Notes under the pieces: model-generated
Seen by the model: only the letters and a program-made list of their open reading frames with translations
The model's database searches: none
What the model was told of the DNA's origin: nothing
Position numbers and translations under genes: made by a program
Shown: positions 1 to 64,000 of the stretch, piece by piece
How the letters are laid out: each line of letters begins with the position of its first letter
How positions within the stretch are numbered: the stretch's first letter is position 1
Source: Sulfitobacter sp. SK011
GTDB lineage: Bacteria; Pseudomonadota; Alphaproteobacteria; Rhodobacterales; Rhodobacteraceae
Reading direction: 5' to 3'
NCBI RefSeq assembly: GCF_003352065.1
Contig: NZ_CP025803.1
Coordinates: 2,459,574-2,523,573 of the forward strand
DNA: 64,000 nt

Positions 1-231
1 GCGCTGCTTGACCTCGTCAAGCAACTCCAGACCGGTCATGCCCGGCATGTTAATGTCGGACAGAAGAACCAGTTCGCCAGGAAACTCTTTGCGTCCCAAA
101 ATCTCCAGCGCCTGATTCCCCGACTGGGCAAAAAGAAACTCGTATATGTGTTTGCGAATTTCACGTCGGAAATTTTGCCGAAACAGCAGTTCGGCATCGG
201 GTTCGTCGTCCACCATAAGCACTTTGAGCAT
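1..231 (-). CDS. Response regulator, receiver domain (N-terminal part; runs off the window)
   Basis: The first 77 residues are visible. They begin MLKVLMVDDEPDAELLF and carry the acidic pair D8-D9, with the phospho-acceptor Asp at about residue 59 in LLSDINMPGMTG. This is a CheY-like receiver fold; the output domain, if any, lies outside the window. The ATG sits only 9 bases after the stop of the upstream sensor kinase (241-3411) on the same strand, so the two form a two-component operon and the kinase is the likely phosphodonor. What the pair senses is not evident from the sequence. Confidence 0.85.
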   Translation of the reverse strand, partial: MLKVLMVDDEPDAELLFRQNFRREIRKHIYEFLFAQSGNQALEILGRKEFPGELVLLSDINMPGMTGLELLDEVKQR

Positions 232-240
232 GGGTTTCCT

Positions 241-3200
241 CTATCTGTCCGAAGATGCGGCCACCGGCAAGGCTACGATAAATGTCGTGCCATTTCCCGG
301 CCGGGTTTCAAAACTCAACTCGCCACCATGTTGTTTGATGATATCGAAACTGATCGAAAGGCCGAGCCCCGTTCCCTCGCCCGACGGTTTGGTGGTGAAA
401 AACGGGTTGAAAATCTTGTCCTGCATTTCGCAGGGAATACCGCCGCCGTTGTCTGTAACCTTTATTAGATACCGGTTGTCATTAGTTGTCGTCGAAACAT
501 TCAACCGGGCCGCATCGCCGCCTGATGCTGCCTGTTTCGCGGCCTCGTACATACCGTTGGAGCACAGATTCAGGATAACCCGCTGCAGGTCCTGCGGTAG
601 GCATTCAATGCCTCCTACATCGTCGGACAATTCAACCACCAGATCGACATTGAAGCCTTGGTCAGCCGCCCTCGCTCCGTGATAGGCAAGATTGACACCC
701 TCCTTGGTCAGCGCGTTCAGATCCACGATCTGCATCTCGTTGGAACCCTCACGCGAATGCAGCAGCATGTTTTTGACAATGCTGTCTGCCCGCTTGCCGT
801 GCTGGTCGATCTTAAGCAGGTTTTCCCGCACCGTCGCGAACAGATCCTCGGCATTCTCGCGTTCCTCTTGTTTCAGTGCGGCCATCGGATCTTCCAGAAT
901 TTCCGCCAGTTCCTCTATCATTTCGGCGGACAGCTTCGAAAAATTGTTGACGAAGTTCAGCGGATTCTTGATTTCGTGCGCGATCCCCGCGGTCAGTTGG
1001 CCCAGGCTAGCCATTTTCTCGGCCTGAACCAGACGCTGTTGCGCATTTTTCAGGTCTTCAAGTGCCGCTTCGGCAGCATCCCGTGCATTGGAAATTTCAG
1101 CTTCGCGGTTTTTCAGATCGGTAATATCGAAATACGTGAGCATTCGACCACCATCGGGAAGTGCGATACATTGATAGCTAACGATCGTTCCGTCGGTCCG
1201 CGCCACCTCGGTTGGCGCAATATTTCCAGCTTCGATCGCCTTGATCCGGTTGTCCACCCAATTATCCCAATCCTCAGGCTCCACAGCGTAGAAATTGTTT
1301 TTCTGAACGTATGATATAAGAGTCCGAATATCCGGGTTTTCTTCGATAAACTCTGGCGGTACGTTCCAGATCCGGGCGAAAGCCCGGTTTGCTATCCGTG
1401 CACGCAGATCTGGCCCCATGAACACGACGCCATATTCGATGTTGTCCAGCACCGCATTGAATTCCGCCAGCGCGGATTTGAGGGATTCTTCGGCCTGTTT
1501 GCGATCGGTAATATCGGTATAGGTTGAAACAAATCCGCCACCCTCGATAGGGTTTCCAACGACTTCGACGATTGTGCCATCGGGACGGGTGCGTTCAAAC
1601 CGGTGCGGCTGAAACTTGGCAGATAGCACCAGGCGTTCGCGCACCTGTTCCTCAAAATCTCCGGGCCCGTATTCACCGCGTTCGGCGTTGTATCTGAACG
1701 CCTGTTCCATCGTGAAACCCTGATGAAATTTCTCGGGGGGGAAATCCATCAGTTGCAGAAACTTCTCGTTCAGGGCGATGGTATTGAGGTTTTTATCGAC
1801 CATGGTGATGCCCTGGCCCATGTTCTCAAGAGTCAATTTCAGGACATCCGACTGCTTTTCAATCTCCAACTGGCTGCTTTTCAGCTCGGTGACATCCGTA
1901 TAAATCGAAACGATCCCACCATCCTTGGTGCGGTGATCGGTTATTTGCAACCATATGCCATTGACGAACTGTTCGCGACTTTCCCCAATGGCCTTTTGCC
2001 TTTTTTCGGCAATGTTCGCGAGATAGGCGGGAATGTCCCCTCCCGCGCGTGGAAATAATCCACGTTCAAGACCAGCCGAAATGATCTCGGTGAACACCGC
2101 GCCGGGAACAACATAATCATCAAGGTCGGAGAAATACTCGCGATAGCGCGTATTGCAGGTCACCAGCCGGTCATCCGCGTCCCACAGCGCGAACCCCGAA
2201 GAGATTGCCTCGATCGCCTCTTCGAACCGCTGACTGGCCGCCTGTGCCTCGGCCTCCCGCTGTTTGAACTCAGAAATGTCTGTGTAAACCATGACACGCC
2301 CGCCATCCGGCATGCGCCGTTCGTTGAGCAGGATCCACACCCCATTCGATAGTTCAAGTTCCCACTTTGCAACCGGCTGTTCCCAGGCCTCGATGCGCGA
2401 CTTGATCCAAGCGTCCACGCCATCGGGATGCGGTATGAACATACCCAGATTGTAACCGTCCCGGATCATGTCAAAGAACGATCTCCCCACCATAATTATG
2501 TCGGACATGTCCGCGCTACCTGCGGCACTTCCAAAAATCTCGACGTAACGATCATTAAAAAGCTCGACCCTGTCATCCGGGTCGATCAGCAGTATACCAT
2601 CAGAAATCGTAGACAGTGATTCCATCAGGCGGGATCGGGTGAGCTCCAGTTCGCTCTGCGCCTCGCGCATTTCAGTGATGTCGCGAATAGCACCGACAAG
2701 TCTCACAGCCCGCCCCTGATGATCTCGCTCTGCAACGCCGCGGTCATGCAACCATCTGTACCCACCTGCCTTGGCGCGGACCCGGTATTCGATTTCGATC
2801 GCCTCGGCTTGTTTTTTGAAATGGGTGCGAAGGGCATCAACATATCCGGCCAGATCGTCCGGGTGTAAACGGTTGGCCCAAGTCAGGGAAGTGCCGATAT
2901 TGGCGTCAAAATCCAGTATTCGGATCAGGCTGTCCGATATGAAAAGTTGATCCTCTTTAACATTCCAGTCGTAAATGCCGTCGCTTGTTGCACGCGTTAC
3001 TAAAGCATAGCGTTCCTTGCTTTCCTCAAGGACACGTTGAGCGTTTCGTTCGGCAGTACAATCCTGAAACGTGAGCACCAGCCCGCTCGAAGATGTGCGG
3101 CGATAGCGGATCCTAAGGATCTGCCCATTCGCCATTTCGCGCTCTATCTCACGTTCCTGGGAGGATTCGATCTCGGCGATGCGCTCGGCCACCTGTTCAT

Positions 3201-3411
3201 CTACTCGCCCCGGCCCAAAATCGCCCCGTTCGGCATTGAACTGAAGAAGGGACTGCAATGGCACGCGATCGCGACACAGTAATTCGGGATATTGCCTCAG
3301 ATCACGGAACGCCGGATTACAGTAAGTCAGTCGTAATTCCTGATCAAAAATGCCCACCCCAACGTCAAGAAGTTCAAGTCCTTCTTCAATTTGTAGTACC
3401 GGCATTCCCAT
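241..3411 (-). CDS. Multi-PAS sensor histidine kinase
   Basis: A kinase of about 1056 residues with no clear membrane segment, so probably cytoplasmic. About six PAS/PAC modules follow one another, around residues 8-90, 130-245, 260-380, 390-510, 520-640 and 650-765. A short coiled coil precedes the dimerisation/phosphotransfer helix with H-box ASLGQLTAGIAHEIKNPLNF (His about 812). An ATPase domain follows, with N-box NLCSNGMYEA, G1 DNGGGIP and G2 GTGLGLSI near the C-terminus. The start at 3411 gives MGMPVLQIEEG at the beginning of the first PAS and has a GGGG stretch upstream. An in-frame start at 3453 would add 14 residues. Its partner receiver gene starts 9 bases downstream. The number of PAS modules suggests integration of several signals or redox/ligand sensing; ligands are unknown. 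Confidence 0.9.
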   Translation of the reverse strand: MGMPVLQIEEGLELLDVGVGIFDQELRLTYCNPAFRDLRQYPELLCRDRVPLQSLLQFNAERGDFGPGRVDEQVAERIAEIESSQEREIEREMANGQILRIRYRRTSSSGLVLTFQDCTAERNAQRVLEESKERYALVTRATSDGIYDWNVKEDQLFISDSLIRILDFDANIGTSLTWANRLHPDDLAGYVDALRTHFKKQAEAIEIEYRVRAKAGGYRWLHDRGVAERDHQGRAVRLVGAIRDITEMREAQSELELTRSRLMESLSTISDGILLIDPDDRVELFNDRYVEIFGSAAGSADMSDIIMVGRSFFDMIRDGYNLGMFIPHPDGVDAWIKSRIEAWEQPVAKWELELSNGVWILLNERRMPDGGRVMVYTDISEFKQREAEAQAASQRFEEAIEAISSGFALWDADDRLVTCNTRYREYFSDLDDYVVPGAVFTEIISAGLERGLFPRAGGDIPAYLANIAEKRQKAIGESREQFVNGIWLQITDHRTKDGGIVSIYTDVTELKSSQLEIEKQSDVLKLTLENMGQGITMVDKNLNTIALNEKFLQLMDFPPEKFHQGFTMEQAFRYNAERGEYGPGDFEEQVRERLVLSAKFQPHRFERTRPDGTIVEVVGNPIEGGGFVSTYTDITDRKQAEESLKSALAEFNAVLDNIEYGVVFMGPDLRARIANRAFARIWNVPPEFIEENPDIRTLISYVQKNNFYAVEPEDWDNWVDNRIKAIEAGNIAPTEVARTDGTIVSYQCIALPDGGRMLTYFDITDLKNREAEISNARDAAEAALEDLKNAQQRLVQAEKMASLGQLTAGIAHEIKNPLNFVNNFSKLSAEMIEELAEILEDPMAALKQEERENAEDLFATVRENLLKIDQHGKRADSIVKNMLLHSREGSNEMQIVDLNALTKEGVNLAYHGARAADQGFNVDLVVELSDDVGGIECLPQDLQRVILNLCSNGMYEAAKQAASGGDAARLNVSTTTNDNRYLIKVTDNGGGIPCEMQDKIFNPFFTTKPSGEGTGLGLSISFDIIKQHGGELSFETRPGNGTTFIVALPVAASSDR

Positions 3412-3750
3412 GGTTTGACCCCACTGACAAAACAAGCATATCAGATTCGCCATATCTAAGTAGAAAAATCGTCGAGTCGTTTCCTTTCAAGGGATAGATT
3501 AAGGCAACTGCCTTACAGCAGTGACACTCATGTTTCTCTTTGTCCTCACCCGAACCTCCGTCAGTTTCTGGTTCCGTTCTCAGCCAGTGGCCGAATAGAT
3601 TTTGGCACGTTCTGCGCCGACAGAGTTGTGCTTCCCAGGTATGCACAAGGGCCATTGATTAAACGTGCCGGCTCTTCTCTAATTGAATGGCCGGTATGAG
3701 AAAATCTTCGGCAAGACTTTGCATCCGCGGCGAAGGTCTGGAATCCGCCC
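3412..3750. other. Intergenic region upstream of the sensor kinase
   Basis: There is no convincing gene in this 339-base stretch between the kinase start and the IS1182-type element. It should hold the promoter of the minus-strand two-component operon. An imperfect dyad (GGCCATTGATTAA near 3650 against TAATTGAATGGCC near 3678) is visible, of unknown meaning. Confidence 0.4.
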
Positions 3751-5283
3751 ATTCTGTGGAAAAACAACGTGCTGCGAGCGCAGAAAGTGGCGATCTAAAT
3801 AGAGCCCGAGTGCCTTTCTTATCAGGCTTTGCGCGTTTGCTGCGGTGCAGGAAAGATTTTAGCCAGTTTGCGGAGGTTTTGGGCGGTTGCGGCGAGCAGG
3901 AATTCGTCATTTGCGCCACATGGGCCTCGTAATCGGAGCCGTCCCAGCCCAAGGATGCGTTTGAGGTGGGCGAAGAGCATTTCGACTTTCTTTCGCAACT
4001 TCATCGAGATGTCGTACTGGCGGGTCTTGGCGATGTCGCGGGCGACTTGGCGGGCGTCTTCGTGTTCTTCGCGGGTGATCTTGCGCGCATCGGCATTGGG
4101 GCAGCATTTGACCTTGGATGGACAGACCTGACAGACCTCTTTCAGAGCACGGTATCGTGCAGTCCCTTTTCCGGTCGGCCCTCTGCTTGGGTCGGAATAA
4201 TTGCGACGGAACTGCTTGAGTTCCTGCCCCTCGGGGCAAATGTATTGATCGTTCTCGGCATCCCATTCGAAGTCTGCGCGGGTCCATGTTCCGTCGTTGC
4301 GGCCAGACTTATCGAAGACAGGAATGTGCGGTGCGATTTTGCGGTCGGCCAGCCAGCCCAGCATTGGCCCCGTGCCGTATGCAGTGTCCGCGATCAGGCG
4401 TTCGGGATGCAGGTCGAACCGTTCCTTTACCCGCTTCAGCATTGTCTTGGTCGACCCGACCTCGGCTTGTCTGATTGATCGCGTGGCTTCCACATCAACA
4501 ATGACGCCGTGATCAGTGTCGATCAGGTAGTTGTCGGAGTAGCTAAAGAATGCTGGACCTTTGCGTGCCGCTGTCCATTGGCTCGCCGGGTCAGAATGCG
4601 ATGTGAACTTCGGCTGTACCTCGCTGGCCGCGCCGAATGCCGCCTCATCCAGCGTGTCGAGATACTCGCGGACTGCGCGGGGTGCATCTACCGGATCAAT
4701 GCTCGCTGCGTCCCAGTCTTCCTTTGGCGTTGAGTTCTGTTTGTTGGCATCCGCCTCAATCAGACTCGCATCAATGGCCATGCGCTGGCCGCTGACGAGG
4801 CCTTCGGCGATGCACCGCGCGACGGTCGTCTCGAACAGGTGGCGGAGCAACTCGCTGTCGCGGAAGCGACCATGCCGGTTCTTCGAAAAGGTAGAGTAGT
4901 CAGGAACGCGGTCGCTCAGATCCAGGCGGCAAAACCACCGGTACGCAAGGTTCAGATGAACCTCTTCACAGAGCCGCCGTTCGGATCGGATGCCGAAGCA
5001 ATACCCGACCAGGAGCATGCGGATCAGCAGTTCAGGATCGACTGAAGGACGGCCCGTGTGGCTGTAAAACTCCGCCAGATAGGCCCGGATGCTGCTCAGA
5101 TCGACGAAGCGGTCGATGGATCGAAGCAGGTGATCCATGGGGATGTGATCCTCGAGAGAGAACTCGTAGAACAGCTCTGGCTGAGCTTCCTGCCTGGGTC
5201 CCATCATCGCCAATCCTCCCCTCAATTATAAGAATTGAATCAGCAGTTCATCTCGCGATCAAGGAAGAGTTTTTCAACAAAAT
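3751..5283 (-). mobile_element. IS1182-family insertion sequence, copy 1
   Basis: An element of about 1.53 kb. Its outer ends are imperfect inverted repeats: ATTCTGTGGAAAAAC at 3751-3765 and GTTTTTCAACAAAAT at 5269-5283, matching at 13 of 15 positions when one is reverse-complemented. It encodes a single transposase. The same terminal motif (TGTTGAAAAACT) bounds copy 2 at 16187-17733, which supports the assignment. No target duplication is obvious. It lies just left of the integrative element and may have removed that element's left attachment site. Confidence 0.8.
3822..5207 (-). CDS. IS1182-family transposase
   Basis: About 461 residues, full length for this family and uninterrupted. The N-terminal DUF772-like region (ELFYEFSLEDHIP, YSHTGRPSVDPELLIRMLLVG, SERRLCEEVHLNLAYRWFC) is followed by a DDE nuclease core with AIDASLIEADA as the first acidic motif, ADTAYGTGPMLGWL as the second, and a C-terminal KVEMLFAHLKRILGLGRLRLRG. 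The ATG at 5207 follows GGGGAGGA and is preferred over the upstream TTG at 5225. It is clearly related to, but diverged from, the transposase at 16264-17646. Confidence 0.9.
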   Translation of the reverse strand: MMGPRQEAQPELFYEFSLEDHIPMDHLLRSIDRFVDLSSIRAYLAEFYSHTGRPSVDPELLIRMLLVGYCFGIRSERRLCEEVHLNLAYRWFCRLDLSDRVPDYSTFSKNRHGRFRDSELLRHLFETTVARCIAEGLVSGQRMAIDASLIEADANKQNSTPKEDWDAASIDPVDAPRAVREYLDTLDEAAFGAASEVQPKFTSHSDPASQWTAARKGPAFFSYSDNYLIDTDHGVIVDVEATRSIRQAEVGSTKTMLKRVKERFDLHPERLIADTAYGTGPMLGWLADRKIAPHIPVFDKSGRNDGTWTRADFEWDAENDQYICPEGQELKQFRRNYSDPSRGPTGKGTARYRALKEVCQVCPSKVKCCPNADARKITREEHEDARQVARDIAKTRQYDISMKLRKKVEMLFAHLKRILGLGRLRLRGPCGANDEFLLAATAQNLRKLAKIFPAPQQTRKA

Positions 5284-5639
5284 ACGCCCCGTTGACTAGA
5301 CATGTGCCGCAACAGTCTGGTTCACCTTGCAGAATTTCATTCTGCCAACATGCCCGCCATGAGAAATAGGTGTTTTTCTCCATCCTATACCAAAAAACTC
5401 TGGCAGACCGGGGCTCAGCGCACCCCCTGACGGAGCACCACACTGAGGAAGGACCCGAGCGACCCAATGGCCCATCTGCAATAACCCAACGTGCCTTTCA
5501 CCAGATAAGGCCCTGCAATCAATGTGTTTGGGGCATGTGGGGCATGTCTTCCGATTCCGCTCTTATGAGTACTTTTTGCCCATAGGCGATAAACCGGAAC
5601 AGATGCCTCACACGCCCCATATTTCTTTCAATCAATGGC
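5284..5639. other. Gene-poor left margin of the integrative element
   Basis: These 356 bases lie between IS1182 copy 1 and the primase stop. No supported gene, tRNA fragment or attachment-site copy was found here. The left end of the integrative element must be in or near this stretch unless the adjacent IS deleted it. Confidence 0.4.
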
Positions 5640-8015
5640 TTAGATAAGTTCATCGTCATCGTTATCAGATTCTTCTTTCAGACGGATTCCTTTAAAACCT
5701 CGCCCTCTTTTTCCCCGAACATTTTTCACCAACTCGAAGCCACGCTGCTTCAGTGTCTCAGGGAATGTCCGAGTCTTGCTGCCCGGGTCTTCGCCGTTGG
5801 CGTTAGCGTAACCCAGCCATGAAACCCAAAGGGCTTCGCTAGTATCCTGATAACCGGCCCCGACCTCGCAATGCTCCTCCAGCCACTGCCCGAAGGTGTC
5901 CTGTGTGTCGAAGTAGTCTTGTGTTGCCCGCCGAACCACCTCCGGGCGCACCAGTCCGTTCGCTTGCCAGTCCAACGTGCCCTGCATTGCCCATGCAAGT
6001 ATGCCGCGAAACTCGCGCCGCAGCTTATCCATCAGCTTGGGGTCTTTGCGCTTGGGCGGGTGATCGAAGGGCAAGATATTGAACCGGCGCTGGATCGCTG
6101 TATCCACATCGCTCAGGCTAGGCTGATTATTCCCCACGATGACCAGCTTCATCTGAGGTACAAACTCGAAGCTGTTCTGGCGCATGAAGTTGGCTGTAAC
6201 CCTGTCACCGCCGGTCAAGGATTTGATGAGGTTTTCGTCCCACTTGACTCCCTTGGTCGTCTCACTGACAGACGCCAGCCGCGCCCCGTCCAGCCGCGCT
6301 AATTCTTGTGCGTGGGCTTGGTGTGTTTTCTTGGTCAAGGTGCTGGTGGCGACGTTGATAGCATAGGCCCCCATCAGCTCAGCCATGATGTTCAGGATAG
6401 TCGTTTTGCCAGAGCCGCCGGGGCCGTAGATAAACAGCAGAGCGTCTTCACTGGTGTCCCCGGTCAGACAGTAGCCGAACCACTGCTGAAGAAACCGGAT
6501 AGCCTCCGCATCGCCGCCAAGGGCCTCGTTCAAGAACGCCATCCAGCGCGGACAATGCCGCTCAGGATCGAAGGTGGCCAGCGGAACGGGCATGGCAGCC
6601 GTAGCCTTGGAGATGTGATCATTTGGGCGTCCGGGGCGCAACTTGCCGGTTCTGAGGTCAACCACGCCGCCGGGAGTGCCCAGCAGGTAAGGGTTCCGGT
6701 CCCATACTTCAGAAGTGACCGCAAAAACCCTGACGGTCCTCGCGCCGCGCTCTACGGCATCCCAGACGGCCACTTTCTTCAGGTGCTTGGCCTTGGGGTC
6801 GCGCTTGGACAGTTCGGTGGATACGGCCCGGGCGTAGTGCCTCGCGAGCAGGGTCTTTTCTTTGACCCAGACGTGGCCCACGAAACGATACCATGCGATT
6901 GCGGTGTGGTCGTAAAGAAGTTCACGTTCATGCCGGTCCGTGAAGGCCCGGATAATACCGTCTTCAGTCAGGTCATAGCCCCGGGCAAGCTGCTTAGTCT
7001 CCTCCACATCATCGTCCATCAATGCGTCAATGTCTGCCAGCGTCATTTTGCGCGGCTCGCCTTCCGGTTCATCGTCCAAGTCGGACAGGTCCACCCAATT
7101 GCCGTGGTATTTCGCTTCAGAAAGGATCGTCGCCCCGGTCGCACCGCCCTGTTCGCGGCCCAGCGAGTGCCAGACCCGTTCCGTCTCTTCAGCGTCAAAG
7201 TCAGGGTGCAGCTTTGACCAGTCTAGAACCATGTCCAGACCCTCTTCACCCCCATCCGTTTCGTGGTGAACGCCGCCCATAACCTTGATCCACGCCAAGC
7301 GGTCCACTGACTCGTCATTGGGGACGTGCATCAGCGCATCACGGAAATTCGCCAGTGACAGCCCAGTCTTTGCCCCGGTGCTTTTGCCCTGTTCCGGTTT
7401 GGTCTTGCCGCCGTGCTTATAGATCGGGGTCAGACCCTCCAAGTTGTCGATGAAGTCACCTTCAGAAAGGTAGGTCTTCACCTTGGCCCCGCCCTCCACG
7501 CCACCTGCATAGTAGGCTTGCGACAAGGTGAAGCTAGCGGGGTCCAAGCCACCACCAAGGATGCCGTTCAACTGCGCCATGAGGTGATCCCGGGCTTCGG
7601 GCGGCAATGGGTCGCTGAAGGGGCACAGGACACGCCAGCGCGGCGCATCGTCCGTATGGCTAGGGGTTGTGTAGATCAGGGCTGCCACGCCTACCTTCGC
7701 CAGTCTTGTGCGAGCCTCTTCGGGCGTCATGAGTCCCGCGTCATAGTCAGCTTCAAGGCCCGTTATGGTGAGGACGTTGACATTTGAACGAAGGCACCCC
7801 TTGACGCTCTTGATGGGGCCGAAGGTGGACAGCTTGATCCACTGCAGCTTGTCCTTACTTGCCGCCGTCTGGCGTTCGATCCAGACCGCCAATTTACGCA
7901 TGGACATGCGCATGGTCTTCTTTGCTAAAGCGCGTTGGCTGGGGAATTTGGTGATCGTCACCGGATGATCCAACGCTTGCACGCTCTTCGCCTTGACTGC
8001 ATTAATCTTTTGCAT
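5640..8015 (-). CDS. P4-family phage/plasmid primase-helicase
   Basis: A 791-residue replication protein. The N-terminal half (to about residue 200) contains the acidic EADYDAG motif of the primase-like domain. A PriCT_2-type region follows at roughly 222-300. A superfamily-3 helicase is at about 500-700, with Walker A GPGGSGKTTI at 531-540 and motif C LVIVGNNQPS near 625. Such proteins prime and unwind DNA for excised prophage or satellite replication. It is the distal gene of the element on this strand and is separated from the upstream AlpA-like gene by about 140 bases containing a strong hairpin (8052-8082). Confidence 0.88.
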   Translation of the reverse strand: MQKINAVKAKSVQALDHPVTITKFPSQRALAKKTMRMSMRKLAVWIERQTAASKDKLQWIKLSTFGPIKSVKGCLRSNVNVLTITGLEADYDAGLMTPEEARTRLAKVGVAALIYTTPSHTDDAPRWRVLCPFSDPLPPEARDHLMAQLNGILGGGLDPASFTLSQAYYAGGVEGGAKVKTYLSEGDFIDNLEGLTPIYKHGGKTKPEQGKSTGAKTGLSLANFRDALMHVPNDESVDRLAWIKVMGGVHHETDGGEEGLDMVLDWSKLHPDFDAEETERVWHSLGREQGGATGATILSEAKYHGNWVDLSDLDDEPEGEPRKMTLADIDALMDDDVEETKQLARGYDLTEDGIIRAFTDRHERELLYDHTAIAWYRFVGHVWVKEKTLLARHYARAVSTELSKRDPKAKHLKKVAVWDAVERGARTVRVFAVTSEVWDRNPYLLGTPGGVVDLRTGKLRPGRPNDHISKATAAMPVPLATFDPERHCPRWMAFLNEALGGDAEAIRFLQQWFGYCLTGDTSEDALLFIYGPGGSGKTTILNIMAELMGAYAINVATSTLTKKTHQAHAQELARLDGARLASVSETTKGVKWDENLIKSLTGGDRVTANFMRQNSFEFVPQMKLVIVGNNQPSLSDVDTAIQRRFNILPFDHPPKRKDPKLMDKLRREFRGILAWAMQGTLDWQANGLVRPEVVRRATQDYFDTQDTFGQWLEEHCEVGAGYQDTSEALWVSWLGYANANGEDPGSKTRTFPETLKQRGFELVKNVRGKRGRGFKGIRLKEESDNDDDELI

Positions 8016-8051
8016 CTGAGTTATCCATTTTCTTTGGTGTATTGGAATATA

Positions 8052-8089
8052 CGCCCCTTGCCGTTGATCTCGGCAGGGGGCGTTTCTTT
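8052..8089 (+). terminator. Strong stem-loop with T-run between primase and AlpA-like gene
   Basis: CGCCCCTTGCCG (8052-8063) pairs with CGGCAGGGGGCG (8071-8082) across a 7-base loop, with one G-T wobble, followed by TTTCTTT on the plus strand. It has the form of an intrinsic terminator read on plus. On minus it would be a stem-loop ahead of the primase gene without a T-run. No plus-strand gene ends here, so it may be a relic or act as an mRNA structure. Confidence 0.5.
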
Positions 8090-8157
8090 AGCTGGTTTTA
8101 AGAATTTGCCCGACAGTTGACGGCTTTTTGTGCGATCTCAAATCCGCATAAAAGCCG

Positions 8158-8358
8158 CTACGAGGTAACGGTGCGACCGGCGGCCCACTCGAGCAAGCTA
8201 GGCGTGTGGTAGCGAATAGAAGCACGCCCGAAAACGGCATAGGGCGGGCCACTGGGATCGCGGTAGAAACGGTATTTCTCAAGCGATGACCGGGAAAGGC
8301 CCAACAGCTTAGCCGCCGTGGGAGTGTCTACGTAAATTGGAAGTGTATCGGTTTGCAT
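8158..8358 (-). CDS. AlpA/MerR-like helix-turn-helix protein (excisionase type)
   Basis: A 66-residue protein whose start at 8358 follows GGAG at 9 bases. The motif YVDTPTAAKLLGLSRSSLEKYR is a winged-helix/AlpA-like DNA-binding segment, followed by GPPYAVFGRASIRYHTPSLLEWA, the usual wing of these proteins. In satellite elements the AlpA homologue activates integrase or works as a directionality factor, which is its probable role here. A longer form starting at 8388 lacks a good ribosome-binding site. Confidence 0.75.
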   Translation of the reverse strand: MQTDTLPIYVDTPTAAKLLGLSRSSLEKYRFYRDPSGPPYAVFGRASIRYHTPSLLEWAAGRTVTS

Positions 8359-8447
8359 TACTGTCTCCGTGCTTTGATTTACCCGCAAACAGAAGCACAG
8401 ATTTTCAGAATTCCCGACCGAGAGCCAGCACTCAGACTCTTGGCCGA

Positions 8448-9140
8448 TTATTCTGACTTTTCGTCGTTAAGTTTTGCTCTAATCTTTTGCGCCCAACCAA
8501 AGACCGTGCTGCGAGGCGGCGCATCACCGAATTCATCTATCAGTTCGTTCAGTATGTCCGTAGAACCTTTTCCATCACGCACTTTTTCTTCTACAAGAGG
8601 AAGAAACTGTGATCTTTGATCGTCATTGCCCCACCGTGCTTTCCCCCCTTTGGAAGCCACTTGTTTACCTGTCAATGGTCGCCGGTTCGTCTTTGCTTCG
8701 CCATACAATAAACTCGGGGGTAGATACTCGCGACACTCAGGATCATTCCGCGCCGCATCCAGCCAAGGTGGTGCGTATCCAGCAGCAACGCCTCGGACGA
8801 CGAAGTCAGAAAGCGACTTTCCACGGAAGGGTCTTTTCTCTTCGAGCAAAGCCTCGATTCTTCTGATCCTGTCGGCAATGACTTCGTCGAAGAGTTCTCG
8901 ATTGTATTCCCATTCAATCAACCCCGGCAGACACGCACCGACCCCGGGCAACCGAGCGCCAATGGACCTTTTGTCTAAAATTTTTTCAGGCGGAAGGACT
9001 CCGGCAATAACACAGGCAGCTTCCTTCACAGAAACCTCTCGAAGTTCAAACCAGTCTCTGAGTGCTAAGAGTTGCCGAGCCACAAGATCGGGATCACCTT
9101 CAGGAACAGAAACCCATGGATTATTCTGCTCTTCGGTCAT
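8448..9140 (-). CDS. Hypothetical protein of the integrative element
   Basis: A 230-residue protein without a recognised family. It is hydrophilic, rich in charged residues, and begins MTEEQNNPWVSVPEGDPDLVARQ. A C-terminal segment (about 165-230) contains ASKGGKARWGNDDQR and a PPRSTVFGWAQKIRAKL stretch that could be a helix-turn-helix. The start codon overlaps the integrase stop by four bases (ATGA at 9137-9140), so translation is coupled to the integrase and the product probably serves the element. Confidence 0.6.
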   Translation of the reverse strand: MTEEQNNPWVSVPEGDPDLVARQLLALRDWFELREVSVKEAACVIAGVLPPEKILDKRSIGARLPGVGACLPGLIEWEYNRELFDEVIADRIRRIEALLEEKRPFRGKSLSDFVVRGVAAGYAPPWLDAARNDPECREYLPPSLLYGEAKTNRRPLTGKQVASKGGKARWGNDDQRSQFLPLVEEKVRDGKGSTDILNELIDEFGDAPPRSTVFGWAQKIRAKLNDEKSE

Positions 9141-10501
9141 GCTGTCTTGCCCTTCCGAACCGTGTCAATCGCCACGACTTCTGCACCTAAACCAAGTGCC
9201 GCGCCAATCTCAGCCCCGATCAGGTCCGCCGCACGCCGTTGAGGATCAGCGGCAAGGTGAGCATAGCGTTTCGTGGTACTGGTCTGAGAGTGGCCAAGTA
9301 GGCCGCCTATTTGATGAAGTGATAGCCCCGCCCCTGCGCCTATCGCTGCGTTGGAATGGCGTAGATCATGCGGGCGTGTACCCTCGATCCCGGCTGCTCG
9401 GCAAACCGCACGCCATAGGCGCTTTAAGTCCGCGCGGGGCTTCTCGTTCGGTGTCCCTGCCGAACTGGATGCAATAACATAGCGCCCGACCCGAGGAAGC
9501 CCCTCAAGCACGGATAGCGCGGTCGCCCCAAGAACGATCACTTTTGCCCCCGTCTTCGAGTCTGGCAGGCGCAAGATACCACGCGCAAAATCGACATGCT
9601 GCCATTCCAGATCGAGTATCTCACGCACCCGCGCACCGGTCAGCAAAAGCAATCTTATCGCTGCAACCGAATGAACATCGAAGCTGACCCTGCGTTTTTC
9701 AGGCGCGGGCAAATACTTTGCACCGGGACCATCCTCCTGAACTTGCCACGGCAACCCATCCGTTTCTGCGAGCCGAAGAGCGTCCCCGAGCAGTTGCATT
9801 TCACCCGATGAAAGAAACCGTTCACGACCCTTCTCTTTGAACGCCTCTACCGCAGTTGCAGGGTTTGACGTGCCCTCGGGGAGCAGCCCTAGACCAATTG
9901 CCCAAGAGAACATCGCTTTGAGAACAGCAAGCGCCCGGTTTGCTATGACCGGGCCGCCCCGTGTTTTCTGCGCCGCAGTCCGTCTCGCCCCGGGTTTCTT
10001 CGCACCGGTCTTTTTGCAGGCGATTGCACTGTGCAGCTTGGCTATGTCGTTCCGGGTCAGCGTCGCTGCTTTCCGAGTGCCAATGGCGGGAAGAATGTGC
10101 GTGTCCAGAACTGCGCGATACTGCTTGGCCGTTGCGGCCTTGCGTTTGGGTCCAACATGGCGGGAAAGCCATTCGCCTGCGATCTCAGCAACGGTATCAG
10201 CGGCTCGCGCTTCGGCTCTATCAGCTGCAGGATCAGCCCCAAGGCGAACTTTAGCCAGCATGTCTTTAGCCATATCCCGAGCCTGCTCCGGTGTGAGGGT
10301 CTCGGGATTGCCTAGCACAACACGCTTCTTGGCAGTCCCTCGTCCTCCGGACCCAGGGCGATACTCTATAATCCACGAGCGCGATCCTGAGGGCCTTACG
10401 ATAAGCCCAAAACCTTTCAGGCCCTCGTCATAATAGACCACCGGCTTTTTCGGCGTCTGGATTGCCGCAACAGTGCGGCGGGCGATCTTGATAACGGGCA
10501 T
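9137..10501 (-). CDS. Tyrosine recombinase / integrase
   Basis: A 454-residue site-specific recombinase of the P4/DUF4102 type. The N-terminal arm-binding region has KGFGLIVRPSGSRSWIIEYR. A SAM-like core-binding domain lies at about 103-205. The catalytic domain has Arg291 (TGARVREILDL), His378-Arg381 in PHDLRH, His404 in LLGHSQTST, and the nucleophile Tyr413 in KRYAHL. All active-site residues are present, so the enzyme looks intact. It lies next to the tRNA-Asn 3' fragment and a pair of short direct repeats (10542-10561) that resemble integrase arm sites. It catalyses integration and excision of the element. Confidence 0.93.
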   Translation of the reverse strand: MPVIKIARRTVAAIQTPKKPVVYYDEGLKGFGLIVRPSGSRSWIIEYRPGSGGRGTAKKRVVLGNPETLTPEQARDMAKDMLAKVRLGADPAADRAEARAADTVAEIAGEWLSRHVGPKRKAATAKQYRAVLDTHILPAIGTRKAATLTRNDIAKLHSAIACKKTGAKKPGARRTAAQKTRGGPVIANRALAVLKAMFSWAIGLGLLPEGTSNPATAVEAFKEKGRERFLSSGEMQLLGDALRLAETDGLPWQVQEDGPGAKYLPAPEKRRVSFDVHSVAAIRLLLLTGARVREILDLEWQHVDFARGILRLPDSKTGAKVIVLGATALSVLEGLPRVGRYVIASSSAGTPNEKPRADLKRLWRAVCRAAGIEGTRPHDLRHSNAAIGAGAGLSLHQIGGLLGHSQTSTTKRYAHLAADPQRRAADLIGAEIGAALGLGAEVVAIDTVRKGKTA

Positions 10502-10541
10502 TGCTCTCTCCGGGGTTGCCAGTGGCTATCAGAAGGCGGAA

Positions 10542-10561
10542 TCGCCACCGAGTCGCCACCG
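10542..10561. repeat. Tandem 9-bp repeat, possible integrase arm sites
   Basis: TCGCCACCG occurs at 10542-10550 and again at 10553-10561, an 11-base period (one helical turn), between the integrase start and the tRNA-Asn fragment. A diverged copy of the same arrangement is at 10792-10810 next to the tRNA-Cys fragment. Its position and phasing fit arm-type integrase binding sites; this is inference. Confidence 0.5.
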
Positions 10562-10675
10562 CTCTCTGAAACAGATAGATAGGCAATCCTGTCAAAAATA
10601 CAAATATGAAAGCAGAAACAGTGTGTTACTGAAACCCCTTGAAGTTATATGAAAGCCTATGAAACCGTAACCTTA

Positions 10676-10723
10676 TAACTGTTAATCAATTGGTCGTAGG
10701 TTCGATCCCTACCGCCGGAGCCA
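10676..10723 (+). other. Attachment-site remnant: 3' fragment of tRNA-Asn(GUU)
   Basis: The sequence from ACTGTTAATCA through GGTTCGATCCCTACC to GCCGGAGCCA is the anticodon arm, variable loop, T-arm, 3' acceptor strand and CCA of a tRNA-Asn. The 5' half (an acceptor strand TCCGGC and D-arm) is missing upstream, so this is not a functional gene. Phage and island integrases commonly use this part of a tRNA as attachment core, and the integrase gene starts about 175 bases away, so this is the most likely att site of the element. Confidence 0.8.
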
Positions 10724-10727
10724 TAAA

Positions 10728-10763
10728 AAGCCACTAAGCTCAATAGTTTGGTGGTTTTTTTGA
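10728..10763 (+). terminator. Candidate intrinsic terminator after the tRNA-Asn fragment
   Basis: AAGCCACTAA pairs imperfectly with TTTGGTGGTT, followed by an uninterrupted T-run at about 10755-10761. Such a structure commonly follows a tRNA gene and may have been carried with the tRNA 3' end. Confidence 0.5.
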
Positions 10764-10791
10764 TATAAGGCCTGATCAAGAAATATTGCCT

Positions 10792-10810
10792 TGTCACCGA
10801 ATTTGTCACC
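10792..10810. repeat. Second, diverged tandem repeat next to tRNA-Cys fragment
   Basis: TGTCACC occurs at 10792-10798 and 10804-10810 (12-base period). The context TGTCACCGAATTTGTCACC parallels CGCCACCGAGTCGCCACC at 10543-10560. The layout (tandem repeat, then tRNA 3' end) repeats that of the intact integrase, pointing to a second att module from another element. Confidence 0.4.
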
Positions 10811-10830
10811 AAACCTTCTCAATATTAGAT

Positions 10831-10881
10831 CAGCGGATTGCAAATCCGTGTACAGGAGTTCGATTCTCCTACTCGCCTCCA
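10831..10881 (+). other. Attachment-site remnant: 3' fragment of tRNA-Cys(GCA)
   Basis: CAGCGGATTGCAAATCCGTG, a variable loop, T-arm GAGTTCGATTCTC and acceptor CTCGCC with CTCCA match the 3' 50 bases of a bacterial tRNA-Cys with anticodon GCA. No 5' acceptor or D-arm precedes it. It lies 107 bases beyond the tRNA-Asn fragment and is probably the scar of another integration event. Confidence 0.8.
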
Positions 10882-11433
10882 TATAAAATCGCCAACATAC
10901 TGATCTTAAGCATTTTTTTTGCATAAGCCCTCATTTGGATGACACATACCCACCCAAAAATATTCAACACATCGTAATGGGCATAGCAATTTACTTTGTA
11001 TTTTTCGGGACTGGAAATTGGACGTGGAATTTCACGCGCTGCAAATGCAAAGCAACGGACCTGGCTGAGGATGCCCTTCCTGCTTTAGGAGCCTGCAGCC
11101 CACAACATCCAAAATTTACAAATTGTTTGTAGAGGTAGCTTTCAGTTCAAAGCCGTACGATCATCACGACCTTATTCAGGACGGTCAAACATCCTTATAG
11201 TCACAGGGCATTAATAAATAAAAACATGCTGCAACTTAGACTAGGTGCGTGCTGCTTTTTGTATGTAATTTGTCGGGAAAAAATTGTTCTCGGCAGATCA
11301 AGCACTTATTCAAAGGTATCAGCTTGGAAAACTGAGGTCTTAACCATTACACAACGCCCGCTCAGCGTGGTAAGTCGTATTTCATGCTCTTTCAGAGGTC
11401 AAGCATCTGCTGAACAAAGTGAGAGGAATTTCG
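10882..11433. other. Gene-free region right of the island
   Basis: There is no supported protein gene. The stretch is AT-richer than its neighbours. It contains a broken tRNA-Gly (11318-11361, minus strand) and must contain the promoter of the SDR gene that starts at 11434. Confidence 0.5.
11318..11361 (-). pseudogene. 5' half of tRNA-Gly(UCC), truncated after the anticodon arm
   Basis: Read on the minus strand, GCGGGCG (acceptor), TGTAATGG (D-loop), ACCTCAG, TTTTCCAAG (anticodon UCC) and GCTGAT follow the order of a bacterial tRNA-Gly(UCC). The T-arm and 3' acceptor strand that should follow are absent: the next bases contain no GTTCGA and no CGCCCGC. The gene is therefore cut at the anticodon arm, the usual crossover zone for tRNA-targeting integrases, or has otherwise lost its 3' half. 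Confidence 0.65.
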
Positions 11434-12129
11434 ATGCGTAAACCGAATGCTGTTATCATTGGCGTAGGTGACGGGCTGTCCGCTGCTTTGGCGCGGAACC
11501 TGATGGCAGATTTTTCTTTGACGCTGGCCGCACGCAGCGCGGACAAGATGCAGTCTCTTGCTGACGAGACCGGGGCACGCACAGTTCTTTTGGACGCAAC
11601 GGATGAAAGCGCTATCGCCGCTCTGTTCGATAATCTGCCTGCAGCTCCGAGGGTTGCCATCTACAACCCGTCTGCACGTGTTCGCGGACCAATCACCGAC
11701 CTCTCCACCGAGGACGTGCGCCGGGCTGTCGATGTTACCGCCATCGGCGCGTTCCTGACCGGCAAACACGCCGCAAAGCATATGCTAAAAGCAGAGGCCA
11801 TTGACGGGAAGAAAGGGACCATTCTTTTCACAGGAGCATCAGCAGGCGTCAAAGGCTTTCCGCAATCTGCACCATTTGCCATGGGCAAGTTCGCCCAGCG
11901 CGGCTTGGCCGAAAGCATGGCACGCGAACTGCACCCACAAGGGGTCCATGTCGCTTGGGTCAACATCGACGGTGGCATACTGAACCCCGGTCGGGCAGAG
12001 CCAGACGACAAACCTGGATCCATGCTTCGGCCTGACGCCATTGCCCGCACCTACCGCCATCTGATTGAGCAGGACCGCAGTGCCTGGACCAATGAGGTCG
12101 TCGTACGCCCATGGGTCGAACGGTTTTAG
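11434..12129 (+). CDS. SDR-family oxidoreductase-like protein with Phe at the Tyr position
   Basis: A 231-residue Rossmann protein. The nucleotide-binding motif is IIGVGDGLSAALA (about 8-20), and the NNAG-like motif is replaced by YNPSA (77-81). The active-site Ser is probably Ser136 in FTGASAG. The YxxxK motif reads FAMGK (148-152), so Lys is kept but the catalytic Tyr is Phe. A subgroup of SDR proteins with this change and the following RGLAESMARELHPQGVHV block is known, so the change is probably ancestral rather than a fresh mutation. Classical hydride transfer is doubtful. ATG 11434 follows GAGAGG at 7 bases and is preferred over a GTG at 11419. It is monocistronic or co-transcribed with the next gene 24 bases downstream. 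Confidence 0.8.
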   Translation: MRKPNAVIIGVGDGLSAALARNLMADFSLTLAARSADKMQSLADETGARTVLLDATDESAIAALFDNLPAAPRVAIYNPSARVRGPITDLSTEDVRRAVDVTAIGAFLTGKHAAKHMLKAEAIDGKKGTILFTGASAGVKGFPQSAPFAMGKFAQRGLAESMARELHPQGVHVAWVNIDGGILNPGRAEPDDKPGSMLRPDAIARTYRHLIEQDRSAWTNEVVVRPWVERF

Positions 12130-12153
12130 CGGGTTTGCAGATACTGGACTGAT

Positions 12154-12846
12154 ATGATGCTAAGCGATGACGAACTTGACCAATTGGACGCGCTGCTGCT
12201 GTCCCATACCAATGAGGATGGCATGCTCCTCAGTGAGTTCGATGGGTTTTGCGCCGGTCTCATCGTCTGTCCAGAAATTGTCATGCCTGGGGAATGGTTA
12301 TCTTGTGTCTGGGGGAGCAGCACAGAACACTTGGAAACACCCAAGGATGTGCAGAATGTCACCGACCTGCTGATGCGTCACTACAATAACGTCGCACAGT
12401 CCTTGATGCCTCCGGCAAATGACTACGGTCCCCTCTATGACGAAGACACCCAAACAGGGGAAATCCTCTGGGAATCATGGTGCTGTGGGTTCGAGCGTGC
12501 AATGCGTCTGCGGCCGGATGCGTGGGAGCAGATTGCGGAGAGCAAAGACGAGGAGGCTGCTGCATCAGTCAACATGATGCTGGCGCTTTTCAACATTGCC
12601 GAAGGTCAAAGCGATCTTCCCAAGGCGTCAATCAAAACTCTCACTGCCGGAGCGCCGGACATTATCCCAAACTTGGTGCAGACCCTTAACGCCTGGACCA
12701 AATCCGGGACGTCCGCTGCTCCGTTCCCCGCCTGGGCTGCGGCAAATCAACCCCAAGCACCGATTCATGGAAGCAAGGTCGGCAGAAACGCCCCCTGCCC
12801 CTGCGGCTCAGGCCGCAAGTACAAACAATGCTGCGGTACCAATTAA
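12154..12846 (+). CDS. YecA/UPF0149 family protein with C-terminal SEC-C motif
   Basis: 230 residues. The N-terminal part ([38 protein letters not shown]) is the UPF0149/YecA fold. The C-terminus ends in [19 protein letters not shown], a SEC-C zinc-binding motif (C-x-C-x8-CC) like the tail of SecA. Such proteins are thought to bind SecA or ribosome-associated clients through the motif; the function is not settled. It starts 24 bases after the SDR stop on the same strand. Confidence 0.88.
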
Positions 12847-12965
12847 TCAACCTTTGCGGCTTTGCCCTCAGCTAGGATCCGACCGATTGCTTTGAATATC
12901 GGAATAGTTAACGGCCCATTAGTGTTGAATGACGAGAACGGCCCTTTGCTGCCCTTGGCGCAATT

Positions 12966-12988
12966 AAGCCGCGCCGCAGTGCGGCTTT
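12966..12988 (+). terminator. Weak hairpin downstream of the YecA gene
   Basis: AAGCCGC and GCGGCTT form a 7-bp stem around an 8-base loop about 120 bases after the stop. The T-run is short (TTTCG), so termination efficiency is uncertain. Confidence 0.35.
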
Positions 12989-13121
12989 CGCATTCTGGAC
13001 ATTAATTCAGACCGCAGCAATTTGCGCCATTCGCGACAAGTAGGGTGGAACAAAATGGGCGTTGTGATGCAAGCCATCGCGGGTTCGTGACTCAACGGCT
13101 GACTTATCCTAAGCTTGGGCT

Positions 13122-13631
13122 ATGGCCGAGCCAGACGTACCCAAAACCTCAAGCAACACTGAGAAAGACGCAGCGGCGGTTCGAATTTTTCCGCCCGGCG
13201 TTCCTCTTGGGACGGTTGTTGCGGGCGCGGGGCTGGAGTGGATTTGGCCGGTTGGCCTACGCTTGTTGCCCGACGGCCCGCTGCGGTATTGGTTGGGCGG
13301 CGCGATCATTCTTGGGTCAATCTATTTTTTAGGTTTTCGAGCCGTCTCGATGATGCGCAGGTCTGGGCAATCGGAAAATCCGTACAAGACGACCACCGAA
13401 ATCATCGAGAAAGGACCGTATCGCCTAACGCGCAATCCTATGTATCTACAGATGGTGCTGATATGCATTGGTTTTGCCATTTTGTTGGCCAACATCTGGA
13501 TTATAGTTCTGACGCCGGTTTGCTCTCTGCTCCTGCATTTCTTAGTGATTTTGCCAGAAGAGGAGTATCTCGAACGAAAGTTCGGCGGCAAGTACCTTGC
13601 CTATAAGAAGCGGGTTCGACGCTGGATATAG
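13122..13631 (+). CDS. ICMT/PEMT-type membrane methyltransferase
   Basis: 169 residues with three or four hydrophobic segments. The C-terminal signature GPYRLTRNPMYLQMVLICIGFAI and EEEYLERKFGGKYLAYKKRV is that of isoprenylcysteine carboxyl methyltransferase-like/phospholipid methyltransferase proteins, which methylate small or lipid substrates at the membrane with S-adenosylmethionine. The bacterial substrate is not known. It stands alone, about 275 bases after YecA and 227 bases before the GFA pseudogene. Confidence 0.8.
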   Translation: MAEPDVPKTSSNTEKDAAAVRIFPPGVPLGTVVAGAGLEWIWPVGLRLLPDGPLRYWLGGAIILGSIYFLGFRAVSMMRRSGQSENPYKTTTEIIEKGPYRLTRNPMYLQMVLICIGFAILLANIWIIVLTPVCSLLLHFLVILPEEEYLERKFGGKYLAYKKRVRRWI

Positions 13632-13858
13632 CCCTTCGAGGCAATGCTGGCGCTGTTCCAGTGACTCTGCGTTTCCGGCCCATTGCGGTCTCTCGACCCA
13701 ACTTCGGATTCTGCGGTCGCAGCCCGTATTGCCGCCATTCGCTGCAGGTGCGTGGTCTTAGGCTGCTCGAACTCACGGTATGTGGCACAAAGCTTCCGTC
13801 AAGACAGCAACCTGAACTTGTGCTATTGTAGCGATTTTCATGGTCGGGAGTATCTAAG

Positions 13859-14347
13859 ATGACGATTGCCCAAGGTGGATGCCTTTGTGGAGCACTGAGG
13901 TATGAAGTCCAAAAGCAACCAGCAAGAACGTCCATGTGTCATTGCAAATTCTGTCAACGAGCGACAGGTGGCGCATATCTGGTTGAGCCAGTATTCGATG
14001 ACGCAGACTTCACAATAATTCGGGGCAAGCCGAAGCGTTATACGCACGTGTCAGAGGGTAGTAGGAAGGAAGTAAACATCCATTTCTGAGACACCTGCGG
14101 AACGAAGTTGTATTTGACTTTTGAGCGTTTTGAAGGTGCTGTTGGCCTCTACGGTGGAACACTCGACGACCCCAACTGATTGAAAATTACACCGCAGAAC
14201 TCCAAACACATCTTCTTGGATTTCGCACTGAAAGGTACGGTAATTCCACCGCATTTTGACACCTACAATAAACACGCAACTGAAAATGATGGCTCTCCGA
14301 TAGATGCGACAATCTTTGACAAGCCTCACACCATTGGGCGCAATTAG
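13859..14347 (+). pseudogene. GFA-family (CENP-V/GFA zinc fold) protein gene with two in-frame UGA codons
   Basis: The frame from ATG 13859 to TAG 14345-14347 is 162 codons and reads as one GFA-family protein without any frameshift. GGCLCGALRYEV and CHCKFCQRATGGAY give the first zinc ligands. EVNIHF is followed by UGA (14087-14089), then DTCGTKLYLTFERFEG, DDPN, UGA (14177-14179), and a tail NSKHIFLDFALKG. In the family the first UGA position is the first Cys of the CxxC pair (HFCxxCGT) and the second is usually Trp. The 76-residue product before the first stop lacks half the zinc site, so the gene is probably inactive. Confidence 0.8.
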
Positions 14348-14633
14348 CGTAGTCACAACTCACAATCAGAGGCTCACTGACGTCATTAGATAGATCGCAG
14401 CATTTTCGCCGGTAATGTACCAACGCCTTGCAAGGACGGCCCATATATTGGAACTTGGGGCCTTCCACATCAAGGTCCAGACTATCGCGAATAGTCCCTG
14501 AGCAAACATCAACAGGTCCTTCAAATTCCGAATTGTAGCTTCCTTGATCGTCCAGTCGATTACGGCTCAGTAGGTAGGGCTCATAAACTTCCAGTAGATA
14601 TACCTTGAACAGGCGCTCTTCCCACTCACGCAT
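14187..14633 (-). CDS. Possible small hypothetical protein, 3' end antisense to the GFA pseudogene
   Basis: A 148-codon open frame starting 24 bases after the stop of the cyclase-hydrolase gene on the same strand. The first about 95 residues (beginning MREWEERLFKVYLLEVYEPY) have a plausible protein composition. The last 50 lie opposite the GFA frame and look like shadow sequence. No family is recognised. It could be a real distal gene of the cyclase operon or a chance frame. Confidence 0.25.
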   Translation of the reverse strand: MREWEERLFKVYLLEVYEPYLLSRNRLDDQGSYNSEFEGPVDVCSGTIRDSLDLDVEGPKFQYMGRPCKALVHYRRKCCDLSNDVSEPLIVSCDYANCAQWCEACQRLSHLSESHHFQLRVYCRCQNAVELPYLSVRNPRRCVWSSAV

Positions 14634-14657
14634 TGTACTGGATGGTTGGTTTATTTT

Positions 14658-16049
14658 TCAAATGCTGTTCTCAGTCAGAAAAGGCCCTATTTCTTGGAAG
14701 AATTCGTCAAACCCAGGGTGGCCGCGGATCATACAATGATTGGCACCGGGCAATTCCACAAATCCAGCTGCTGGTATTGTTCGCGCTATTTCCCGCCCTT
14801 CTTTAATAGGTACTGCCATGTCGCCTTTGGCATGAAGCACAAGTGTAGGAACACGAATACTGCGCGCCTCTATACGAGCGTCCACATATGCGTTCATGCC
14901 CATAATCTTCATTGCGTTTTCGGGACTGGTTGAGACGCGCTGCATTTCGTCGAAACTATCACCCTCCAACTTTGTGGCATCGGGAATATAGGCGCTCGTG
15001 AAGAAATGCCTGTAAAAAGGACTGGGCGATCCCCAGCCGGCAGAAACCATTGCCTTGGAAGCCTCGTAGAACTGGGCTGCATCGGGGTCGTCGCGCATCA
15101 TCCTGCCGCGTGCGTAGCCGCCAAGAAGAATAAGAAATTTGACCCGCTTGGGATATTTCGCAGCAAATCGCATGCTGAAGGCCGCTCCCTGACTAATCCC
15201 GAAGAGACCAAAACTCTCGAGTTCAGCGGCATCCGCTACCGCCAACATATCGTCGATCATGCGGTCTTCGGAGATGTCGTCGACCTCCCAATCCGAAAGG
15301 CCGTTACCCCGCTGATCAAATCGGACAAGTCGGCACAGTTTGGAATACTCCGACAGAAAATCACCCCAAACCGGGCTGGTCCACTCGTATTCGATATGGT
15401 TGAGCCAGTTCGGAGCTTTCAAGACAGGCGTTCCTGCTCCGGTAGATGCCCAAGCAAGGTGAGTGCCGTCTGCGGACTGGCAATAATTCACACGTTGATT
15501 CAGAGAGATTTCCGGGGCTTTCCGGGTCGGCGGCTCGTACGGTGCCCACTGCCACACCCTGATAGGTCGCGAAATATTCTTGACCCGTTGCGCGCCCATG
15601 TCACGGAAAGGGGCATCAATGCGATCCGACACCGATTGATGCACGATATCGGAGACGGAGATGCCTCCGGGTTCAGCCAAGCCTTCGAGACGCGCCGCGA
15701 CGTTTACGCCGTCGCCAAATATGTCATCCTCGTCAAAGATGATATCCCCGAGATTGATACCAACTCTGAAACGGATCTTCTTCTCCTCACAGATCTCATC
15801 TTCAAAGCTAACCATTTGCTCTTGGATCGTGATCGCGCAAGCTACAGCATCCCGAACAGACTCGAAGGTGACCAACATGCCGTCGCCAGTCGTTTTAACA
15901 ATATCGCCACGACTTCGGGTAATTTCTGGATCGATTAATTCTTGACGATATTTCTTGAGGCGCGCCAGAACCCCCAATTCATCGATTTCCATAAGACGCG
16001 AATAGCCGACCATGTCTGTGGCCATAACAACTGCAAGGCGGTGGTCCAT
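14658..16049 (-). CDS. Fusion of class III nucleotidyl cyclase and alpha/beta hydrolase
   Basis: 463 residues in two domains. Residues 3-165 are an adenylate/guanylate cyclase catalytic domain with metal-binding Asp12 (MATDMVGYSRLM) and Asp56 (TTGDGMLVTF), plus FGDGVNVAARLEGLAEPGGI. Residues 185-460 are an alpha/beta hydrolase with RFDQRGNGLSDW, nucleophile elbow GISQGAA (Ser286), acid KGDMAVPI and catalytic His in PGANHCMIRGH. There is no membrane segment. The fusion suggests cyclase output tied to hydrolysis of, or sensing by, the hydrolase domain. Substrate is unknown. The start gives MDHRLAVVMATDMVGYSR, the normal beginning of this family. Confidence 0.9.
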   Translation of the reverse strand: MDHRLAVVMATDMVGYSRLMEIDELGVLARLKKYRQELIDPEITRSRGDIVKTTGDGMLVTFESVRDAVACAITIQEQMVSFEDEICEEKKIRFRVGINLGDIIFDEDDIFGDGVNVAARLEGLAEPGGISVSDIVHQSVSDRIDAPFRDMGAQRVKNISRPIRVWQWAPYEPPTRKAPEISLNQRVNYCQSADGTHLAWASTGAGTPVLKAPNWLNHIEYEWTSPVWGDFLSEYSKLCRLVRFDQRGNGLSDWEVDDISEDRMIDDMLAVADAAELESFGLFGISQGAAFSMRFAAKYPKRVKFLILLGGYARGRMMRDDPDAAQFYEASKAMVSAGWGSPSPFYRHFFTSAYIPDATKLEGDSFDEMQRVSTSPENAMKIMGMNAYVDARIEARSIRVPTLVLHAKGDMAVPIKEGREIARTIPAAGFVELPGANHCMIRGHPGFDEFFQEIGPFLTENSI

Positions 16050-16186
16050 GTTCGCTAAGTCCCCAATTACAGATCCTGTCTACCATGTTCGGCTGATCGA
16101 GCGGAAACATTTCTTAGGGTGTTTGGATGAAGACGGTTTGATCGGATATTCCTTCGTACATTGTGCAGCGTTCAGTAGTCTGGACT

Positions 16187-17733
16187 GATTGTGTTGAAAA
16201 ACTGTTGCTTGATCGAAGGGGTAATCGCTGATTCAATTCCTTTATTGATTGGGGGACTTGGCGATGATGGGACCAAAGCAGGTGGCGCAAGCGGCGTTGT
16301 TTTACGAGTTCTCCTCGGAGGATCATGTCCCACAAGATCATCTTCTGCGGTCAATAGATCGGTTCGTTGATCTGAGCAGTATCCGTGCGCATCTTTCAGA
16401 CTTCTACAGCCACACCGGTCGCCCCTCCATCGACCCTGAGTTGCTGATCCGGATGTTGCTGGTGGGCTATTGCTTTGGCATCCGCTCTGAGCGTCGGCTT
16501 TGCGAAGAGGTGCATCTGAACCTTGCTTACCGTTGGTTTTGTCGCCTTGATTTGACTGATCGGATTCCTGACCACTCCAGCTTTTCAAAGAACCGTCATG
16601 GTAGGTTCCGCGAGAGCGATCTTCTGCGCCACGTATTTGAGACGACCGTTGCGCGATGCATGCAAGAAGGCCTTGTAGGCGGTCAGGGATTTGCCGTGGA
16701 TGCCAGCTTGATCAGTGCTGATGTCCAGAAACAGAACTCCAGCAATCTTGAAGACTGGGTCGCCCGTATGGCTGACGCCAATGATGCACCGCGTGCGGTG
16801 CGAGAATATCTCGAAACGCTGGACGACGAGGCTTTTGGTGCGGCCACGACGACCAAGCCCAAGTTCACGGCTCATGCGGACCCAGCTAGCCAGTGGACAG
16901 CAGCCCGCAAAGGCCCCGCTTTCTTTGCTTATTCTACCAATTATCTGATCGATACAGATCACAGCATCATCATGGACGTCGACGCCAGCCGCTCGAATAG
17001 AACCGCCGAGGTAGGAGCCATGCGCAAGATGATCGACCGCACCGAAGAGCGCTTTGGTGTGAAGCCTGATTGGATTGCCGCTGATACCGCGTATGGTGCT
17101 GCCGACAATCTGGTTTGGTTGACACTGAAGCGGAAAATCCTGCCGTTCATCCCAGTCTTTGACAAAGGTGAACGCAAAGACGGCACCTTCTCGCGGTCCG
17201 ACTTCACTTGGGATGACGAGAACGACCGCTACATCTGCCCAGGTGGCAAGGAGATGTTGCACACGAGGCGAAACTATTCCGATCCGGCCCGAAATGCGCC
17301 AGTTTGGAAAGCCAGAAATTATCGAGCACTGATGTCAGACTGCACAGGATGTGAATTAAAGGCAAAGTGCTGCCCTAACGCTGAAAGGCGTTCGGTTCAT
17401 CGAGAGAAATATGAAGTTGTCAGAGACTTTGCCCGAGCATGCACAGCCTCGGAGTTCAATCCGAAGGCTCAGGCCCGACGCAAGAAAGTCGAAATGCTCT
17501 TCGCACATCTCAAACGCATCCTCGGATTGGGCAGGCTCCGATTACGTGGCCCATGTGGCGTCCAGGACGAATTTACCCTCGCTGCTACCGCCCAAAACCT
17601 TCGCAAACTAGCAAAACTCAAGCCAATGGTGCCCGCCACCGGATAAAAGGTGGTCGACCTAGGGACGCTCCAAATAAATCAACGCGATAGCCGACTTCGA
17701 CAGGTCGAAAACAAAGAGTTTTTCAACACAATC
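16187..17733 (+). mobile_element. IS1182-family insertion sequence, copy 2
   Basis: A 1.55-kb element bounded by a perfect 17-bp inverted repeat, GATTGTGTTGAAAAACT at 16187-16203 and its complement at 17717-17733. The outermost GATT/AATC may belong to a palindromic target. It carries one intact transposase and is oriented opposite to copy 1. The two are related but not recent duplicates. Confidence 0.88.
16264..17646 (+). CDS. IS1182-family transposase
   Basis: About 460 residues with the same architecture as the transposase at 3822-5207: YSHTGRPSIDPELLIRMLLVG, SERRLCEEVHLNLAYRWFC, first acidic motif AVDASLISADV, second ADTAYGAADNLVW, and C-terminal KVEMLFAHLKRILGLGRLRLRG. It is full length without interruptions. 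The middle part (about 155-230) and the C-terminal tail differ from copy 1, so they are different IS species of one family. The ATG at 16264 follows GGGGGA; a TTG at 16249 is possible. Confidence 0.9.
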   Translation: MMGPKQVAQAALFYEFSSEDHVPQDHLLRSIDRFVDLSSIRAHLSDFYSHTGRPSIDPELLIRMLLVGYCFGIRSERRLCEEVHLNLAYRWFCRLDLTDRIPDHSSFSKNRHGRFRESDLLRHVFETTVARCMQEGLVGGQGFAVDASLISADVQKQNSSNLEDWVARMADANDAPRAVREYLETLDDEAFGAATTTKPKFTAHADPASQWTAARKGPAFFAYSTNYLIDTDHSIIMDVDASRSNRTAEVGAMRKMIDRTEERFGVKPDWIAADTAYGAADNLVWLTLKRKILPFIPVFDKGERKDGTFSRSDFTWDDENDRYICPGGKEMLHTRRNYSDPARNAPVWKARNYRALMSDCTGCELKAKCCPNAERRSVHREKYEVVRDFARACTASEFNPKAQARRKKVEMLFAHLKRILGLGRLRLRGPCGVQDEFTLAATAQNLRKLAKLKPMVPATG

Positions 17734-17986
17734 GACTCACTGCCGACCTTCGCTGCGTATGCACCCCAAAAAGTGCTCGGGCGCGGCCCCGAGCGTCCGC
17801 TTTCTTCGGATTGCCCATTCTACTTTGCGAGCGCGACGAATGGCGGCTCTCCGCCTTTCGTGAAGGCGGGCGCTTCGAGCCCTCTTCGACTGATGCTGCA
17901 AGCTGCCCGGATGTCCGCTGTTCTATGCATCCAAGTTAATCCGACCGTCCTCATTACACCGAGAGCGCGACGCTATATCCTAAAGT

Positions 17987-18820
17987 CTATATTCCCTTGA
18001 CCGCAATCATTTCGATAGGTGAGATGCGCCCCGCAGCCAAATTTGCCACCATATTTGGGATTTTTTCTGCGGTCGCCTGCTGCATGAGAACGTGCAAACC
18101 CAATGGGGGCGGTCCTCCAGCGGCTCCGCTGGAGGCCTTCATTTTCTTAAAGAAATCCATAGCAAATTCGCGGCGGTTATTTTCCTCGACGACTACAAAA
18201 CCATTAGCTTCGAATGCCATTCTATAGTCTTTGGGGTCAGAAACCCAGCTTGTTTCAGAGGTTGTTGCCCAGGGCACAGGATAAATAAGCTCTTCTTCGT
18301 TGCCCTTCATGATATCGTAGATACCAAACTTCGCACCGGATTTCAGAACACGGGACACCTCAGCGATCAGCGCATGCTTATCTTCTATGTTCATGCCGAC
18401 ATGCATCATGAATGCGCCGTCAAAACTCGCATCTTCAAAAGGAAGCGACAGTGCACTACCTTGCTGCAATCTGATGCTATCGGACAAGCCGACCCAACCG
18501 CAAAGTTGCTGCCCAACCTCTACGTATTCAGAAGTCAGATCAATTCCAGCCATCTTTGCTCCGTAAGTCTTTGCAGCGAAACGCGCCGAACCTCCCAAGC
18601 CGCAACCGATATCGAGTATGCTTTGGGACGGCGATATCTTTAACTGGTCCAGAAAATGAATGCTCGCTGCCCGCCCACCAATGTGAAATTCATCCACTGG
18701 GCCAAGATCTTCAACACTGGCATTTTCAGGTTTAATGCCCTGTTTTTCAAGGCCAGCCTGAATCGCGGTTAGCAGATCGCCGTGGCGATAGTGGATGGAA
18801 ATTTTCTCATCGGTATTCAT
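17987..18820 (-). CDS. Class I SAM-dependent methyltransferase (methyltransferase type 11)
   Basis: 277 residues. The SAM-binding motif I is ILDIGCGLGGSARFAAKTYG (about 70-90), with MAGIDLTSEYVEVG as motif II and FDGAFMMHVGMNIEDKHALIAEVSRVLKSGAKFGIYDI as motifs III-IV. The N-terminal stretch GPVDEFHIGGRAASIHFLDQL resembles small-molecule N- or C-methyltransferases of the glycine/sarcosine or tocopherol type. The substrate cannot be assigned. It is monocistronic, between the IS1182 copy and two phage-like genes. The ATG at 18820 is chosen over an in-frame TTG at 18829. Confidence 0.8.
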   Translation of the reverse strand: MNTDEKISIHYRHGDLLTAIQAGLEKQGIKPENASVEDLGPVDEFHIGGRAASIHFLDQLKISPSQSILDIGCGLGGSARFAAKTYGAKMAGIDLTSEYVEVGQQLCGWVGLSDSIRLQQGSALSLPFEDASFDGAFMMHVGMNIEDKHALIAEVSRVLKSGAKFGIYDIMKGNEEELIYPVPWATTSETSWVSDPKDYRMAFEANGFVVVEENNRREFAMDFFKKMKASSGAAGGPPPLGLHVLMQQATAEKIPNMVANLAAGRISPIEMIAVKGI

Positions 18821-18954
18821 GACAATCAACTTTTTCCAGTTTGTGAATTTCTACCCTACCACGTTTTACTTAATCGCCTAAGCGGCCATTGGCACAGCCG
18901 CAGCGAAGGTTGGAAAAGTCCGCACAGCAGACTTTCCTGCTCGGAGAAATATCG

Positions 18955-19383
18955 TTAGTTATCATCTTCCGGCGTCACGTCTACTGGATCCAAATCGGGA
19001 TACCCAAAACCACCAAATACATGACTGTGATTGTGCTGGCCCTGCACTTTCTGAACAGGAGATATCCCATCAACACCTGCCACCCACTTGCTAGCGTCAA
19101 GCATTACGCGTTCGTTTGTCGAGGCCACCGAAAGGTGATTGATGCGCATGTAGGCGGCCTGTGAGGCGTTTTCCCGCACATCCTTTGCTCGCTGGTTGAA
19201 CAGCTTCAACACGTGGGCTTTGCGCATATTCCTCACGGCTGTGTCACGGGTGATATTGGCGCGTTCAGCGGCAACATGTACTGGTAGGCCCTCGGTAGCC
19301 ATGAGCTCAACGCATTGGCGCATCTCGTCGCTAATGCGAACACGGGTTTTCTTCTTGGGGGTGGCTGGGACTTTATCGGTCAT
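18955..19383 (-). CDS. Phage-like protein, possibly terminase small-subunit type
   Basis: A 142-residue hydrophilic protein beginning MTDKVPATPKKKTRVRISDEM. A helix-turn-helix-like segment at about 25-55 (VELMATEGLPVHVAAERANI, then RDTAVRNMRKAH) and a central helix pattern resemble terminase small subunits and related phage DNA-packaging or regulatory proteins. The similarity is weak. Its start overlaps the preceding gene's stop by 11 bases (19373-19383), so the two are coupled. Confidence 0.5.
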   Translation of the reverse strand: MTDKVPATPKKKTRVRISDEMRQCVELMATEGLPVHVAAERANITRDTAVRNMRKAHVLKLFNQRAKDVRENASQAAYMRINHLSVASTNERVMLDASKWVAGVDGISPVQKVQGQHNHSHVFGGFGYPDLDPVDVTPEDDN

Positions 19384-19909
19384 GAGAAAGCTGCAGTGCT
19401 GTTGGCGCATCGTGTTTGTAGTGAGATTTGGCTTCGCACAAGGGCTGCGCTACCCGTGTTTCGATGGCGCGGGCCGTAGCCGCGGGGATTGATGAGGGCG
19501 CTAGGGTAATCGCGAGGCCAAGGGTTTCGGCCCATAGCTGCATTGTGGAAAATTGTGCAGTGCGGGCGAATGATTCTAGCTTGTTTAGGTGCGCCTCCGC
19601 CATCCCGGCGGCGGCGTTGATATCCTCTTGCGACATACCGAGCGCGCGGCGCTTGCGCACCAGTTGCGCCACGAGGGCTTTATACTGATTATAGGCTGGC
19701 GCGCCGTATTGTCCCACGTGGGGCAGATCATACGTCGCGGGCGTTGGCCCCAGGTTATCTATGGGAAGGGAAAGCACACCCGGACAGCCTTGTTTTGCGC
19801 ATTGCATTCGTATTGTGCGATCCTTGGCGGATGTGACACGCCAACCGGCGGACTGCGCCTCTTTGATCCATTTCGCTGCTGTTACTCGGAGGTTGCATCC
19901 ACGACGCAT
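19373..19909 (-). CDS. XRE-type helix-turn-helix protein, phage-like
   Basis: 178 residues. The N-terminal 60 residues (TAAKWIKEAQSAGWRVTSAK, then RTIRMQCAKQGCPGVLSL) may bind metal through the Cys pair. An XRE HTH follows at about 83-140 (LVAQLVRKRRALGMSQEDIN, AAGMAEAHLNKLES, then WAETLGLAITLAP). It is likely a regulator left from a prophage, transcribed with the terminase-like gene. The adjacent IS3 element (from 19971) lies just upstream and may have separated it from its original promoter. Confidence 0.65.
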   Translation of the reverse strand: MRRGCNLRVTAAKWIKEAQSAGWRVTSAKDRTIRMQCAKQGCPGVLSLPIDNLGPTPATYDLPHVGQYGAPAYNQYKALVAQLVRKRRALGMSQEDINAAAGMAEAHLNKLESFARTAQFSTMQLWAETLGLAITLAPSSIPAATARAIETRVAQPLCEAKSHYKHDAPTALQLSHDR

Positions 19910-19988
19910 GAACGTCTAGCCAGCAGACCGCGAACTGGGTTGTAATTTGGCATAGGAGAATTGCTTCTAATGAATAGCCCCTAGTTCC

Positions 19989-20867
19989 CTAGACACCTTC
20001 TTGGTTCACATTTTGCTGTCTGTTTTCGAAGTCGACGGGCGACAGCATCCCGTTTCTGGTATGTTTGCGTTTCGGGTTATAGAACATTTCGATGTAGTCG
20101 AAGATGTCGCGTCTAGCATCCTCACGAGTTTTGTAGGTCCGACGGCGAACGCGCTCACGTTTGAGTAGGTTGAAGAAGCTTTCGGCGACAGCGTTGTCAT
20201 GGCAATTGCCGCGCCTGCTCATGGAATGCTCAATGTTGTGGGCCCTTAGAAACGCCGCCCAATCTCGGCTGGTGTATTGCGAACCTTGGTCTGTGTGGAT
20301 CAGGATCGGTTGCTTGGGCTTGCGTCGCCAAACGGCCATGAGCAGGGCTTGCAACACGAGGTCTGTGGGCTGCCGTGATTGTGTCGCCCAACCGATGACA
20401 CGTCGTGAGTATAAGTCGATGACGACGGCTAGATACAAGAACCCTTCGCAGGTCTTAATGTAGGTAATATCTGACACCCATGCGGTATCTGGTGCTGCCA
20501 CATCAAACTGCCGGTCTAGCGTATTATCGACGACGACAGATGGTTTGCCGCCATACGTCCCAGGCCTGCGCTTGTAGCCGATCTGAGCTTGGACACCTGC
20601 CAAACGGGCCAGTCTGGCAATACGATTTGGGCAACTGGTCTCGCCTTGTTCAACGAGATCATCATGAAGCTTGCGATACCCATAAACCTTGCCACTGTCC
20701 TTCCACGCATCTTTGAGCAGCTTGGTTTGGCGGGCATCCTCATGCGCACGGTGGCTTAATGGATTCTTAATCCATGCATAGAACCCGCTGGGATGGATGT
20801 TGAGGCAGCGACACATCCTGCGCACCGAATACTGAGGGCGATGCTCGGCCACGAACGCGTACTTCAT
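19989..20867 (-). CDS. IS3-family transposase OrfB (DDE integrase)
   Basis: 292 residues. The N-terminal HTH_21-like region has SVRRMCRCLNIHPSGFYAWI. The rve integrase core carries the DDE triad: Asp in WVSDITYIKT, Asp in LIHTDQGSQYTS, and Glu in HDNAVAESFFNLLKRE. The C-terminus YNPKRKHTRNGMLSPVDFE is typical. The start codon overlaps the orfA stop (ATGA), but the active enzyme is probably the OrfAB fusion made by frameshifting at the A6G site at 20897-20903. Confidence 0.92.
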   Translation of the reverse strand: MKYAFVAEHRPQYSVRRMCRCLNIHPSGFYAWIKNPLSHRAHEDARQTKLLKDAWKDSGKVYGYRKLHDDLVEQGETSCPNRIARLARLAGVQAQIGYKRRPGTYGGKPSVVVDNTLDRQFDVAAPDTAWVSDITYIKTCEGFLYLAVVIDLYSRRVIGWATQSRQPTDLVLQALLMAVWRRKPKQPILIHTDQGSQYTSRDWAAFLRAHNIEHSMSRRGNCHDNAVAESFFNLLKRERVRRRTYKTREDARRDIFDYIEMFYNPKRKHTRNGMLSPVDFENRQQNVNQEGV

Positions 20868-21139
20868 CTTGCATCCTTGGCGAAGTACGCGGCTGCCTTT
20901 TTTAGGATATCGCGCTCCTCCGTCATCCGCGCCAGCTCACGCTTGAGCCTGCGGTTCTCAGCTTCATGGTCAACAGATGATGCCTGTGACGCAGCTTTTG
21001 CGTAGAGCTTCATCCATTTGTAGAGCGAATATGTACTGACGCCCAACCGCTCCGAAACCTCGCGAACGGCATACCCCCGCGCTGTTATCTGATGGACTGC
21101 ATCGCGCTTGAAATCTTCACTGAAATCTGGCTTCCCCAT
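20864..21139 (-). CDS. IS3-family transposase OrfA (HTH protein)
   Basis: 91 residues. The HTH has FSEDFKRDAVHQITARGYAV, then REVSERLGVSTYSLYKWMK. A leucine-zipper-like C-terminal helix follows (NRRLKRELARMTEERDILKKAA). It binds the IS ends and, by frameshifting, provides the N-terminus of the OrfAB transposase. Confidence 0.9.
   Translation of the reverse strand: MGKPDFSEDFKRDAVHQITARGYAVREVSERLGVSTYSLYKWMKLYAKAASQASSVDHEAENRRLKRELARMTEERDILKKAAAYFAKDAR
20897..20903 (-). promoter_or_regulatory. Probable -1 programmed ribosomal frameshift site (A6G)
   Basis: The minus strand reads CTAAAAAAGG within codons for LKKAA near the end of orfA. A slip by -1 on A-AAA-AAG enters the orfB frame, which is open from here to the orfB ATG (KGSRVLRQGCKMK). 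This is the known control mechanism of the IS3 family. Confidence 0.7.
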
Positions 21140-21198
21140 AACGGCCTCCTTGCCTCAAAGTTAGGGAAGAAAGCGCCTACAAATCCAGGGGCTATTCA

Positions 21199-21728
21199 GA
21201 GGTTTTCTTATCCAGCAGATCGACATTCGACCTCACTTGCGCCCCGGCCAAGCAAAATTTGCGTTCATCTTTCCATTAACCAGCGAAATGCGTCTCGGGA
21301 TTGAGGGCCATCCAGTTTGTATATGAATGGAAAGATCTGACTATTATGCGAGTGACAGATTTTGCCCGAATTACAGACTGTCAAGATAGACAGCCGCAAG
21401 CGCGGTATCGCCATTGGACAGCAGCGGAACAAAACGAGACGGATAAGTGTGCCTGCGATCAACCGGAAATTCGTGGAAGTACCATTTGGCACATTGTCAA
21501 CTTCAACCTAGAGTGACCTTTTTCGGGAACGCAACACCTTTTAGCGGCGCATTTTCAATACCTTATTAAATGTGCTTTGTTGTCTTGTAATTGCCAAACT
21601 CGGTAGAATTATGATAATCTCTAGAAAATCAAAAAACAGCCGTTGATGCAGCGATCATGCTTGGTGGTTCCATGAGGTAATTTTGCCGAAACAGGAACCT
21701 GCTCGGGCCTCAGGAAAGTGAGGTTGAG
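21199..21728. other. Gene-free region upstream of the FecR-domain gene
   Basis: In 530 bases no frame of coding character was found on either strand. It should hold the promoter of the FecR-CHASE2 pair. The last 130 bases are AT-rich (for example around 21590-21640), consistent with a promoter. Confidence 0.4.
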
Positions 21729-22604
21729 ATGCATGTTCGAATTAAATGCGTTTTTATTGTTTATTCTTTTTTTCTCTTTTTGAATGTTCCGGCAGCCTAT
21801 GCCGAAATTGGAAAAGTTTTGGAAGTCAATCCTGGTGCGACACTTACCACAGGTGGCCGCAACCTTAAGCTGCGCGTTGGAATGCCTGTGGAATCCGGAG
21901 ACGTGATCCGAACCAACAGCACCGGAATTGTCCAGTTAATCTTTATTGATCAGACCAAAATTGCCGTCGGACCCAATGCAAGCATGGTGCTGGACGTGTC
22001 GATGATGCGCGGTGGCAATCGAGCGAATAGTTTCACAGTCAAGGCATTAGGTGGCAGTTTCAGGTTCATTTCCGGAAACAGTAAAAAGTCCGCCTATAAG
22101 ATTACTACCCCGACAGCAACCATGGGGATCAGAGGCACCACATTCGATTTTTGGGTGCTGAATCAGCGTCAGACATCGCTCGCGCTCCTGAATGGATCCG
22201 TACGAATGTGCGGGCGTGGTGGATGTCGGAATGTCAAAGGCAGATGCGAGCTTGTCGCTACATCACCGCGAGGTCAGGTCGCCGCACCACGCGATATTGA
22301 GGAATCGGAACGCACTATTGTCAACGGATTCCCCTTCATCATTTCGCAACGCTCGCTTCGCGAACCCTTGCGCGCAAATGTCGGGACTTGCGGCCAGCAT
22401 TTTATGCCGCCATCGCGGGGAGCCAATATCGCGTCTCCAACAAAGGCGATCGAACGAACCGAGCCTGAACCTGAGCCTGAACCTCAGCCTGAACCTGAAA
22501 CTGAGCCTGAAACTGAAACTGAACCTGAGCCTGAACCTGAGCCACAAGCCCCTGACCCGCCGGAACCGCCATCGGCTCCAGAAGAGAATTCTGAGGGATT
22601 TTGA
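21729..22604 (+). CDS. Exported FecR-domain protein with Glu-Pro repeat tail
   Basis: 291 residues. A signal peptide (residues 1-25, cleaved near AAYA-EIG) is followed by a FecR beta domain at about 55-150 (SGDVIRTNSTGIVQLIFIDQ, VDVS-like core, then TPTATMGIRGTTFDFWVL). The C-terminal region has a run of Glu-Pro/Gln-Pro/Glu-Thr dipeptides at about 240-280, probably an extended periplasmic spacer. Reading continues in frame past the UGA stop for about 57 codons as a Gly/Asn-rich tail broken by a further UAA (22689), so the present C-terminus seems to be an eroded version. Such proteins are regularly encoded just before CHASE2 cyclases, as here, and probably act as a periplasmic partner of the sensor. 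Confidence 0.85.
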   Translation: MHVRIKCVFIVYSFFLFLNVPAAYAEIGKVLEVNPGATLTTGGRNLKLRVGMPVESGDVIRTNSTGIVQLIFIDQTKIAVGPNASMVLDVSMMRGGNRANSFTVKALGGSFRFISGNSKKSAYKITTPTATMGIRGTTFDFWVLNQRQTSLALLNGSVRMCGRGGCRNVKGRCELVATSPRGQVAAPRDIEESERTIVNGFPFIISQRSLREPLRANVGTCGQHFMPPSRGANIASPTKAIERTEPEPEPEPQPEPETEPETETEPEPEPEPQAPDPPEPPSAPEENSEGF

Positions 22605-22778
22605 GGGCCCAGCGAAAATTCCAGCCCCAGTCAGGGCACAGGCAACTCGGGCAGCGCCGGGCAAAATGGTGCTGGCACCGATGATGGCTAAGGGACCAAG
22701 AATTGTGGTGGCAACAATGATTTTGGCAACGCCGGGGGGAGGCGAAATTATTCTCATGAAAAACCTGGGCGCGGTTTG

Positions 22779-24962
22779 ATGGCGGGTAATTCACTCCGGA
22801 TCAATCGTAAATGGATTGTTCGAGGGCTGGGTTTTGCTCTTGTACTAATGGGGTGCATATTGCGCGTGTCAGATCCCTATCCGGTTGAAATATCACGCCT
22901 GATATATTTTGACTTCCTGCAAAGGCTGGCACCCAGAACCTTTGATGCCGACCTGCCTGTCCGTGTGGTGGACATCGACGAGGCCTCTTTGTCGCAATTG
23001 GGCCAGTGGCCTTGGCCCAGATCAAAAGTCGCCAGACTGGTCGAAAAGCTGGAAGGCTATGGTGCAGCGTCGATTGCATTCGACATACTCTTTGCTGAGC
23101 CTGACAGGTATTCACCGCACCGCCTTGCGGAAGATCCGATTTTTGCAGGTTATTTACGGGACGCAATCGACCTCAATAAATTGGACAATGATCAGAGGTT
23201 TTCCAATGCGATTACAGGAAGGCCAGTCGCCTTGGGAGTCGCAGCAAGGCCAGATCTGAAGACGAAGCAAATAGTGCCGCGGGCGGGTATTATAGAAATA
23301 GGGGACCAGCCAGGGCTTCTTCTGCCCCGGGCTTTGTCTTGGACGCCATTGGCGGTGCCTTTGAATGAAACGGCTGTTGGAATAGGCGGGATCAATGTGT
23401 CCCCGGCTGGGCAAATCTCGGTCGTGCGTACGGTTCCGCTTTTGTGGCAAGGCCCAACCGGAATCATACCAGGTCTCGGTATCGAAGCCCTGCGTCTCGC
23501 GATCGCAGAACAGAACATTTTTGTCGAAGGTGCCGAGAACGAAAGGGGTATAGTTCTCTCTGTATCGCTCGGTGCATTTCATATCCCAACAGACGAAATC
23601 GGCCAGGTTTGGATGCATTACCGTCCAGACAATCCAGGCCTCTATTTATCGGCCGCAGACGTTTTGGATGAAAAAGATAATGAACAGCTGCGTTCTGAGA
23701 TTGAAGGCCGGATAATATTGGTCGGAACTTCGGCCGCGGGTCTGGTTGATATTCGCGAAACATCTCTGGGTCAGTCTGTTCCAGGTGTTTCAATCCACGC
23801 ACAGTTGATCGAGCAAATCCTTGAAAACAAAGTGTTGCAGCGATCCGACACCATAGCGGCACTCGAACTGGTTGCTTTCATCGCTTTGGGGGTGATTGTT
23901 GTCAGTGTCATGTCAATTTCTGGCGCGGTGCCATCATTTATTGCCGGCGGCGTGGCGGCATCGAGTGTCCTGGCGTTGAGTTGGGTCGCATTTACACAAA
24001 ACTCTGTTTTGTTTGACGCCACCTTTCCACTGATTGGCGGCATGGTGAATTTTGGCATTCTGGCAGGGTTTTTGTTTTTTGCGACTGAAAGGGAGAAGAA
24101 CACGATCCGGCGATCATTTTCTCAATACGTCGCACCAGAAATTCTCGAACGGCTTGAGGAAAGCGGGCAGGACTTGCAGCTTGGTGGCGAAAACCAGGAA
24201 ATCACAGTAATGTTTGCGGACATTCGCGGGTTTACTCCTTTGAGCGAAACAATGCCCGCAACCGATCTCGTGGCGATGCTCAATGAATTGTTTACGGCAT
24301 TGGGACAGGACATTCTTGCCCACAGTGGTACGATCGACAAATTTATTGGCGACTCGGTCATGGCATTTTGGAACGCGCCCGTCCGTGTCGAAAACCACCC
24401 ACTACATTGCGCAAATGCTGCTTTGGCGATGCGTACTTCTTTGAGGCATTTCAACACGGTGAGGAGCGAGGGGCATCAAGTTCCCATCGGTATTGCGATC
24501 GGGTGCGCGACCGGAGAGGCTTGTGTTGGCAACATTGGGTCTCAAAACCGGTTCAACTATACGGCCATCGGCGAAGTTGTGAATGTCGCGTCACGGATTG
24601 AAACAGCCTGTCGGCACTTGGCCTATGACGTTGTTATTTCCGAGACTATGGCGCTAGCGTCGCGCGATCAACTGGCCCTTTTGCAAGGCGGGTCCGTGGC
24701 ATTGAAAGGCGTGAACAAGCGCGAACTTCTTTTTCTAGTTGTTGGAGGTCGTGACACCCGCCAATCGGAGATCTTCCAGAGGTTGCAAAGCCACCATTCT
24801 GATTTGCTTGCTGCAATGAAGGGACATCGCGGGGCTATATGGTCCACACAAGCCGTTGAGCGATGCAGGTCAATCGCCCTTGAAATCGAGCCGGGGCTGG
24901 CGGGTTTTTACGATAGGATATCAGATCGCCTTGGGGACTTTCAGGTCGATGCAATTGAGTAG
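22779..24962 (+). CDS. CHASE2-domain class III adenylate/guanylate cyclase
   Basis: 727 residues. TM1 is at about 14-30. The periplasmic CHASE2 sensor at about 35-350 has FDADLPVRVVDIDEASLSQL, FDILFAEPDR and GRIILVGTSAAGLVD. Three further TM helices (360-435) precede a cyclase domain at about 465-645 with Asp481 (VMFADIRGFTPLSE) and Asp525 (KFIGDSVMAFW) as metal ligands, plus FNYTAIGEVVNVASRIE. It makes cAMP or cGMP in response to an extracytoplasmic signal. It is in the same reading frame as the upstream FecR gene, 174 bases after its stop. ATG 22779 is chosen; a TTG precedes it directly. Confidence 0.92.
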   Translation: MAGNSLRINRKWIVRGLGFALVLMGCILRVSDPYPVEISRLIYFDFLQRLAPRTFDADLPVRVVDIDEASLSQLGQWPWPRSKVARLVEKLEGYGAASIAFDILFAEPDRYSPHRLAEDPIFAGYLRDAIDLNKLDNDQRFSNAITGRPVALGVAARPDLKTKQIVPRAGIIEIGDQPGLLLPRALSWTPLAVPLNETAVGIGGINVSPAGQISVVRTVPLLWQGPTGIIPGLGIEALRLAIAEQNIFVEGAENERGIVLSVSLGAFHIPTDEIGQVWMHYRPDNPGLYLSAADVLDEKDNEQLRSEIEGRIILVGTSAAGLVDIRETSLGQSVPGVSIHAQLIEQILENKVLQRSDTIAALELVAFIALGVIVVSVMSISGAVPSFIAGGVAASSVLALSWVAFTQNSVLFDATFPLIGGMVNFGILAGFLFFATEREKNTIRRSFSQYVAPEILERLEESGQDLQLGGENQEITVMFADIRGFTPLSETMPATDLVAMLNELFTALGQDILAHSGTIDKFIGDSVMAFWNAPVRVENHPLHCANAALAMRTSLRHFNTVRSEGHQVPIGIAIGCATGEACVGNIGSQNRFNYTAIGEVVNVASRIETACRHLAYDVVISETMALASRDQLALLQGGSVALKGVNKRELLFLVVGGRDTRQSEIFQRLQSHHSDLLAAMKGHRGAIWSTQAVERCRSIALEIEPGLAGFYDRISDRLGDFQVDAIE

Positions 24963-25301
24963 GTTCGGGCTTGAAATGCGCGAATTTCTGGCCCGTAGGA
25001 GCATTTTCGTTAGCCGAAAATATTCGCGTGAACCCGGTCATAGTCCCTGTCGAGTTTGCTGCGGATTGCACCAACGGCCACTTTTCTTTCTGCGGCGCAA
25101 CTAATGGTTTCGTTCAACTGAGTTGCTGCATCTGCGAGTATAGATGCCGGACCATGTCTGCTTTGGGCCCATGAACCGCCGTTCGCTGCTCCGCCCACGA
25201 AGGTCGGCTTGGGGCCGAAGTTCCGCGTGCCTTTTTTATCTGCTTTCACAAAGTCACCAGACGCATTAGGCATCCCTAATCTTCGCAATTCTGGGAAAAC
25301 C
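24963..25301. other. Intergenic region between cyclase and YaeQ
   Basis: No gene is seen in 339 bases. Around 25180-25230 there is a GC-rich stretch with a small dyad (CGGCTTGGGGCCG). Similar text occurs in other intergenic parts of this window (near 13730 and 17750), perhaps a dispersed intergenic repeat. The YaeQ promoter must lie here. Confidence 0.35.
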
Positions 25302-25847
25302 ATGGCAGAAAAAGCCACCATTTATAAAGTTGAACTGTCCGTTTCCGATATGGATAGTCACTATTATGAGACCCATAAACTGACCGTTGCCAAACACCCT
25401 TCGGAGACGGATGAACGATTAATGGTGCGTATTCTCGCTTTTGCACTGAATGCCCACGAGCAATTGGAACTGACTAAGGGCCTTTCAACTGATGACGAGC
25501 CAGACATTTGGCAAAAAAGCCTGAGCGGCGAGCTTGATTTATGGGTGGCGTTGGGACTTCCCAGCGAGAAGAGTGTCCGCCAGTCCTGCGGTAAAGCCAA
25601 CAAGGTGATTGTCTATTGTTACGGCGGCAGGACGGCTGAGGTGTGGTGGGAGAAAATCAAAAATAGCACCACCCGGTTTGATAACCTTCGGGTTATAAAT
25701 TTTTCGGTGAAGGACACCAACGAACTGAGCAAACTGGCAAGTCGCTCGATGAAGCTGCAAGTTAATATTCAGGACGGCGATGTGATGGTTAGTGTTGATG
25801 ATGGCATCGTTTACGTTACCCCGGTCAAATGGAAAAATGCTGCGTAG
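25302..25847 (+). CDS. yaeQ: YaeQ family protein
   Basis: 181 residues, the normal length of YaeQ. It starts MAEKATIYKVELSVSDMDSH and contains RLMVRILAFALNAHEQLELT, GLSTDDEPDIWQKSL, WVALGLPSEKSVRQSCGKA and a C-terminal TPVKW. The fold is PD-(D/E)XK nuclease-like, with the acidic and Lys positions present. YaeQ was once reported to compensate for RfaH loss; its biochemical activity is not established. An upstream in-frame extension to 25209 is not needed. Confidence 0.88.
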   Translation: MAEKATIYKVELSVSDMDSHYYETHKLTVAKHPSETDERLMVRILAFALNAHEQLELTKGLSTDDEPDIWQKSLSGELDLWVALGLPSEKSVRQSCGKANKVIVYCYGGRTAEVWWEKIKNSTTRFDNLRVINFSVKDTNELSKLASRSMKLQVNIQDGDVMVSVDDGIVYVTPVKWKNAA

Positions 25848-25929
25848 TTTGCAGATGCCCGCTATGCGGAGGCTGCAACGCAGCACGAGACTATCCGACC
25901 AAGGTCGGCAATGGGCCGGGCTCCCCCTT

Positions 25930-26796
25930 CTAAGGTGCGGTGATGGGCGGTGGTTTTCTTCGCTTGCCTGACAGCGCATTGCCCGCAATCGCCGCTAGCA
26001 GAACAGCACCTCCGATTAGGGTATTTACGGTCGCTGTTTCCCCCAGAAACAGCCAGACCCAGAGCGGGCCGAGTAGCACTTCGGCTAAGGACAACAGGGC
26101 GAGCTCTGCTGCGGGAAGGCTGCGCGACCCCAGCGTGTAGAGGATCAGGCCGGCCCCAACCTGGAACACCCCCATGCCCATAGCGATGCCGCCGTCATTG
26201 GGGCTGAGCACCAGCGAGAGACCGAGGGCAAGGCAGATCGCCAAGGTGATGACGATCGCGAAGAGGCCCGACAGGAACACCGCTGGCAGCATTTCCCCTG
26301 TGCGGCCCCATCGCAGCGCCACGGTGAAGACAGCAAAACCAAATGCAGATCCAAGCGCGGCAAGGCTACCCTTCAGGGCGACGCCTCCGGACTTATCTGC
26401 GACCATAATCGCGATCCCGCCGATTGCGATGGTGATTGCTATCCAGGTTGCAGCACGAACGGGTTCTCGCAACACGATCCATCCGAGCATCGCAGCCATA
26501 AACGGTGCGGTCGCAAACAAGAGCATGGCATTCGCAACCGAAGTGTTCTGGATCGCATAGATGCCGCCCGAATAGGCTGCGACCAGTGAAAGTCCAGCGA
26601 TGATGGCAGGGGCACCGATGCGGCGGATCTGAACAAAGGGACTTTCGCCCGACCGCACTCGGATAAGCACGTAGAGAAACAGCGACATGCTGATCGACCG
26701 ATAGAGCAGGATCTGCCACACGACAGCATCTTCGATCAGGCGAATGCCAAGGCCGACCGTTGACCACAGTATACCCGCCGCAAACACGAAGAGCAC
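25930..26796 (-). CDS. EamA/DMT-family transporter, 5' end disturbed by an IS
   Basis: 288 residues from a GTG at 26796, with about ten hydrophobic helices in two EamA repeats (LFVFAAGILWSTVGLGIRLI at the start; YTLGSRSLPAAELALLSLAE in the second half). Family members normally have about 10 more N-terminal residues and an ATG. Here the frame continues upstream as APTSPNAHAHKYG and runs into the IS5-family element at 26839 without any ATG. The original start was probably lost. Initiation at the GTG would still retain the first helix. It exports or imports an unknown metabolite. Confidence 0.8.
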   Translation of the reverse strand: MLFVFAAGILWSTVGLGIRLIEDAVVWQILLYRSISMSLFLYVLIRVRSGESPFVQIRRIGAPAIIAGLSLVAAYSGGIYAIQNTSVANAMLLFATAPFMAAMLGWIVLREPVRAATWIAITIAIGGIAIMVADKSGGVALKGSLAALGSAFGFAVFTVALRWGRTGEMLPAVFLSGLFAIVITLAICLALGLSLVLSPNDGGIAMGMGVFQVGAGLILYTLGSRSLPAAELALLSLAEVLLGPLWVWLFLGETATVNTLIGGAVLLAAIAGNALSGKRRKPPPITAP

Positions 26797-27260
26797 GCCG
26801 TACTTGTGGGCATGCGCGTTGGGAGATGTTGGCGCTAGGGTCTGGACCCATTAATCGACTTGAGGCTGTTCTGGCCGCATGATTCAAGCTCCCAAACTTA
26901 AGGGGGTATGATGAGCAATCTTTTCTGGCTGAACGACGAGCAAATGGCGCGGCTTCGGCCATACTTTCCGAAGAGCCATGGTGTGCCCCGCGTTGATGAC
27001 CGGCGCGTGCTCAGTGGCATTATCTTCATCAATCGCAATGGGTTGTGATGGAGTGATGCGCCTGCCGATTACGGACCGGCGAAGACCCTGTACAACCGAT
27101 GGAAGCGGTGGAGCGACATGGGGGTATTCGCGCGGATCATGACGGGGCTGGCTGCCGAGGCACCTGACAATAAGACGATCTCAATCGACGCAACCTACCT
27201 CAAAGCGCACCGCACGGCCTCGAGCCTGCGGTTAAAAAAGGGGGCCGTGGACGTCTGATC

Positions 27261-27299
27261 ACTGCCCGGCAGTCGCTGTTTATAGCGATGAGAGGGGGG
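27261..27299 (+). repeat. 40-base hairpin repeat, copy A, inserted in the transposase
   Basis: It reads ACTGCCCGGCAGTCG, a variable centre CTGTTTATAG, then CGATGAGAGGGGGG. The centre forms a small stem TCGCT/AGCGA. The flanking IS reading (GRLI then GRTKGGMNTK) resumes on either side, showing that this is an insertion. Copy B lies 85 bases away in inverted orientation. Confidence 0.7.
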
Positions 27300-27383
27300 G
27301 CGAACGAAAGGCGGTATGAACACAAAGCTGCATGCCGTCACCGATGCAAGTGGGCGGCCGATCCGGTTCTTCATGACCGCCGG

Positions 27384-27423
27384 CCCCCCTCTCATCGAAA
27401 CGTCGTTTCGACTGTCGGGCAGT
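27384..27423 (-). repeat. 40-base hairpin repeat, copy B, inverted
   Basis: In complement it reads ACTGCCCGACAGTCG, centre AAACGACGTTT, then CGATGAGAGGGGGG. The outer arms match copy A except for one base. The centre differs in sequence but again forms a hairpin (TCGAAACG/CGTTTCGA). It sits between transposase residues FFMTAG and QVSDYTG. Confidence 0.7.
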
Positions 27424-27764
27424 GGGTCAGCGACTATACCGGGGCCAGGGCTTTGGTAAATAGCCTACCCGCCGCCGACTGGCTCTTGGGTGACCGAGGA
27501 TATGATGCGGATTGGTTCCGTGAGGCCCTTGTAGTCAAGGGAATAACGCCCTGCATCCCGGGGCGGAAGTCACGCGACAAGCCCATCAAATACGACAAGC
27601 GTCGCTACAAACGGCGCAACCGGATCGAGATCATGTTCGGACGCTTGAAAGACTGGAGACGCATGGCCACGCGTTACGACAGAAGCCCCAAAGTGTTCCT
27701 GTCCGCCATCGCGCTCGCAGCCACCGTCTTGTTCTGGCTTTAAATCAATGAGTCTGGAGCCTAG

Positions 27765-28052
27765 GACCGGTTCGATGTACAGAAACCAGAAGTTGAAAAC
27801 GAAGAATGGGACTGACCCAGCCAAACCGAACACAAGGAAAGTCATTGAAGAAAAACGGGCGGTCAAAATAATTGTGCCCGTCAACACCGCCTGCGCTCCA
27901 AAGCAGCCCATGATGAACCGAGCCTGCTCCGAGGCGAAAGCAAGCTCCGGGCGGAATGTTACTTCAACGACCATGCTCGGGAAGAACAAGCACCACGAAC
28001 CCAATAGGAGAAAAATGAGTGAAAGGCATTTCTGTAGTATTCGAGCAGTCAT
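27765..28052 (-). pseudogene. Small multi-helix membrane protein, 3' end cut by the IS
   Basis: The visible 95 codons begin MTARILQKCLSLIFLLLGSW and contain three hydrophobic helices (FLLLGSWCLFFP, MGCFGAQAVLTGTIILTA, FLVFGLAGSVPFFVFNFWFL). At the CTAG target the frame enters the IS. The family is not securely identified; it resembles small integral membrane proteins of unknown function. It starts about 50 bases after the DHFR-like gene on the same strand, so it was the next gene of the long operon. Confidence 0.6.
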
Positions 28053-28102
28053 TTTCGTGCCCCTGTTTGAAGGTGAAATGGCGCGTGCAGCGTTGCCCAT
28101 CG

Positions 28103-28639
28103 CTACGCATGGAGAACACGGTATTCCTGAAACAGGTACCCACCACCATAGTCTCGTGTTTCCGTATGCTCTAAGCTGAACGGTTCCCTAGTGTCTCCGA
28201 ATAGCGCAACACCGCCACCGAGGATGATTGGTGCACGCTTGAGGCGCAGAACATCAATCTTTCCCATGGCAAGAAGCGATCCGGCGAGCGCACCTCCCCC
28301 ACAGAGGTATATCGGCCCGCTAGATCGGGTTCTTATGGCGTCGATTGCCTCGGCGTCGCTGGATCTCTGCACTGCGACATCGGTGCCATCCGGCAGGTCA
28401 AGCGACTTCGAAAGGATGATGGTTTCCATGTGCGCATAGGGGTTCTGGCCCGGCTGCATGCCGAAACGATAGCCGAACTCGTAGGTTGCCCGACCCATGA
28501 TCGCGGTCGCGTATGTTTCAAGGCGGGCTGAATAGTCTTCGACCACCGCACCTTCCTGGGCAAACTGCGAAATATCGCCGCCAGGCCCGGAAATGTATCC
28601 GTCGATTGAGACGGCGACGTCGTAAATGAGCTGTTGCAT
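28103..28639 (-). CDS. Dihydrofolate reductase / RibD C-terminal family protein
   Basis: 178 residues with the DHFR-like fold typical of YwjB/YyaP-type proteins: YDVAVSIDGYISGPGGDISQ at the start, TAIMGRATYEFGYRF, ILSKSLDLPDG and YLCGGGALAGSLLA for NADPH binding. True folate activity is unlikely; these are probably reductases of small molecules. It lies 46 bases after the LysE gene and is part of the minus-strand operon. Confidence 0.85.
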   Translation of the reverse strand: MQQLIYDVAVSIDGYISGPGGDISQFAQEGAVVEDYSARLETYATAIMGRATYEFGYRFGMQPGQNPYAHMETIILSKSLDLPDGTDVAVQRSSDAEAIDAIRTRSSGPIYLCGGGALAGSLLAMGKIDVLRLKRAPIILGGGVALFGDTREPFSLEHTETRDYGGGYLFQEYRVLHA

Positions 28640-28685
28640 TTTTTCACCTTTACTTGCGATGTTTTTGGGCGGATATCCCAGTCGG

Positions 28686-29312
28686 TCAACGCTCCTGAAA
28701 CGCCAGCCTGATGCAAAGCCCGCAGTAGATGCTGCCCACGACTTTCGACTGCCAGCGCTGGATATCCGGATTTTGCCGGAGAAACCGACCGGTATGGCCA
28801 GCCGCGATTGCCAATACCAGGGTCGCCAGCGTGCCCATAAGCACGAAGAGCAATCCGAAAATCGTCAGTTGAAGTGCGATCTGGCCGAGGCGCGGATCAA
28901 CCAATTGCGGTAGGAAAGCCGAAAAGAACATCGCGGATTTGGGGTTCAGAATTTCGGCGAGACACGCTTGTCTGAATGCCTGACCTGTCGAAATCGGCGG
29001 CGCGGCTCCAGAGGTCTTGCGAAAGCGGCCCTCTAATAGGGAGCGCAGGCCGATATAGATCAGGTATCCTGCTCCGAGCAGCTTGATCAGCGTAAATGCC
29101 TGCGCCGAGGCCAGCAGGATCGCAGAAATTCCGACAACCGCCATAACCGTATGGACGAGGTCACCGAGTCCGATGCCAAGACTTGTTGCGACACCAACGC
29201 GTATTCCCGAGGTTGATGACCGGGTGAGCATGAGTAAGATCGACGGGCCAGGAAAGAAGACGAATCCTGTCAAAACGGCAACATATGTCAACAAGACTGG
29301 CAAGTCGGGCAT
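28686..29312 (-). CDS. LysE/RhtB family exporter
   Basis: 208 residues with about six membrane helices. It has the family motif GFVFFPGPSILLMLTRSS near the N-terminus, SLGIGLGDLVHT in the second helix region, and the central EILNPKSAMFFSAFLPQLVD. These proteins export amino acids, homoserine lactones or other small metabolites. It starts 35 bases after the methyltransferase stop, so it is in the same operon. Its context suggests export of a modified toxic compound. Confidence 0.9.
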   Translation of the reverse strand: MPDLPVLLTYVAVLTGFVFFPGPSILLMLTRSSTSGIRVGVATSLGIGLGDLVHTVMAVVGISAILLASAQAFTLIKLLGAGYLIYIGLRSLLEGRFRKTSGAAPPISTGQAFRQACLAEILNPKSAMFFSAFLPQLVDPRLGQIALQLTIFGLLFVLMGTLATLVLAIAAGHTGRFLRQNPDIQRWQSKVVGSIYCGLCIRLAFQER

Positions 29313-29347
29313 GGTGTGTCTCCTTTAATTGCGGCATTCGGACTTGA

Positions 29348-30037
29348 TCATTTAGGGGCTCGGCTGCTGGTCCAGCATCTGTACCAGAGACTGCGGAAAA
29401 TCTCGAACGGCTCGGTCAGACCCGCTTCGGAAAAGAGCACGCGGGTGCGCGTCCCTGATATGATCGGCAAGTTGGGAATCGCATTTAGTTCCAAACGCGT
29501 TGCGTCGACTGACACGCCGAAGATATCCGCGTGCGCCAAATAAATTGGGGCCAGTCGGTCGAAGTCCTCGATTTCATCGAAGCAAACATCGGCGTGGACA
29601 AGGCGACCACCGGGGGCGAGCCTGTCCAGAAGGCCTTTCAGATAGGCAAGTTTTGCGCCGTCGTCCCGAAGATGGTGCATAACCAGAAGCGACGTGACGA
29701 TCTTGAACCTCTCCCTTTGGGGGATATCGTCCACCGTGCCGACCAAAAACCGGACATCCAGAGATGATCCATGATCGCTGGCGACATCCCGTGCCAAATC
29801 GAGATTGGGCACCGACGGATCAAGCGCCGTGATCTGGCCATCGAACCGCCCCTTGGCAAGCTCTTCAAGCTCGCGGCCTCCGCCAGCTCCGACGATCAGA
29901 ACCCCGGACGTCTTGTCGTCGCAGCCCGCAATGAGAGCGTGAACAAGCCGGTACATGCCGTCGAGCCCCGGCATAGTGCGTTGCAACTCGCGGTACATGG
30001 CGCGCCGGTCGGCACATTTGTCTTTTGAAATGGGCAT
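29348..30037 (-). CDS. Class I SAM-dependent methyltransferase
   Basis: 229 residues. Motif I is VLIVGAGGGRELEELAKGRF at about residue 45, followed by ITALDPSVPNLDLARD and the post-motif DDIPQRERFKIVTSLLVMHH. The C-terminal half has LFSEAGLTEPFEIFRSLWY. Its ATG overlaps the stop of the GST gene by one base (TAATG), so its translation depends on ribosomes finishing that gene, which is frameshifted. The substrate is unknown; a small-molecule O-, N- or S-methylation fits the surroundings. Confidence 0.82.
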   Translation of the reverse strand: MPISKDKCADRRAMYRELQRTMPGLDGMYRLVHALIAGCDDKTSGVLIVGAGGGRELEELAKGRFDGQITALDPSVPNLDLARDVASDHGSSLDVRFLVGTVDDIPQRERFKIVTSLLVMHHLRDDGAKLAYLKGLLDRLAPGGRLVHADVCFDEIEDFDRLAPIYLAHADIFGVSVDATRLELNAIPNLPIISGTRTRVLFSEAGLTEPFEIFRSLWYRCWTSSRAPK

Positions 30038-30638
30038 TACAACAATCCTTCCCAGCCCATTGCCTGCTGAACAGAGGGGCGCATCCTGATTTTCTCGGAA
30101 TGCCTGTGCAGAGACGACCAATCCGCAAGCGTCATGTCCTGGTCCGTTAACCAGCGGCAAAGGACGAACAGGTAGACATCCGCCAGAGAGAAATCGCCTC
30201 CCATCAGGTATTCGTGTTGGCAAAGATGGTCCTCGACGATCGAAAGCCGTCGACACAGGTGCAACCTGCCTGGCACACAGAAAGACGTCGGGGTTTCGGG
30301 CCGGAAAAGCGGACTGAAACTCTTGTGGATCTCGGTTGCAATGAAATTCAACCATTCCAGCGACCGCAGACGTTTCAGGCCGGAGGCCGGCAACAGGGCG
30401 GCCTCCGGCATCTTGCTGTCCACGAATTGAAAGATCACCGGCACCTCGGTAAGACCTCGCCATTGTCCAGAACCAGCGCGGGGACATAACCCTTGAGACT
30501 GATCTTGTAGAAGTCGCCGCCGCCTGCCGTTTTTCGCGTCCGGTAGTCTACCGCGACAAGGCTGAATGGCAGACCCGCCTCCAGAAGGTCGATGTGCGGC
30601 GCCGAAGAGCAAGCGCCTGGCATGAAATAGAGTTTCAT
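30037..30638 (-). pseudogene. Glutathione S-transferase gene with a single frameshift
   Basis: The first about 63 codons (MKLYFMPGACSSAPHIDLLE, then FYKISLKGYVPALVLDNGEVL) are a thioredoxin-fold GST N-terminus. The sequence from TEVPVIFQFVDSKMPE to the end, in another frame, is the helical C-terminal domain (LEWLNFIATEIHKSFSPLF, MGGDFSLADVYLFVLC). Joining them needs one extra base near 30450, where GTCTTACC should read V-L-T. Repaired, it would be a normal 200-residue GST. The start overlaps the MATE stop (ATGA). As read here, translation ends within a few codons of the shift. Confidence 0.85.
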
Positions 30639-32005
30639 TCTGCCGCCCCGTTGGCTGGCAGGTTGCGAAGCGCCAGCACACACAGCCCTGAATACACAAT
30701 GGTTCCTGTCGCCATCGATATCCAGATGCCGATCACACCCATGTCGAAGACAATCGTTGAAATACCGATCAGGGGTGCCGCCACCCCCCAGTTTCCGATC
30801 AGAGAGTATATCATGACAGGGCGTGTCACTTTCCTCGCACGCAGCAATCCGGCGGCTCCCGCTCCAGCCGGGCCAAAGAACTCCGCCATGGCGAGCGCTC
30901 CGATGACCGCAATTGCGACACTGACGGCGGCAGGTGTCGAACTCTGTAGCATATAATGCGCAACCGGTGACGCCACTGTCAGAAGGGTCACGCAAAGCGA
31001 CACACCGATTGCAACGCCAAGCAGCATCGCCGTGTTCTTCACTTCATTCGCGCGATCTGACATGGGATCGACTCTTGCAAGCCGGGTCATCGCCGCCTGT
31101 TGCAGGCCGAAGTAAAAGGTGTAGCCGATCCCTGCCAAGCGGATCGCCACGGAATGGGCCGCGGCGTCTGTCACGGAAAGTGATGCGGCATAGATCGTGG
31201 CACCCAGATAGATGCCAACCTCTGCCAACGTGGCGACCGCGATCGGTACACCGATGCGGAATATCTCGACAACGTCGCCCCGGTCCGCCCAACGCGCTCC
31301 ACTGTCGCCGGCGCGGCGGGTTTCCCACGACAAGGCCGCGAGGGTCAGTAAGCCAACCAGCAGCGAGGACACGCCCGCACCTGTCACGCCAAACTCTGGC
31401 AGACCCAGAGCGCCATACATGAACAGGTAGTTGAAGAAACCGTTCAGCGGCACCGCGCAGAGCGTAATTCGCAACATGACGCCTGGGCGTTCAATCGCGG
31501 TCAGCCGGGTGCGCAAGACGCCAACGGCCAGCATCGGAACCAAGGTCAGCGCCATCGCACGGACGTAGCCCGTCCCCGCCTCGACAAGACCGGGTTCGAT
31601 GCCGAGCAGGCTGAGAAACAACGGCGTCTGCCACAACAGGAAGCAAATCGGAATGGCAAGAACAATCCAGACAATAGCGCCCGCTGTCCTGAGCCGCGCC
31701 AGCCGGCCCGTATCACCCGCAGCGTGGGCCGCCGCGTATAGAGGGCCAAGACCGCCGATGCAGCCGATGGCGAGATAGAAGAAGATCGAATAGAAATCGC
31801 TCGCAACGGCGACCGCCGCAAGGGCCTCCATCCCGAAGGCGGCCGTCATCATCGTGTCGGTCACACTCATCGCCATGTTGACAAGAGCGAGGCCGGTCAG
31901 CGGCGCGGCAAGGCGCAGGATTGCTCCGGCTTCCGATTTGTTCACATGGCGACCTAAGCGCTTCCTAGCGTGGCGCGTTGGGCGCGTGATATCAAAAGAG
32001 GTCAT
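30635..32005 (-). CDS. MATE-family multidrug efflux transporter
   Basis: 456 residues, about twelve membrane helices. It has N-terminal LRLAAPLTGLALVNMAMSVT, TMMTAAFGMEALAAVAVASD, and second-half LVGLLTLAALSWETRR, followed by AGIGYTFYFGLQQAAMTRLA. This is a NorM-type cation-coupled efflux pump for organic cations and drugs. The ATG at 32005 follows AGGA at a good distance. It lies 62 bases after the flavin monooxygenase and overlaps the GST gene by four bases. Confidence 0.9.
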   Translation of the reverse strand: MTSFDITRPTRHARKRLGRHVNKSEAGAILRLAAPLTGLALVNMAMSVTDTMMTAAFGMEALAAVAVASDFYSIFFYLAIGCIGGLGPLYAAAHAAGDTGRLARLRTAGAIVWIVLAIPICFLLWQTPLFLSLLGIEPGLVEAGTGYVRAMALTLVPMLAVGVLRTRLTAIERPGVMLRITLCAVPLNGFFNYLFMYGALGLPEFGVTGAGVSSLLVGLLTLAALSWETRRAGDSGARWADRGDVVEIFRIGVPIAVATLAEVGIYLGATIYAASLSVTDAAAHSVAIRLAGIGYTFYFGLQQAAMTRLARVDPMSDRANEVKNTAMLLGVAIGVSLCVTLLTVASPVAHYMLQSSTPAAVSVAIAVIGALAMAEFFGPAGAGAAGLLRARKVTRPVMIYSLIGNWGVAAPLIGISTIVFDMGVIGIWISMATGTIVYSGLCVLALRNLPANGAAE

Positions 32006-32067
32006 GAATCTTATCCTGGGTATGGCCCGACCAATCGTGTCGGGACTTCTTGGCAACCGCAGGGCCG

Positions 32068-33270
32068 TCAGCTTTCGGCAGCCTCGGGCACCACGTTGCG
32101 TTGGTCGAATGAAGATGAACTTTGAGCTGGACGTTGCAGGTCAGAGGCAATGCCGTTTCCAATGCGTTTTGCTGCAATCCGCGCGGCTTCGAAGTAACCT
32201 GTGAACTGGGGTTTGTAGCCAGTGAACCAAAGCCCCGGGTGCTTCGGGTCACGTTCTCCCGCAGGGCGGACAGGGTTGCCTCCGGGGCCGAGAACGCCGA
32301 GATGCCCCACCAGCGGTTCGAGACTTGTACGGTATCCCGTGGCGCAGATCACGACATCGGGTTCAAAGCTTCTTCCGCCTTCAAAGATGACTTGAGAGCC
32401 ATGGAATTCACTGACCGCCGGAACGACTTTGAAACGACCGCTCTTGATCGCTGCGACAAACCCATCGTCGATGGCAAACGCCGTGCCGTCCTGCGCCAGA
32501 CGGGTGCCACCGCCAAGCGGATGGGTGGTCATGCCATGGCGACCCAGATCGCCAAAGAATAGCCGCTGGGTCAGTGAGAATGCGCGGTCGACGAGCGTTA
32601 TCGGCAAGGCCTCGAACAATCGCGCCGCGCGGTGCAATGGAAACCCGACAACGCGATTGGGCACTATCGCGGGGCCGTATCGGACGGAAATCATAACGTC
32701 CGTCGGCTGATGGCGCGCGAGGTGGTTCAGCACGTCGCTGCCGGAATTGCCCGCGCCCACCACAAGGACCCGCTTACCATCGAAACGGCCCACATCACCA
32801 AGGTCAGCGGCATGCAAAACCAGACCTTCGAAACCCCGCAATCCCGGCCAGTCGGGGACATGCGGAACGCTGTCGCGTCCCGTGGCGAAAATGACATGCG
32901 CGGCACCTAACACCCCTGCCGAGGTGCGAACGAGCCATCCACAGCCGTCGCGTTCAATCGCCTCCACGTTCACACCGAAGCGGATAGGAACCCCGATCTG
33001 GCGCGCATAGCACTCTAGGTAGCTGACAACGCTGTCACGCCGCAGATAGGTGCCATCGGCGCGTGGCGGGCGCATCCCCGGCAGCCGGGCGAAATGGCGA
33101 TGGATGTTAAGCCGCAATGCGGGATGGCGTCTGCGCCAGGGTTCGGCAACGCGATCCTGCGCCTCGAGGATGGTGACCGCGATGCCGCGGTGCCGGAGTG
33201 TCTCTGCAGCGGCCAGACCGGACAGGCCCGCACCGACGATCAGGACGTTATTTGGAATGTTGGTTTCCAT
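32068..33270 (-). CDS. Flavin-containing monooxygenase-like FAD/NAD(P) oxidoreductase
   Basis: 400 residues with two dinucleotide motifs: FAD-binding LIVGAGLSGLAAAETLRHRG at 9-30 and NADPH-binding VLVVGAGNSGSDVLNHLA at about 168-185. FATGRDSVP and VICATGYRTSL are the ATG motifs. The FMO signature region reads LRGFEGLVLHAADLGD, with His present. Such enzymes oxygenate nitrogen or sulfur of small nucleophiles using NADPH and oxygen. In the operon it sits between the MddA/NnrU-like methyltransferase and MATE genes. Confidence 0.88.
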   Translation of the reverse strand: METNIPNNVLIVGAGLSGLAAAETLRHRGIAVTILEAQDRVAEPWRRRHPALRLNIHRHFARLPGMRPPRADGTYLRRDSVVSYLECYARQIGVPIRFGVNVEAIERDGCGWLVRTSAGVLGAAHVIFATGRDSVPHVPDWPGLRGFEGLVLHAADLGDVGRFDGKRVLVVGAGNSGSDVLNHLARHQPTDVMISVRYGPAIVPNRVVGFPLHRAARLFEALPITLVDRAFSLTQRLFFGDLGRHGMTTHPLGGGTRLAQDGTAFAIDDGFVAAIKSGRFKVVPAVSEFHGSQVIFEGGRSFEPDVVICATGYRTSLEPLVGHLGVLGPGGNPVRPAGERDPKHPGLWFTGYKPQFTGYFEAARIAAKRIGNGIASDLQRPAQSSSSFDQRNVVPEAAES

Positions 33271-33349
33271 GGTTGGTCTTTCTGTTCGGTGGTCGCCACT
33301 GGGCGACTGAGACGTTTAAGGATGAAGTGGTCGGGTTCGCGATGGGCCG

Positions 33350-34093
33350 TTAAGGGGCACCGCGAACAGACCCGCGTGAGCGACGGAATGGATTGGGGAT
33401 CAGCATGGGTACGTCACGCTGGTAGGCCGCGTATGCCGCGCCGAATTCCCGTAGCAGCGCACGTTCCTCAAAGCGCAGACCGATGGCGATATAGAGGGCC
33501 ATCGCCAGAACGAAAATCAGATGGCCCAGTGTCATGACAGGGGTTGCGACCATTATGATCAGAAGACCGAACTGCAGCGGGTGGCGCACGATACGGTAGA
33601 GCATCGGGGTCCGGAATGTCGCCGGCGGCGTCGGGGTGCCCCTTAGGTTGTGCCATGCTTGTGACAGGCCGACGAACTCGAAGTGACCCAGCAGAAACGT
33701 CGCGACTAGTATGATCACCGCCCCAAGCGCTGAAGCTGCGAAAAAGATCCAGACCGCCGGCCCTTCCACCTGCCAGATGACCGCCGGGATCGGCTGCCAC
33801 TGCCAGATGATCAAGCCCAGCAGCAAAGAGGATTGCAGCACGTAGGTCGCGCGTTCGGCCGCGGGCGGGATGATGCGGGTCCAGACCCTCTTGAAAGCGG
33901 GCCGTGCCATCACGCTGTGAACTACGCCGAATAGCAGGATCAGCGCCAGATTGATGAGGGCGGCATCCACTGCGGGACGTGACGCCGGACCGCGCAGATC
34001 CCCGACATTGTGCAGAAAGGCGGCAATCCAGACAAAGACAACTCCAAACAGGGCGTAGGTGATGAGCGCGTAGGCAAAAATAAGGTATTTCAT
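33350..34093 (-). CDS. MddA/NnrU-like integral membrane methyltransferase
   Basis: 247 residues with about six membrane helices. Characteristic blocks are LLFGVVHSVMARPAFKRVWT, AAERATYVLQSSLLLGLIIWQW, LLGHFEFVGLSQAWHNLRG, RTPMLYRIVRHPLQFGLLII and FEERALLREFG plus YAAYQRDVPMLIP. The pattern fits the NnrU/isoprenylcysteine-methyltransferase superfamily and particularly methanethiol S-methyltransferase (MddA), which makes dimethylsulfide. The assignment to MddA is by motif memory and is not certain. It starts at ATG 34093, 77 bases after the peroxidase stop, and is followed by the FMO-like gene. Confidence 0.7.
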   Translation of the reverse strand: MKYLIFAYALITYALFGVVFVWIAAFLHNVGDLRGPASRPAVDAALINLALILLFGVVHSVMARPAFKRVWTRIIPPAAERATYVLQSSLLLGLIIWQWQPIPAVIWQVEGPAVWIFFAASALGAVIILVATFLLGHFEFVGLSQAWHNLRGTPTPPATFRTPMLYRIVRHPLQFGLLIIMVATPVMTLGHLIFVLAMALYIAIGLRFEERALLREFGAAYAAYQRDVPMLIPNPFRRSRGSVRGAP

Positions 34094-34170
34094 GGTGTAA
34101 CTTTCGTATTGATGCGTGTGAGAATTTTCGGGGGGCCGCTTCGGCAAGCCAGGGCCGCTGTGGTATTGGG

Positions 34171-35709
34171 CTAATGCTGTGTATTGTCTCCCCGGCCGAC
34201 GCAGCGCGGCTCCGGCAGGTCTTCCGCTTCTCCCGGCAATGCCTTTGCGCCTGCCAAGGAATGGCTGTCTCTTAAGCACGCGTCGTCACGACCGGGTTGC
34301 GGCGTCAGGCCGGACGGCACGGCTGTCGGCACAAGGTATGAGCGATCAATCGCCGTCGGGTCGGTCAGCGTTTCCAAAAACGCAAGAATGCGCGACACCT
34401 CTTCATCCGACAGATCCACCGGCGCGAGTGTGTTGGCGCGGGCAATCCTGCCCCGCAGCGGTTTCGAACTGTGAATCCAGCTGTCGCGCATGTCGTAGGC
34501 GCCGCGCTGCATCGGGCTTAGGGCTTGGTAGCTGACGCCGGCTCTGCTGCGCACCGGCTGGATCACTGTATCAAGCGGCGGAAGCTCTGCCGGGGTGTAG
34601 CGCGCCAGCGATGCCACCGCATGGAGATGGTGACGCACCATATCCTCAAGGGAGGCAAAGGCGCCGTCATGTCCCCACGGTCCGGTCAGCGCGACATTCC
34701 TCAACGACGGAGTGCGAAAAGCGAACAGGTCGGCATCATCACCGGTCACGTTGAAACGGCCCTGATCCTCGACCCGATGCGGATAGCCGGAATGGACAGC
34801 ATAGCTGCCGTCTGATCCCTGATCTTTGCCCGGTCCGATCTGTGGAACCGCGATTGCGTGAAATGCGTGATCCGTCAGCAACGGGCCACTGTGACACGAA
34901 CTGCACCCCGCCTTGCCATAGAACAGCTCTAACCCGGCTTCCTCGGTCATGGTCATCGGCCAGCCAGCAAGACGCGCATCGAAACGGCTCCAGTCAGACC
35001 GGAAGGCCGCTGTTTCAAAGGCGGCAATTGCCGTGGCGGCGTGGTCAAACCGGATATCGCCCGCGACCTCGATATCGTCGAAGGCCGTCATGAACTGCTG
35101 GGCATAGGCAGGGTTTGCGGCCAGCCGAACAGCCAAGTAGCGCCAAGCCTGTTTGAAGTCACGTTCCGCGACGGCGTCGGCGACAGGGTTTTCGCCGGGC
35201 TGGCCCGCCATTTCTATCGCTGAAAGGACCGGGAACATCGCTTGCGCGGTCAGGGCGTTGTCGAGCCCCTCGGGCAATTGCTCTTTGGCCGGACTTCTGA
35301 GACGACTTGGAAATCCACCCATGTGGTCAAGCTCAAGTCGCCCGTCATGAAACATCGACGTATAGGCGCGCGCACCGATGTTATAGAGCGGTTGCGCATT
35401 GCGGGGCACCCGCCCGATCACACCATCCTGCGTGACGCGTTCGGGGCCAAAGCCGCTGCCTCCTTCGCCGATAGACAAAGAGACGCCATCGCCTGTCCCG
35501 AGCGCCGGATCGTGGCAGGTCGCACAGGCGATGTTCTTATTGCCGGAAAGAACGGGATCAAAGAAGAGGCTTCGCCCCAGCTCGTAAAGCTCCGGGCTGG
35601 GGGCTCCGTCCCATAGAAAATCCCTGTCCTCCAGCGGATCGGGCAGATCGGCAGCATATGCACCGATACAGGTGGTCAGAAGCAAGGCGATGGTTAGCGG
35701 GGATCTCAT
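34171..35709 (-). CDS. Di-heme cytochrome c peroxidase / MauG-like protein, periplasmic
   Basis: 512 residues with a signal peptide (MRSPLTIALLLTTCIGAYA). Two c-type heme sites are visible: C62-x-x-C65-H66 (IACATCHDPALG) and C269-x-x-C272-H273 (KAGCSSCHSGPL). Between them lie QPLYNIGARAYTSMFHDGRL and the helix FDHAATAIAAFETAAF, as in bacterial cytochrome c peroxidases; it is longer than classical CcpA enzymes (about 330). It reduces peroxides or oxidises a protein or organic substrate in the periplasm. The ATG at 35709 follows GAGGA; a perfect 11-bp hairpin lies 20 bases upstream of the start. Confidence 0.88.
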   Translation of the reverse strand: MRSPLTIALLLTTCIGAYAADLPDPLEDRDFLWDGAPSPELYELGRSLFFDPVLSGNKNIACATCHDPALGTGDGVSLSIGEGGSGFGPERVTQDGVIGRVPRNAQPLYNIGARAYTSMFHDGRLELDHMGGFPSRLRSPAKEQLPEGLDNALTAQAMFPVLSAIEMAGQPGENPVADAVAERDFKQAWRYLAVRLAANPAYAQQFMTAFDDIEVAGDIRFDHAATAIAAFETAAFRSDWSRFDARLAGWPMTMTEEAGLELFYGKAGCSSCHSGPLLTDHAFHAIAVPQIGPGKDQGSDGSYAVHSGYPHRVEDQGRFNVTGDDADLFAFRTPSLRNVALTGPWGHDGAFASLEDMVRHHLHAVASLARYTPAELPPLDTVIQPVRSRAGVSYQALSPMQRGAYDMRDSWIHSSKPLRGRIARANTLAPVDLSDEEVSRILAFLETLTDPTAIDRSYLVPTAVPSGLTPQPGRDDACLRDSHSLAGAKALPGEAEDLPEPRCVGRGDNTQH

Positions 35710-35728
35710 GATCACGTCCTCGGTTGGT

Positions 35729-35756
35729 GCTTTCGCCGCGCCAGGGCGGCGAAAGC
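35729..35756 (-). promoter_or_regulatory. Perfect intercistronic stem-loop ahead of the peroxidase gene
   Basis: GCTTTCGCCGC (35729-35739) and GCGGCGAAAGC (35746-35756) form an 11-bp perfect stem with a 6-base loop. It lies between the AOC-like and peroxidase genes of one transcript, just upstream of the ribosome-binding site. There is no T-run, so mRNA processing, stability or translation control is more likely than termination. Confidence 0.6.
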
Positions 35757-35780
35757 GAACTTCTTTGTCGCTTGACGTCC

Positions 35781-36362
35781 TCAGTCCTCGTGAAATTCGA
35801 ACTGGTCGACAGAGAGGCTGGCATGCTCTTCAGGCTTGACGTCGATCAGCAGGCGCACGCCGTAGCCGTCAGACATGCCGAGGAGAACCTGCGTCATCTC
35901 CCCCGACATTCCTGCAAAAGCGCCAGTACCGCCGGTGATGACACGCGGGGCCTTGACATTGATGTCTACCAGTTCGGCACCCTGGTTGATCAGGATATCC
36001 CCGTTGTCGAATTCAAAAACCTGCCGGGTGATGACCACCGCACCGGTTTGCGTGCGCATCCCGTCACCGACGAAATACCCGTCACAGGTCCAGCGGCCGA
36101 TCACCTTGTCTGGGAAGGCGGGGCTGCCGTCGGGCAGCGTGCCTTCGACCCCGCTGTCAAGCGTGCCGTCCTCGTAGATGTAGCCCTGCGTGATGAACGC
36201 ATTGCCATAGGCAGGCATGCCGTCATCGAAGACAGGGGCCGAAGCAAAAACGAAGCGGCTCATGTCTTCGGCCACGTCGAAGGACATCGGCGTATCGCTC
36301 GCGACGGCATGGGTGGTCGCCATCGCCATCAAGGCAATTGCACAGAGAGTTGGTTTTAACAT
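35781..36362 (-). CDS. Exported allene-oxide-cyclase-barrel-like protein
   Basis: 193 residues with a signal peptide (MLKPTLCAIALMAMATTHAVA). The mature part has the repeated beta pattern of the AOC-barrel/dirigent-like fold: FITQGYIYEDGTLDSGVEGT, KVIGRWTCDGYFVGDG, AVVITRQVFEFDNGDILINQ, PRVITGGTGAFAGMSGEMTQ. Bacterial members have no proven activity and are thought to bind hydrophobic ligands. It is located 97 bases after the DUF1127 gene and 72 before the peroxidase, in the same orientation. Confidence 0.75.
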   Translation of the reverse strand: MLKPTLCAIALMAMATTHAVASDTPMSFDVAEDMSRFVFASAPVFDDGMPAYGNAFITQGYIYEDGTLDSGVEGTLPDGSPAFPDKVIGRWTCDGYFVGDGMRTQTGAVVITRQVFEFDNGDILINQGAELVDINVKAPRVITGGTGAFAGMSGEMTQVLLGMSDGYGVRLLIDVKPEEHASLSVDQFEFHED

Positions 36363-36459
36363 GGTATTTCCTTTTCTGGGTTGATTTGAAAAACAAAGTT
36401 CACAGTCGAAGCGCGAAGTGCGTGCCTCAAGCTGTTCGGTTGGTGGTCGGTGATCCCGA

Positions 36460-36675
36460 CTAAAAGAAACGGTGATGGATGATGGGATCGGGCGGCTCCG
36501 CGTACTGCTCGAGGCCCATGTCCCGAAGGAGGTGCCGGGGCAGCCGAGGCAGCTCTCTCATCTCCTTGCGGATGCGCCGCCGCTTCGCGGCTTCTGCCAT
36601 CAGGTTGAGCAGCGACGTGGCAATGCGCGAAAGGTGTCGGCGCGGAGCGCTGGCGTGGATGGAAATCATGGTCAT
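36460..36675 (-). CDS. DUF1127-domain small protein
   Basis: 71 residues, arginine rich. The DUF1127 core is RRRIRKEMRELPRLPRHLLR followed by DMGLEQY. The start MTMISIHASAP at 36675 follows AAGGA; a longer start at 36738 is less likely. Small DUF1127 proteins are common in Alphaproteobacteria and have been linked to stress, phosphate metabolism and RNA handling. It lies about 120 bases downstream of the homocysteine methyltransferase-like gene. Confidence 0.85.
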   Translation of the reverse strand: MTMISIHASAPRRHLSRIATSLLNLMAEAAKRRRIRKEMRELPRLPRHLLRDMGLEQYAEPPDPIIHHRFF

Positions 36676-36798
36676 GTTGTTCGTCCTTGTTGATAAGCGC
36701 TCAGGCGCGAGTGATAATTTTTGCATTCGGGCGCCCACACCCAGATCAGAACGGTCGATCGAGATCCGTTCCGTGTGAACATTGACGCGACGAGGATT

Positions 36799-37776
36799 TC
36801 AGGCAGCGGTCGAGGGAAGCATGGCGTTTGCCATGCAACCGACATGCCGGTGATCCGTGCCGCAGCACCCGCCGACGACTTTCAGCGCCGGGAACTTTTG
36901 GGACAGAGCGGCATGGAGGGTGCCAAACTCTTCAGGGTCGCCATCGTCCAGGGTTTCTGCCGCGTCGAGTTCCGCGTGGCTCAGCCGCGATGCGTTCGCG
37001 CGGACACCGCGGATGCGGCGGCACCAGGCTTGGTTGTTGAGAACGTCGCGAAAGTGCTCAGGATGTGCGCAGTTGATCATGTAGTAGAGCGGTGCTTGCT
37101 CGGTTGCTGCATCCGCCTCGAGCACGGCACGTTCGAGCGGCGTTCCGTCCGGCAGGCGTCCGTCCGTCTCAACCGTGTAGGAGATCACGACGGGCACCCC
37201 TGCCTTGACACCCGCACGGGTGAACCCGATCGCTTCGGACAGGCTGCCGAAGGTCAGGGCGCTGACCAGATCAACCCCGCATGAGCCAAGCAACGCGATC
37301 TGCGGCGCGTGGATAGCCTCGGCGGTGGCCGCATCAAGGGTGAGCGAACCGTCATAGGCGTCACCGGCAGGTCCGATCACGCCATTCACTAGGATCGGCG
37401 ATACGCGATCTTGCCACCGTGCCCGGATCGCCATGGCAAACCTGACGGCCTCGCGGGTGAGGTCCTGCATTTGGTCGGGCGACCGGCCGACTGCTTCGGC
37501 CCAATGCGTCCCCGAGCGCCAGGTGTTGGTATCGAGAACAAACCCGGTTCCCGCCGTCTCGGCCATCGCGAGATAGCGGTCGAAATACCGGTCCATCGCC
37601 GCACAGGCGGCCTCGTCTTCGAGCAGGACGCAAGCGGCGAAGGCCGGCAGGTCGAACCCTTCGAGGAACAGCATGGAAGTTTCGAAACCGCCATCGGTCA
37701 GGTAAATGCGCGGGTCGGCGAGGTAGCCACGGATCGCGTCGGTGTGAAATGCCGGGCTTTGGTTTTGAATAGTCAT
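36799..37776 (-). CDS. Homocysteine S-methyltransferase family protein
   Basis: 325 residues forming a (beta/alpha)8 barrel. YLTDGGFETSMLFLEGFDLP is the N-terminal signature. The zinc ligands are Cys in YYMINCAHPEHF and the Cys pair in VVGGCCGTDHRHV. Members transfer a methyl group from S-methylmethionine or betaine-like donors to homocysteine or related thiols or selenols. It is the first gene of the long minus-strand train, divergent from the GlxA-type regulator 139 bases away, which probably controls it. Confidence 0.88.
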   Translation of the reverse strand: MTIQNQSPAFHTDAIRGYLADPRIYLTDGGFETSMLFLEGFDLPAFAACVLLEDEAACAAMDRYFDRYLAMAETAGTGFVLDTNTWRSGTHWAEAVGRSPDQMQDLTREAVRFAMAIRARWQDRVSPILVNGVIGPAGDAYDGSLTLDAATAEAIHAPQIALLGSCGVDLVSALTFGSLSEAIGFTRAGVKAGVPVVISYTVETDGRLPDGTPLERAVLEADAATEQAPLYYMINCAHPEHFRDVLNNQAWCRRIRGVRANASRLSHAELDAAETLDDGDPEEFGTLHAALSQKFPALKVVGGCCGTDHRHVGCMANAMLPSTAA

Positions 37777-37915
37777 CTTGGTCCCTTTTTTGCTTTTGGT
37801 TGGCCCACACGGCCGTTTCCTGGGCTGTCATATGGACGCAGCCTGCGAGTCGCGTTAGAAGAGGAAAAGACCAAAACGGTTCTTATCGGACCAATTCAGT
37901 GATCAGGAGGAACAA
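37777..37915. promoter_or_regulatory. Divergent promoter region between methyltransferase operon and GlxA regulator
   Basis: 139 bases separate two divergent start codons. The regulator gene has AGGAGG about 7 bases before its ATG. A short A/T-rich block with ACCAAAACGGTTC and CGGACCAAT elements lies at about 37870-37898, but no clear operator dyad could be defined. Regulation of both sides by the GlxA-type protein is inferred from the arrangement. Confidence 0.5.
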
Positions 37916-38926
37916 ATGAGCATAAATACTGCTGTTATCGGATCGCGCCTTGCCGGATCCTCTGTGGTGTTCTCGATCCTCGACGTGCTGGCCTCGGTCG
38001 GGCGTGACTGGGCCATGCTGCATGGCATCCCGGCGGCGGAACCGATTTTCGAGGTCAGTCTGCGGACCCTGGACGGGGCACCATACTGGGACGTCAACGG
38101 GCGCAAGATCACGCCGGACGCGAAGTTGGACGAAGCGCCCGTGCCTGACCTGATCATCGTGCCCGATCTTTTGTTTGCCCCGGAAACCGGGCTGCCCGAA
38201 GACTTCGCCTCGATCGCCGACTCGATCGCCGATGCTTATGCGCGCGGTGCCATCGTCGCCTCGGTCTGCTCTGGCGCGGTGCTCCTTGGCATGGCTGGCG
38301 TGCTCGACGGGAAGGAGGCGACGACCCATTGGGGCTATGCCGACATGCTGGGCCGGGATTTCCCCACGGTAAACGTCTGTCGCGAACGCATCCTCGTGCC
38401 CGCAGGCGAGGGTCACCGCGTCATCACCGCCGGCGGCATGTCGGCGTGGGAAGACCTCATGCTCTATCTGATCGGGCGTTTCGCGGGGGCCGAGGAAGCG
38501 CGCAGGATCGCGAAGATTTATCTGATCGATCCGCACCTTGACGGGCAATTGATGTATGCTTCGCTGACCACCTCGCGCCAGCACCAGGACCAGTTGATCG
38601 CCGGGGCACAGGTCTGGGCGGCGCAGCACTACGACACGTCAAGCCCGGTTGCAGCCATGGCCGAACGAAGTGGCATGACCGAACGCGGCTTCCATCGCCG
38701 GTTCAAAAGGGCGACCGGTCAAGCACCTGTCGAGTACATCCAGACATTGCGGGTCGAGGAAGCCAAGCAGCTTCTGGAAACCACCGGTGCGCCGATCGAC
38801 GAGATCGCCGCAGAGGTCGGCTATTCCGAACCGTCGAGCTTCCGCTCGGCATTCCGAAAGCGCGTCGGTATCTCCGCCTCGGCCTACCGAAAGAAATGGC
38901 AGGCTCTCTCACCAGTAACTCAGTGA
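37916..38926 (+). CDS. GlxA-family AraC-type regulator with DJ-1/PfpI domain
   Basis: 336 residues. Residues 4-175 form a DJ-1/PfpI (class I amidotransferase-like) sensor domain, with the nucleophile-elbow Cys in IVASVCSGAVLLGMAGVL and the following ATTHWGYADML. Residues about 225-330 are two AraC helix-turn-helix motifs: PVAAMAERSGMTERGFHRRF and PIDEIAAEVGYSEPSSFRSA. Such regulators often respond to methylated or quaternary amines and related metabolites. It is divergent from the homocysteine methyltransferase-like operon, which it probably activates. Confidence 0.9.
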   Translation: MSINTAVIGSRLAGSSVVFSILDVLASVGRDWAMLHGIPAAEPIFEVSLRTLDGAPYWDVNGRKITPDAKLDEAPVPDLIIVPDLLFAPETGLPEDFASIADSIADAYARGAIVASVCSGAVLLGMAGVLDGKEATTHWGYADMLGRDFPTVNVCRERILVPAGEGHRVITAGGMSAWEDLMLYLIGRFAGAEEARRIAKIYLIDPHLDGQLMYASLTTSRQHQDQLIAGAQVWAAQHYDTSSPVAAMAERSGMTERGFHRRFKRATGQAPVEYIQTLRVEEAKQLLETTGAPIDEIAAEVGYSEPSSFRSAFRKRVGISASAYRKKWQALSPVTQ

Positions 38927-39095
38927 TCGTTGAAAATCTGACATTCCGGGAGTTCCTACAAGAACGCATTTCTGAGTGAGATCACTACATTCTTATTGTG
39001 GCTTCGCTGTCGTGGGGTGGTTTGTCCGTCTTCATATAAAATGGAACATCAGAGCGGCTTGAGCATTGGAGGCTCTGGCTCGTTTGTGTGATTGA

Positions 39096-40076
39096 TTATG
39101 CTGCTTGTTTTTGATGTTGCAAGCGACGTTGTTGGATTGTCTGTTTCTTGATCTTCTTCCTTTCCCTGAGAATGGCTTTGTCGCGACCGAAGTAGACGTC
39201 TGCGGGTGTGACGTTGTTCAGGCTCTCGTGGTAACGCTGGTTGTTGTAGTATTCGACGAAGGCCCCGATTTGGCGTTCGAGATCACCGGGTAGGTAGTAG
39301 TTCTCCAGCAGAACCCTGTTCTTCATGGTCTGGTGCCAGCGTTCGATCTTGCCTTGGGTCTGCGGGTGGAATGGCGCGCCGCGGACATGCGTCATTTTTT
39401 GATCCTCCAACCACTTGGTCAGATCGCCTGAGATGTAGCATGAGCCGTTGTCGCTAAGCAGACGTGGCTTGTGCCGCACAACAGCCTGGTCGCAGCCTGA
39501 TGCTGTCAGAGCCAGTTCAATCGTGTCTGTCACATCTTCGGCCCGCATATTTGTGCAGAGCTTCCAGGCGATGATGTAGCGGCTGTAATCGTCCAGGATC
39601 GTGCTGAGATAATACCAACCCCAGCCAATGATCTTGAAGTAGGTGAAGTCGGTCTGCCACATCTCGTTGATGGCCGTTGTCTTATCTTTGAACTCATCGG
39701 CCGCTTTGATCACCACGTAATCCGGTGCGGTGATGAGATCAGCAGCTTTGAGAATGCGATAAGCTGACGATTCAGATATAAAATACCGCTTCTCATCCGT
39801 GTATTTGACGGCCAGTTCCCGGGTGGTCAGCTCTTCATGTTCCAGCGCAAACTCAATCAGGTCGCCACGGCGGGCATCCGGGATGCGGTTCCAGACCGAT
39901 CTTGGGCGTGGAGATCTGTCAGCCAGTCCATCCAGGCCGCCGTCGACATAGAGATCGTACCATCGATAGAATGTCGTGCGTGGGATGCCCAGCATGTCGA
40001 GGGTCTGCTTGACTGGCAGATGCGATCCCTCAACGGTGCGGATGATCTCCAGTTTCTCAGACGCAGGGTATCTCAT
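39096..40076 (-). CDS. IS3-family transposase OrfB
   Basis: About 326 residues from ATG 40076 (MRYPASEKLEIIR). The N-terminal HTH has KQTLDMLGIPRTTFYRWYDL. The integrase core has Asp in MWQTDFTYFKI, Asp in LLSDNGSCYIS, and Glu in GKIERWHQTMKNRV, giving a complete DDE triad. The same frame is open upstream to 40127 through the frameshift site, as expected for an OrfAB fusion. It is full length and undamaged. Confidence 0.9.
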   Translation of the reverse strand: MRYPASEKLEIIRTVEGSHLPVKQTLDMLGIPRTTFYRWYDLYVDGGLDGLADRSPRPRSVWNRIPDARRGDLIEFALEHEELTTRELAVKYTDEKRYFISESSAYRILKAADLITAPDYVVIKAADEFKDKTTAINEMWQTDFTYFKIIGWGWYYLSTILDDYSRYIIAWKLCTNMRAEDVTDTIELALTASGCDQAVVRHKPRLLSDNGSCYISGDLTKWLEDQKMTHVRGAPFHPQTQGKIERWHQTMKNRVLLENYYLPGDLERQIGAFVEYYNNQRYHESLNNVTPADVYFGRDKAILRERKKIKKQTIQQRRLQHQKQAA

Positions 40077-40098
40077 TCCTCGAACTCCCCAGCCCCTG

Positions 40099-40446
40099 TC
40101 ATGCTTTTTTGAGCAGACGGTTCTCAAGGGTCAGATCGGCAACGCATTCTTTCAGGGCCAAGGACTCAGAACGCAAATCCTTTACCTCAGGCGATGTGGC
40201 CTGCCGTGCCGTGTCGCCAGATAACCGGCGCTTGCCAGCTTCGAGAAATTCCTTCGACCAGCTGTAATAAAGGCTCTCAGCGATACCTTCGCGGCGACAC
40301 AGCACCGAGATGCTTTCCTCGCCGCGCAAGCCTGCCAATACAATGCGGATCTTCTCTTCAGCTGAATATGTCTGCCGGGTCTTACGGCGGATGTTCTTAA
40401 CTACCTTGTCGGCAGCGTCTTTGGACGTCTGGGCTTTCTTCGTCAT
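40099..40446 (-). CDS. IS3-family transposase OrfA
   Basis: 115 residues. The HTH region is RQTYSAEEKIRIVLAGLRGE with SISVLCRREGIAESLYYSWS. A C-terminal zipper-like helix ends LTLENRLLKKA at the A6G slip site. It binds the element ends and provides the N-terminus of OrfAB. Confidence 0.88.
   Translation of the reverse strand: MTKKAQTSKDAADKVVKNIRRKTRQTYSAEEKIRIVLAGLRGEESISVLCRREGIAESLYYSWSKEFLEAGKRRLSGDTARQATSPEVKDLRSESLALKECVADLTLENRLLKKA
40104..40110 (-). promoter_or_regulatory. Probable -1 frameshift site (A6G) of the second IS3 element
   Basis: The minus strand reads CTCAAAAAAGCATGA, three codons before the orfA stop. A -1 slip leads into CSKKHDRGWGVRGMRYP, the orfB frame. Confidence 0.65.
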
Positions 40447-40548
40447 CTCGATCTCCTAATCGATAAGATGAACCAGAAATCCTCCCTTATTCAAACCCTC
40501 AAATCTGTCCCGCGGGTGCTGACGTCAGACACTGAAAAAGGATATCAA

Positions 40549-40668
40549 TTGAAACATTTGTTGCTAACGGGCGTTTTGGCACTTTCGGCCTGTGCCTCTT
40601 CAGACAGGGCCCAAATGAGCCAGACAAACGCTTCGCAACGTTTCGGTACCGACCCAAAACTGCAGTAG
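40549..40668 (+). CDS. Tiny lipoprotein (entericidin-like), TTG start
   Basis: 39 residues from a TTG that follows AAAAAGGA at 6 bases. The sequence LKHLLLTGVLALSACASSDR is a short lipoprotein signal with lipobox LSAC; the mature peptide would be about 23 residues. Small lipoproteins of this kind are common in Rhodobacterales and are mostly uncharacterised. It sits immediately upstream of the IS3 element, so its promoter may be altered. The short length keeps confidence moderate. Confidence 0.5.
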   Translation: MKHLLLTGVLALSACASSDRAQMSQTNASQRFGTDPKLQ

Positions 40669-40778
40669 TTGCCCCTCCACTTCGATCCGTCAAGGAACGA
40701 GATGCGCCCTTGCGGCCACATCTCTCCTTTTGGAAACTGTAAGCACTACATGTGATCGGCACCAAAAAACTGAACCAC

Positions 40779-41010
40779 TACCGGCTGGCACCGGTAGGAT
40801 CGGTGATGTGCTACTCCAGATACTGAAGTACGATGTCTTCCGTGACGGCACCGTTGGTGGTTGAAAAATACCCACGACCCCAAAAGCGTCGTCCCCAATA
40901 TCTGCGCTTCAATTGCGGGAATTCCCGCTGCACCTTGTGGGATGACCGCCCCTTCATCAGCCGCACCAGATCCGAGATCGCGAGCTTGACAATTTCATAC
41001 CCCGTTGCCG
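40779..41010 (-). pseudogene. C-terminal remnant of an IS200-type transposase TnpA
   Basis: IVKLAISDLVRLMKGRSSHK, then KRRYWGRRFWGRGYFSTTNG and AVTEDIVLQYLE are the C-terminal third of an IS200/IS605 Y1 transposase. The frame then has a premature UAG (40811-40813) followed by the usual tail (HITDPTGASR). The N-terminal two thirds, including the His-hydrophobic-His pair, are missing. It is joined directly to an integrase remnant (41008-41360). Confidence 0.75.
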
Positions 41011-41360
41011 TGCTAGGCTTACAATGATGCGCCGCATAGTCCCCAAGAAACTTATCGCACAGGAAGGTCATTGCAGGGGCCTGTAGGTGCCTTTTGCGCT
41101 CCTCAGACGGGTTACCCCCCTTTGGCAACCTCACCAAGCAGCTTACGAGCCTCTTTGCGGGCCTCATCAGCGGTCAGTACGCCAAGTTGTCCAATCGCCC
41201 GCCGCCGGGTGCGTCCTTGGGCGCGATACTGGACCAAGTACGTTTTGCGACCAGACGGAAAAACACGAATGCCAAAGCCGGACACCTCATCATCCCAAAG
41301 GAGTTAAACCATTTTTTCGACCTCTAAACCTTCGATCAGCCGTTTTGTCAGCTTCGCCAT
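41008..41360 (-). pseudogene. N-terminal remnant of a tyrosine integrase
   Basis: On the minus strand from ATG 41360: MAKLTKRLIEGLEVEKMV, a UAA (about codon 19), then [20 protein letters not shown] and [20 protein letters not shown] plus [20 protein letters not shown]. After a frameshift it continues NPSEERKRHLQAPAMTFLCD. This is the DUF4102-like arm-binding domain and the start of the core-binding domain. The catalytic domain is gone. It has at least one nonsense codon and one frameshift, so it is dead. Confidence 0.8.
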
Positions 41361-41612
41361 ATCACGCCCTTTTTCGTTTCACCGATCAGGTCCCGAAGCA
41401 CTTCCAATTTGCGGAAGCATGGTGCCCCGCACCACAGCATGTAAACCACGGCCAAATCCTGAATTGATGGGGGTTAATTCGGCTGAACTGGCATTTCATC
41501 GCTCAAATCAAAATACTTTCCTATCAACGCAAAGTTCGGCGCAGATTGTCGTCAGCCTGATCAACAAATACATGTAGATAGACATTGTAACCGATGTTCA
41601 AATGGGGCCCAG

Positions 41613-41999
41613 ATGGATCTGAAATTTCACCATGTCGCAATTATTGTAAGTGATTACGAGACGTCCAAACGGTTTTACACTGAGACACTCGGTCTGCCAG
41701 TCATCCTTGAGACCTATCGGGAGGAGCGGCGCTCATGGAAACTTGACCTGCAGCTCAGCGATGGCGGACAACTGGAGGTTTTCAGTTTTCCCAGCACGCC
41801 CGAGAGACCGACACAACCAGAGGCCTGTGGCTTACGGCATCTTGCCTTTCGGGTCTTGGACCTTGACGCTTCCATGCGGTTGCTATCGTCGAAAGACGTC
41901 GCAATGGAACACGTCAGAATCGATGAAAACACCGGGGCGAGATTCACTTTCTTTGCCGATCCGGATGGGCTGCCCATCGAACTTTACGAAATGAGTTAA
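41613..41999 (+). CDS. VOC-family protein, glyoxalase-like (YaeR type)
   Basis: 128 residues forming two beta-alpha-beta-beta-beta modules. The N-terminal FHHVAIIVSDYETSKRFYTE supplies the first metal-ligand His; SDGGQLEVFSFP and GLRHLAFRVLDLD continue the fold; DPDGLPIELYEMS gives the C-terminal Glu ligand. The YaeR/SMU1112c subgroup is of unknown function. It stands alone between the integrase graveyard and the LacI-regulated cluster. Confidence 0.85.
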   Translation: MDLKFHHVAIIVSDYETSKRFYTETLGLPVILETYREERRSWKLDLQLSDGGQLEVFSFPSTPERPTQPEACGLRHLAFRVLDLDASMRLLSSKDVAMEHVRIDENTGARFTFFADPDGLPIELYEMS

Positions 42000-42057
42000 G
42001 GAATAATCTTACTAATTTCATGACGTTACAGCGTTAAATTTTTTTCCTTGCGAAAAT

Positions 42058-42069
42058 TGGAACGTTCCA
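42058..42069. promoter_or_regulatory. LacI-type operator, site 1
   Basis: TGGAACGTTCCA is a perfect 12-bp palindrome with central CG, typical of LacI-family operators. Identical copies occur at 42081-42092 and 54757-54768, all upstream of genes in the cluster that contains a LacI-family regulator gene. Confidence 0.8.
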
Positions 42070-42080
42070 GTAACAATTTA

Positions 42081-42092
42081 TGGAACGTTCCA
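42081..42092. promoter_or_regulatory. LacI-type operator, site 2
   Basis: The second TGGAACGTTCCA is 23 bases centre-to-centre from site 1, about two helical turns, so two repressor dimers could lie on the same face of the DNA. It overlaps an upstream in-frame ATG (42080), which argues that translation begins at 42131. Confidence 0.8.
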
Positions 42093-42130
42093 GCCCCTAC
42101 ATGCAGGGATTGGACACTCGGGGGGCTACA

Positions 42131-43702
42131 ATGAGTAAGATCGTTCCAGTCAGTGAGGCTGTCGGCCGTATTCCGGACGCCGCGATCTTGTCTGTTTCGT
42201 CGTCCTCGACCCTTGGATGCCCGGATGCTGTTCTAAAGGCAATCGGTGATCGGTTTGCGCACGAGGGACATCCGCGCGGCATTACATCTTTGCATCCAAT
42301 TGCGGCGGGCGACGTCTATGGCGTCAAAGGGATGGATCATATTGCAAAAGATGGCTTGCTGACCCGTGTTCTTGCCGGTTCGTATCCATCCGGCCCCTCA
42401 AGCGTTGAAATGCCGGAAATCTGGAAGATGATCGTCGATAACCGTGTCGCGGCATACAACGTTCCCTCGGGCATCATGTTTGATATGCACCGAGAGGCCG
42501 CAGCGCACCGTCCCGGCGTTCTGACCAAGGTCGGCCTGGACACCTTCGTAGATCCCAAAAGGCAAGGCTGCGCGATGAACGATCTGGGTGCTGCGGCACC
42601 GATCGTGTCCCGCACCGATTTCGCCGGTGAAACCTGGCTGCATTTTCCCAATGTCGTGCCGAACGTCGCGATTATCCGGGCCACCACAGCGGATGAACGG
42701 GGCAACCTGACCTATGAACATGAAGGCGCATATCTGGGCGGGCTGGAACAGGCGATCTGCGTGCGAAACAATGGCGGACTGGTCATCGCGCAGGTCAAAC
42801 GGGTGACCGCAGCAGGCAGCCTGCGCCCCCATGACGTGCGTGTGCCCGGACATCTGGTCGATTGCATTGTGGTCGATCCCGATCAAAAGCAGACCACGGA
42901 AACACAATATGACCCGGCAATATCTGGCGAAGTCATGCGCCCATGGGACAGTTTCGGTCTGCCAGAGCATGGGGTGGAAAAAGTCATCGCGCGCCGTGCC
43001 GCGCAAGAGTTGCGTCGCGGCATGACCGCCAATCTGGGCTTTGGCATCAGCGCAATGATCCCCCGCGTTCTATTGGAAGAAGGGCATCAAGACGCGGTGA
43101 CATGGGCGATTGAACAGGGTGCCGTCGGCGGCATACCCCTGACCGGCTTTGCGTTTGGCTGTGCGTCAAACGCCGACGCTTTCATGCCGTCCCCACAGCA
43201 GTTCATCTATTTCCAAGGCGCGGGATTCGACATCTCGTTCCTGTCATTCCTAGAGGTCGATACCCTTGGGAACGTCAACGTCTCAAAGCTTGGCAAAAAA
43301 CCTTATCTGACCGCTGGTTGTGGCGGGTTCGTGGACATTACTGCGCGCGCAAAAAACATCGTCTTCTCCGGCTGGTTCGAGGCCGGGGCCAAGATCAACC
43401 TGACGGGGAACGGCATCGACATCGCCGCTCCCGGCAAATTCACCAAAATGGTGGATGAGGTTGAGCATGTCACATTCTCGGGCCCTCGCGCAGTTGAGCA
43501 GGGGCAAAACGTGATCTACGTCACCGAGCGCTGCGTGATCCGATTGACGGAAAACGGCTTGGTGGCCACCGAAATCATGCCGGGCATTGATCCGCAAAAA
43601 CATATCGTGGGTCCATCCAAGGGCCGTGTCCAGGTGGCGGAAAACGCCACCACCATGCCCAAATCTCTCTTGGCCGAAGCGCCAATGGGCCTGACGCTGT
43701 GA
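42131..43702 (+). CDS. Fused alpha-beta acyl-CoA:acetate/3-keto-acid CoA-transferase
   Basis: 523 residues, a class I CoA-transferase with both subunits in one chain. The N-terminal half begins MSKIVPVSEAVGRIPDAAIL. The C-terminal half has GMTANLGFGISAMIPRVLLE and the catalytic motif WAIEQGAVGGIP, where the Glu forms the thioester. It transfers CoA to a carboxylic acid, here presumably the acid made by the neighbouring dehydrogenases. It is the first gene of the operon, with its start 38 bases after operator 2 and overlapping the next gene by four bases. Confidence 0.9.
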   Translation: MSKIVPVSEAVGRIPDAAILSVSSSSTLGCPDAVLKAIGDRFAHEGHPRGITSLHPIAAGDVYGVKGMDHIAKDGLLTRVLAGSYPSGPSSVEMPEIWKMIVDNRVAAYNVPSGIMFDMHREAAAHRPGVLTKVGLDTFVDPKRQGCAMNDLGAAAPIVSRTDFAGETWLHFPNVVPNVAIIRATTADERGNLTYEHEGAYLGGLEQAICVRNNGGLVIAQVKRVTAAGSLRPHDVRVPGHLVDCIVVDPDQKQTTETQYDPAISGEVMRPWDSFGLPEHGVEKVIARRAAQELRRGMTANLGFGISAMIPRVLLEEGHQDAVTWAIEQGAVGGIPLTGFAFGCASNADAFMPSPQQFIYFQGAGFDISFLSFLEVDTLGNVNVSKLGKKPYLTAGCGGFVDITARAKNIVFSGWFEAGAKINLTGNGIDIAAPGKFTKMVDEVEHVTFSGPRAVEQGQNVIYVTERCVIRLTENGLVATEIMPGIDPQKHIVGPSKGRVQVAENATTMPKSLLAEAPMGLTL

Positions 43703-44466
43703 GCACGGTGACCTGCACATACGACGACGGCGCTGCTGTCCTGACGCTGTGCAACCCGGCAAAGTTGAACGCGCTGACCACGGATATGCTGCACCAGCTT
43801 GAGGCGCATTTGACCGATCTTGACTGCAACAGCGACGTGCGCGCCGTCATCGTGACCGGTGAAGGGCCAAGGGCATTCTGTTGCGGTGCCGATATTGCCG
43901 AATGGGGGCCCCTCGCCCCGGCGGAGTTCGCCCGCAACTGGGTCCGCGACGGGCACCGGGTCTTTGATCGACTGGCCCGCTTGTCCAAGCCAACAATTGG
44001 CGCGCTGAACGGGCATGCCTTTGGCGGTGGACTGGAACTTGCCGCCTGTTGCGATATCCGCGTAATGGCCCCCCGCGCCACGCTTGCATTGCCAGAGGCA
44101 AAAGTCGGCATTGTGCCGGGCTGGTCCGGCACCCAACGGGTGGCGCGCTTGCTGCCGGAAGCTGTGGTCAAGGAAATGGCGCTCTTTGGTCGCCGCATCT
44201 CTGCTGAAAGGGCCTTTGCACTGGGGTTTGCCGCTGAGGTGGTTGAGGATCCCATGATCTGGGCCCAGGACATTGTCGCAACGCTCACCGACATATCCCC
44301 ACGCGCCAATGAAATTGCCAAAGCCATGATCCATGGTGCGGTGGGCGAAGATCGCGCCGCCGCGATTGAAATGCTGGGCAGTGCTGCTGCCGCCGCAAGC
44401 GCTGACCGCGACGAAGGCGTTCAAGCCTTCATCGAAAAGCGTTCCCCTAAATTCAACGGACAGTGA
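43699..44466 (+). CDS. Enoyl-CoA hydratase/isomerase family protein
   Basis: 255 residues with a GTG start overlapping the CoA-transferase stop. It has the crotonase oxyanion-hole blocks GPRAFCCGADIAEW and GHAFGGGLELAACCDIRVMA. LALPEAKVGIVPGWSGTQRV contains the first catalytic Glu region. It probably hydrates or isomerises the CoA thioester formed by the preceding enzyme. Coupled to its neighbours; the aldehyde dehydrogenase starts three bases after its stop. Confidence 0.9.
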   Translation: MSTVTCTYDDGAAVLTLCNPAKLNALTTDMLHQLEAHLTDLDCNSDVRAVIVTGEGPRAFCCGADIAEWGPLAPAEFARNWVRDGHRVFDRLARLSKPTIGALNGHAFGGGLELAACCDIRVMAPRATLALPEAKVGIVPGWSGTQRVARLLPEAVVKEMALFGRRISAERAFALGFAAEVVEDPMIWAQDIVATLTDISPRANEIAKAMIHGAVGEDRAAAIEMLGSAAAAASADRDEGVQAFIEKRSPKFNGQ

Positions 44467-44469
44467 CCC

Positions 44470-45990
44470 ATGAAAGACCTCACAATCAACGACGCGATTG
44501 ATTTCGATCTTCCCTCGCCTTTCATCGGCAGGCACTTGATTGCCGGTGAATGGGTTGAAAGCGCGGAGACGTTTGAGCGCGTGTCGCCTTCCCACGGCAC
44601 CGTGGTCAGCGTCTGCGCACAAGGCGATGAGGCGGTGACCGAGAAAGCGATCAATGCGGCGCGCGGTGCGTTTGCGGCCGGCACCTGGAGCCGTATTTCT
44701 GGCAAGGACCGCGCCGCGGTCTTATTGAAAGTTGCGGACCTGATCGAGGCAAATATCGACCGCATTGCGCTGCTTGAAACATTGGAAAGCGGCAAACCGA
44801 TTTCCCAATCGCGCGGTGAAGTTGGCGGTGCGGCGGACCTGTGGCGCTTTGCTGCGTCTCTGGCGCGCACGGCTCATGGTGACAGCCACAACACACTGGG
44901 CGCGGACATGTTGGGCGTTGTGATCAAAGATCCGATTGGCGTTGTGTCGATCATCACGCCATGGAATTTCCCATTCTGGATCTTGTCCCAAAAGCTGCCC
45001 TTCGCACTTGCCGCAGGCTGCACCGTCGTTGTGAAACCGTCCGAAATGACACCGTCATCCACGGTGATGATGGGCGAATTGCTGCTGGAGGCCGGATTGC
45101 CCGCAGGTGTCTGCAACATCGTCCTGGGCCATGGCCAGCCCGTGGGCAGCATGATGTCATCCCACAAGGATGTAGACATGGTGACATTCACCGGATCAAC
45201 AGCGGTCGGCAAGCTGATCACGCAGGCCGCGTCCGGCACGCTGAAAAAGGTGGCGCTGGAACTGGGTGGCAAGAACCCGCAGGTGATCTGCCCCGATGCC
45301 GATCTGGAAAGTGCCGCTGATGCCGTCACGTTTGGCGTCTATTTCAACGTTGGGCAGTGCTGCAATTCCTCAAGCCGGATCATCGTGCATGAAGATATCG
45401 CAGAGGATTTCGTGGCCCGCGTTGTGGCCCTGTCGCGCAAGGTGAAATTCGGTGATCCGCTTGATCCCGACACGCAGGTCGGTGCCATCGTGACGGCCGA
45501 ACACAATGCCAAGATTGACACTTACGTTCAGGCCGCGATTGCAGAGGGTGCAACACTGGAACTGGGCGGTGGTGTGCTGCCTGTTGGTGGTCTTGGCGAA
45601 CAGTTTTACCAACCCACGGTTGTCAGTGGCGTCTTGCCCAGCATGGCAATTGCGCGCGAAGAGGTCTTTGGCCCGGTTCTGGTTGTGCTGACCTACCGCA
45701 CCCTCGACGAGGCCATCGCGCTGACAAATGACAGCGACTACGGGCTTTCGGCTGGGATCTGGAGCGAGAATATTCATACCTGTCTTGAATTTGCGCGGCG
45801 CGCTCAGGCGGGCACGGTCTGGACGAACACCTGGATGGACGGCTATCCTGAACTTGCGTTTGGCGGTGTCAAACAATCAGGTCAAGGCCGCGAGATCGGC
45901 CACTACGGATTTGAAGAATTTCTCGAGGTAAAATCGCTGGTTATGCGCGTCGGGCGCAGCCGGACACCTTGGGTAAAACAAGACGCTTAA
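44470..45990 (+). CDS. NAD(P)-dependent aldehyde dehydrogenase
   Basis: 506 residues. [20 protein letters not shown] gives the conserved Asn, [11 protein letters not shown] the cofactor motif, [13 protein letters not shown] the general-base Glu, and [13 protein letters not shown] the catalytic Cys. [12 protein letters not shown] and [20 protein letters not shown] close the fold. It is complete. It probably oxidises the aldehyde made by one of the GMC dehydrogenases of this cluster to an acid for CoA activation. Confidence 0.92.
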
Positions 45991-46031
45991 GACAGGCGTC
46001 AAAACACGAAACGCAATTATGGGAGGATACC

Positions 46032-47291
46032 ATGCGTTCATTCTTGAAAACGAAAACAGCGATTGCGCTCGCTTTGTCCGTCACCGCGGGCACTGCGGTT
46101 GCTGATAGCCACAGTGGTGTTGAAGTTCTGCACTGGTGGACATCCGGTGGTGAAGCGGCAGCACTCAATGTGTTGAAAGACGACCTCGAAAGCCAGGGCA
46201 TCGGCTGGACCGATATGCCCGTCGCCGGTGGCGGTGGTGAGCAGGCCATGACGGTTCTGCGCGCGCGCGTCACAGCGGGCAACGCGCCAACCGCCGTTCA
46301 AGGTCTCGGCTTTGACATCCTCGACTGGGCGAAACAGGGGTCGTTGGCGAACCTCAATGATGTGGCAGCGGCTGAAGGTTGGGACGATGTCGTGCCCGCA
46401 GCCTTGCAGCAATTTGCCAAAGTTGACGGCGCATGGGTTTCTGCACCTGTAAACGTTCACTCTACCAACTGGGTCTGGGCCAACAAGGCGGTTCTGGATG
46501 CCAATGGCATCGCGATGCCCGAAACATGGGAAGATTTCGTCGCGGCAATGGAGACTTTGTCCGCAGCGGGCATCACCCCGATTGCCCATGGCGGTCAGGC
46601 CTGGCAGGAAGCCACCGTTTTTGATGCGGTTGCCATGTCTGTACTTGGGCCAGACGGCTACAAGGCGGCGTTCATCGACCTTGATCCAGCGGTTCTGGGC
46701 GGTGACGGCATGAAAGAAGCCTTTGACCGCATGGCCGTGATCCGCGCCAATGTGGACGATAACTTTTCGGGCCGCGACTGGAACCTTGCAACAGCCATGG
46801 TCATCAATGGCGAAGCTGGTTTCCAGATGATGGGCGACTGGGCGAAGGGTGAATTCATCAACGCAGGCAAAGTCCCCGGCGAGGATTTCCTGTGTTTCCG
46901 CTTCCCCGGCACATCTGAACAGGTCACATTCAATGCCGACCAGTTCATGATGTTCGACCAAGGCGGTGACGTGTCCGCCGAGCAGGCCGCATTGGCAACA
47001 GCGATCCTGTCGCCGTCGTTCCAATCAGCCTTCAATGTGGTCAAAGGCTCCGTTCCTGCACGCACCGATGTGTCTAACGAGGCATTCGATGCCTGCGGTC
47101 AGAAAGGCATGGCGGACTTGGCTGCTGCTGCGGCAAGCAACAACCTTTTTGGGTCCATGGCACATGGGCACGCCAATGAGGCATCCGTCAAGAACGCGAT
47201 GTATGACGTGATCACCGCGCATTTTAACGGCGAGTACGACAGCGAAACGGCTGTCCAGGAACTCGTCGATGCGGTCGAAATCGCCAAGTAA
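46032..47291 (+). CDS. ABC transporter sugar-type substrate-binding protein
   Basis: 419 residues. A signal peptide ([20 protein letters not shown], cleaved near AVA-DSH) is followed by a family-1 solute-binding fold: [76 protein letters not shown]. It binds a carbohydrate-like substrate in the periplasm. ATG 46032 follows GGGAGGAT. It is followed by two permeases and an ATPase, with a strong stem-loop right after its stop, as is common for the abundant binding protein. Confidence 0.92.
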
Positions 47292-47303
47292 CCACCACGC
47301 GGG

Positions 47304-47328
47304 CGGGGCAGCAAAAATTGTTGCCCCG
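47304..47328 (+). promoter_or_regulatory. Intercistronic stem-loop between binding protein and permease genes
   Basis: CGGGGCAGCAA (47304-47314) pairs with TTGTTGCCCCG (47318-47328), 11 pairs with one G-U, and an AAA loop. It has no T-run, so it is probably a 3' stabiliser of the binding-protein mRNA or a partial attenuator that gives higher expression of the binding protein than of the permeases. Confidence 0.65.
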
Positions 47329-47370
47329 TCCCTACCCTGCCCCGTCACATGAGCACAAGGAGGCTACTTT

Positions 47371-48264
47371 ATGCCCCTGTCCGCCAACGCAGACTTTAAA
47401 ACACGGTTTCAGCATTGGTTGCCAAAGCTGGTACTGTCGCCATCCTTGGCGATGGTGTTGGTGTTCGTCTACGGGTTCATTCTGTTCTCGGTGTATCTGT
47501 CCTTTACCGACAGCCGGTTGCTGCCGTCATTCGGTTGGGTGGGCTGGGAAAATTACTCAAAGCTTTGGCGTCTGAGCCACTGGGAAACATCGATCACCAA
47601 TATGGGCATTTTCGCCGCCCTCTATATCGGGATCTGCACAGTTCTGGGTCTTGGCCTCGCCATCTTCCTTGATCAGAAAATTCGCGGCGAAGGCATGATC
47701 CGCACAATCTATCTCTATCCGATGGCGCTCAGTTTCATCGTGACAGGCACCGCCTGGAAGTGGTTCCTTGATCCCGGGATCGGTCTTGAAAATGTCATGC
47801 AAAGCTGGGGTTGGACCAGTTTCGAATTCGACTGGATCAAGAACCGCGACTTTGCGATCTATACCGTTGTCCTGGCGGCGGTCTGGCAGACCAGCGGGTT
47901 TGTCATGGCAATGTTCCTGGCCGGGCTGCGCGGCATCGACAACGAAATCCTCAAGGCCGCCCAGATGGACGGCGCGTCCAACTGGAACCTGTATCGACGG
48001 ATCATCATTCCGCAATTGCGCCCTGCATTTCTGTCGGCTTTCGTGATCCTGAGCCATCTGGCGATCAAGACCTTCGATCTGGTCATCGCGCTGACCGGAG
48101 GGGGACCGGGCCGGGCCACGGAACTGCCTGCGACGTTCATGTATTCCTACACGTTCTCGCGCAACCAGATGGGCATTGGCGCGGCGTCGGCCACGATCAT
48201 GTTGATGACGATTGCGGCGATCATGATCCCCTACCTTTATGCTGAACTGCGGGAGAAGAACTGA
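47371..48264 (+). CDS. ABC transporter permease, MalF type
   Basis: 297 residues, six membrane helices. The EAA loop that docks on the ATPase reads LKAAQMDGASNWNLYRRIII followed by PQLRPAFLSAF. FILFSVYLSFTDSRLLPSFG is the first helix. The start follows AAGGAGG. It overlaps the next permease by one base. Confidence 0.92.
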   Translation: MPLSANADFKTRFQHWLPKLVLSPSLAMVLVFVYGFILFSVYLSFTDSRLLPSFGWVGWENYSKLWRLSHWETSITNMGIFAALYIGICTVLGLGLAIFLDQKIRGEGMIRTIYLYPMALSFIVTGTAWKWFLDPGIGLENVMQSWGWTSFEFDWIKNRDFAIYTVVLAAVWQTSGFVMAMFLAGLRGIDNEILKAAQMDGASNWNLYRRIIIPQLRPAFLSAFVILSHLAIKTFDLVIALTGGGPGRATELPATFMYSYTFSRNQMGIGAASATIMLMTIAAIMIPYLYAELREKN

Positions 48265-49145
48265 TGTCAGTCGCGTCTCAAGATACCGCCATCCGCACGG
48301 GCCGCGTCATGCGCACATTGATCTATCTTGTGCTGCTGCTGTTCGCCCTGTTCTACATGCTGCCGCTCTACGTCATGGTCATCAATTCGGTCAAACCACT
48401 GGACGAGATCACTGGCGGCGGCATGATGAACCTGCCGCAGGTCTTTACGCTTGAACCTTGGGCCAAGGCCTGGTCCTCGGCCCAGATTGGTGTTCAGCCA
48501 ACGGGCCTGTCGCCCTACTTCTGGAATTCGATCAAGATGGTCGTGCCCGCCGTGGCCATTTCGACCGTGCTTGGTGCGCTCAACGGGTATGTGCTGACCA
48601 AATGGCGGTTCAAATACGACACCATCCTGTTCGGGCTGATATTGTTTGCCTGCTTTATCCCGTTTCAGATCGTTCTCATCCCCATGGCAAAGATGCTGGG
48701 GTTGATGGGGCTTGCCGGAACAACCTGGGGTCTGGTGCTTGTGCATGTGGTCTACGGGATCGGCTTCACGACGCTTTATTTCCGCAACTACTATGCCGTC
48801 TTCCCGACAGAGCTGATCCGCGCGGCGCAAATTGATGGTGCCGGTTTCTTTCAGATATTCTGGCGCATCCTGCTACCGTCCTCTGGGCCGATCGCCGTTG
48901 TTTCGGTCATCTGGCAGTTCACCAACATCTGGAACGACTTCCTGTTCGGTGCCTCTTTTGCGGGTGCCGACAGCCAGCCCATGACGGTTGCGCTCAATAA
49001 TCTGGTGCAGGCCAGCCACGGCGTGAAGGAATACAATGTCCATTTCGCCGGTGCCATCCTTGCCGCACTTCCAACACTTCTCGTCTACATCGTCGCGGGC
49101 CGCTATTTCGTGCGCGGTCTGATGGCGGGTTCAGTCAAAGGATAA
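48264..49145 (+). CDS. ABC transporter permease, MalG type
   Basis: 293 residues with six membrane helices. Its EAA loop reads LIRAAQIDGAGFFQIFWRIL followed by LPSSGP. FYMLPLYVMVINSVKPLDEI is the typical MalG start. It forms the transmembrane channel together with the preceding permease. The ATPase gene starts 5 bases after its stop. Confidence 0.92.
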   Translation: MSVASQDTAIRTGRVMRTLIYLVLLLFALFYMLPLYVMVINSVKPLDEITGGGMMNLPQVFTLEPWAKAWSSAQIGVQPTGLSPYFWNSIKMVVPAVAISTVLGALNGYVLTKWRFKYDTILFGLILFACFIPFQIVLIPMAKMLGLMGLAGTTWGLVLVHVVYGIGFTTLYFRNYYAVFPTELIRAAQIDGAGFFQIFWRILLPSSGPIAVVSVIWQFTNIWNDFLFGASFAGADSQPMTVALNNLVQASHGVKEYNVHFAGAILAALPTLLVYIVAGRYFVRGLMAGSVKG

Positions 49146-49150
49146 GACCG

Positions 49151-50263
49151 ATGGGCTTTCTTGATATCGACAACACAACCAAAGCTTACGGATCAGTCGA
49201 GGTTCTGCACAACGTCGACATATCGGTGCAGGAAGGTGAATTCCTTGTGCTTGTTGGCCCGTCCGGATGTGGCAAATCCACCCTGTTGAACATGATTGCG
49301 GGCCTTGAGGAAATCACCAGCGGTGAGATACGCATCAAGGACAATCTGATGAACGGGGTGCATCCGTCCAAGCGCAATATCGCGATGGTGTTCCAGTCCT
49401 ACGCGCTCTACCCCAACATGACCGTGGGCCAGAACATTACCTTTGGGCTTGAAATGCATGGTGTGCCCAAGGCGGAACGGGAAAAGGCCATGAAAGAAGC
49501 GGCCAGCCTGTTACAAATCGAGGCCTTGCTGGACCGTAAACCCGGTGCCTTATCGGGCGGACAGCGTCAGCGGGTGGCGATGGGCCGCGCCCTGGTGCGC
49601 AACCCGGATGTGTTTTTGTTTGACGAACCGCTGTCGAACCTCGACGCCAAGCTGCGCGTGGATATGCGCACCGAGATCAAGAAACTGCACCAGAAACTGG
49701 GCACCACCATCGTCTATGTCACCCATGACCAGATCGAAGCCATGACCCTGTCAACGCGCATTGCCGTGATGAACGGCGGCTATGTCCAGCAGCTTGGAAC
49801 CCCCCAGGAAATTTACGACACACCCGCGAATATTTTTGTCGCAACCTTCATGGGATCGCCCGCGATGAATGTGGTGCAAGCCAAAGTCGCGATGGAAAAC
49901 GGCCGCCCGGTGGCGCAGGTGGCCCTTCATGACGGGGCGCTGGTGGCGCTGCCCTTCAGTCAGGATAATATGGCGGATTGGGCGGGCAAGGACATCTTGC
50001 TCGGCGTCCGCCCCGAGACGATCACCGATGAAGACGCCGCAGACCGCAAGTCGTCCAACATCGCCCGGATGACCAACCGGATTGTGGTCACCGAACCGGC
50101 GGGTTCAGATACTTTCGTGACGATGACACTTGGCGGCAAGGACGTGATCGCGCGCATGCGTTCTGACGCGGATGTGCGTCCGGGCGCGGACTTTGATTTT
50201 GCTGTGAACATGGAAAAGGCTGTTGCCTTTGATCCCAAGACCGAGAACCGGATCGCGCCCTGA
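49151..50263 (+). CDS. ABC transporter ATP-binding protein, MalK/UgpC type
   Basis: 370 residues. Walker A is GPSGCGKSTLLNM, the Q-loop region VFQSYALYPNMTV, the signature LSGGQRQRVAMGRALVRNP, Walker B VFLFDEPLSNLDAKLR, and the switch VYVTHDQIEAMTLS. A C-terminal OB/TOBE domain (about 235-370) may sense regulators. It powers the importer. Its stop overlaps the next gene's ATG (TGATG-type). Confidence 0.94.
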   Translation: MGFLDIDNTTKAYGSVEVLHNVDISVQEGEFLVLVGPSGCGKSTLLNMIAGLEEITSGEIRIKDNLMNGVHPSKRNIAMVFQSYALYPNMTVGQNITFGLEMHGVPKAEREKAMKEAASLLQIEALLDRKPGALSGGQRQRVAMGRALVRNPDVFLFDEPLSNLDAKLRVDMRTEIKKLHQKLGTTIVYVTHDQIEAMTLSTRIAVMNGGYVQQLGTPQEIYDTPANIFVATFMGSPAMNVVQAKVAMENGRPVAQVALHDGALVALPFSQDNMADWAGKDILLGVRPETITDEDAADRKSSNIARMTNRIVVTEPAGSDTFVTMTLGGKDVIARMRSDADVRPGADFDFAVNMEKAVAFDPKTENRIAP

Positions 50264-51756
50264 TGCAGCCCGATCTCGTCATCATCGGCTCTGGCATGGG
50301 CGGGGCGACCTTGGCGGCGGCACTGGCCCCCACAGGGCGGCGGATCCTGATTCTTGAACGCGGAGAGCACCTGCGCCCGTCGCCGCAAGATCGCGACGCG
50401 GCTGCGATTTTTGGCGAAGGTACCTTCCGCAGTGATGAGGATTGGCTTGACGGCACGAACACGCCTTTCAATCCGGGGAACTTTTACAACGTAGGTGGCA
50501 ATTCGAAATTTTACGGCGCGGCGCTGATCCGGTACCGCGAAACCGACTTTGCCCCGGTGCACCATAGGGGGGGGCAAACGCCGGGCTGGCCAATCTCTTA
50601 TGATGATCTTGAACGCGATTATCAGGCGGCAGAGCAGCTTTATGCCGTACGCGGAACCCAAAGCGAAGACCCGACCGAGCCCCCGCATTCCGGCGGTTAT
50701 CCCCATGCTCCTATTCCCGACGAAGCTGACATCGTGGACTTGCGCGCGCGATTGAAGGCCGCGGGCCTGCACCCCTCTTCCATTCCTCTGGGCGTCGATC
50801 TGGCAGAATGGCTCGCTGCGGGGCAGACAACCTGGGATGGCTATCCCAACACGTGCGGTGCCAAGATGGATGCAGAAACCTGCGGGTTGAAAGCCGCATT
50901 GGCCCATCCGAATGTTGAACTGCGCACGGGATGTCGTGTGACAGCGCTTCAAACCGGGACCGATGATCAGATTGCGAGCATTGTCGTAGAGTGCGGCGGC
51001 AGTTCAGAGACGATCAAAACCCCGATCGTCGTCGTCGCCGCTGGCGCGGTGCAAACCGCAGCACTTTTGCTGGCCTCTGCCAACGACAATTGGCACACCG
51101 GGCTGGCCAACCGCTCTGATCAGGTCGGGCGCAACTTCATGAACCATAATTGCTCGGCCCTGTTGGCCTTGCATCCCCTGCGCCGCAATCGTGCAGTGTA
51201 TCAAAAGACCCTGATGCTGAACGATTTTTACCTCGCCTCTGATGGTGCACCCCCTTTGGGCAATGTGCAGATGCTGGGCAAGATCACCGGACCAATCCTT
51301 GCCGCCAATTCAAAGCTTCCCGCATGGCTGGCGGGCTGGATCGCCGCACGCAGCTTTGATTTCTACGCCATGTCCGAAGACCTGCCCAACCCGGACAGCA
51401 GAGTGGCGTTGAAGGCCGGGCAAATCAAACTCGACTGGCAGCGGTCCAATTTGGATGCGCATGAAATGCTGGTGGCCAGGCTGAAACGCGTCTTGCGCCG
51501 CGCGGGGTTCCCGGTTGTTCTGTCGCAATCGTTTGATCGGCGCACCCCGTCGCACCAATGCGGCACGGCACGGATGGGGGCAGACCCGAAATCAAGCGTT
51601 GTTGACACATTCTGCCGCAGCCACGACCACAGAAACCTGTTTATCGTTGACGCCTCTGTTCTGCCCACGTCGGCCGCCGTAAACCCGGCCCTCACGATCG
51701 CTGCTCTCGCACTTCGCGCCGGTCGCCACATCGCGGAAACGGAGTTTGCCGCATGA
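50263..51756 (+). CDS. GMC-family FAD oxidoreductase (first of a tandem pair)
   Basis: 497 residues. The FAD motif is DLVIIGSGMGGATLAAALAP at the N-terminus; GGNSKFYGAALIRYRETDF and the C-terminal CGTARMGADPKSSVVDTFCR plus VDASVLPTSAAVNPALTIAA are GMC_oxred_C features. It is closer to the gluconate/glucoside-type dehydrogenase branch than to choline dehydrogenase. It oxidises an alcohol or ring hydroxyl of the imported compound. It overlaps the following GMC gene by four bases. Confidence 0.88.
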   Translation: MQPDLVIIGSGMGGATLAAALAPTGRRILILERGEHLRPSPQDRDAAAIFGEGTFRSDEDWLDGTNTPFNPGNFYNVGGNSKFYGAALIRYRETDFAPVHHRGGQTPGWPISYDDLERDYQAAEQLYAVRGTQSEDPTEPPHSGGYPHAPIPDEADIVDLRARLKAAGLHPSSIPLGVDLAEWLAAGQTTWDGYPNTCGAKMDAETCGLKAALAHPNVELRTGCRVTALQTGTDDQIASIVVECGGSSETIKTPIVVVAAGAVQTAALLLASANDNWHTGLANRSDQVGRNFMNHNCSALLALHPLRRNRAVYQKTLMLNDFYLASDGAPPLGNVQMLGKITGPILAANSKLPAWLAGWIAARSFDFYAMSEDLPNPDSRVALKAGQIKLDWQRSNLDAHEMLVARLKRVLRRAGFPVVLSQSFDRRTPSHQCGTARMGADPKSSVVDTFCRSHDHRNLFIVDASVLPTSAAVNPALTIAALALRAGRHIAETEFAA

Positions 51757-53348
51757 CCGTCGAGGGCTACGATTTCATCGTCATCGGTGGCGGGTCCGCA
51801 GGCTCGGTCATTGCGGCGCGCCTGTCAGAAAGCGCACAGGCGCGCGTTCTGCTGCTCGAGGCCGGCGGCAGCGACTGGCACCCGTTTTTTCATCTGCCCG
51901 CTGGCTTTGCCAAAATGACCAAGGGCATCGGCGCATGGGGTTGGTCAACCGTCCCGCAAAGGTCAATGCAAGACAAGGTGTTCAACTACACCCAAGCCAA
52001 GGTGATCGGCGGCGGCTCTGCCATCAATGCGCAGATATACACGAGGGGTGCCGCGCAGGATTATGACGAATGGCGGCAAATGGGGTGTGAAGGCTGGGCA
52101 TACGACGACGTCCTGCCCTATTTCAGGAAATCCGAAGACAACGATACCTACAGCGGCGAATATCATGGCAAAGGCGGCCCCATGGGCGTGTCAATGCCAG
52201 CGGCCCCCTTGCCGATCTGCGATGCGTTCATCGATGCCGCAGGACAGATCGGCATTCCAAAGACAACGGATGTAAACGGCCCAAGGCAGGACGGTGCGGG
52301 ATACTACCAGCTTACCCAACGCAATGCGCGCAGATCGTCCGCGGCGATGGCTTTTCTGGCACCCGCAAAATCCCGCCCGAACCTGACCGTCAAGACAAAC
52401 GCGCAAGTGCGCCGGATCACGGTTGAAAATGGTCGCGCGACAGGCATTGAGATGGCCGACGGCACCCGCATTACGGCTGACCAGGAGGTGATCTTGTCCT
52501 CCGGTGCCATCGGTTCACCGCGTCTGCTGCAACTTTCCGGCATCGGGCCAGCGGATCATTTGTCATCGCTTGGCATCGATGTGGTTTTTGACCAACCGGG
52601 CGTGGGGTCGAACCTTCAGGATCACCTCGACCTCTATGCAATCTGTGAAGTCACCGGTCCGCACACCTATGACCGCTTCGCCAAATTGCATCTGTCTGCG
52701 TATGCCGGGTTGCAGTATCTTTTCACCCGCAAGGGTCCGGTCGCATCCAGTTTGTTTGAAACCGGCGGGTTCTGGTATGCCGATGAAAACGCCCGTTCCC
52801 CCGATATCCAGATGCATCTGGGCCTTGGCACCGGGATCGAGGCCGGAGTCGAGGTCATGCGCAATGGCGGGGTGACGCTCAATGCCTGCCACCTGCGCCC
52901 GCGATCCCGGGGCACCGTCCGCCTGCAAAGCGACAACCCGGCTGATATGCCGCTGATTGATCCCAACTATCTCTCAGACCCCTATGATCGCGAGATGTCG
53001 ATCCGTGGCCTGAAGCTGGTGCAGCAAATTTTGGCCCAGGATGCGCTCAAACCCTACATCATGGCCGAACGCCTGCCCGGCCCGGATGTGCGCACCGATG
53101 AGGATTATTTCAACTTCATCTGCGTGCATTCCAAGACCTCGCACCACTGCGCGGGCACCTGCCGGATGGGCAGCGACGCCGATGCCGTGCTTGACCCGCG
53201 CCTGAGATTCAATGGGATCGATGGGCTGCGGGTCGCAGATGCATCAGTGATGCCGACCGTCAATTCATCCAACACCAACGCCCCTGCCATCATGATCGGT
53301 GAAAAAGCCGCCGATATGATCAAGCAAGATCAAGGAATGACACAATGA
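51753..53348 (+). CDS. GMC-family FAD oxidoreductase, choline-dehydrogenase-like
   Basis: 531 residues. FIVIGGGSAGSVIAARLSES is the FAD-binding motif, VIGGGSAINAQIYTRGAAQD the GMC signature 1, and SSGAIGSPRLLQLSGIGPAD the GMC signature 2. The active-site His is in SKTSHHCAGTCRMG, and the Asn partner is in VNSSNTNAPAIMIGEKAA. It oxidises a primary or secondary alcohol to the aldehyde or ketone. Sequence differs clearly from the adjacent GMC gene, so the two probably act on different positions or steps. It overlaps the Dabb gene by four bases. Confidence 0.92.
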   Translation: MTVEGYDFIVIGGGSAGSVIAARLSESAQARVLLLEAGGSDWHPFFHLPAGFAKMTKGIGAWGWSTVPQRSMQDKVFNYTQAKVIGGGSAINAQIYTRGAAQDYDEWRQMGCEGWAYDDVLPYFRKSEDNDTYSGEYHGKGGPMGVSMPAAPLPICDAFIDAAGQIGIPKTTDVNGPRQDGAGYYQLTQRNARRSSAAMAFLAPAKSRPNLTVKTNAQVRRITVENGRATGIEMADGTRITADQEVILSSGAIGSPRLLQLSGIGPADHLSSLGIDVVFDQPGVGSNLQDHLDLYAICEVTGPHTYDRFAKLHLSAYAGLQYLFTRKGPVASSLFETGGFWYADENARSPDIQMHLGLGTGIEAGVEVMRNGGVTLNACHLRPRSRGTVRLQSDNPADMPLIDPNYLSDPYDREMSIRGLKLVQQILAQDALKPYIMAERLPGPDVRTDEDYFNFICVHSKTSHHCAGTCRMGSDADAVLDPRLRFNGIDGLRVADASVMPTVNSSNTNAPAIMIGEKAADMIKQDQGMTQ

Positions 53349-53653
53349 TCCGCCATATCGTGCTGACCAAATTCAAGCCTGACACCACCGAGGATGAAAT
53401 CGCCGGAATTTACGCGGGCCTGTCCGCCTTGGCCGAAAAACTTCCCGGTGCCCAAAACTTCACCGGCGGGCGTTCTGAAAGCCCCGAACAGATCGAACGC
53501 GGCTACATGCACGGCTTTGTCATCGACTTTGACAACTGGGCAGCGCTGCAAAACTACGCGAATGACCCGGAACACCAGGCACTGGGTGGCCAACTTGTCG
53601 CCAATGCCACAGGCGGGATCGACGGCATTCTTGTGCTTGATCTGGACGTCTGA
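53345..53653 (+). CDS. Dabb family (stress-responsive A/B barrel) protein
   Basis: 102 residues, a small dimeric alpha/beta barrel. It begins MIRHIVLTKFKPDTTEDEIA and has GYMHGFVIDFDNWAALQNYA and NDPEHQALGGQL, typical of the family. In catabolic clusters Dabb proteins act as small isomerases or cyclases or protect labile intermediates; here the role is open. Coupled to the upstream GMC gene. Confidence 0.88.
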   Translation: MIRHIVLTKFKPDTTEDEIAGIYAGLSALAEKLPGAQNFTGGRSESPEQIERGYMHGFVIDFDNWAALQNYANDPEHQALGGQLVANATGGIDGILVLDLDV

Positions 53654-53671
53654 TGAGGATCACGGAAACCA

Positions 53672-54706
53672 ATGCTTGATGCACCGACAGGACACAAAAG
53701 CAAAATGAAAGAGCGCCCCACAATCCTTGATGTTGCGAAACGCGCGGGCGTGTCGAAATCGACGGTCAGCCTTGTGCTGCAAGGATCCGCCGTCAAAGAA
53801 ACGACGCGAGTGGCCGTGCGGCAGGCGATGGCGGACATCGGATATGTTTATAACCGCTCCGCCGCCACGTTGCGGTCGTCGTCCTCTGGATTGATCGGTC
53901 TTGTCATCAACGATTTGCGCAACCCGTTCTATACGGAATTTGCGGCGCTGTTCCAAATGGAACTGGCGCGCAATGGCTATGCCACCGTACTTGCGAACAC
54001 AGACGAAGATCCATCGCTGCAAACCCGGATGATATCCTCGCTTGTTGAGCATGGGGTGTCAGGATTTATCATCTCGCCAAGCTATGGCGATGAACAAGAA
54101 ACGTTGAACGTGTTGAATGCGTCAAACACACCGACGCTTCAGGTCTTTCGGTCGCTCAAGTCGGGAGACCCAAAGTTTCCTTTTCTGGCCCCAGATTACC
54201 TGCGTGGCGGACGCCTTGCGGCTGAACACCTGCTTGAGATGGGATGCAAGCGGATCGCATTCCTTGGCGGGCTTGATGGCCGCGCTGTCACCGAAGAACG
54301 CATGAGCGGGTATCTGTCCGTCCTATCCGAGAATGGGATGACACCCGTTGTCCTGACCGGACAGGCAACCCGGTCTTTTGGCAAGACCATGGCCGCGAAG
54401 CTGCAGGCTGAGCATCCGGAGGTCGATGGTGTGATCTGCTTTAATGATCTCGTCGCTTTGGGTGTTTTGGCGGCATGTCCAGAGCTTGGCATCAAGGTCG
54501 GTACCGATCTGCGCGTTGTGGGTTTCGACGACATCGAAGATTGCCAGGACAGCTATCCGCCGCTGAGCTCTGTCAGCTGCAATATCCCTGATTTCGCAAA
54601 ATCCACTGCGGCGCAGATTTTGGGCTGGGTCAAGGACGGCAAAACGCCCGTGGTCACCGCGCGCAGCCCGGTTCAACTGATCAAACGGGCCTCAAGCGGG
54701 GCCTGA
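53672..54706 (+). CDS. LacI-family transcriptional regulator of the cluster
   Basis: 344 residues. The DNA-binding HTH is PTILDVAKRAGVSKSTVSLV (about 16-35) with hinge YNRSAATLRS. The periplasmic-binding-like ligand domain covers about 70-340 (SGLIGLVINDLRNPFYTEFA, VDGVICFNDLVALGVL, VVGFDDIEDCQDSYPPL). It most likely binds the three TGGAACGTTCCA palindromes, repressing both the CoA-transferase operon in which it lies and the downstream Gfo-FAD-kinase unit, with release by the transported compound or a product. A later start at 53705 (MKERPTIL) is possible. Confidence 0.92.
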   Translation: MLDAPTGHKSKMKERPTILDVAKRAGVSKSTVSLVLQGSAVKETTRVAVRQAMADIGYVYNRSAATLRSSSSGLIGLVINDLRNPFYTEFAALFQMELARNGYATVLANTDEDPSLQTRMISSLVEHGVSGFIISPSYGDEQETLNVLNASNTPTLQVFRSLKSGDPKFPFLAPDYLRGGRLAAEHLLEMGCKRIAFLGGLDGRAVTEERMSGYLSVLSENGMTPVVLTGQATRSFGKTMAAKLQAEHPEVDGVICFNDLVALGVLAACPELGIKVGTDLRVVGFDDIEDCQDSYPPLSSVSCNIPDFAKSTAAQILGWVKDGKTPVVTARSPVQLIKRASSGA

Positions 54707-54756
54707 CCAAACGTCGCACAACCGGGCCAAATCCCCACTTGTGCGCCGATAAATGA

Positions 54757-54768
54757 TGGAACGTTCCA
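54757..54768. promoter_or_regulatory. LacI-type operator, site 3
   Basis: The third TGGAACGTTCCA lies 29 bases before the Gfo/Idh/MocA start and 51 bases after the LacI stop. It indicates a second regulated promoter inside the cluster. Confidence 0.8.
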
Positions 54769-54796
54769 GCCTGGAACAAACGAAAGGAAGACGGAC

Positions 54797-55960
54797 ATGA
54801 CTGAGGTAAAAGTTGCCGTTTTGGGTGCATCAGGTTGGATGGGCAAGGTCCACACCATGGCCTATCAGACCTTTCCGCATTTCTTCGGGGAAAGCGGCGG
54901 TACGGCGCGGGTTGTCGCACTGGTCGGCGGAAAATCATCGACGCCGCAAGACCTTGCCTTTCGCGCACCGGGTGCAAAAATTCTGACCAACTGGCAAGAG
55001 GCTGTGGCCGATCCTGATGTGGACCTGATTGATATCTGCCTGCCCGACAATCTGCACTACGACGTCGCAAAGGCGGCGTTGCTGGCCGGAAAACATGTCT
55101 TTTGCGAAAAGCCCCTGGCCGATACGGCCGCACAGGCGCAGGAACTTGCCGACATCGCCAAAGCCAAGGGGCTGATCACCCGCGTGGGCCATGCATTTCC
55201 CCGCAACCCCGTGCACGACCGCGCGAAAGAGATCATCGAGGCAGGCGAAATCGGTGAAATCAAGCTCTTCAAGGGCTGCCAGCATGTCGACATGTATGGC
55301 GACCCCCTCGCACCCTATATGTGGCGCGCGAACGGCGATCTGGCCCCGACGGGGATCGTCGGCGACACCGGCAGCCATGTCTTTAGCTTCATGGAGTTTT
55401 TGGTCGGCAAGGTCAGCGCGTTGATTGCCGACAACTTCATTATAACCGCCAAAAGGCCGGTCGTCGAAGGTGTCGGGCTGGGTGCCGAAACGGCGCTTTC
55501 AGGTGATGAAGACTGGGCAGACATCACCAATCCCGATGGATCCAACATCCTGTGCACCTTTGCCAATGGCGCACGCGGTCTGGTCGATTTCAGCCGCATC
55601 GCCACGGGTCGCAAATTCATGCAGACCTATGAAATATACGGCACCAAGGGCAGTCTGGCCTACACCTATGACGAGGTGAACCGCCTGCGGTTCTATTCGA
55701 ACGACGACAAGGTCGGGCGGCGCGGCTACCGCGAAATCGACGTCGGACCAGAACATGAAACCTACAAAGCCTTCCTGCCGCTGCCCAATTTTGCGCTTGG
55801 CTATAACGAAAGCAAGATCATTGAGGCGGCCGAAGTCATTCAATCCATCGTTGCCAACAAGCCCATGTGGCCGACCTTTGAGACGGGCCACCACATCTGC
55901 CAGATTGTCGATGCCTGTATGGAATCATCGCGCCTGAGACGCTGGGTCGACATTCCGTGA
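54797..55960 (+). CDS. Gfo/Idh/MocA-family NAD(P) oxidoreductase
   Basis: 387 residues. The Rossmann motif is KVAVLGASGWMGKVHTMAYQ; DLIDICLPDNLHYDVAKAAL and HVFCEKPLADTAAQAQELAD contain the conserved EKP with the catalytic Lys. The C-terminal alpha/beta domain includes GDTGSHVFSFMEFLVGKVSA, with the His expected in the active site. Members oxidise ring hydroxyls of sugars, inositols and anhydrosugars. It is the first gene of the second transcription unit, 31 bases before the FAD oxidoreductase. Confidence 0.92.
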   Translation: MTEVKVAVLGASGWMGKVHTMAYQTFPHFFGESGGTARVVALVGGKSSTPQDLAFRAPGAKILTNWQEAVADPDVDLIDICLPDNLHYDVAKAALLAGKHVFCEKPLADTAAQAQELADIAKAKGLITRVGHAFPRNPVHDRAKEIIEAGEIGEIKLFKGCQHVDMYGDPLAPYMWRANGDLAPTGIVGDTGSHVFSFMEFLVGKVSALIADNFIITAKRPVVEGVGLGAETALSGDEDWADITNPDGSNILCTFANGARGLVDFSRIATGRKFMQTYEIYGTKGSLAYTYDEVNRLRFYSNDDKVGRRGYREIDVGPEHETYKAFLPLPNFALGYNESKIIEAAEVIQSIVANKPMWPTFETGHHICQIVDACMESSRLRRWVDIP

Positions 55961-55991
55961 CCTGCTGCCCAATCAAAAAGAAGGTCGCGAG

Positions 55992-58085
55992 ATGAGCCTG
56001 TCCGTCCCTCAACATATCCTTGATGCGCTGACCGACGTCGCGATGCCGCGCCTCGGCAACGCCCCTGACACGGGCGAACGGATGACCGTGGATGGCTTCG
56101 ACGTCCCTGTGTTTCGCGCCGGAAGCCTCGTGATCGGAAGCGGTGCCGCCGGACTGCGTGCCGCCGTCGAGATGAAGCGCCGCGCCGTTGATGTAACTAT
56201 CATCAGTCAAAGTGCATGGGGCGGCACGTCCGCCTGTTCGGGGTCGGACAAACAAACGCTGCACACCGCCAACACCAAGGATCAGGGTGACAACTTTCAG
56301 GATATGGCCGCCGCGATCCGGTCGGGCGGTGCCATGGACGAAGACACCGCCTATATCGAGGCCATTGGCTCAATCCGGGCGATGGCGTCGCTGCAGTATC
56401 TGGGTCTGCCGTTACCACAGGATGAACTGGGCGGCACGTTGCGATATCAGACCGACCATGATGAGGTTGGCCGCGCGACATCCTGCGGACCACGCACGTC
56501 GCGCCTGATGGTCAAGGTTCTGGCCGAGGAAGCGCTGCGTCTCGGCATTCCATTTTACAACCATACGACCGCCGTGAAGGTTTTGACCAAGCAAGAAGGT
56601 GATCAGTTGCGCGTCATCGGCGTGCTGACCATCCGGCCCAAAACAAGCACCGACGCAAATCCCTACGGTCTGGCGCTGTTCCAATGCGAGGCTCTTGTCT
56701 TTGCCGCAGGGGGCCCCGGCGAGATGTACCGCGACAGCGTATTCCCCAACGGCTGCTTTGGCACGCTTGGGCTGGCGCTGGAAACGGGGCTCGCGCTGGT
56801 GAACATCACCGAAAGCCAGTTCGGCATCGGCACCCGTCGCGAAGGGTTCCCCTGGAACCTGTCAGGCACCTATGTGCAGGTGATCCCGCATATCTATTCC
56901 CTTGATGCGGATGGCCAAGAGCATCATTTTCTGGCCGACTATTATCGCACCACCCAAGAAATGGCCTCGAACATCTTTCGCAAAGGCTATCAATGGCCAT
57001 TCCATGCCAGCCGGATGCTGAACTTCGAATCCAGCCTTGTGGATCTGGCGATCTACCGCGAGGGCCAGAAAGGGCGGCGGGTCTTTCTTGACTTCAACCG
57101 CAACCTTTTGCCGGTGCCCGGTGATCAGGACTTCAGCCTGGATCGGCTCGACCCTGACGTAGGGGATTACCTCAAACGGTCGGGAGCCAATCAAGACCTG
57201 CCCATTGATCGTCTGCGCCATATGAACCCGCTCGCGATCGAACTTTATAAACGCTACAAGGTGGATATCACTGCCGATCCGCTGGAGTTTGCCGTCAACC
57301 ACCAGCATATGAACGGCGGCATCGCCGTCGATACCTGGGGGCGGACCAACATCGCTGGCATCTATGCGGTGGGCGAGGCCGCAGGCACCCATGGCGCAAC
57401 ACGCCCCGGCGGGTCTGCATTGAATGCAGGTCAGGTCTTTGGCACACGGGTTGCCGAACACATCGCGGCCAGTGGTCGCGCAGCGGCACCCGCAAATTCG
57501 GATGCACGCCCACAAACCGGTGATGCTGTTGCAGCTATCCTCGCCGTCCTGAACGCTGACAGCCCCTATGCCGTGGCAGACGTGCGCCGCGAAATTCAGG
57601 CCCGAATGAGCGATCACGCAGGTATCCTGTGCCACGCCATAGACGTTGAACGTGCGCATCAAGACGCCCGCAAGCTTAGTCAGGCGGTTCGTGAAAACGG
57701 GCTTTCATTTACCCGCAACAACGAAGCCGCCCGCGTCGTGCAATGGCAGCAGATGGCCCTCGCGTCAGAGGCGGTGCTTGCCGCGCTTGATTTCTATATC
57801 GCCCAAGGCGGCGGCAGCCGTGGCGCACGCGCAATCTGTGACCCAGATGGCGCATCCCTGCCGAGATCGAGGACCGGACCGCTGCCAGAGGTGAGATTCC
57901 GCCCGGAACGCGCAGATGACATGCAATCGCAAATTCTTGTGCGGCTGGTTGGCAATGACATGGCCGTCACCACCCGCCCCATCCGCACTTTCGACACACA
58001 GGCCAAATCGGTATTTGAACGCGACTGGCCCGCCTGGCTGACAGGCGGAATCTTTGACCTCGCTGATGAAACCGGCACAACGTGA
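55992..58085 (+). CDS. Large FAD-dependent oxidoreductase, fumarate-reductase/SdhA-like
   Basis: 697 residues. The FAD motif LVIGSGAAGLRAAVEMKRRA is at about 37-56. WGGTSACSGSDKQTLHTANT follows, then the substrate-site block HQHMNGGIAVDTWGRTNIAG and the flavin-contact region YAVGEAAGTHGATRPGGSAL. The C-terminal helical domain (about 515-650) resembles the flavoprotein C-terminal domain. It could oxidise or reduce a double bond or alpha-keto/enol intermediate. No partner iron-sulfur subunit is nearby, unlike true fumarate reductases. It overlaps the kinase start by one base. Confidence 0.85.
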   Translation: MSLSVPQHILDALTDVAMPRLGNAPDTGERMTVDGFDVPVFRAGSLVIGSGAAGLRAAVEMKRRAVDVTIISQSAWGGTSACSGSDKQTLHTANTKDQGDNFQDMAAAIRSGGAMDEDTAYIEAIGSIRAMASLQYLGLPLPQDELGGTLRYQTDHDEVGRATSCGPRTSRLMVKVLAEEALRLGIPFYNHTTAVKVLTKQEGDQLRVIGVLTIRPKTSTDANPYGLALFQCEALVFAAGGPGEMYRDSVFPNGCFGTLGLALETGLALVNITESQFGIGTRREGFPWNLSGTYVQVIPHIYSLDADGQEHHFLADYYRTTQEMASNIFRKGYQWPFHASRMLNFESSLVDLAIYREGQKGRRVFLDFNRNLLPVPGDQDFSLDRLDPDVGDYLKRSGANQDLPIDRLRHMNPLAIELYKRYKVDITADPLEFAVNHQHMNGGIAVDTWGRTNIAGIYAVGEAAGTHGATRPGGSALNAGQVFGTRVAEHIAASGRAAAPANSDARPQTGDAVAAILAVLNADSPYAVADVRREIQARMSDHAGILCHAIDVERAHQDARKLSQAVRENGLSFTRNNEAARVVQWQQMALASEAVLAALDFYIAQGGGSRGARAICDPDGASLPRSRTGPLPEVRFRPERADDMQSQILVRLVGNDMAVTTRPIRTFDTQAKSVFERDWPAWLTGGIFDLADETGTT

Positions 58086-59011
58086 TGGATTTCATGTCCA
58101 GCAAAGTGGTCGCAATCGGTGAGGCCATGATTGAAATGGCCGTGATCGGCGATGATACCTATCGGCGCAGCTTTGCGGGCGACACCTTCAATACGGCCTG
58201 GCATATGGCCCAAATTCTGGGCACCGGCGGACAAGTTGGCTTTGTCACAAAGGTAGGCAGGGATTCGGTTTCGGACACCTTCATCGACCAACTCACAGAC
58301 GACGGCATGGATGTTTCCTGCATTGGCCGCGTCGATGACCGCACCATGGGCCTCTATATGATCGCCCTGAAGGGGGTTGAACGAGATTTCCAGTATTGGC
58401 GATCACACTCCGCCGCGCGGCTATTGGCGGACAACCCAGACTGGCTGACCAAGGCAATCGGTCAGGCGGGCCTCATTCACCTTTCAGGCATTACCCTCGC
58501 GATCCTGTCGGCTGATGCGCGCGCGCGCCTCTGGGATGTGATCGCCACGGCCCGCTCGCAAGGCGCGCGCCTGTCTTTCGACCCGAACGTGCGCCCCAGG
58601 CTGTGGTCGTCACAAGACGAGACCCGCACAACCCTGTCTGCCTTTCTTGAGATCACTGACATCGCCCTGCCCAGTTTTGACGATGAGGCGGCCTTGTGGG
58701 GCGACACATCCCCACAGGCGACACTTGAGCGGCTGCAAAAAGCCGGCGTTACAGAAATTGCGGTCAAGGACGGTGCCGGTCCGGTTCTGGGCTTGTGTGA
58801 CGGTACACAAACGACGGTTGAAACCCCTTCCGTCAGCGGCATGCGTGATACCACAGGCGCAGGCGATGCCTTCAACGCAGGCTATCTGGCGGCGCGCCTA
58901 TCCGGGCACCCTCAGCAGGACGCAATTGCGTTCGGCCAGGCAGTATCGTCAGAAGTTCTTCGGCATTTCGGGGCCCGAATTCCAAAGGAACATATCCCCA
59001 ATCTGATCTGA
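58085..59011 (+). CDS. PfkB-family sugar kinase, 2-keto-3-deoxygluconate-kinase-like
   Basis: 308 residues from ATG 58085 (an ATG at 58094, MSSKVVAIGEAMIEM, is also possible). VVAIGEAMIEMAVIGDDTYR is the KdgK-like start; SFAGDTFNTAWHMAQILG is the substrate-binding block; RLSFDPNVRPRLW and the anion hole/base motif DTTGAGDAFNAGYLAARL complete the PfkB set. It phosphorylates a sugar or keto-deoxy sugar acid with ATP. It is the last gene of the regulon. Confidence 0.9.
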   Translation: MDFMSSKVVAIGEAMIEMAVIGDDTYRRSFAGDTFNTAWHMAQILGTGGQVGFVTKVGRDSVSDTFIDQLTDDGMDVSCIGRVDDRTMGLYMIALKGVERDFQYWRSHSAARLLADNPDWLTKAIGQAGLIHLSGITLAILSADARARLWDVIATARSQGARLSFDPNVRPRLWSSQDETRTTLSAFLEITDIALPSFDDEAALWGDTSPQATLERLQKAGVTEIAVKDGAGPVLGLCDGTQTTVETPSVSGMRDTTGAGDAFNAGYLAARLSGHPQQDAIAFGQAVSSEVLRHFGARIPKEHIPNLI

Positions 59012-59449
59012 AGAATGGCAAGGTTCAAGGACGCGCGACCGCGACACCTGCTGATCTGTTTGTAAGCGATGAGGCACTAAGTGTCTTAGCTGCAGGTTGC
59101 AGCACAGCAGGTCTGTGCATGGTGCCCCGCTCACCGCACGAGCCGAAGCCCCTTTTATTGCGTGGTGCATGAATGTCCGCTCCGGGCCATTCACGCCGAC
59201 ACAGGCAAGCCCCGCCGTGGCAAATCTCTGCGCCGCCGCATGACGGCAAAAACCCCAATGCGGTCAAGCTTAACCAAAAAAAGTGAACCTTTGATCAAAT
59301 TTACTGCTTTGGTGAATAAAGCTTTCCGGGGTGGTTTGACATAATTTCACACGGCCGATTTCAAGTCGGCTTGCCTAAGGTAGCGGTTTGGTGTGTGCTG
59401 GGCGGCATAATTTATCTGACACATTTTTTTGGTTACTTCTGGTGTGCAA
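59012..59449. other. Intergenic region after the catabolic regulon
   Basis: No gene is supported in these 438 bases. A TTGACA-like hexamer (in GGTTTGACATAATTTCACAC, about 59333) and a small dyad GCCGATTTCAAGTCGGC at about 59354 lie upstream of the cyclic-nucleotide-binding gene and may be its promoter. No clear terminator follows the kinase gene. Confidence 0.4.
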
Positions 59450-60157
59450 ATGAACGAATTCCTTTTGCCTGATTTTTTAGTACTCGCGGCGGCAGGGATG
59501 TTTGTGCTCGGGTATCTCATTATCAATCAAATAATGCTTCGGGCCATGCTGCTTGTCGGAACAGCGCTTTACATTTGGTATTACGCGGTTGTGAATGATA
59601 CGCCATTGTGGCCTGCTATATGGGCCAGCACCGCAACGGGAACAGCAAACCTTATTGGCTTAATGAGTTTGTTTTATCGACGTTCGGTCTGGGCTATACC
59701 CAGAAAGTACCGCGATATTTATGCGCATTTCGACATTCTGCCGCCTGGCGATTTCCGTAAATTAATGAGTGTAGCAAACCGCGTGACCAGGCCGGCAGGA
59801 CATCAGCTTACCGCAGATGGTAGCCGCGTCAACACTCTCTACTACGTGATTGGCGGTAAAGTCGAAATTGAAAAATATGGCAGTCGGTTTTTTGTTCCGG
59901 ACGGTGTTTTCATAGGTGAAGTGGCCTATCTGACAGGGAACCGCGCTTCCGCATCAACTTACCTAGTGAGCGATTGTGATATCCTTGAATGGGAAATCGC
60001 AGAGTTAAAACAACGCGCCACCCGCGATCCGAGGTTCCGGCTTGCAATGGATGCTATGATTTCTGTGGATTTAGCCGAGAAAGTAGCGCGCGCTGGTTCA
60101 CCTAGGCTTCAGACGGACGGTATCCCTTCTGTCAGCAATATCGATCAAGCCATTTGA
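59450..60157 (+). CDS. Popeye-like membrane protein with cyclic-nucleotide-binding domain
   Basis: 235 residues. Three N-terminal membrane helices (LPDFLVLAAAGMFVLGYLII, MLLVGTALYIWYYAVV, and WASTATGTANLIGLMSLFYR) precede a soluble domain from about residue 95 to 215. GHQLTADGSRVNTLYYVIGG, the phosphate-binding-like segment GVFIGEVAYLTGNRASASTY and CDILEWEIAELKQ follow the cNMP-binding beta barrel. Architecture and length resemble bacterial Popeye-domain proteins. It may read out cAMP or cGMP made by cyclases such as those at 14658-16049 and 22779-24962. The start MNEFLLPDF at 59450 is chosen over an upstream frame start at 59429. Confidence 0.8.
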   Translation: MNEFLLPDFLVLAAAGMFVLGYLIINQIMLRAMLLVGTALYIWYYAVVNDTPLWPAIWASTATGTANLIGLMSLFYRRSVWAIPRKYRDIYAHFDILPPGDFRKLMSVANRVTRPAGHQLTADGSRVNTLYYVIGGKVEIEKYGSRFFVPDGVFIGEVAYLTGNRASASTYLVSDCDILEWEIAELKQRATRDPRFRLAMDAMISVDLAEKVARAGSPRLQTDGIPSVSNIDQAI

Positions 60158-60422
60158 AATGCGGCGATTTGCACATTTGCAATAGCAATCAATATTGAAA
60201 AATGGAGTGGCGGTCAGATGTCCGCTCCGCCCAACTCTACTGCCGTTCACACCTCCAAAATGCTGCGCTATGAATGAATAGCAGGAACAGACCGTGAGCA
60301 ACGCACAACTGTTCCGGTAAAACGTAAAACTTGCGTGCTTCCGCATAGCGGTTTTGAGTTCACTACCTCGAGTGTTGGCGCTTCCATAAACATCAGCCCC
60401 GGGCAAAACGCCTGTTGAGGGA

Positions 60423-61976
60423 TCACCCGCGAAGCTGTCTAAAAACTCTGGGATCGACGCTTGCCGCGGCTAAAACTCCGCCCCAAAGCGCGCCTTGAAT
60501 ACCCTGACTGACCACGTCCTGCCCTGAGAGATAAAGCCCTTCGATCGGGGTCTTGGCTTTGAGCGCACGGCTTAGTGCGCGCTCAGGCGTCCCATCCAGG
60601 CCATAGAAGCGGCCCTGGTGGTGGCCGGTGATCGCCGCGGTCGCCAGCGGCGTTGAAAGCTCCCGAAAGACGACGAGGTCGGCCAAGTCCGGGAAGTACC
60701 TTTCCAACAGCGCGAACATCTTATCCTCCACCTGCTGCTTGAAGGCTTTGTACTGCGCGCCCCGCGCGCCAGATGGCATGTCCGCCCATTGCGCAACGCA
60801 GTCCCAATCGGTCCAAACGACCATGTCGCCCGCATATTTCTGCTTGGGTCCCGGATCATGGCTTGGATCTTTTAGTGAACCGAACGAGAGGAAAAAACCC
60901 GGCGGATCACCCTCTGGTGCCTCCGCCCATACTGCGTCGACTTGTCCGGTCGGATAAACCCAGTGGTTTGACCGCGTGGCACCGGCCTGTTCCACATCGC
61001 CCTCGAAGCCCAGGAAAAGATCGAAATGGGCAATAGAGGCTGGCAGCGCCTGAATTTCGCTGATCCAATCTTCGGGACCAAAGCCAGAGGGAAGCAAATT
61101 GTTGATCGTCTCGCGCGCGCCGATATCGGAAATGACGACGTCCGACCGGATGTCTTCGCCTGTCGATGTGCGAACGCCCACGACCTTGTCATCCTCGACC
61201 AGCAGCGTCTCAACCTTTACTCCGGCGCGGGCCTCTCCACCCGCATGGGTGATCGTCGGGATCAGATGGTCGGCAAAGGCCTTGCCGCCTCCCACCGGAT
61301 ACCATGCGCCGCTTTCCAGATAAGAACCGCAAATCTGGGCATGCATGCCAAAGCTCGCCTTGTGGGGCCGACCGCCATGGTCCCCCCATTGGGCGGTAAA
61401 GGCGGCGGCAAGTTCCGGGTTTTGGGTGATGCTGTCAACAACCTCCTGGGTGGTGCGTCTGCACCATTTGTTGATGGCGCGGTGGTTCCACCATTCCGTC
61501 ATCTGGGCGGCAATCTCGGGCATGCCGCGGGTAGAACTCAGCGTGTACATCGCATCCCGCCCTTCCCGAAGGGCGGCTATCCAGGCCTCGATCGCCTCGG
61601 CCTCATCTGGGAAGCGATCTTTGAAATCGCGTTCTTGCGCCTCAAACGGGCGCGACAGCGCAAGCGGCGGCGCGTCTGCGAGGTGCAGATTGTCATAGAC
61701 CGCTCCCATCGGTTCGAAGTCCATGGGCGTATGCGCCAGCCAGTCGATGAATCCGCGTTCCCGATCACCCGGCGCGACGCAGCCGAGATAGTGAATCCCA
61801 ACATCCCATGAGAAGCCGTCGCGAGAGAAGCTGTGCGTCAGCCCACCCAAGGTCTCGTACTGCTCCAGCAACAATACCTTGTGGCCCATTTTCGACAGTG
61901 TTGCTGCAGATGCCATGCCACCCATGCCGGACCCGATTACAATGGCATCCCAAGTCTGTGTTTCGCCTTTGACCAT
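60423..61976 (-). CDS. CrtI/retinol-saturase-like FAD oxidoreductase
   Basis: 517 residues. AIVIGSGMGGMASAATLSKM and GHKVLLLEQYETLGGLTHSF are the FAD motif and the start of the carotenoid desaturase/isomerase fold. WDVGIHYLGCV, SGAWYPVGGGKAFADHLIPT and the C-terminal GLYLSGQDVVSQGIQGALWG are characteristic. Proteins of this branch include phytoene desaturases, carotene isomerases and all-trans-retinol saturases; without carotenoid genes nearby the substrate is unknown. The ATG at 61976 follows GAGGGG. The preceding gene, a 2TM protein, ends 8 bases upstream. Confidence 0.85.
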   Translation of the reverse strand: MVKGETQTWDAIVIGSGMGGMASAATLSKMGHKVLLLEQYETLGGLTHSFSRDGFSWDVGIHYLGCVAPGDRERGFIDWLAHTPMDFEPMGAVYDNLHLADAPPLALSRPFEAQERDFKDRFPDEAEAIEAWIAALREGRDAMYTLSSTRGMPEIAAQMTEWWNHRAINKWCRRTTQEVVDSITQNPELAAAFTAQWGDHGGRPHKASFGMHAQICGSYLESGAWYPVGGGKAFADHLIPTITHAGGEARAGVKVETLLVEDDKVVGVRTSTGEDIRSDVVISDIGARETINNLLPSGFGPEDWISEIQALPASIAHFDLFLGFEGDVEQAGATRSNHWVYPTGQVDAVWAEAPEGDPPGFFLSFGSLKDPSHDPGPKQKYAGDMVVWTDWDCVAQWADMPSGARGAQYKAFKQQVEDKMFALLERYFPDLADLVVFRELSTPLATAAITGHHQGRFYGLDGTPERALSRALKAKTPIEGLYLSGQDVVSQGIQGALWGGVLAAASVDPRVFRQLRG

Positions 61977-61984
61977 AGCACCCC

Positions 61985-62260
61985 TCAAGAACCCGTTCGG
62001 GACTTGTCCATTTCGTTCTCGATCATTTTTTCGGTGACAGCGAACTGACCTGGAAATACGAAAACCACCAAGGCATGAATTGCCACCGCAATCCCCCATC
62101 CCAGCATTGGCCAGTGGAACCAGATGCTACCGGATGAGGTCAGTAGATTGATGACCACAAGGAATAGAATGACCGCGACATAAACGGACAGGTGAGTGTA
62201 AAATCCCATCTTGGATTCAACGCGCTTTTTGGCTGATTGATATGCTTGGGATTTCTCCAT
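61985..62260 (-). CDS. Small 2TM-domain membrane protein
   Basis: 91 residues. A short basic N-terminus (MEKSQAYQSAKKRVESKMGF) leads into two membrane helices, about YTHLSVYVAVILFLVVINLL and WPMLGWGIAVAIHALVVFVF, with an acidic tail. This is the 2TM (PF13239-like) pattern seen in small proteins often fused or adjacent to regulators. The ATG at 62260 follows GGAGAAAGG. It is co-transcribed with the CrtI-like oxidoreductase. Confidence 0.8.
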   Translation of the reverse strand: MEKSQAYQSAKKRVESKMGFYTHLSVYVAVILFLVVINLLTSSGSIWFHWPMLGWGIAVAIHALVVFVFPGQFAVTEKMIENEMDKSRTGS

Positions 62261-62520
62261 GGCCTTTCTCCACCAATTTTGCATGATCAGACTAAATTAA
62301 CACACCGGAAGGCTGCCGGTATTGAGCCAGATCAATGGATATTTCCACACAGATCGTGTTTTCGGACCGGCCTGCCCCAACTGAGTATTCCAAAATGAAA
62401 GTTAGTGGATGATTGGCTTTTGGCTTATCGCCACGACAGCTTCTGGCGCAAGCGGGCGGTAATCCAGAGCACGATCTGGCCGTCTGGTGTTGTCGTGTTT
62501 CCACCAGCTTTCGATGGTGA

Positions 62521-62763
62521 TGTGGGAATCTGATCACCTTCGGTTTCGCCGCCCATGTGATGTTCTACGGCACCCTGCCCGCGCTGGTGATCACCGCGAT
62601 CAAGATCAAGCCGCAGGGAACGATCCGGACATTAGCTGTGCCCGTGGTGATGTTCATCCTCAGTTTCGCACTGGCGGCCGCTTTGCTGATGGCGGATCTG
62701 AAAACCTACGCGTCCATCCTGCGCCTCCTGACTTCAAGGATCAGGTCCAGAGCACTGGTTTAA
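62521..62763 (+). pseudogene. Fragment of an EptA-like phosphoethanolamine transferase
   Basis: A membrane-like stretch LITFGFAAHVMFYGTLPALV, then KPQGTIRTLAVPVVMFILSF and ALLMADLKTYASILR, resembles the fourth and fifth helices region of EptA-type lipid A phosphoethanolamine transferases. A stop lies just before it. After the ASILR segment the reading changes to unrelated residues. Neither the N-terminal helices nor the periplasmic alkaline-phosphatase-like domain is present, so this is a degraded piece. The identification rests on memory of the family. Confidence 0.5.
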
Positions 62764-62904
62764 ATGAGCCCGACCGGCAAAGGTTTCTTCATAAGCGTCC
62801 TTGAGCCCCATCTTATATGCGCCACTGAAATGCCCGGCCACGCTGCGCACCTCGTCAAAACACCCGCTTGTGTCCCTGATGTGATCCGGGCAATCCTAGC
62901 GGCC

Positions 62905-63864
62905 ATGACCAATCAACAATCCATCACCATCAGCTCCGACACCCTGTGCGCCACCATATTGCCGCAAGGGGCCGCATTGGTGGGTGTGCGTTTTGCGGGT
63001 CAGACCCGAAATCTCGTCATCGGGTTCGCAGATCCCGCGGATCATACCAAAGTGCCGATTTGCGCAGGATCGCTGGTCGGGCCGATCGCCAACAGGGTGC
63101 AAGACGGGCGGGTCACACTGGACGGCCAGACCTACCAGATGCCACAGAATGAAAACACAAATTGCCTGCATTCGGGGCCAGACGGCCTGCACACACGCCT
63201 CTGGCAAATCGAATTGCAAACCCCTGAAAGCGTGACGCTATCCTGCGCGCTCGCGGACGGTATGAATGGCCTGCCCGGCAATCGGCAGATCCTGGCGCGT
63301 TACAGCGTTGAGGCAGACACATTGACCCTCACCATCACGGCCACCACGGACCGGGCGACCCCGATGAACGTCGCCGCGCACCCCTATTGGAACCTTGATG
63401 GGACACCCGACGTCGGCGGGCATCGCATCGCCGTCAATGCCACCCAATATCTGCCGACCGACCCACAAGGGCTGCCCACAGGTGAAAGACACATAACGCG
63501 CGGTAGTGAGTTCGACTTTGAAACCGAGAAACCCGTGCCGCTCAGCCCGGCGCTCGATGTAAACTTTTGCCTCGCGTCGGCCCCTCTTGCCACGCCAACC
63601 CATGCCGCGACCCTCACGGGCAGCGACGGCACCCGGCTTGATATCGCCACCACGGCCCCCGGTTTGCAGGTCTATGCGGGGGCTTCCCTGCCTGATCTGG
63701 CAGTTGAAATGGCCGATTGCCCACCGCTGAAACCCTATTCCGGGATCGCCCTTGAACCCCAGCATTGGCCGGATGCACCGCATCACGATCATTTTCCGCA
63801 AATCACATTGGTACCGGGCCAAACCTATGCCCAAAGCACCCATTTCAGGCTGACCCCGCCCTAA
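62905..63864 (+). CDS. Aldose 1-epimerase family protein (mutarotase)
   Basis: 319 residues. ATILPQGAALVGVRFAGQTR starts the beta-sandwich. VGPIANRVQDGRVTLDGQTY and NCLHSGPDGLH give the first active-site His; NVAAHPYWNLDG contains the second His in the typical HPYFNL position; and SGIALEPQHWPDAPHHDHFP supplies the catalytic Glu region. It interconverts anomers of a free sugar. It stands apart from the LacI cluster, but use with the imported carbohydrate is conceivable. The start at 62905 (MTNQQSITI) is preferred over a 47-residue longer form reading through degraded sequence. Confidence 0.88.
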   Translation: MTNQQSITISSDTLCATILPQGAALVGVRFAGQTRNLVIGFADPADHTKVPICAGSLVGPIANRVQDGRVTLDGQTYQMPQNENTNCLHSGPDGLHTRLWQIELQTPESVTLSCALADGMNGLPGNRQILARYSVEADTLTLTITATTDRATPMNVAAHPYWNLDGTPDVGGHRIAVNATQYLPTDPQGLPTGERHITRGSEFDFETEKPVPLSPALDVNFCLASAPLATPTHAATLTGSDGTRLDIATTAPGLQVYAGASLPDLAVEMADCPPLKPYSGIALEPQHWPDAPHHDHFPQITLVPGQTYAQSTHFRLTPP

Positions 63865-63976
63865 GATTAACGTCCAATCACCTCAATTGCGCCCTTCCCC
63901 GGACCAAATCTGCCAGCATACTTGCTCTGGGGCAAATCCGACCGGCCTGCCTGCCGGGGGAAAGGAGCATGCTGCA

Positions 63977-64000
63977 ATGGCCCGTTTTGATAAGAGTGAC
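63977..64000 (+). CDS. Start of a further gene (first 8 codons)
   Basis: The ATG at 63977 is preceded by AGGAG at nine bases and reads MARFDKSD before the window ends. No family can be assigned. Confidence 0.5.

What the first reader, a model, noticed from the sequence alone, without database searches (positions are those of the whole stretch)
42058..59011. LacI-controlled regulon of unassigned substrate with three identical operators
Seen: the palindrome TGGAACGTTCCA occurs at 42058, 42081 and 54757, each just upstream of the first gene of a plus-strand block, and a LacI-family gene lies between. Established: LacI regulators usually bind 12-20 bp palindromes with central CG near their own clusters. 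Inference: this is a self-contained pathway in which a sugar-type ABC importer brings in a compound, two GMC enzymes, a Gfo/Idh/MocA enzyme and an ALDH oxidise it, a CoA-transferase and crotonase process the acid, and a PfkB kinase handles a sugar or keto-deoxy acid. The combination of tandem GMC enzymes, Dabb, an SdhA-like flavoprotein without partner subunits, and a CoA-transferase does not match any pathway I recognise.
Basis: partly seen in the sequence, partly recalled or inferred. Interest (0 to 1): 0.8.

Follow-up and report, generated by a model that had tools for sequence, protein, structure and literature searches.

The report
LacI-repressed sugar regulon, pathway unknown
One repressor with three identical DNA switches appears to control a conserved set of bacterial genes that probably takes in a glucose-like sugar and breaks it down by an unfamiliar oxidative route, and relatives of its signature enzyme occur in many other bacteria, including more than half of complete E. 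coli genomes.

Summary
Observation confirmed. TGGAACGTTCCA occurs 3 times in the window and nowhere else in the 4.19-Mb genome. In a family sample, 11 of 13 genomes holding the cluster's flavoprotein have the exact site, against 19 of 136 without it; two or more copies in 8 of 13 against 3 of 136. In 24 of 24 distinct double sites in the fetched DNA, operator 1 fills a -35/-10 spacer and operator 2 follows: promoter occlusion by a LacI repressor.

The importer is glucose/galactose-type (65% identity to a glucose-bound structure). The route probably ends in a 2-keto-3-deoxy sugar acid: PfkB is KDG-kinase-like, and 5 of 25 PfkB-bearing records have a KDPG aldolase next to it. CoA-transferase and crotonase (catalytic Glu pair kept) may act as a CoA-dependent sugar-acid dehydratase; this is inference. 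The solitary SdhA-like flavoprotein belongs to a widespread family whose function I found no account of; 3106 of 5426 complete E. coli genomes have a match. The true substrate remains unknown.

The parts
41613..41999 (+). VOC protein of the YaeR / glyoxalase-I-like family, just upstream of the operators; probably not in the LacI operon
   Evidence: NF050075 185.7 bits, over cut-off 140; neighbour also in L037, L040, L044 and L150
42048..42076 (+). inferred promoter TTGCGA-17-TAACAA with operator 1 in its spacer
   Evidence: same layout in 24 of 24 distinct double sites in the fetched DNA. The strict consensus scan did not call it
42058..42069 (.). operator O1, TGGAACGTTCCA
42081..42092 (.). 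operator O2, TGGAACGTTCCA, 23 bp from O1
42131..43702 (+). acyl-CoA transferase (YdiF/FadX-like; family I by recall)
   Evidence: PF01144; 332 bits to YdiF 2ahu
43699..44466 (+). crotonase / enoyl-CoA hydratase with E113 and E133 kept
   Evidence: PF00378; best solved relative 3-hydroxypropionyl-CoA dehydratase 5zai, 163.7 bits
44470..45990 (+). aldehyde dehydrogenase (BADH/HpaE-like)
   Evidence: PF00171 548 bits; below the cut-offs of all 25 NCBIfam families shown
46029..47291 (+). periplasmic glucose/galactose-type binding protein
   Evidence: 65% identity to 4r2b (bound glucose), TM 0.90 by query and 0.95 by target
47371..48264 (+). ABC permease 1
   Evidence: PF00528; best NCBIfam GlcT, below cut-off
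48264..49145 (+). ABC permease 2
   Evidence: PF00528; best NCBIfam GlcU, below cut-off
49151..50263 (+). ABC ATPase (MalK/UgpC type)
   Evidence: NF008653 456 bits, over cut-off 432
50263..51756 (+). GMC1: oxidoreductase nearest among solved structures to FAD glucose dehydrogenase and fructose dehydrogenase large subunits
   Evidence: 141 bits to 6a2u
51753..53348 (+). GMC2: choline-dehydrogenase-like GMC enzyme
   Evidence: PRK02106 568 bits, cut-off 605
53345..53653 (+). Dabb A/B-barrel protein
   Evidence: PF07876
53672..54706 (+). LacI-family repressor, last gene of the first block
   Evidence: PF00356, PF13377
54757..54768 (.). operator O3, TGGAACGTTCCA, before the second block
   Evidence: kept in 5 of 20 records with LacI directly before Gfo (window, L037, L039, L052, L058), absent at up to one mismatch in the other 15
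54797..55960 (+). Gfo/Idh/MocA dehydrogenase, levoglucosan / scyllo-inositol dehydrogenase-like
   Evidence: NF052479 290 bits, cut-off 650; 6a3f 236 bits; 5ya8 179 bits
55992..58085 (+). solitary SdhA/FrdA/NadB-fold flavoprotein, signature enzyme
   Evidence: Foldseek to FrdA 5vpn: TM 0.66 by query, 0.79 by target, 19% identity; PF00890
58082..59011 (+). PfkB kinase, KDG-kinase-like
   Evidence: NF052444 261 bits, cut-off 400; 4e69 233 bits

Best explanation
A LacI-repressed catabolic regulon for a glucose- or galactose-like monosaccharide or cyclic polyol. SHOWN by sequence: one repressor gene and three identical operators unique in the genome; two sit in a promoter-like sequence before the first block (spacer and start site), one 28 nt before the second block, so the likely mode is steric repression relieved by a small ligand. 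INFERRED: the ABC system imports the compound unphosphorylated; the flavin and NAD enzymes (GMC1, GMC2, ALDH, Gfo/Idh/MocA, SdhA-like flavoprotein) oxidise it to a polyhydroxy acid of the right stereochemistry; CoA-transferase and crotonase together dehydrate that acid through its CoA thioester, CoA passing from product to next substrate (as CaiB/CaiD do with carnitine, recalled); the 2-keto-3-deoxy acid formed is phosphorylated by PfkB and split by a KDPG-type aldolase to pyruvate and a triose phosphate. The regulatory part I hold at about 0.93, the 2-keto-3-deoxy endpoint at about 0.65, the CoA-dependent dehydratase at about 0.35.
For: Regulation. Importer. Endpoint: PfkB is KDG-kinase-like; a KDPG aldolase (PF01081 by Pfam in L041, by similarity to it in the others) is next to PfkB in 5 of the 25 PfkB-bearing records (L041, L055, L069, L086, L099); the window's genome has two PF01081 genes elsewhere; the flavoprotein-less G013 version has DUF993 (aldolase-like by recall) and an FAA hydrolase, and in G077 a site pair in promoter layout points at a run of GMC1, Dabb, DUF993 and a MOFRL (glycerate-kinase-type, recalled) gene. 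Dehydratase slot: CoA-transferase and crotonase are kept where the flavoprotein is missing (G013); the crotonase keeps both catalytic Glu in 7 of 7 aligned sequences; the Firmicute relative L051 with an IlvD-type dehydratase shows no CoA-transferase or crotonase match at E 1e-10.
Against: PfkB is missing from some clusters (none found in L037/L038 of G086, or in L040 of G001, where the contig ends 1.5 kb beyond the flavoprotein). The PfkB scores below the curated KDG-kinase cut-off (261 of 400). 20 of 25 PfkB records show no KDPG aldolase in the stretch held, the window included. Rhizobium has a fructose-bisphosphate aldolase, not KDPG aldolase, after the kinase. Five redox enzymes are more than a plain aldose needs, and I cannot give each a step. 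In enteric relatives with SDR, Gfo, PF01261 protein and flavoprotein there is no CoA-transferase/crotonase match (L106, L111, L113, L114). IlvD absence from the relatives was tested with one query only. O3 is not kept in 15 of 20 records with the same LacI-Gfo order. No binding, expression or growth data exist here.
Confidence: 0.42

Rival explanations
1. Anhydrosugar or 3-keto-sugar pathway: Gfo oxidises C3 of a levoglucosan- or 1,5-anhydroglucitol-like substrate; where C1 has no leaving group the flavoprotein desaturates C1-C2 next to the ketone, and hydration and reduction give glucose.
For: Gfo is nearest to levoglucosan dehydrogenase and scyllo-inositol/L-glucose dehydrogenase; E. coli and enteric relatives of the flavoprotein sit with a PF01261 protein, the family of LgdB1, and SDR or Gfo (PMC10066097 and PMC7676230, passages); the importer is glucose-type. 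PMC12441222 (section 22) treats an aerobic enzyme for 1,5-anhydroglucitol as still to be identified.
Against: Gfo is far below the LGDH cut-off (290 of 650); no PF01261 gene is in the window cluster; the E. coli PF01261 protein has no match in this genome at E 0.001 (which warns that an empty answer without a positive control shows little); CoA-transferase, crotonase and ALDH have no role.
Confidence: 0.2
2. Cyclitol pathway: Gfo makes an inosose, the flavoprotein acts next to the ketone, ring opening gives a keto-aldonate that is turned into KDG.
For: Gfo similarity to scyllo-inositol dehydrogenase (178.7 bits); scyllo-inositol resembles glucose, which the binding protein type takes.
Against: No IolB, IolD or IolE family among the window genes scanned; GMC2 plus ALDH need a primary alcohol that inositols lack.
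Confidence: 0.12
3. Glycoside with a small alcohol or acid part: the sugar part goes to KDG, while GMC2, ALDH, CoA-transferase and crotonase degrade a C3-type acid (3-hydroxypropionate or acrylate-like) from the other part.
For: Crotonase is nearest among solved structures to 3-hydroxypropionyl-CoA dehydratase; the CoA-transferase is YdiF-like, a short-chain type by recall; GMC2 plus ALDH fits an alcohol-to-acid route.
Against: The binding protein is of a monosaccharide type; no glycoside hydrolase or lyase family among the cluster genes; E. coli has CoA-transferase and crotonase without GMC2 and ALDH in its operon.
Confidence: 0.15
4. Ordinary hexose oxidation (De Ley-Doudoroff type) of glucose or galactose, the extra genes being accessory.
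For: Glucose-type importer, GMC1 nearest to FAD glucose dehydrogenase, KDG-kinase-like PfkB, KDPG aldolase in the genome.
Against: No standard sugar-acid dehydratase family among the window cluster genes; conserved, co-regulated extra redox genes would be unexplained.
Confidence: 0.11

Closest known systems
LacI-family local catabolic repressors
   Same: LacI HTH plus ligand-binding domain, short palindrome with central CG, sites before the neighbouring transport and enzyme genes, regulator inside the controlled block
   Different: Target pathway and ligand unknown; two operators built into one promoter-like sequence (spacer and start site) in 24 of 24 distinct double sites read
Semi-phosphorylating Entner-Doudoroff / De Ley-Doudoroff and the L-glucose route of Paracoccus (recalled)
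   Same: Unphosphorylated sugar import, oxidation, KDG-type kinase, KDPG aldolase
   Different: No IlvD/EDD- or enolase-type dehydratase among the window cluster genes; CoA-transferase and crotonase instead; five redox enzymes
Levoglucosan pathway LgdA-B1-B2-C (PMC7676230, PMC10066097, passages seen)
   Same: LgdA-like Gfo protein, sugar ABC importer
   Different: No LgdB1-type PF01261 protein in the cluster; Gfo far below the family cut-off
Complex II flavoprotein subunits and L-aspartate oxidase
   Same: Whole fold, FAD motif, an Arg (R471) aligned with the substrate-site Arg of FrdA (role recalled)
   Different: Solitary gene; the FrdA active-site His aligns with Gln (Q438); 17-19% identity among the best 10 hits
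CaiB/CaiD carnitine dehydration (recalled)
   Same: CoA-transferase plus crotonase working as a hydroxy-acid dehydratase with CoA recycling
   Different: CaiB is a family III transferase; here the transferase is YdiF-like and the proposed substrate a sugar acid

Membership tests
LacI-family regulon | LacI HTH and periplasmic-binding-like domain | tested here: met
   PF00356 49.3 bits, PF13377 98.2 bits, both over cut-off
LacI-family regulon | Palindrome specific to the target promoters and conserved with the regulon | tested here: met
   3 of 3 genome copies at the cluster; of 27 exact copies in the 13 flavoprotein genomes of the sample, 26 lie before cluster genes and the 27th 0.46 kb before GMC1. 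Two of the 13 have no exact copy
LacI-family regulon | Regulator binds the site and a ligand releases it | not testable with these tools
   needs gel shift / footprint and ligand screen
Semi-phosphorylating ED pathway | Sugar-acid dehydratase (IlvD/EDD or enolase superfamily) in the cluster | tested here: not met
   no such Pfam/NCBIfam family among the window cluster genes
Semi-phosphorylating ED pathway | KDG kinase | tested here: inconclusive
   best family is KdgK but 261 bits against a cut-off of 400
Semi-phosphorylating ED pathway | KDPG aldolase | tested here: met
   two PF01081 genes in the genome, outside the window; next to PfkB in 5 relatives
Levoglucosan (Lgd) pathway | LgdA over the curated cut-off | tested here: not met
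   290 of 650 bits
Levoglucosan (Lgd) pathway | LgdB-type PF01261 protein | tested here: not met
   no PF01261 among the window cluster genes
Complex II (SdhA/FrdA) | Fold of the flavoprotein subunit | tested here: met
   TM 0.66 by query, 0.79 by target to 5vpn
Complex II (SdhA/FrdA) | Iron-sulfur and membrane partner subunits beside it | tested here: not met
   none among the window genes scanned
Complex II (SdhA/FrdA) | Both active-site carboxylate clamps | tested here: inconclusive
   Arg kept (R471), His to Gln (Q438) in the HMMER alignment; the second clamp lies just beyond the aligned stretch; residue roles recalled
myo-inositol (Iol) pathway | IolE, IolD, IolB in the cluster | tested here: not met
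   no such family among the window cluster genes

The most novel reading that the evidence does not exclude
A sugar-acid catabolic route in which a CoA-transferase and a crotonase replace the metal-dependent sugar-acid dehydratase (CoA-thioester dehydration with CoA recycling), fed by a so far uncharacterised solitary complex-II-like flavoprotein that acts on a polyhydroxy carboxylate; the same flavoprotein module, with TRAP or acid-type MFS transporters, is a common unexplained catabolic locus of E. coli and other enterics.
Probability: 0.28. Interest if true: 0.75.

Novelty: new variant of a known kind. Interest (0 to 1): 0.55.

Why it matters
It gives a directly testable regulon (12-bp operator, one repressor, two blocks) for a catabolic pathway with no clear counterpart, shared by marine-type Rhodobacteraceae and, in gene content, by plant-associated Rhizobium. 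Its signature flavoprotein family is widespread (at least 563 related stretches in species-level genomes), and 3106 of 5426 complete E. coli genomes have a match; in the annotated E. coli records I opened it lies in an operon for which I found no described function, so solving one member would annotate a common variable locus of a model species. If the CoA-transferase/crotonase pair proves to be a dehydratase, it would be a chemically distinct way to make 2-keto-3-deoxy sugar acids.

Tried and rejected
Considered and rejected or lowered: (1) palindrome as chance or a common repeat: rejected. (2) One-mismatch sites elsewhere in the window's genome as further regulon members: rejected, 7 against 7 in the control. 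(3) A strict sigma-70 scan found no promoter at 41950-42200; the TTG-17-TA layout was seen only by comparing double sites. A first script searched too narrow a range and missed it. One search took 13 exact pairs that I had picked, leaving out two exact pairs of L097; one search took every pair in the fetched DNA (15 distinct exact pairs, 9 more with one mismatch in one or both copies) and found the layout in 24 of 24, each in one orientation. These sites are partly related by descent, so the binomial tail printed (6.7e-28) is not a true probability. (4) Plain levoglucosan, myo-inositol or complex II membership: defining features not met. (5) beta-oxidation of an aglycone: no thiolase family among the window cluster genes. 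(6) Quinate/shikimate or aromatic acid as substrate, suggested by aromatic-acid or galactonate-type MFS genes in three relatives: hard to reconcile with a glucose-type importer and KDPG aldolase; left open for the enteric version. (7) Firmicute neighbours beyond L051 could not be sampled. (8) A phylum-wide search with the E. coli flavoprotein matched 4 of 299 genomes at E 1e-60, own genome included; little new context.

Literature: ten searches of the open-access library, of which 23, 37, 38, 41, 71 and 108 looked for this gene combination or the E. coli locus. 23, 37 and 41 listed nothing; 38, 71 and 108 listed 1, 4 and 11 papers, none of which describes it by title and start of abstract. This covers open-access PMC only. 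Papers: PMC7676230, PMC10066097 and PMC9007349 as passages; PMC12441222 as passages and its section 22. From recall only: CaiB/CaiD, the Paracoccus L-glucose route, active-site roles in FrdA/SdhA and crotonase, DUF993 as aldolase-like, MOFRL as glycerate kinase, the family I type of YdiF.


Full report
Observation. The palindrome TGGAACGTTCCA is present three times in the window at the stated places and has no fourth exact copy in the 4,190,786-base genome. At one mismatch there are seven more places, equal to the reversed-pattern control. O2 ends 38 nt before the CoA-transferase ATG (42131) and O3 28 nt before the Gfo/Idh/MocA ATG (54797); a LacI-family gene (PF00356, PF13377) lies between.

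Gene content. Pfam and NCBIfam scans give, in order: VOC (41613), [O1, O2], CoA-transferase, crotonase, ALDH, binding protein, two permeases, ATPase, GMC1, GMC2, Dabb, LacI, [O3], Gfo/Idh/MocA, SdhA-like flavoprotein, PfkB. No sugar-acid dehydratase, thiolase, glycoside hydrolase, PF01261 protein or complex II partner family was found among these genes.

Conservation. In a sample of 149 genomes of the family, 13 (own included) hold a full-length flavoprotein (66-80% identity in the 12 others); the sampled genome of the same genus (G055) does not, so the cluster is accessory. The cluster gene order is kept in several of them. Most of the set is in Rhizobium sp. CCGE531 (44-79% identity); the 26-kb stretch read there holds no LacI match and no site at up to one mismatch, but it begins inside the CoA-transferase gene, so the region before that gene was not seen. 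In these 80, GMC2 is near the flavoprotein in 49, GMC1 in 48, ATPase in 43, Gfo in 38 and directly upstream of it on the same strand in 37; CoA-transferase, crotonase and ALDH (13, 12, 23) are undercounted because loci reach at most 10 kb to either side.

Regulon test. Exact copies of the palindrome were counted in the same 149 genomes: 11 of 13 flavoprotein genomes have one or more, 19 of 136 others do (Fisher 2.4e-7); two or more copies in 8 of 13 against 3 of 136 (3.9e-8). The two flavoprotein genomes without an exact site are G057 and G104; G104 has one-mismatch sites before Gfo and CoA-transferase (L050), G057 none in the 20 kb read (L047). Of 27 exact copies in flavoprotein genomes, 26 lie before cluster genes; the last (G077) is 0.46 kb before the GMC1 match of a GMC1-Dabb-DUF993-MOFRL run, as part of a pair in promoter layout pointing at that run, though an ORF overlaps it. 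Among the 19 other genomes I read sites in three: G013 has a pair before a second-type Gfo gene, CoA-transferase, crotonase, ALDH, ABC, GMC1, SDR, GMC2, DUF993, LacI, Dabb and FAA hydrolase, without the flavoprotein; the two sites of G030 and one of eight in G067 lie near no cluster gene (a 29% ALDH match is the only one). The sites of the other 16 genomes were not read.

Results against a simple picture. O3 is kept in only 5 of 20 records in which LacI directly precedes Gfo; the other 15 have no site there at up to one mismatch, so in them the second block probably rides on the first promoter. In L097 (Pontivivens insulae) four exact sites form two pairs that are not before a recognised cluster gene, although one pair points, 0.4 kb away, at a second binding-protein gene.

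Promoter layout. In the fetched DNA there are 15 distinct exact double sites (18-35 bp apart) and 9 more with one mismatch in one or both copies. In 24 of 24 a TTGNNN hexamer starts 9-11 nt before the first copy and a TANNNN hexamer follows at a spacing of 16-18, in one orientation only; so operator 1 fills the spacer and operator 2 lies just downstream. This is the layout of a repressor that blocks RNA polymerase. Standard consensus scanning does not call the window promoter, and many sites are related by descent, so the count is not 24 independent trials.

Substrate clues. The binding protein's nearest solved structures are glucose/galactose binders: 4r2b with bound glucose (65% identity, TM 0.90 by query, 0.95 by target), SAR11_0769, P. 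putida ppGBP and Thermus GBP. GMC1 is nearest to FAD glucose dehydrogenase; Gfo to levoglucosan dehydrogenase (NCBIfam family) and, among solved structures, to 6a3f, other uncharacterised dehydrogenases and scyllo-inositol/L-glucose dehydrogenase. So the compound is probably a hexopyranose or something shaped like one.

Endpoint clues. PfkB is nearest to KDG kinases but below the curated cut-off. This genome has two PF01081 genes elsewhere. The G013 and G077 variants carry DUF993, an FAA hydrolase and a MOFRL kinase, other ways to finish 2-keto-3-deoxy acids (recalled). Against this, PfkB is not in every cluster, 20 of the 25 PfkB records show no KDPG aldolase in the stretch held, and Rhizobium has a fructose-bisphosphate aldolase there.

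Dehydratase idea. CoA-transferase and crotonase occupy the place where a sugar-acid dehydratase would be needed. The crotonase keeps both catalytic Glu (E113, E133; roles recalled) in 7 of 7 aligned relatives, and its best solved relative is a 3-hydroxypropionyl-CoA dehydratase. The Firmicute L051 locus has an IlvD-type protein and showed no CoA-transferase or crotonase match at E 1e-10. This is inference; no enzyme was assayed, and enteric loci without CoA-transferase and crotonase (L106, L111, L113, L114) show no IlvD match either.

The flavoprotein. Its model (pLDDT 80, pTM 0.85; residues 80-100 and 132-165 poor) matches complex II flavoproteins along nearly its whole length (FrdA 5vpn: TM 0.66 by query, 0.79 by target). 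R471, aligned with an Arg of FrdA that I recall as the substrate Arg, is invariant in 34 of 34 sequences, as is Q438, which aligns with the FrdA active-site His. Relatives sit with acid transporters: TRAP in E. coli, aromatic-acid- or galactonate-type MFS in L113, L115 and L125 (all below cut-offs). I infer that it acts on a polyhydroxy carboxylate. In E. coli the 54-55% identical protein is encoded between ytfB and rplI with TetR, SDR, PF01261, crotonase, CoA-transferase and TRAP genes in the records opened (in CP054241 the TRAP genes are not in the table), and 3106 of 5426 complete genomes have a DNA match to the gene, 3103 over at least 80% of it.

Verdict. The regulon is well supported by sequence. 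The pathway is probably a new variant of oxidative sugar catabolism whose substrate I cannot name.

Noticed in passing
L034:5143-14926; L138 (E. coli, between ytfB and rplI): Operon TetR-SDR-PF01261-crotonase-CoA-transferase-flavoprotein-TRAP; the flavoprotein gene has a match in 3106 of 5426 complete E. coli genomes; no described function found in the searches named.
   Followed up: partly
L106, L111, L113, L114: Enteric version TetR-SDR-Gfo-PF01261-flavoprotein, in L113 with an acid-type MFS gene, without CoA-transferase/crotonase matches.
   Followed up: partly
L051:192-13941 (Subdoligranulum): Distant flavoprotein (36-39% identity) beside IlvD-type, OYE-like, Zn-alcohol dehydrogenase, SDR and LacI genes.
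   Followed up: partly
window 41613-41999: YaeR-type VOC protein just upstream of the operators, also a neighbour in L037, L040, L044 and L150; role unknown.
   Followed up: no
L041, L043, L060, L061, L069, L102: A binding-protein gene between ATPase and permease genes (48-51% identical to the window's where printed: L041, L043, L069); L041 and L043 also have a first copy in the usual place.
   Followed up: no
L097:13576, 13597, 16126, 16148: Four exact operators in Pontivivens insulae, two pairs in promoter layout, not before a recognised cluster gene; a second binding-protein gene (14371-15684, minus) lies between the pairs.
   Followed up: partly
window 39096-40127, minus strand: IS481/IS3-type transposase about 2 kb upstream of the cluster, which the sampled same-genus genome lacks.
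   Followed up: no
window 5640-8015, minus strand: D5_N/DUF5906/PriCT_2 primase-like protein, a hint of a mobile element.
   Followed up: no
window 21729-24962: FecR-domain protein beside a CHASE2 adenylate/guanylate cyclase.
   Followed up: no
crotonase, window 43699-44466: Trp at positions 69, 81 and 142 is invariant in 7 of 7 aligned relatives; in the two solved relatives aligned position 142 is Tyr or Phe. Perhaps for a sugar-like substrate.
   Followed up: no
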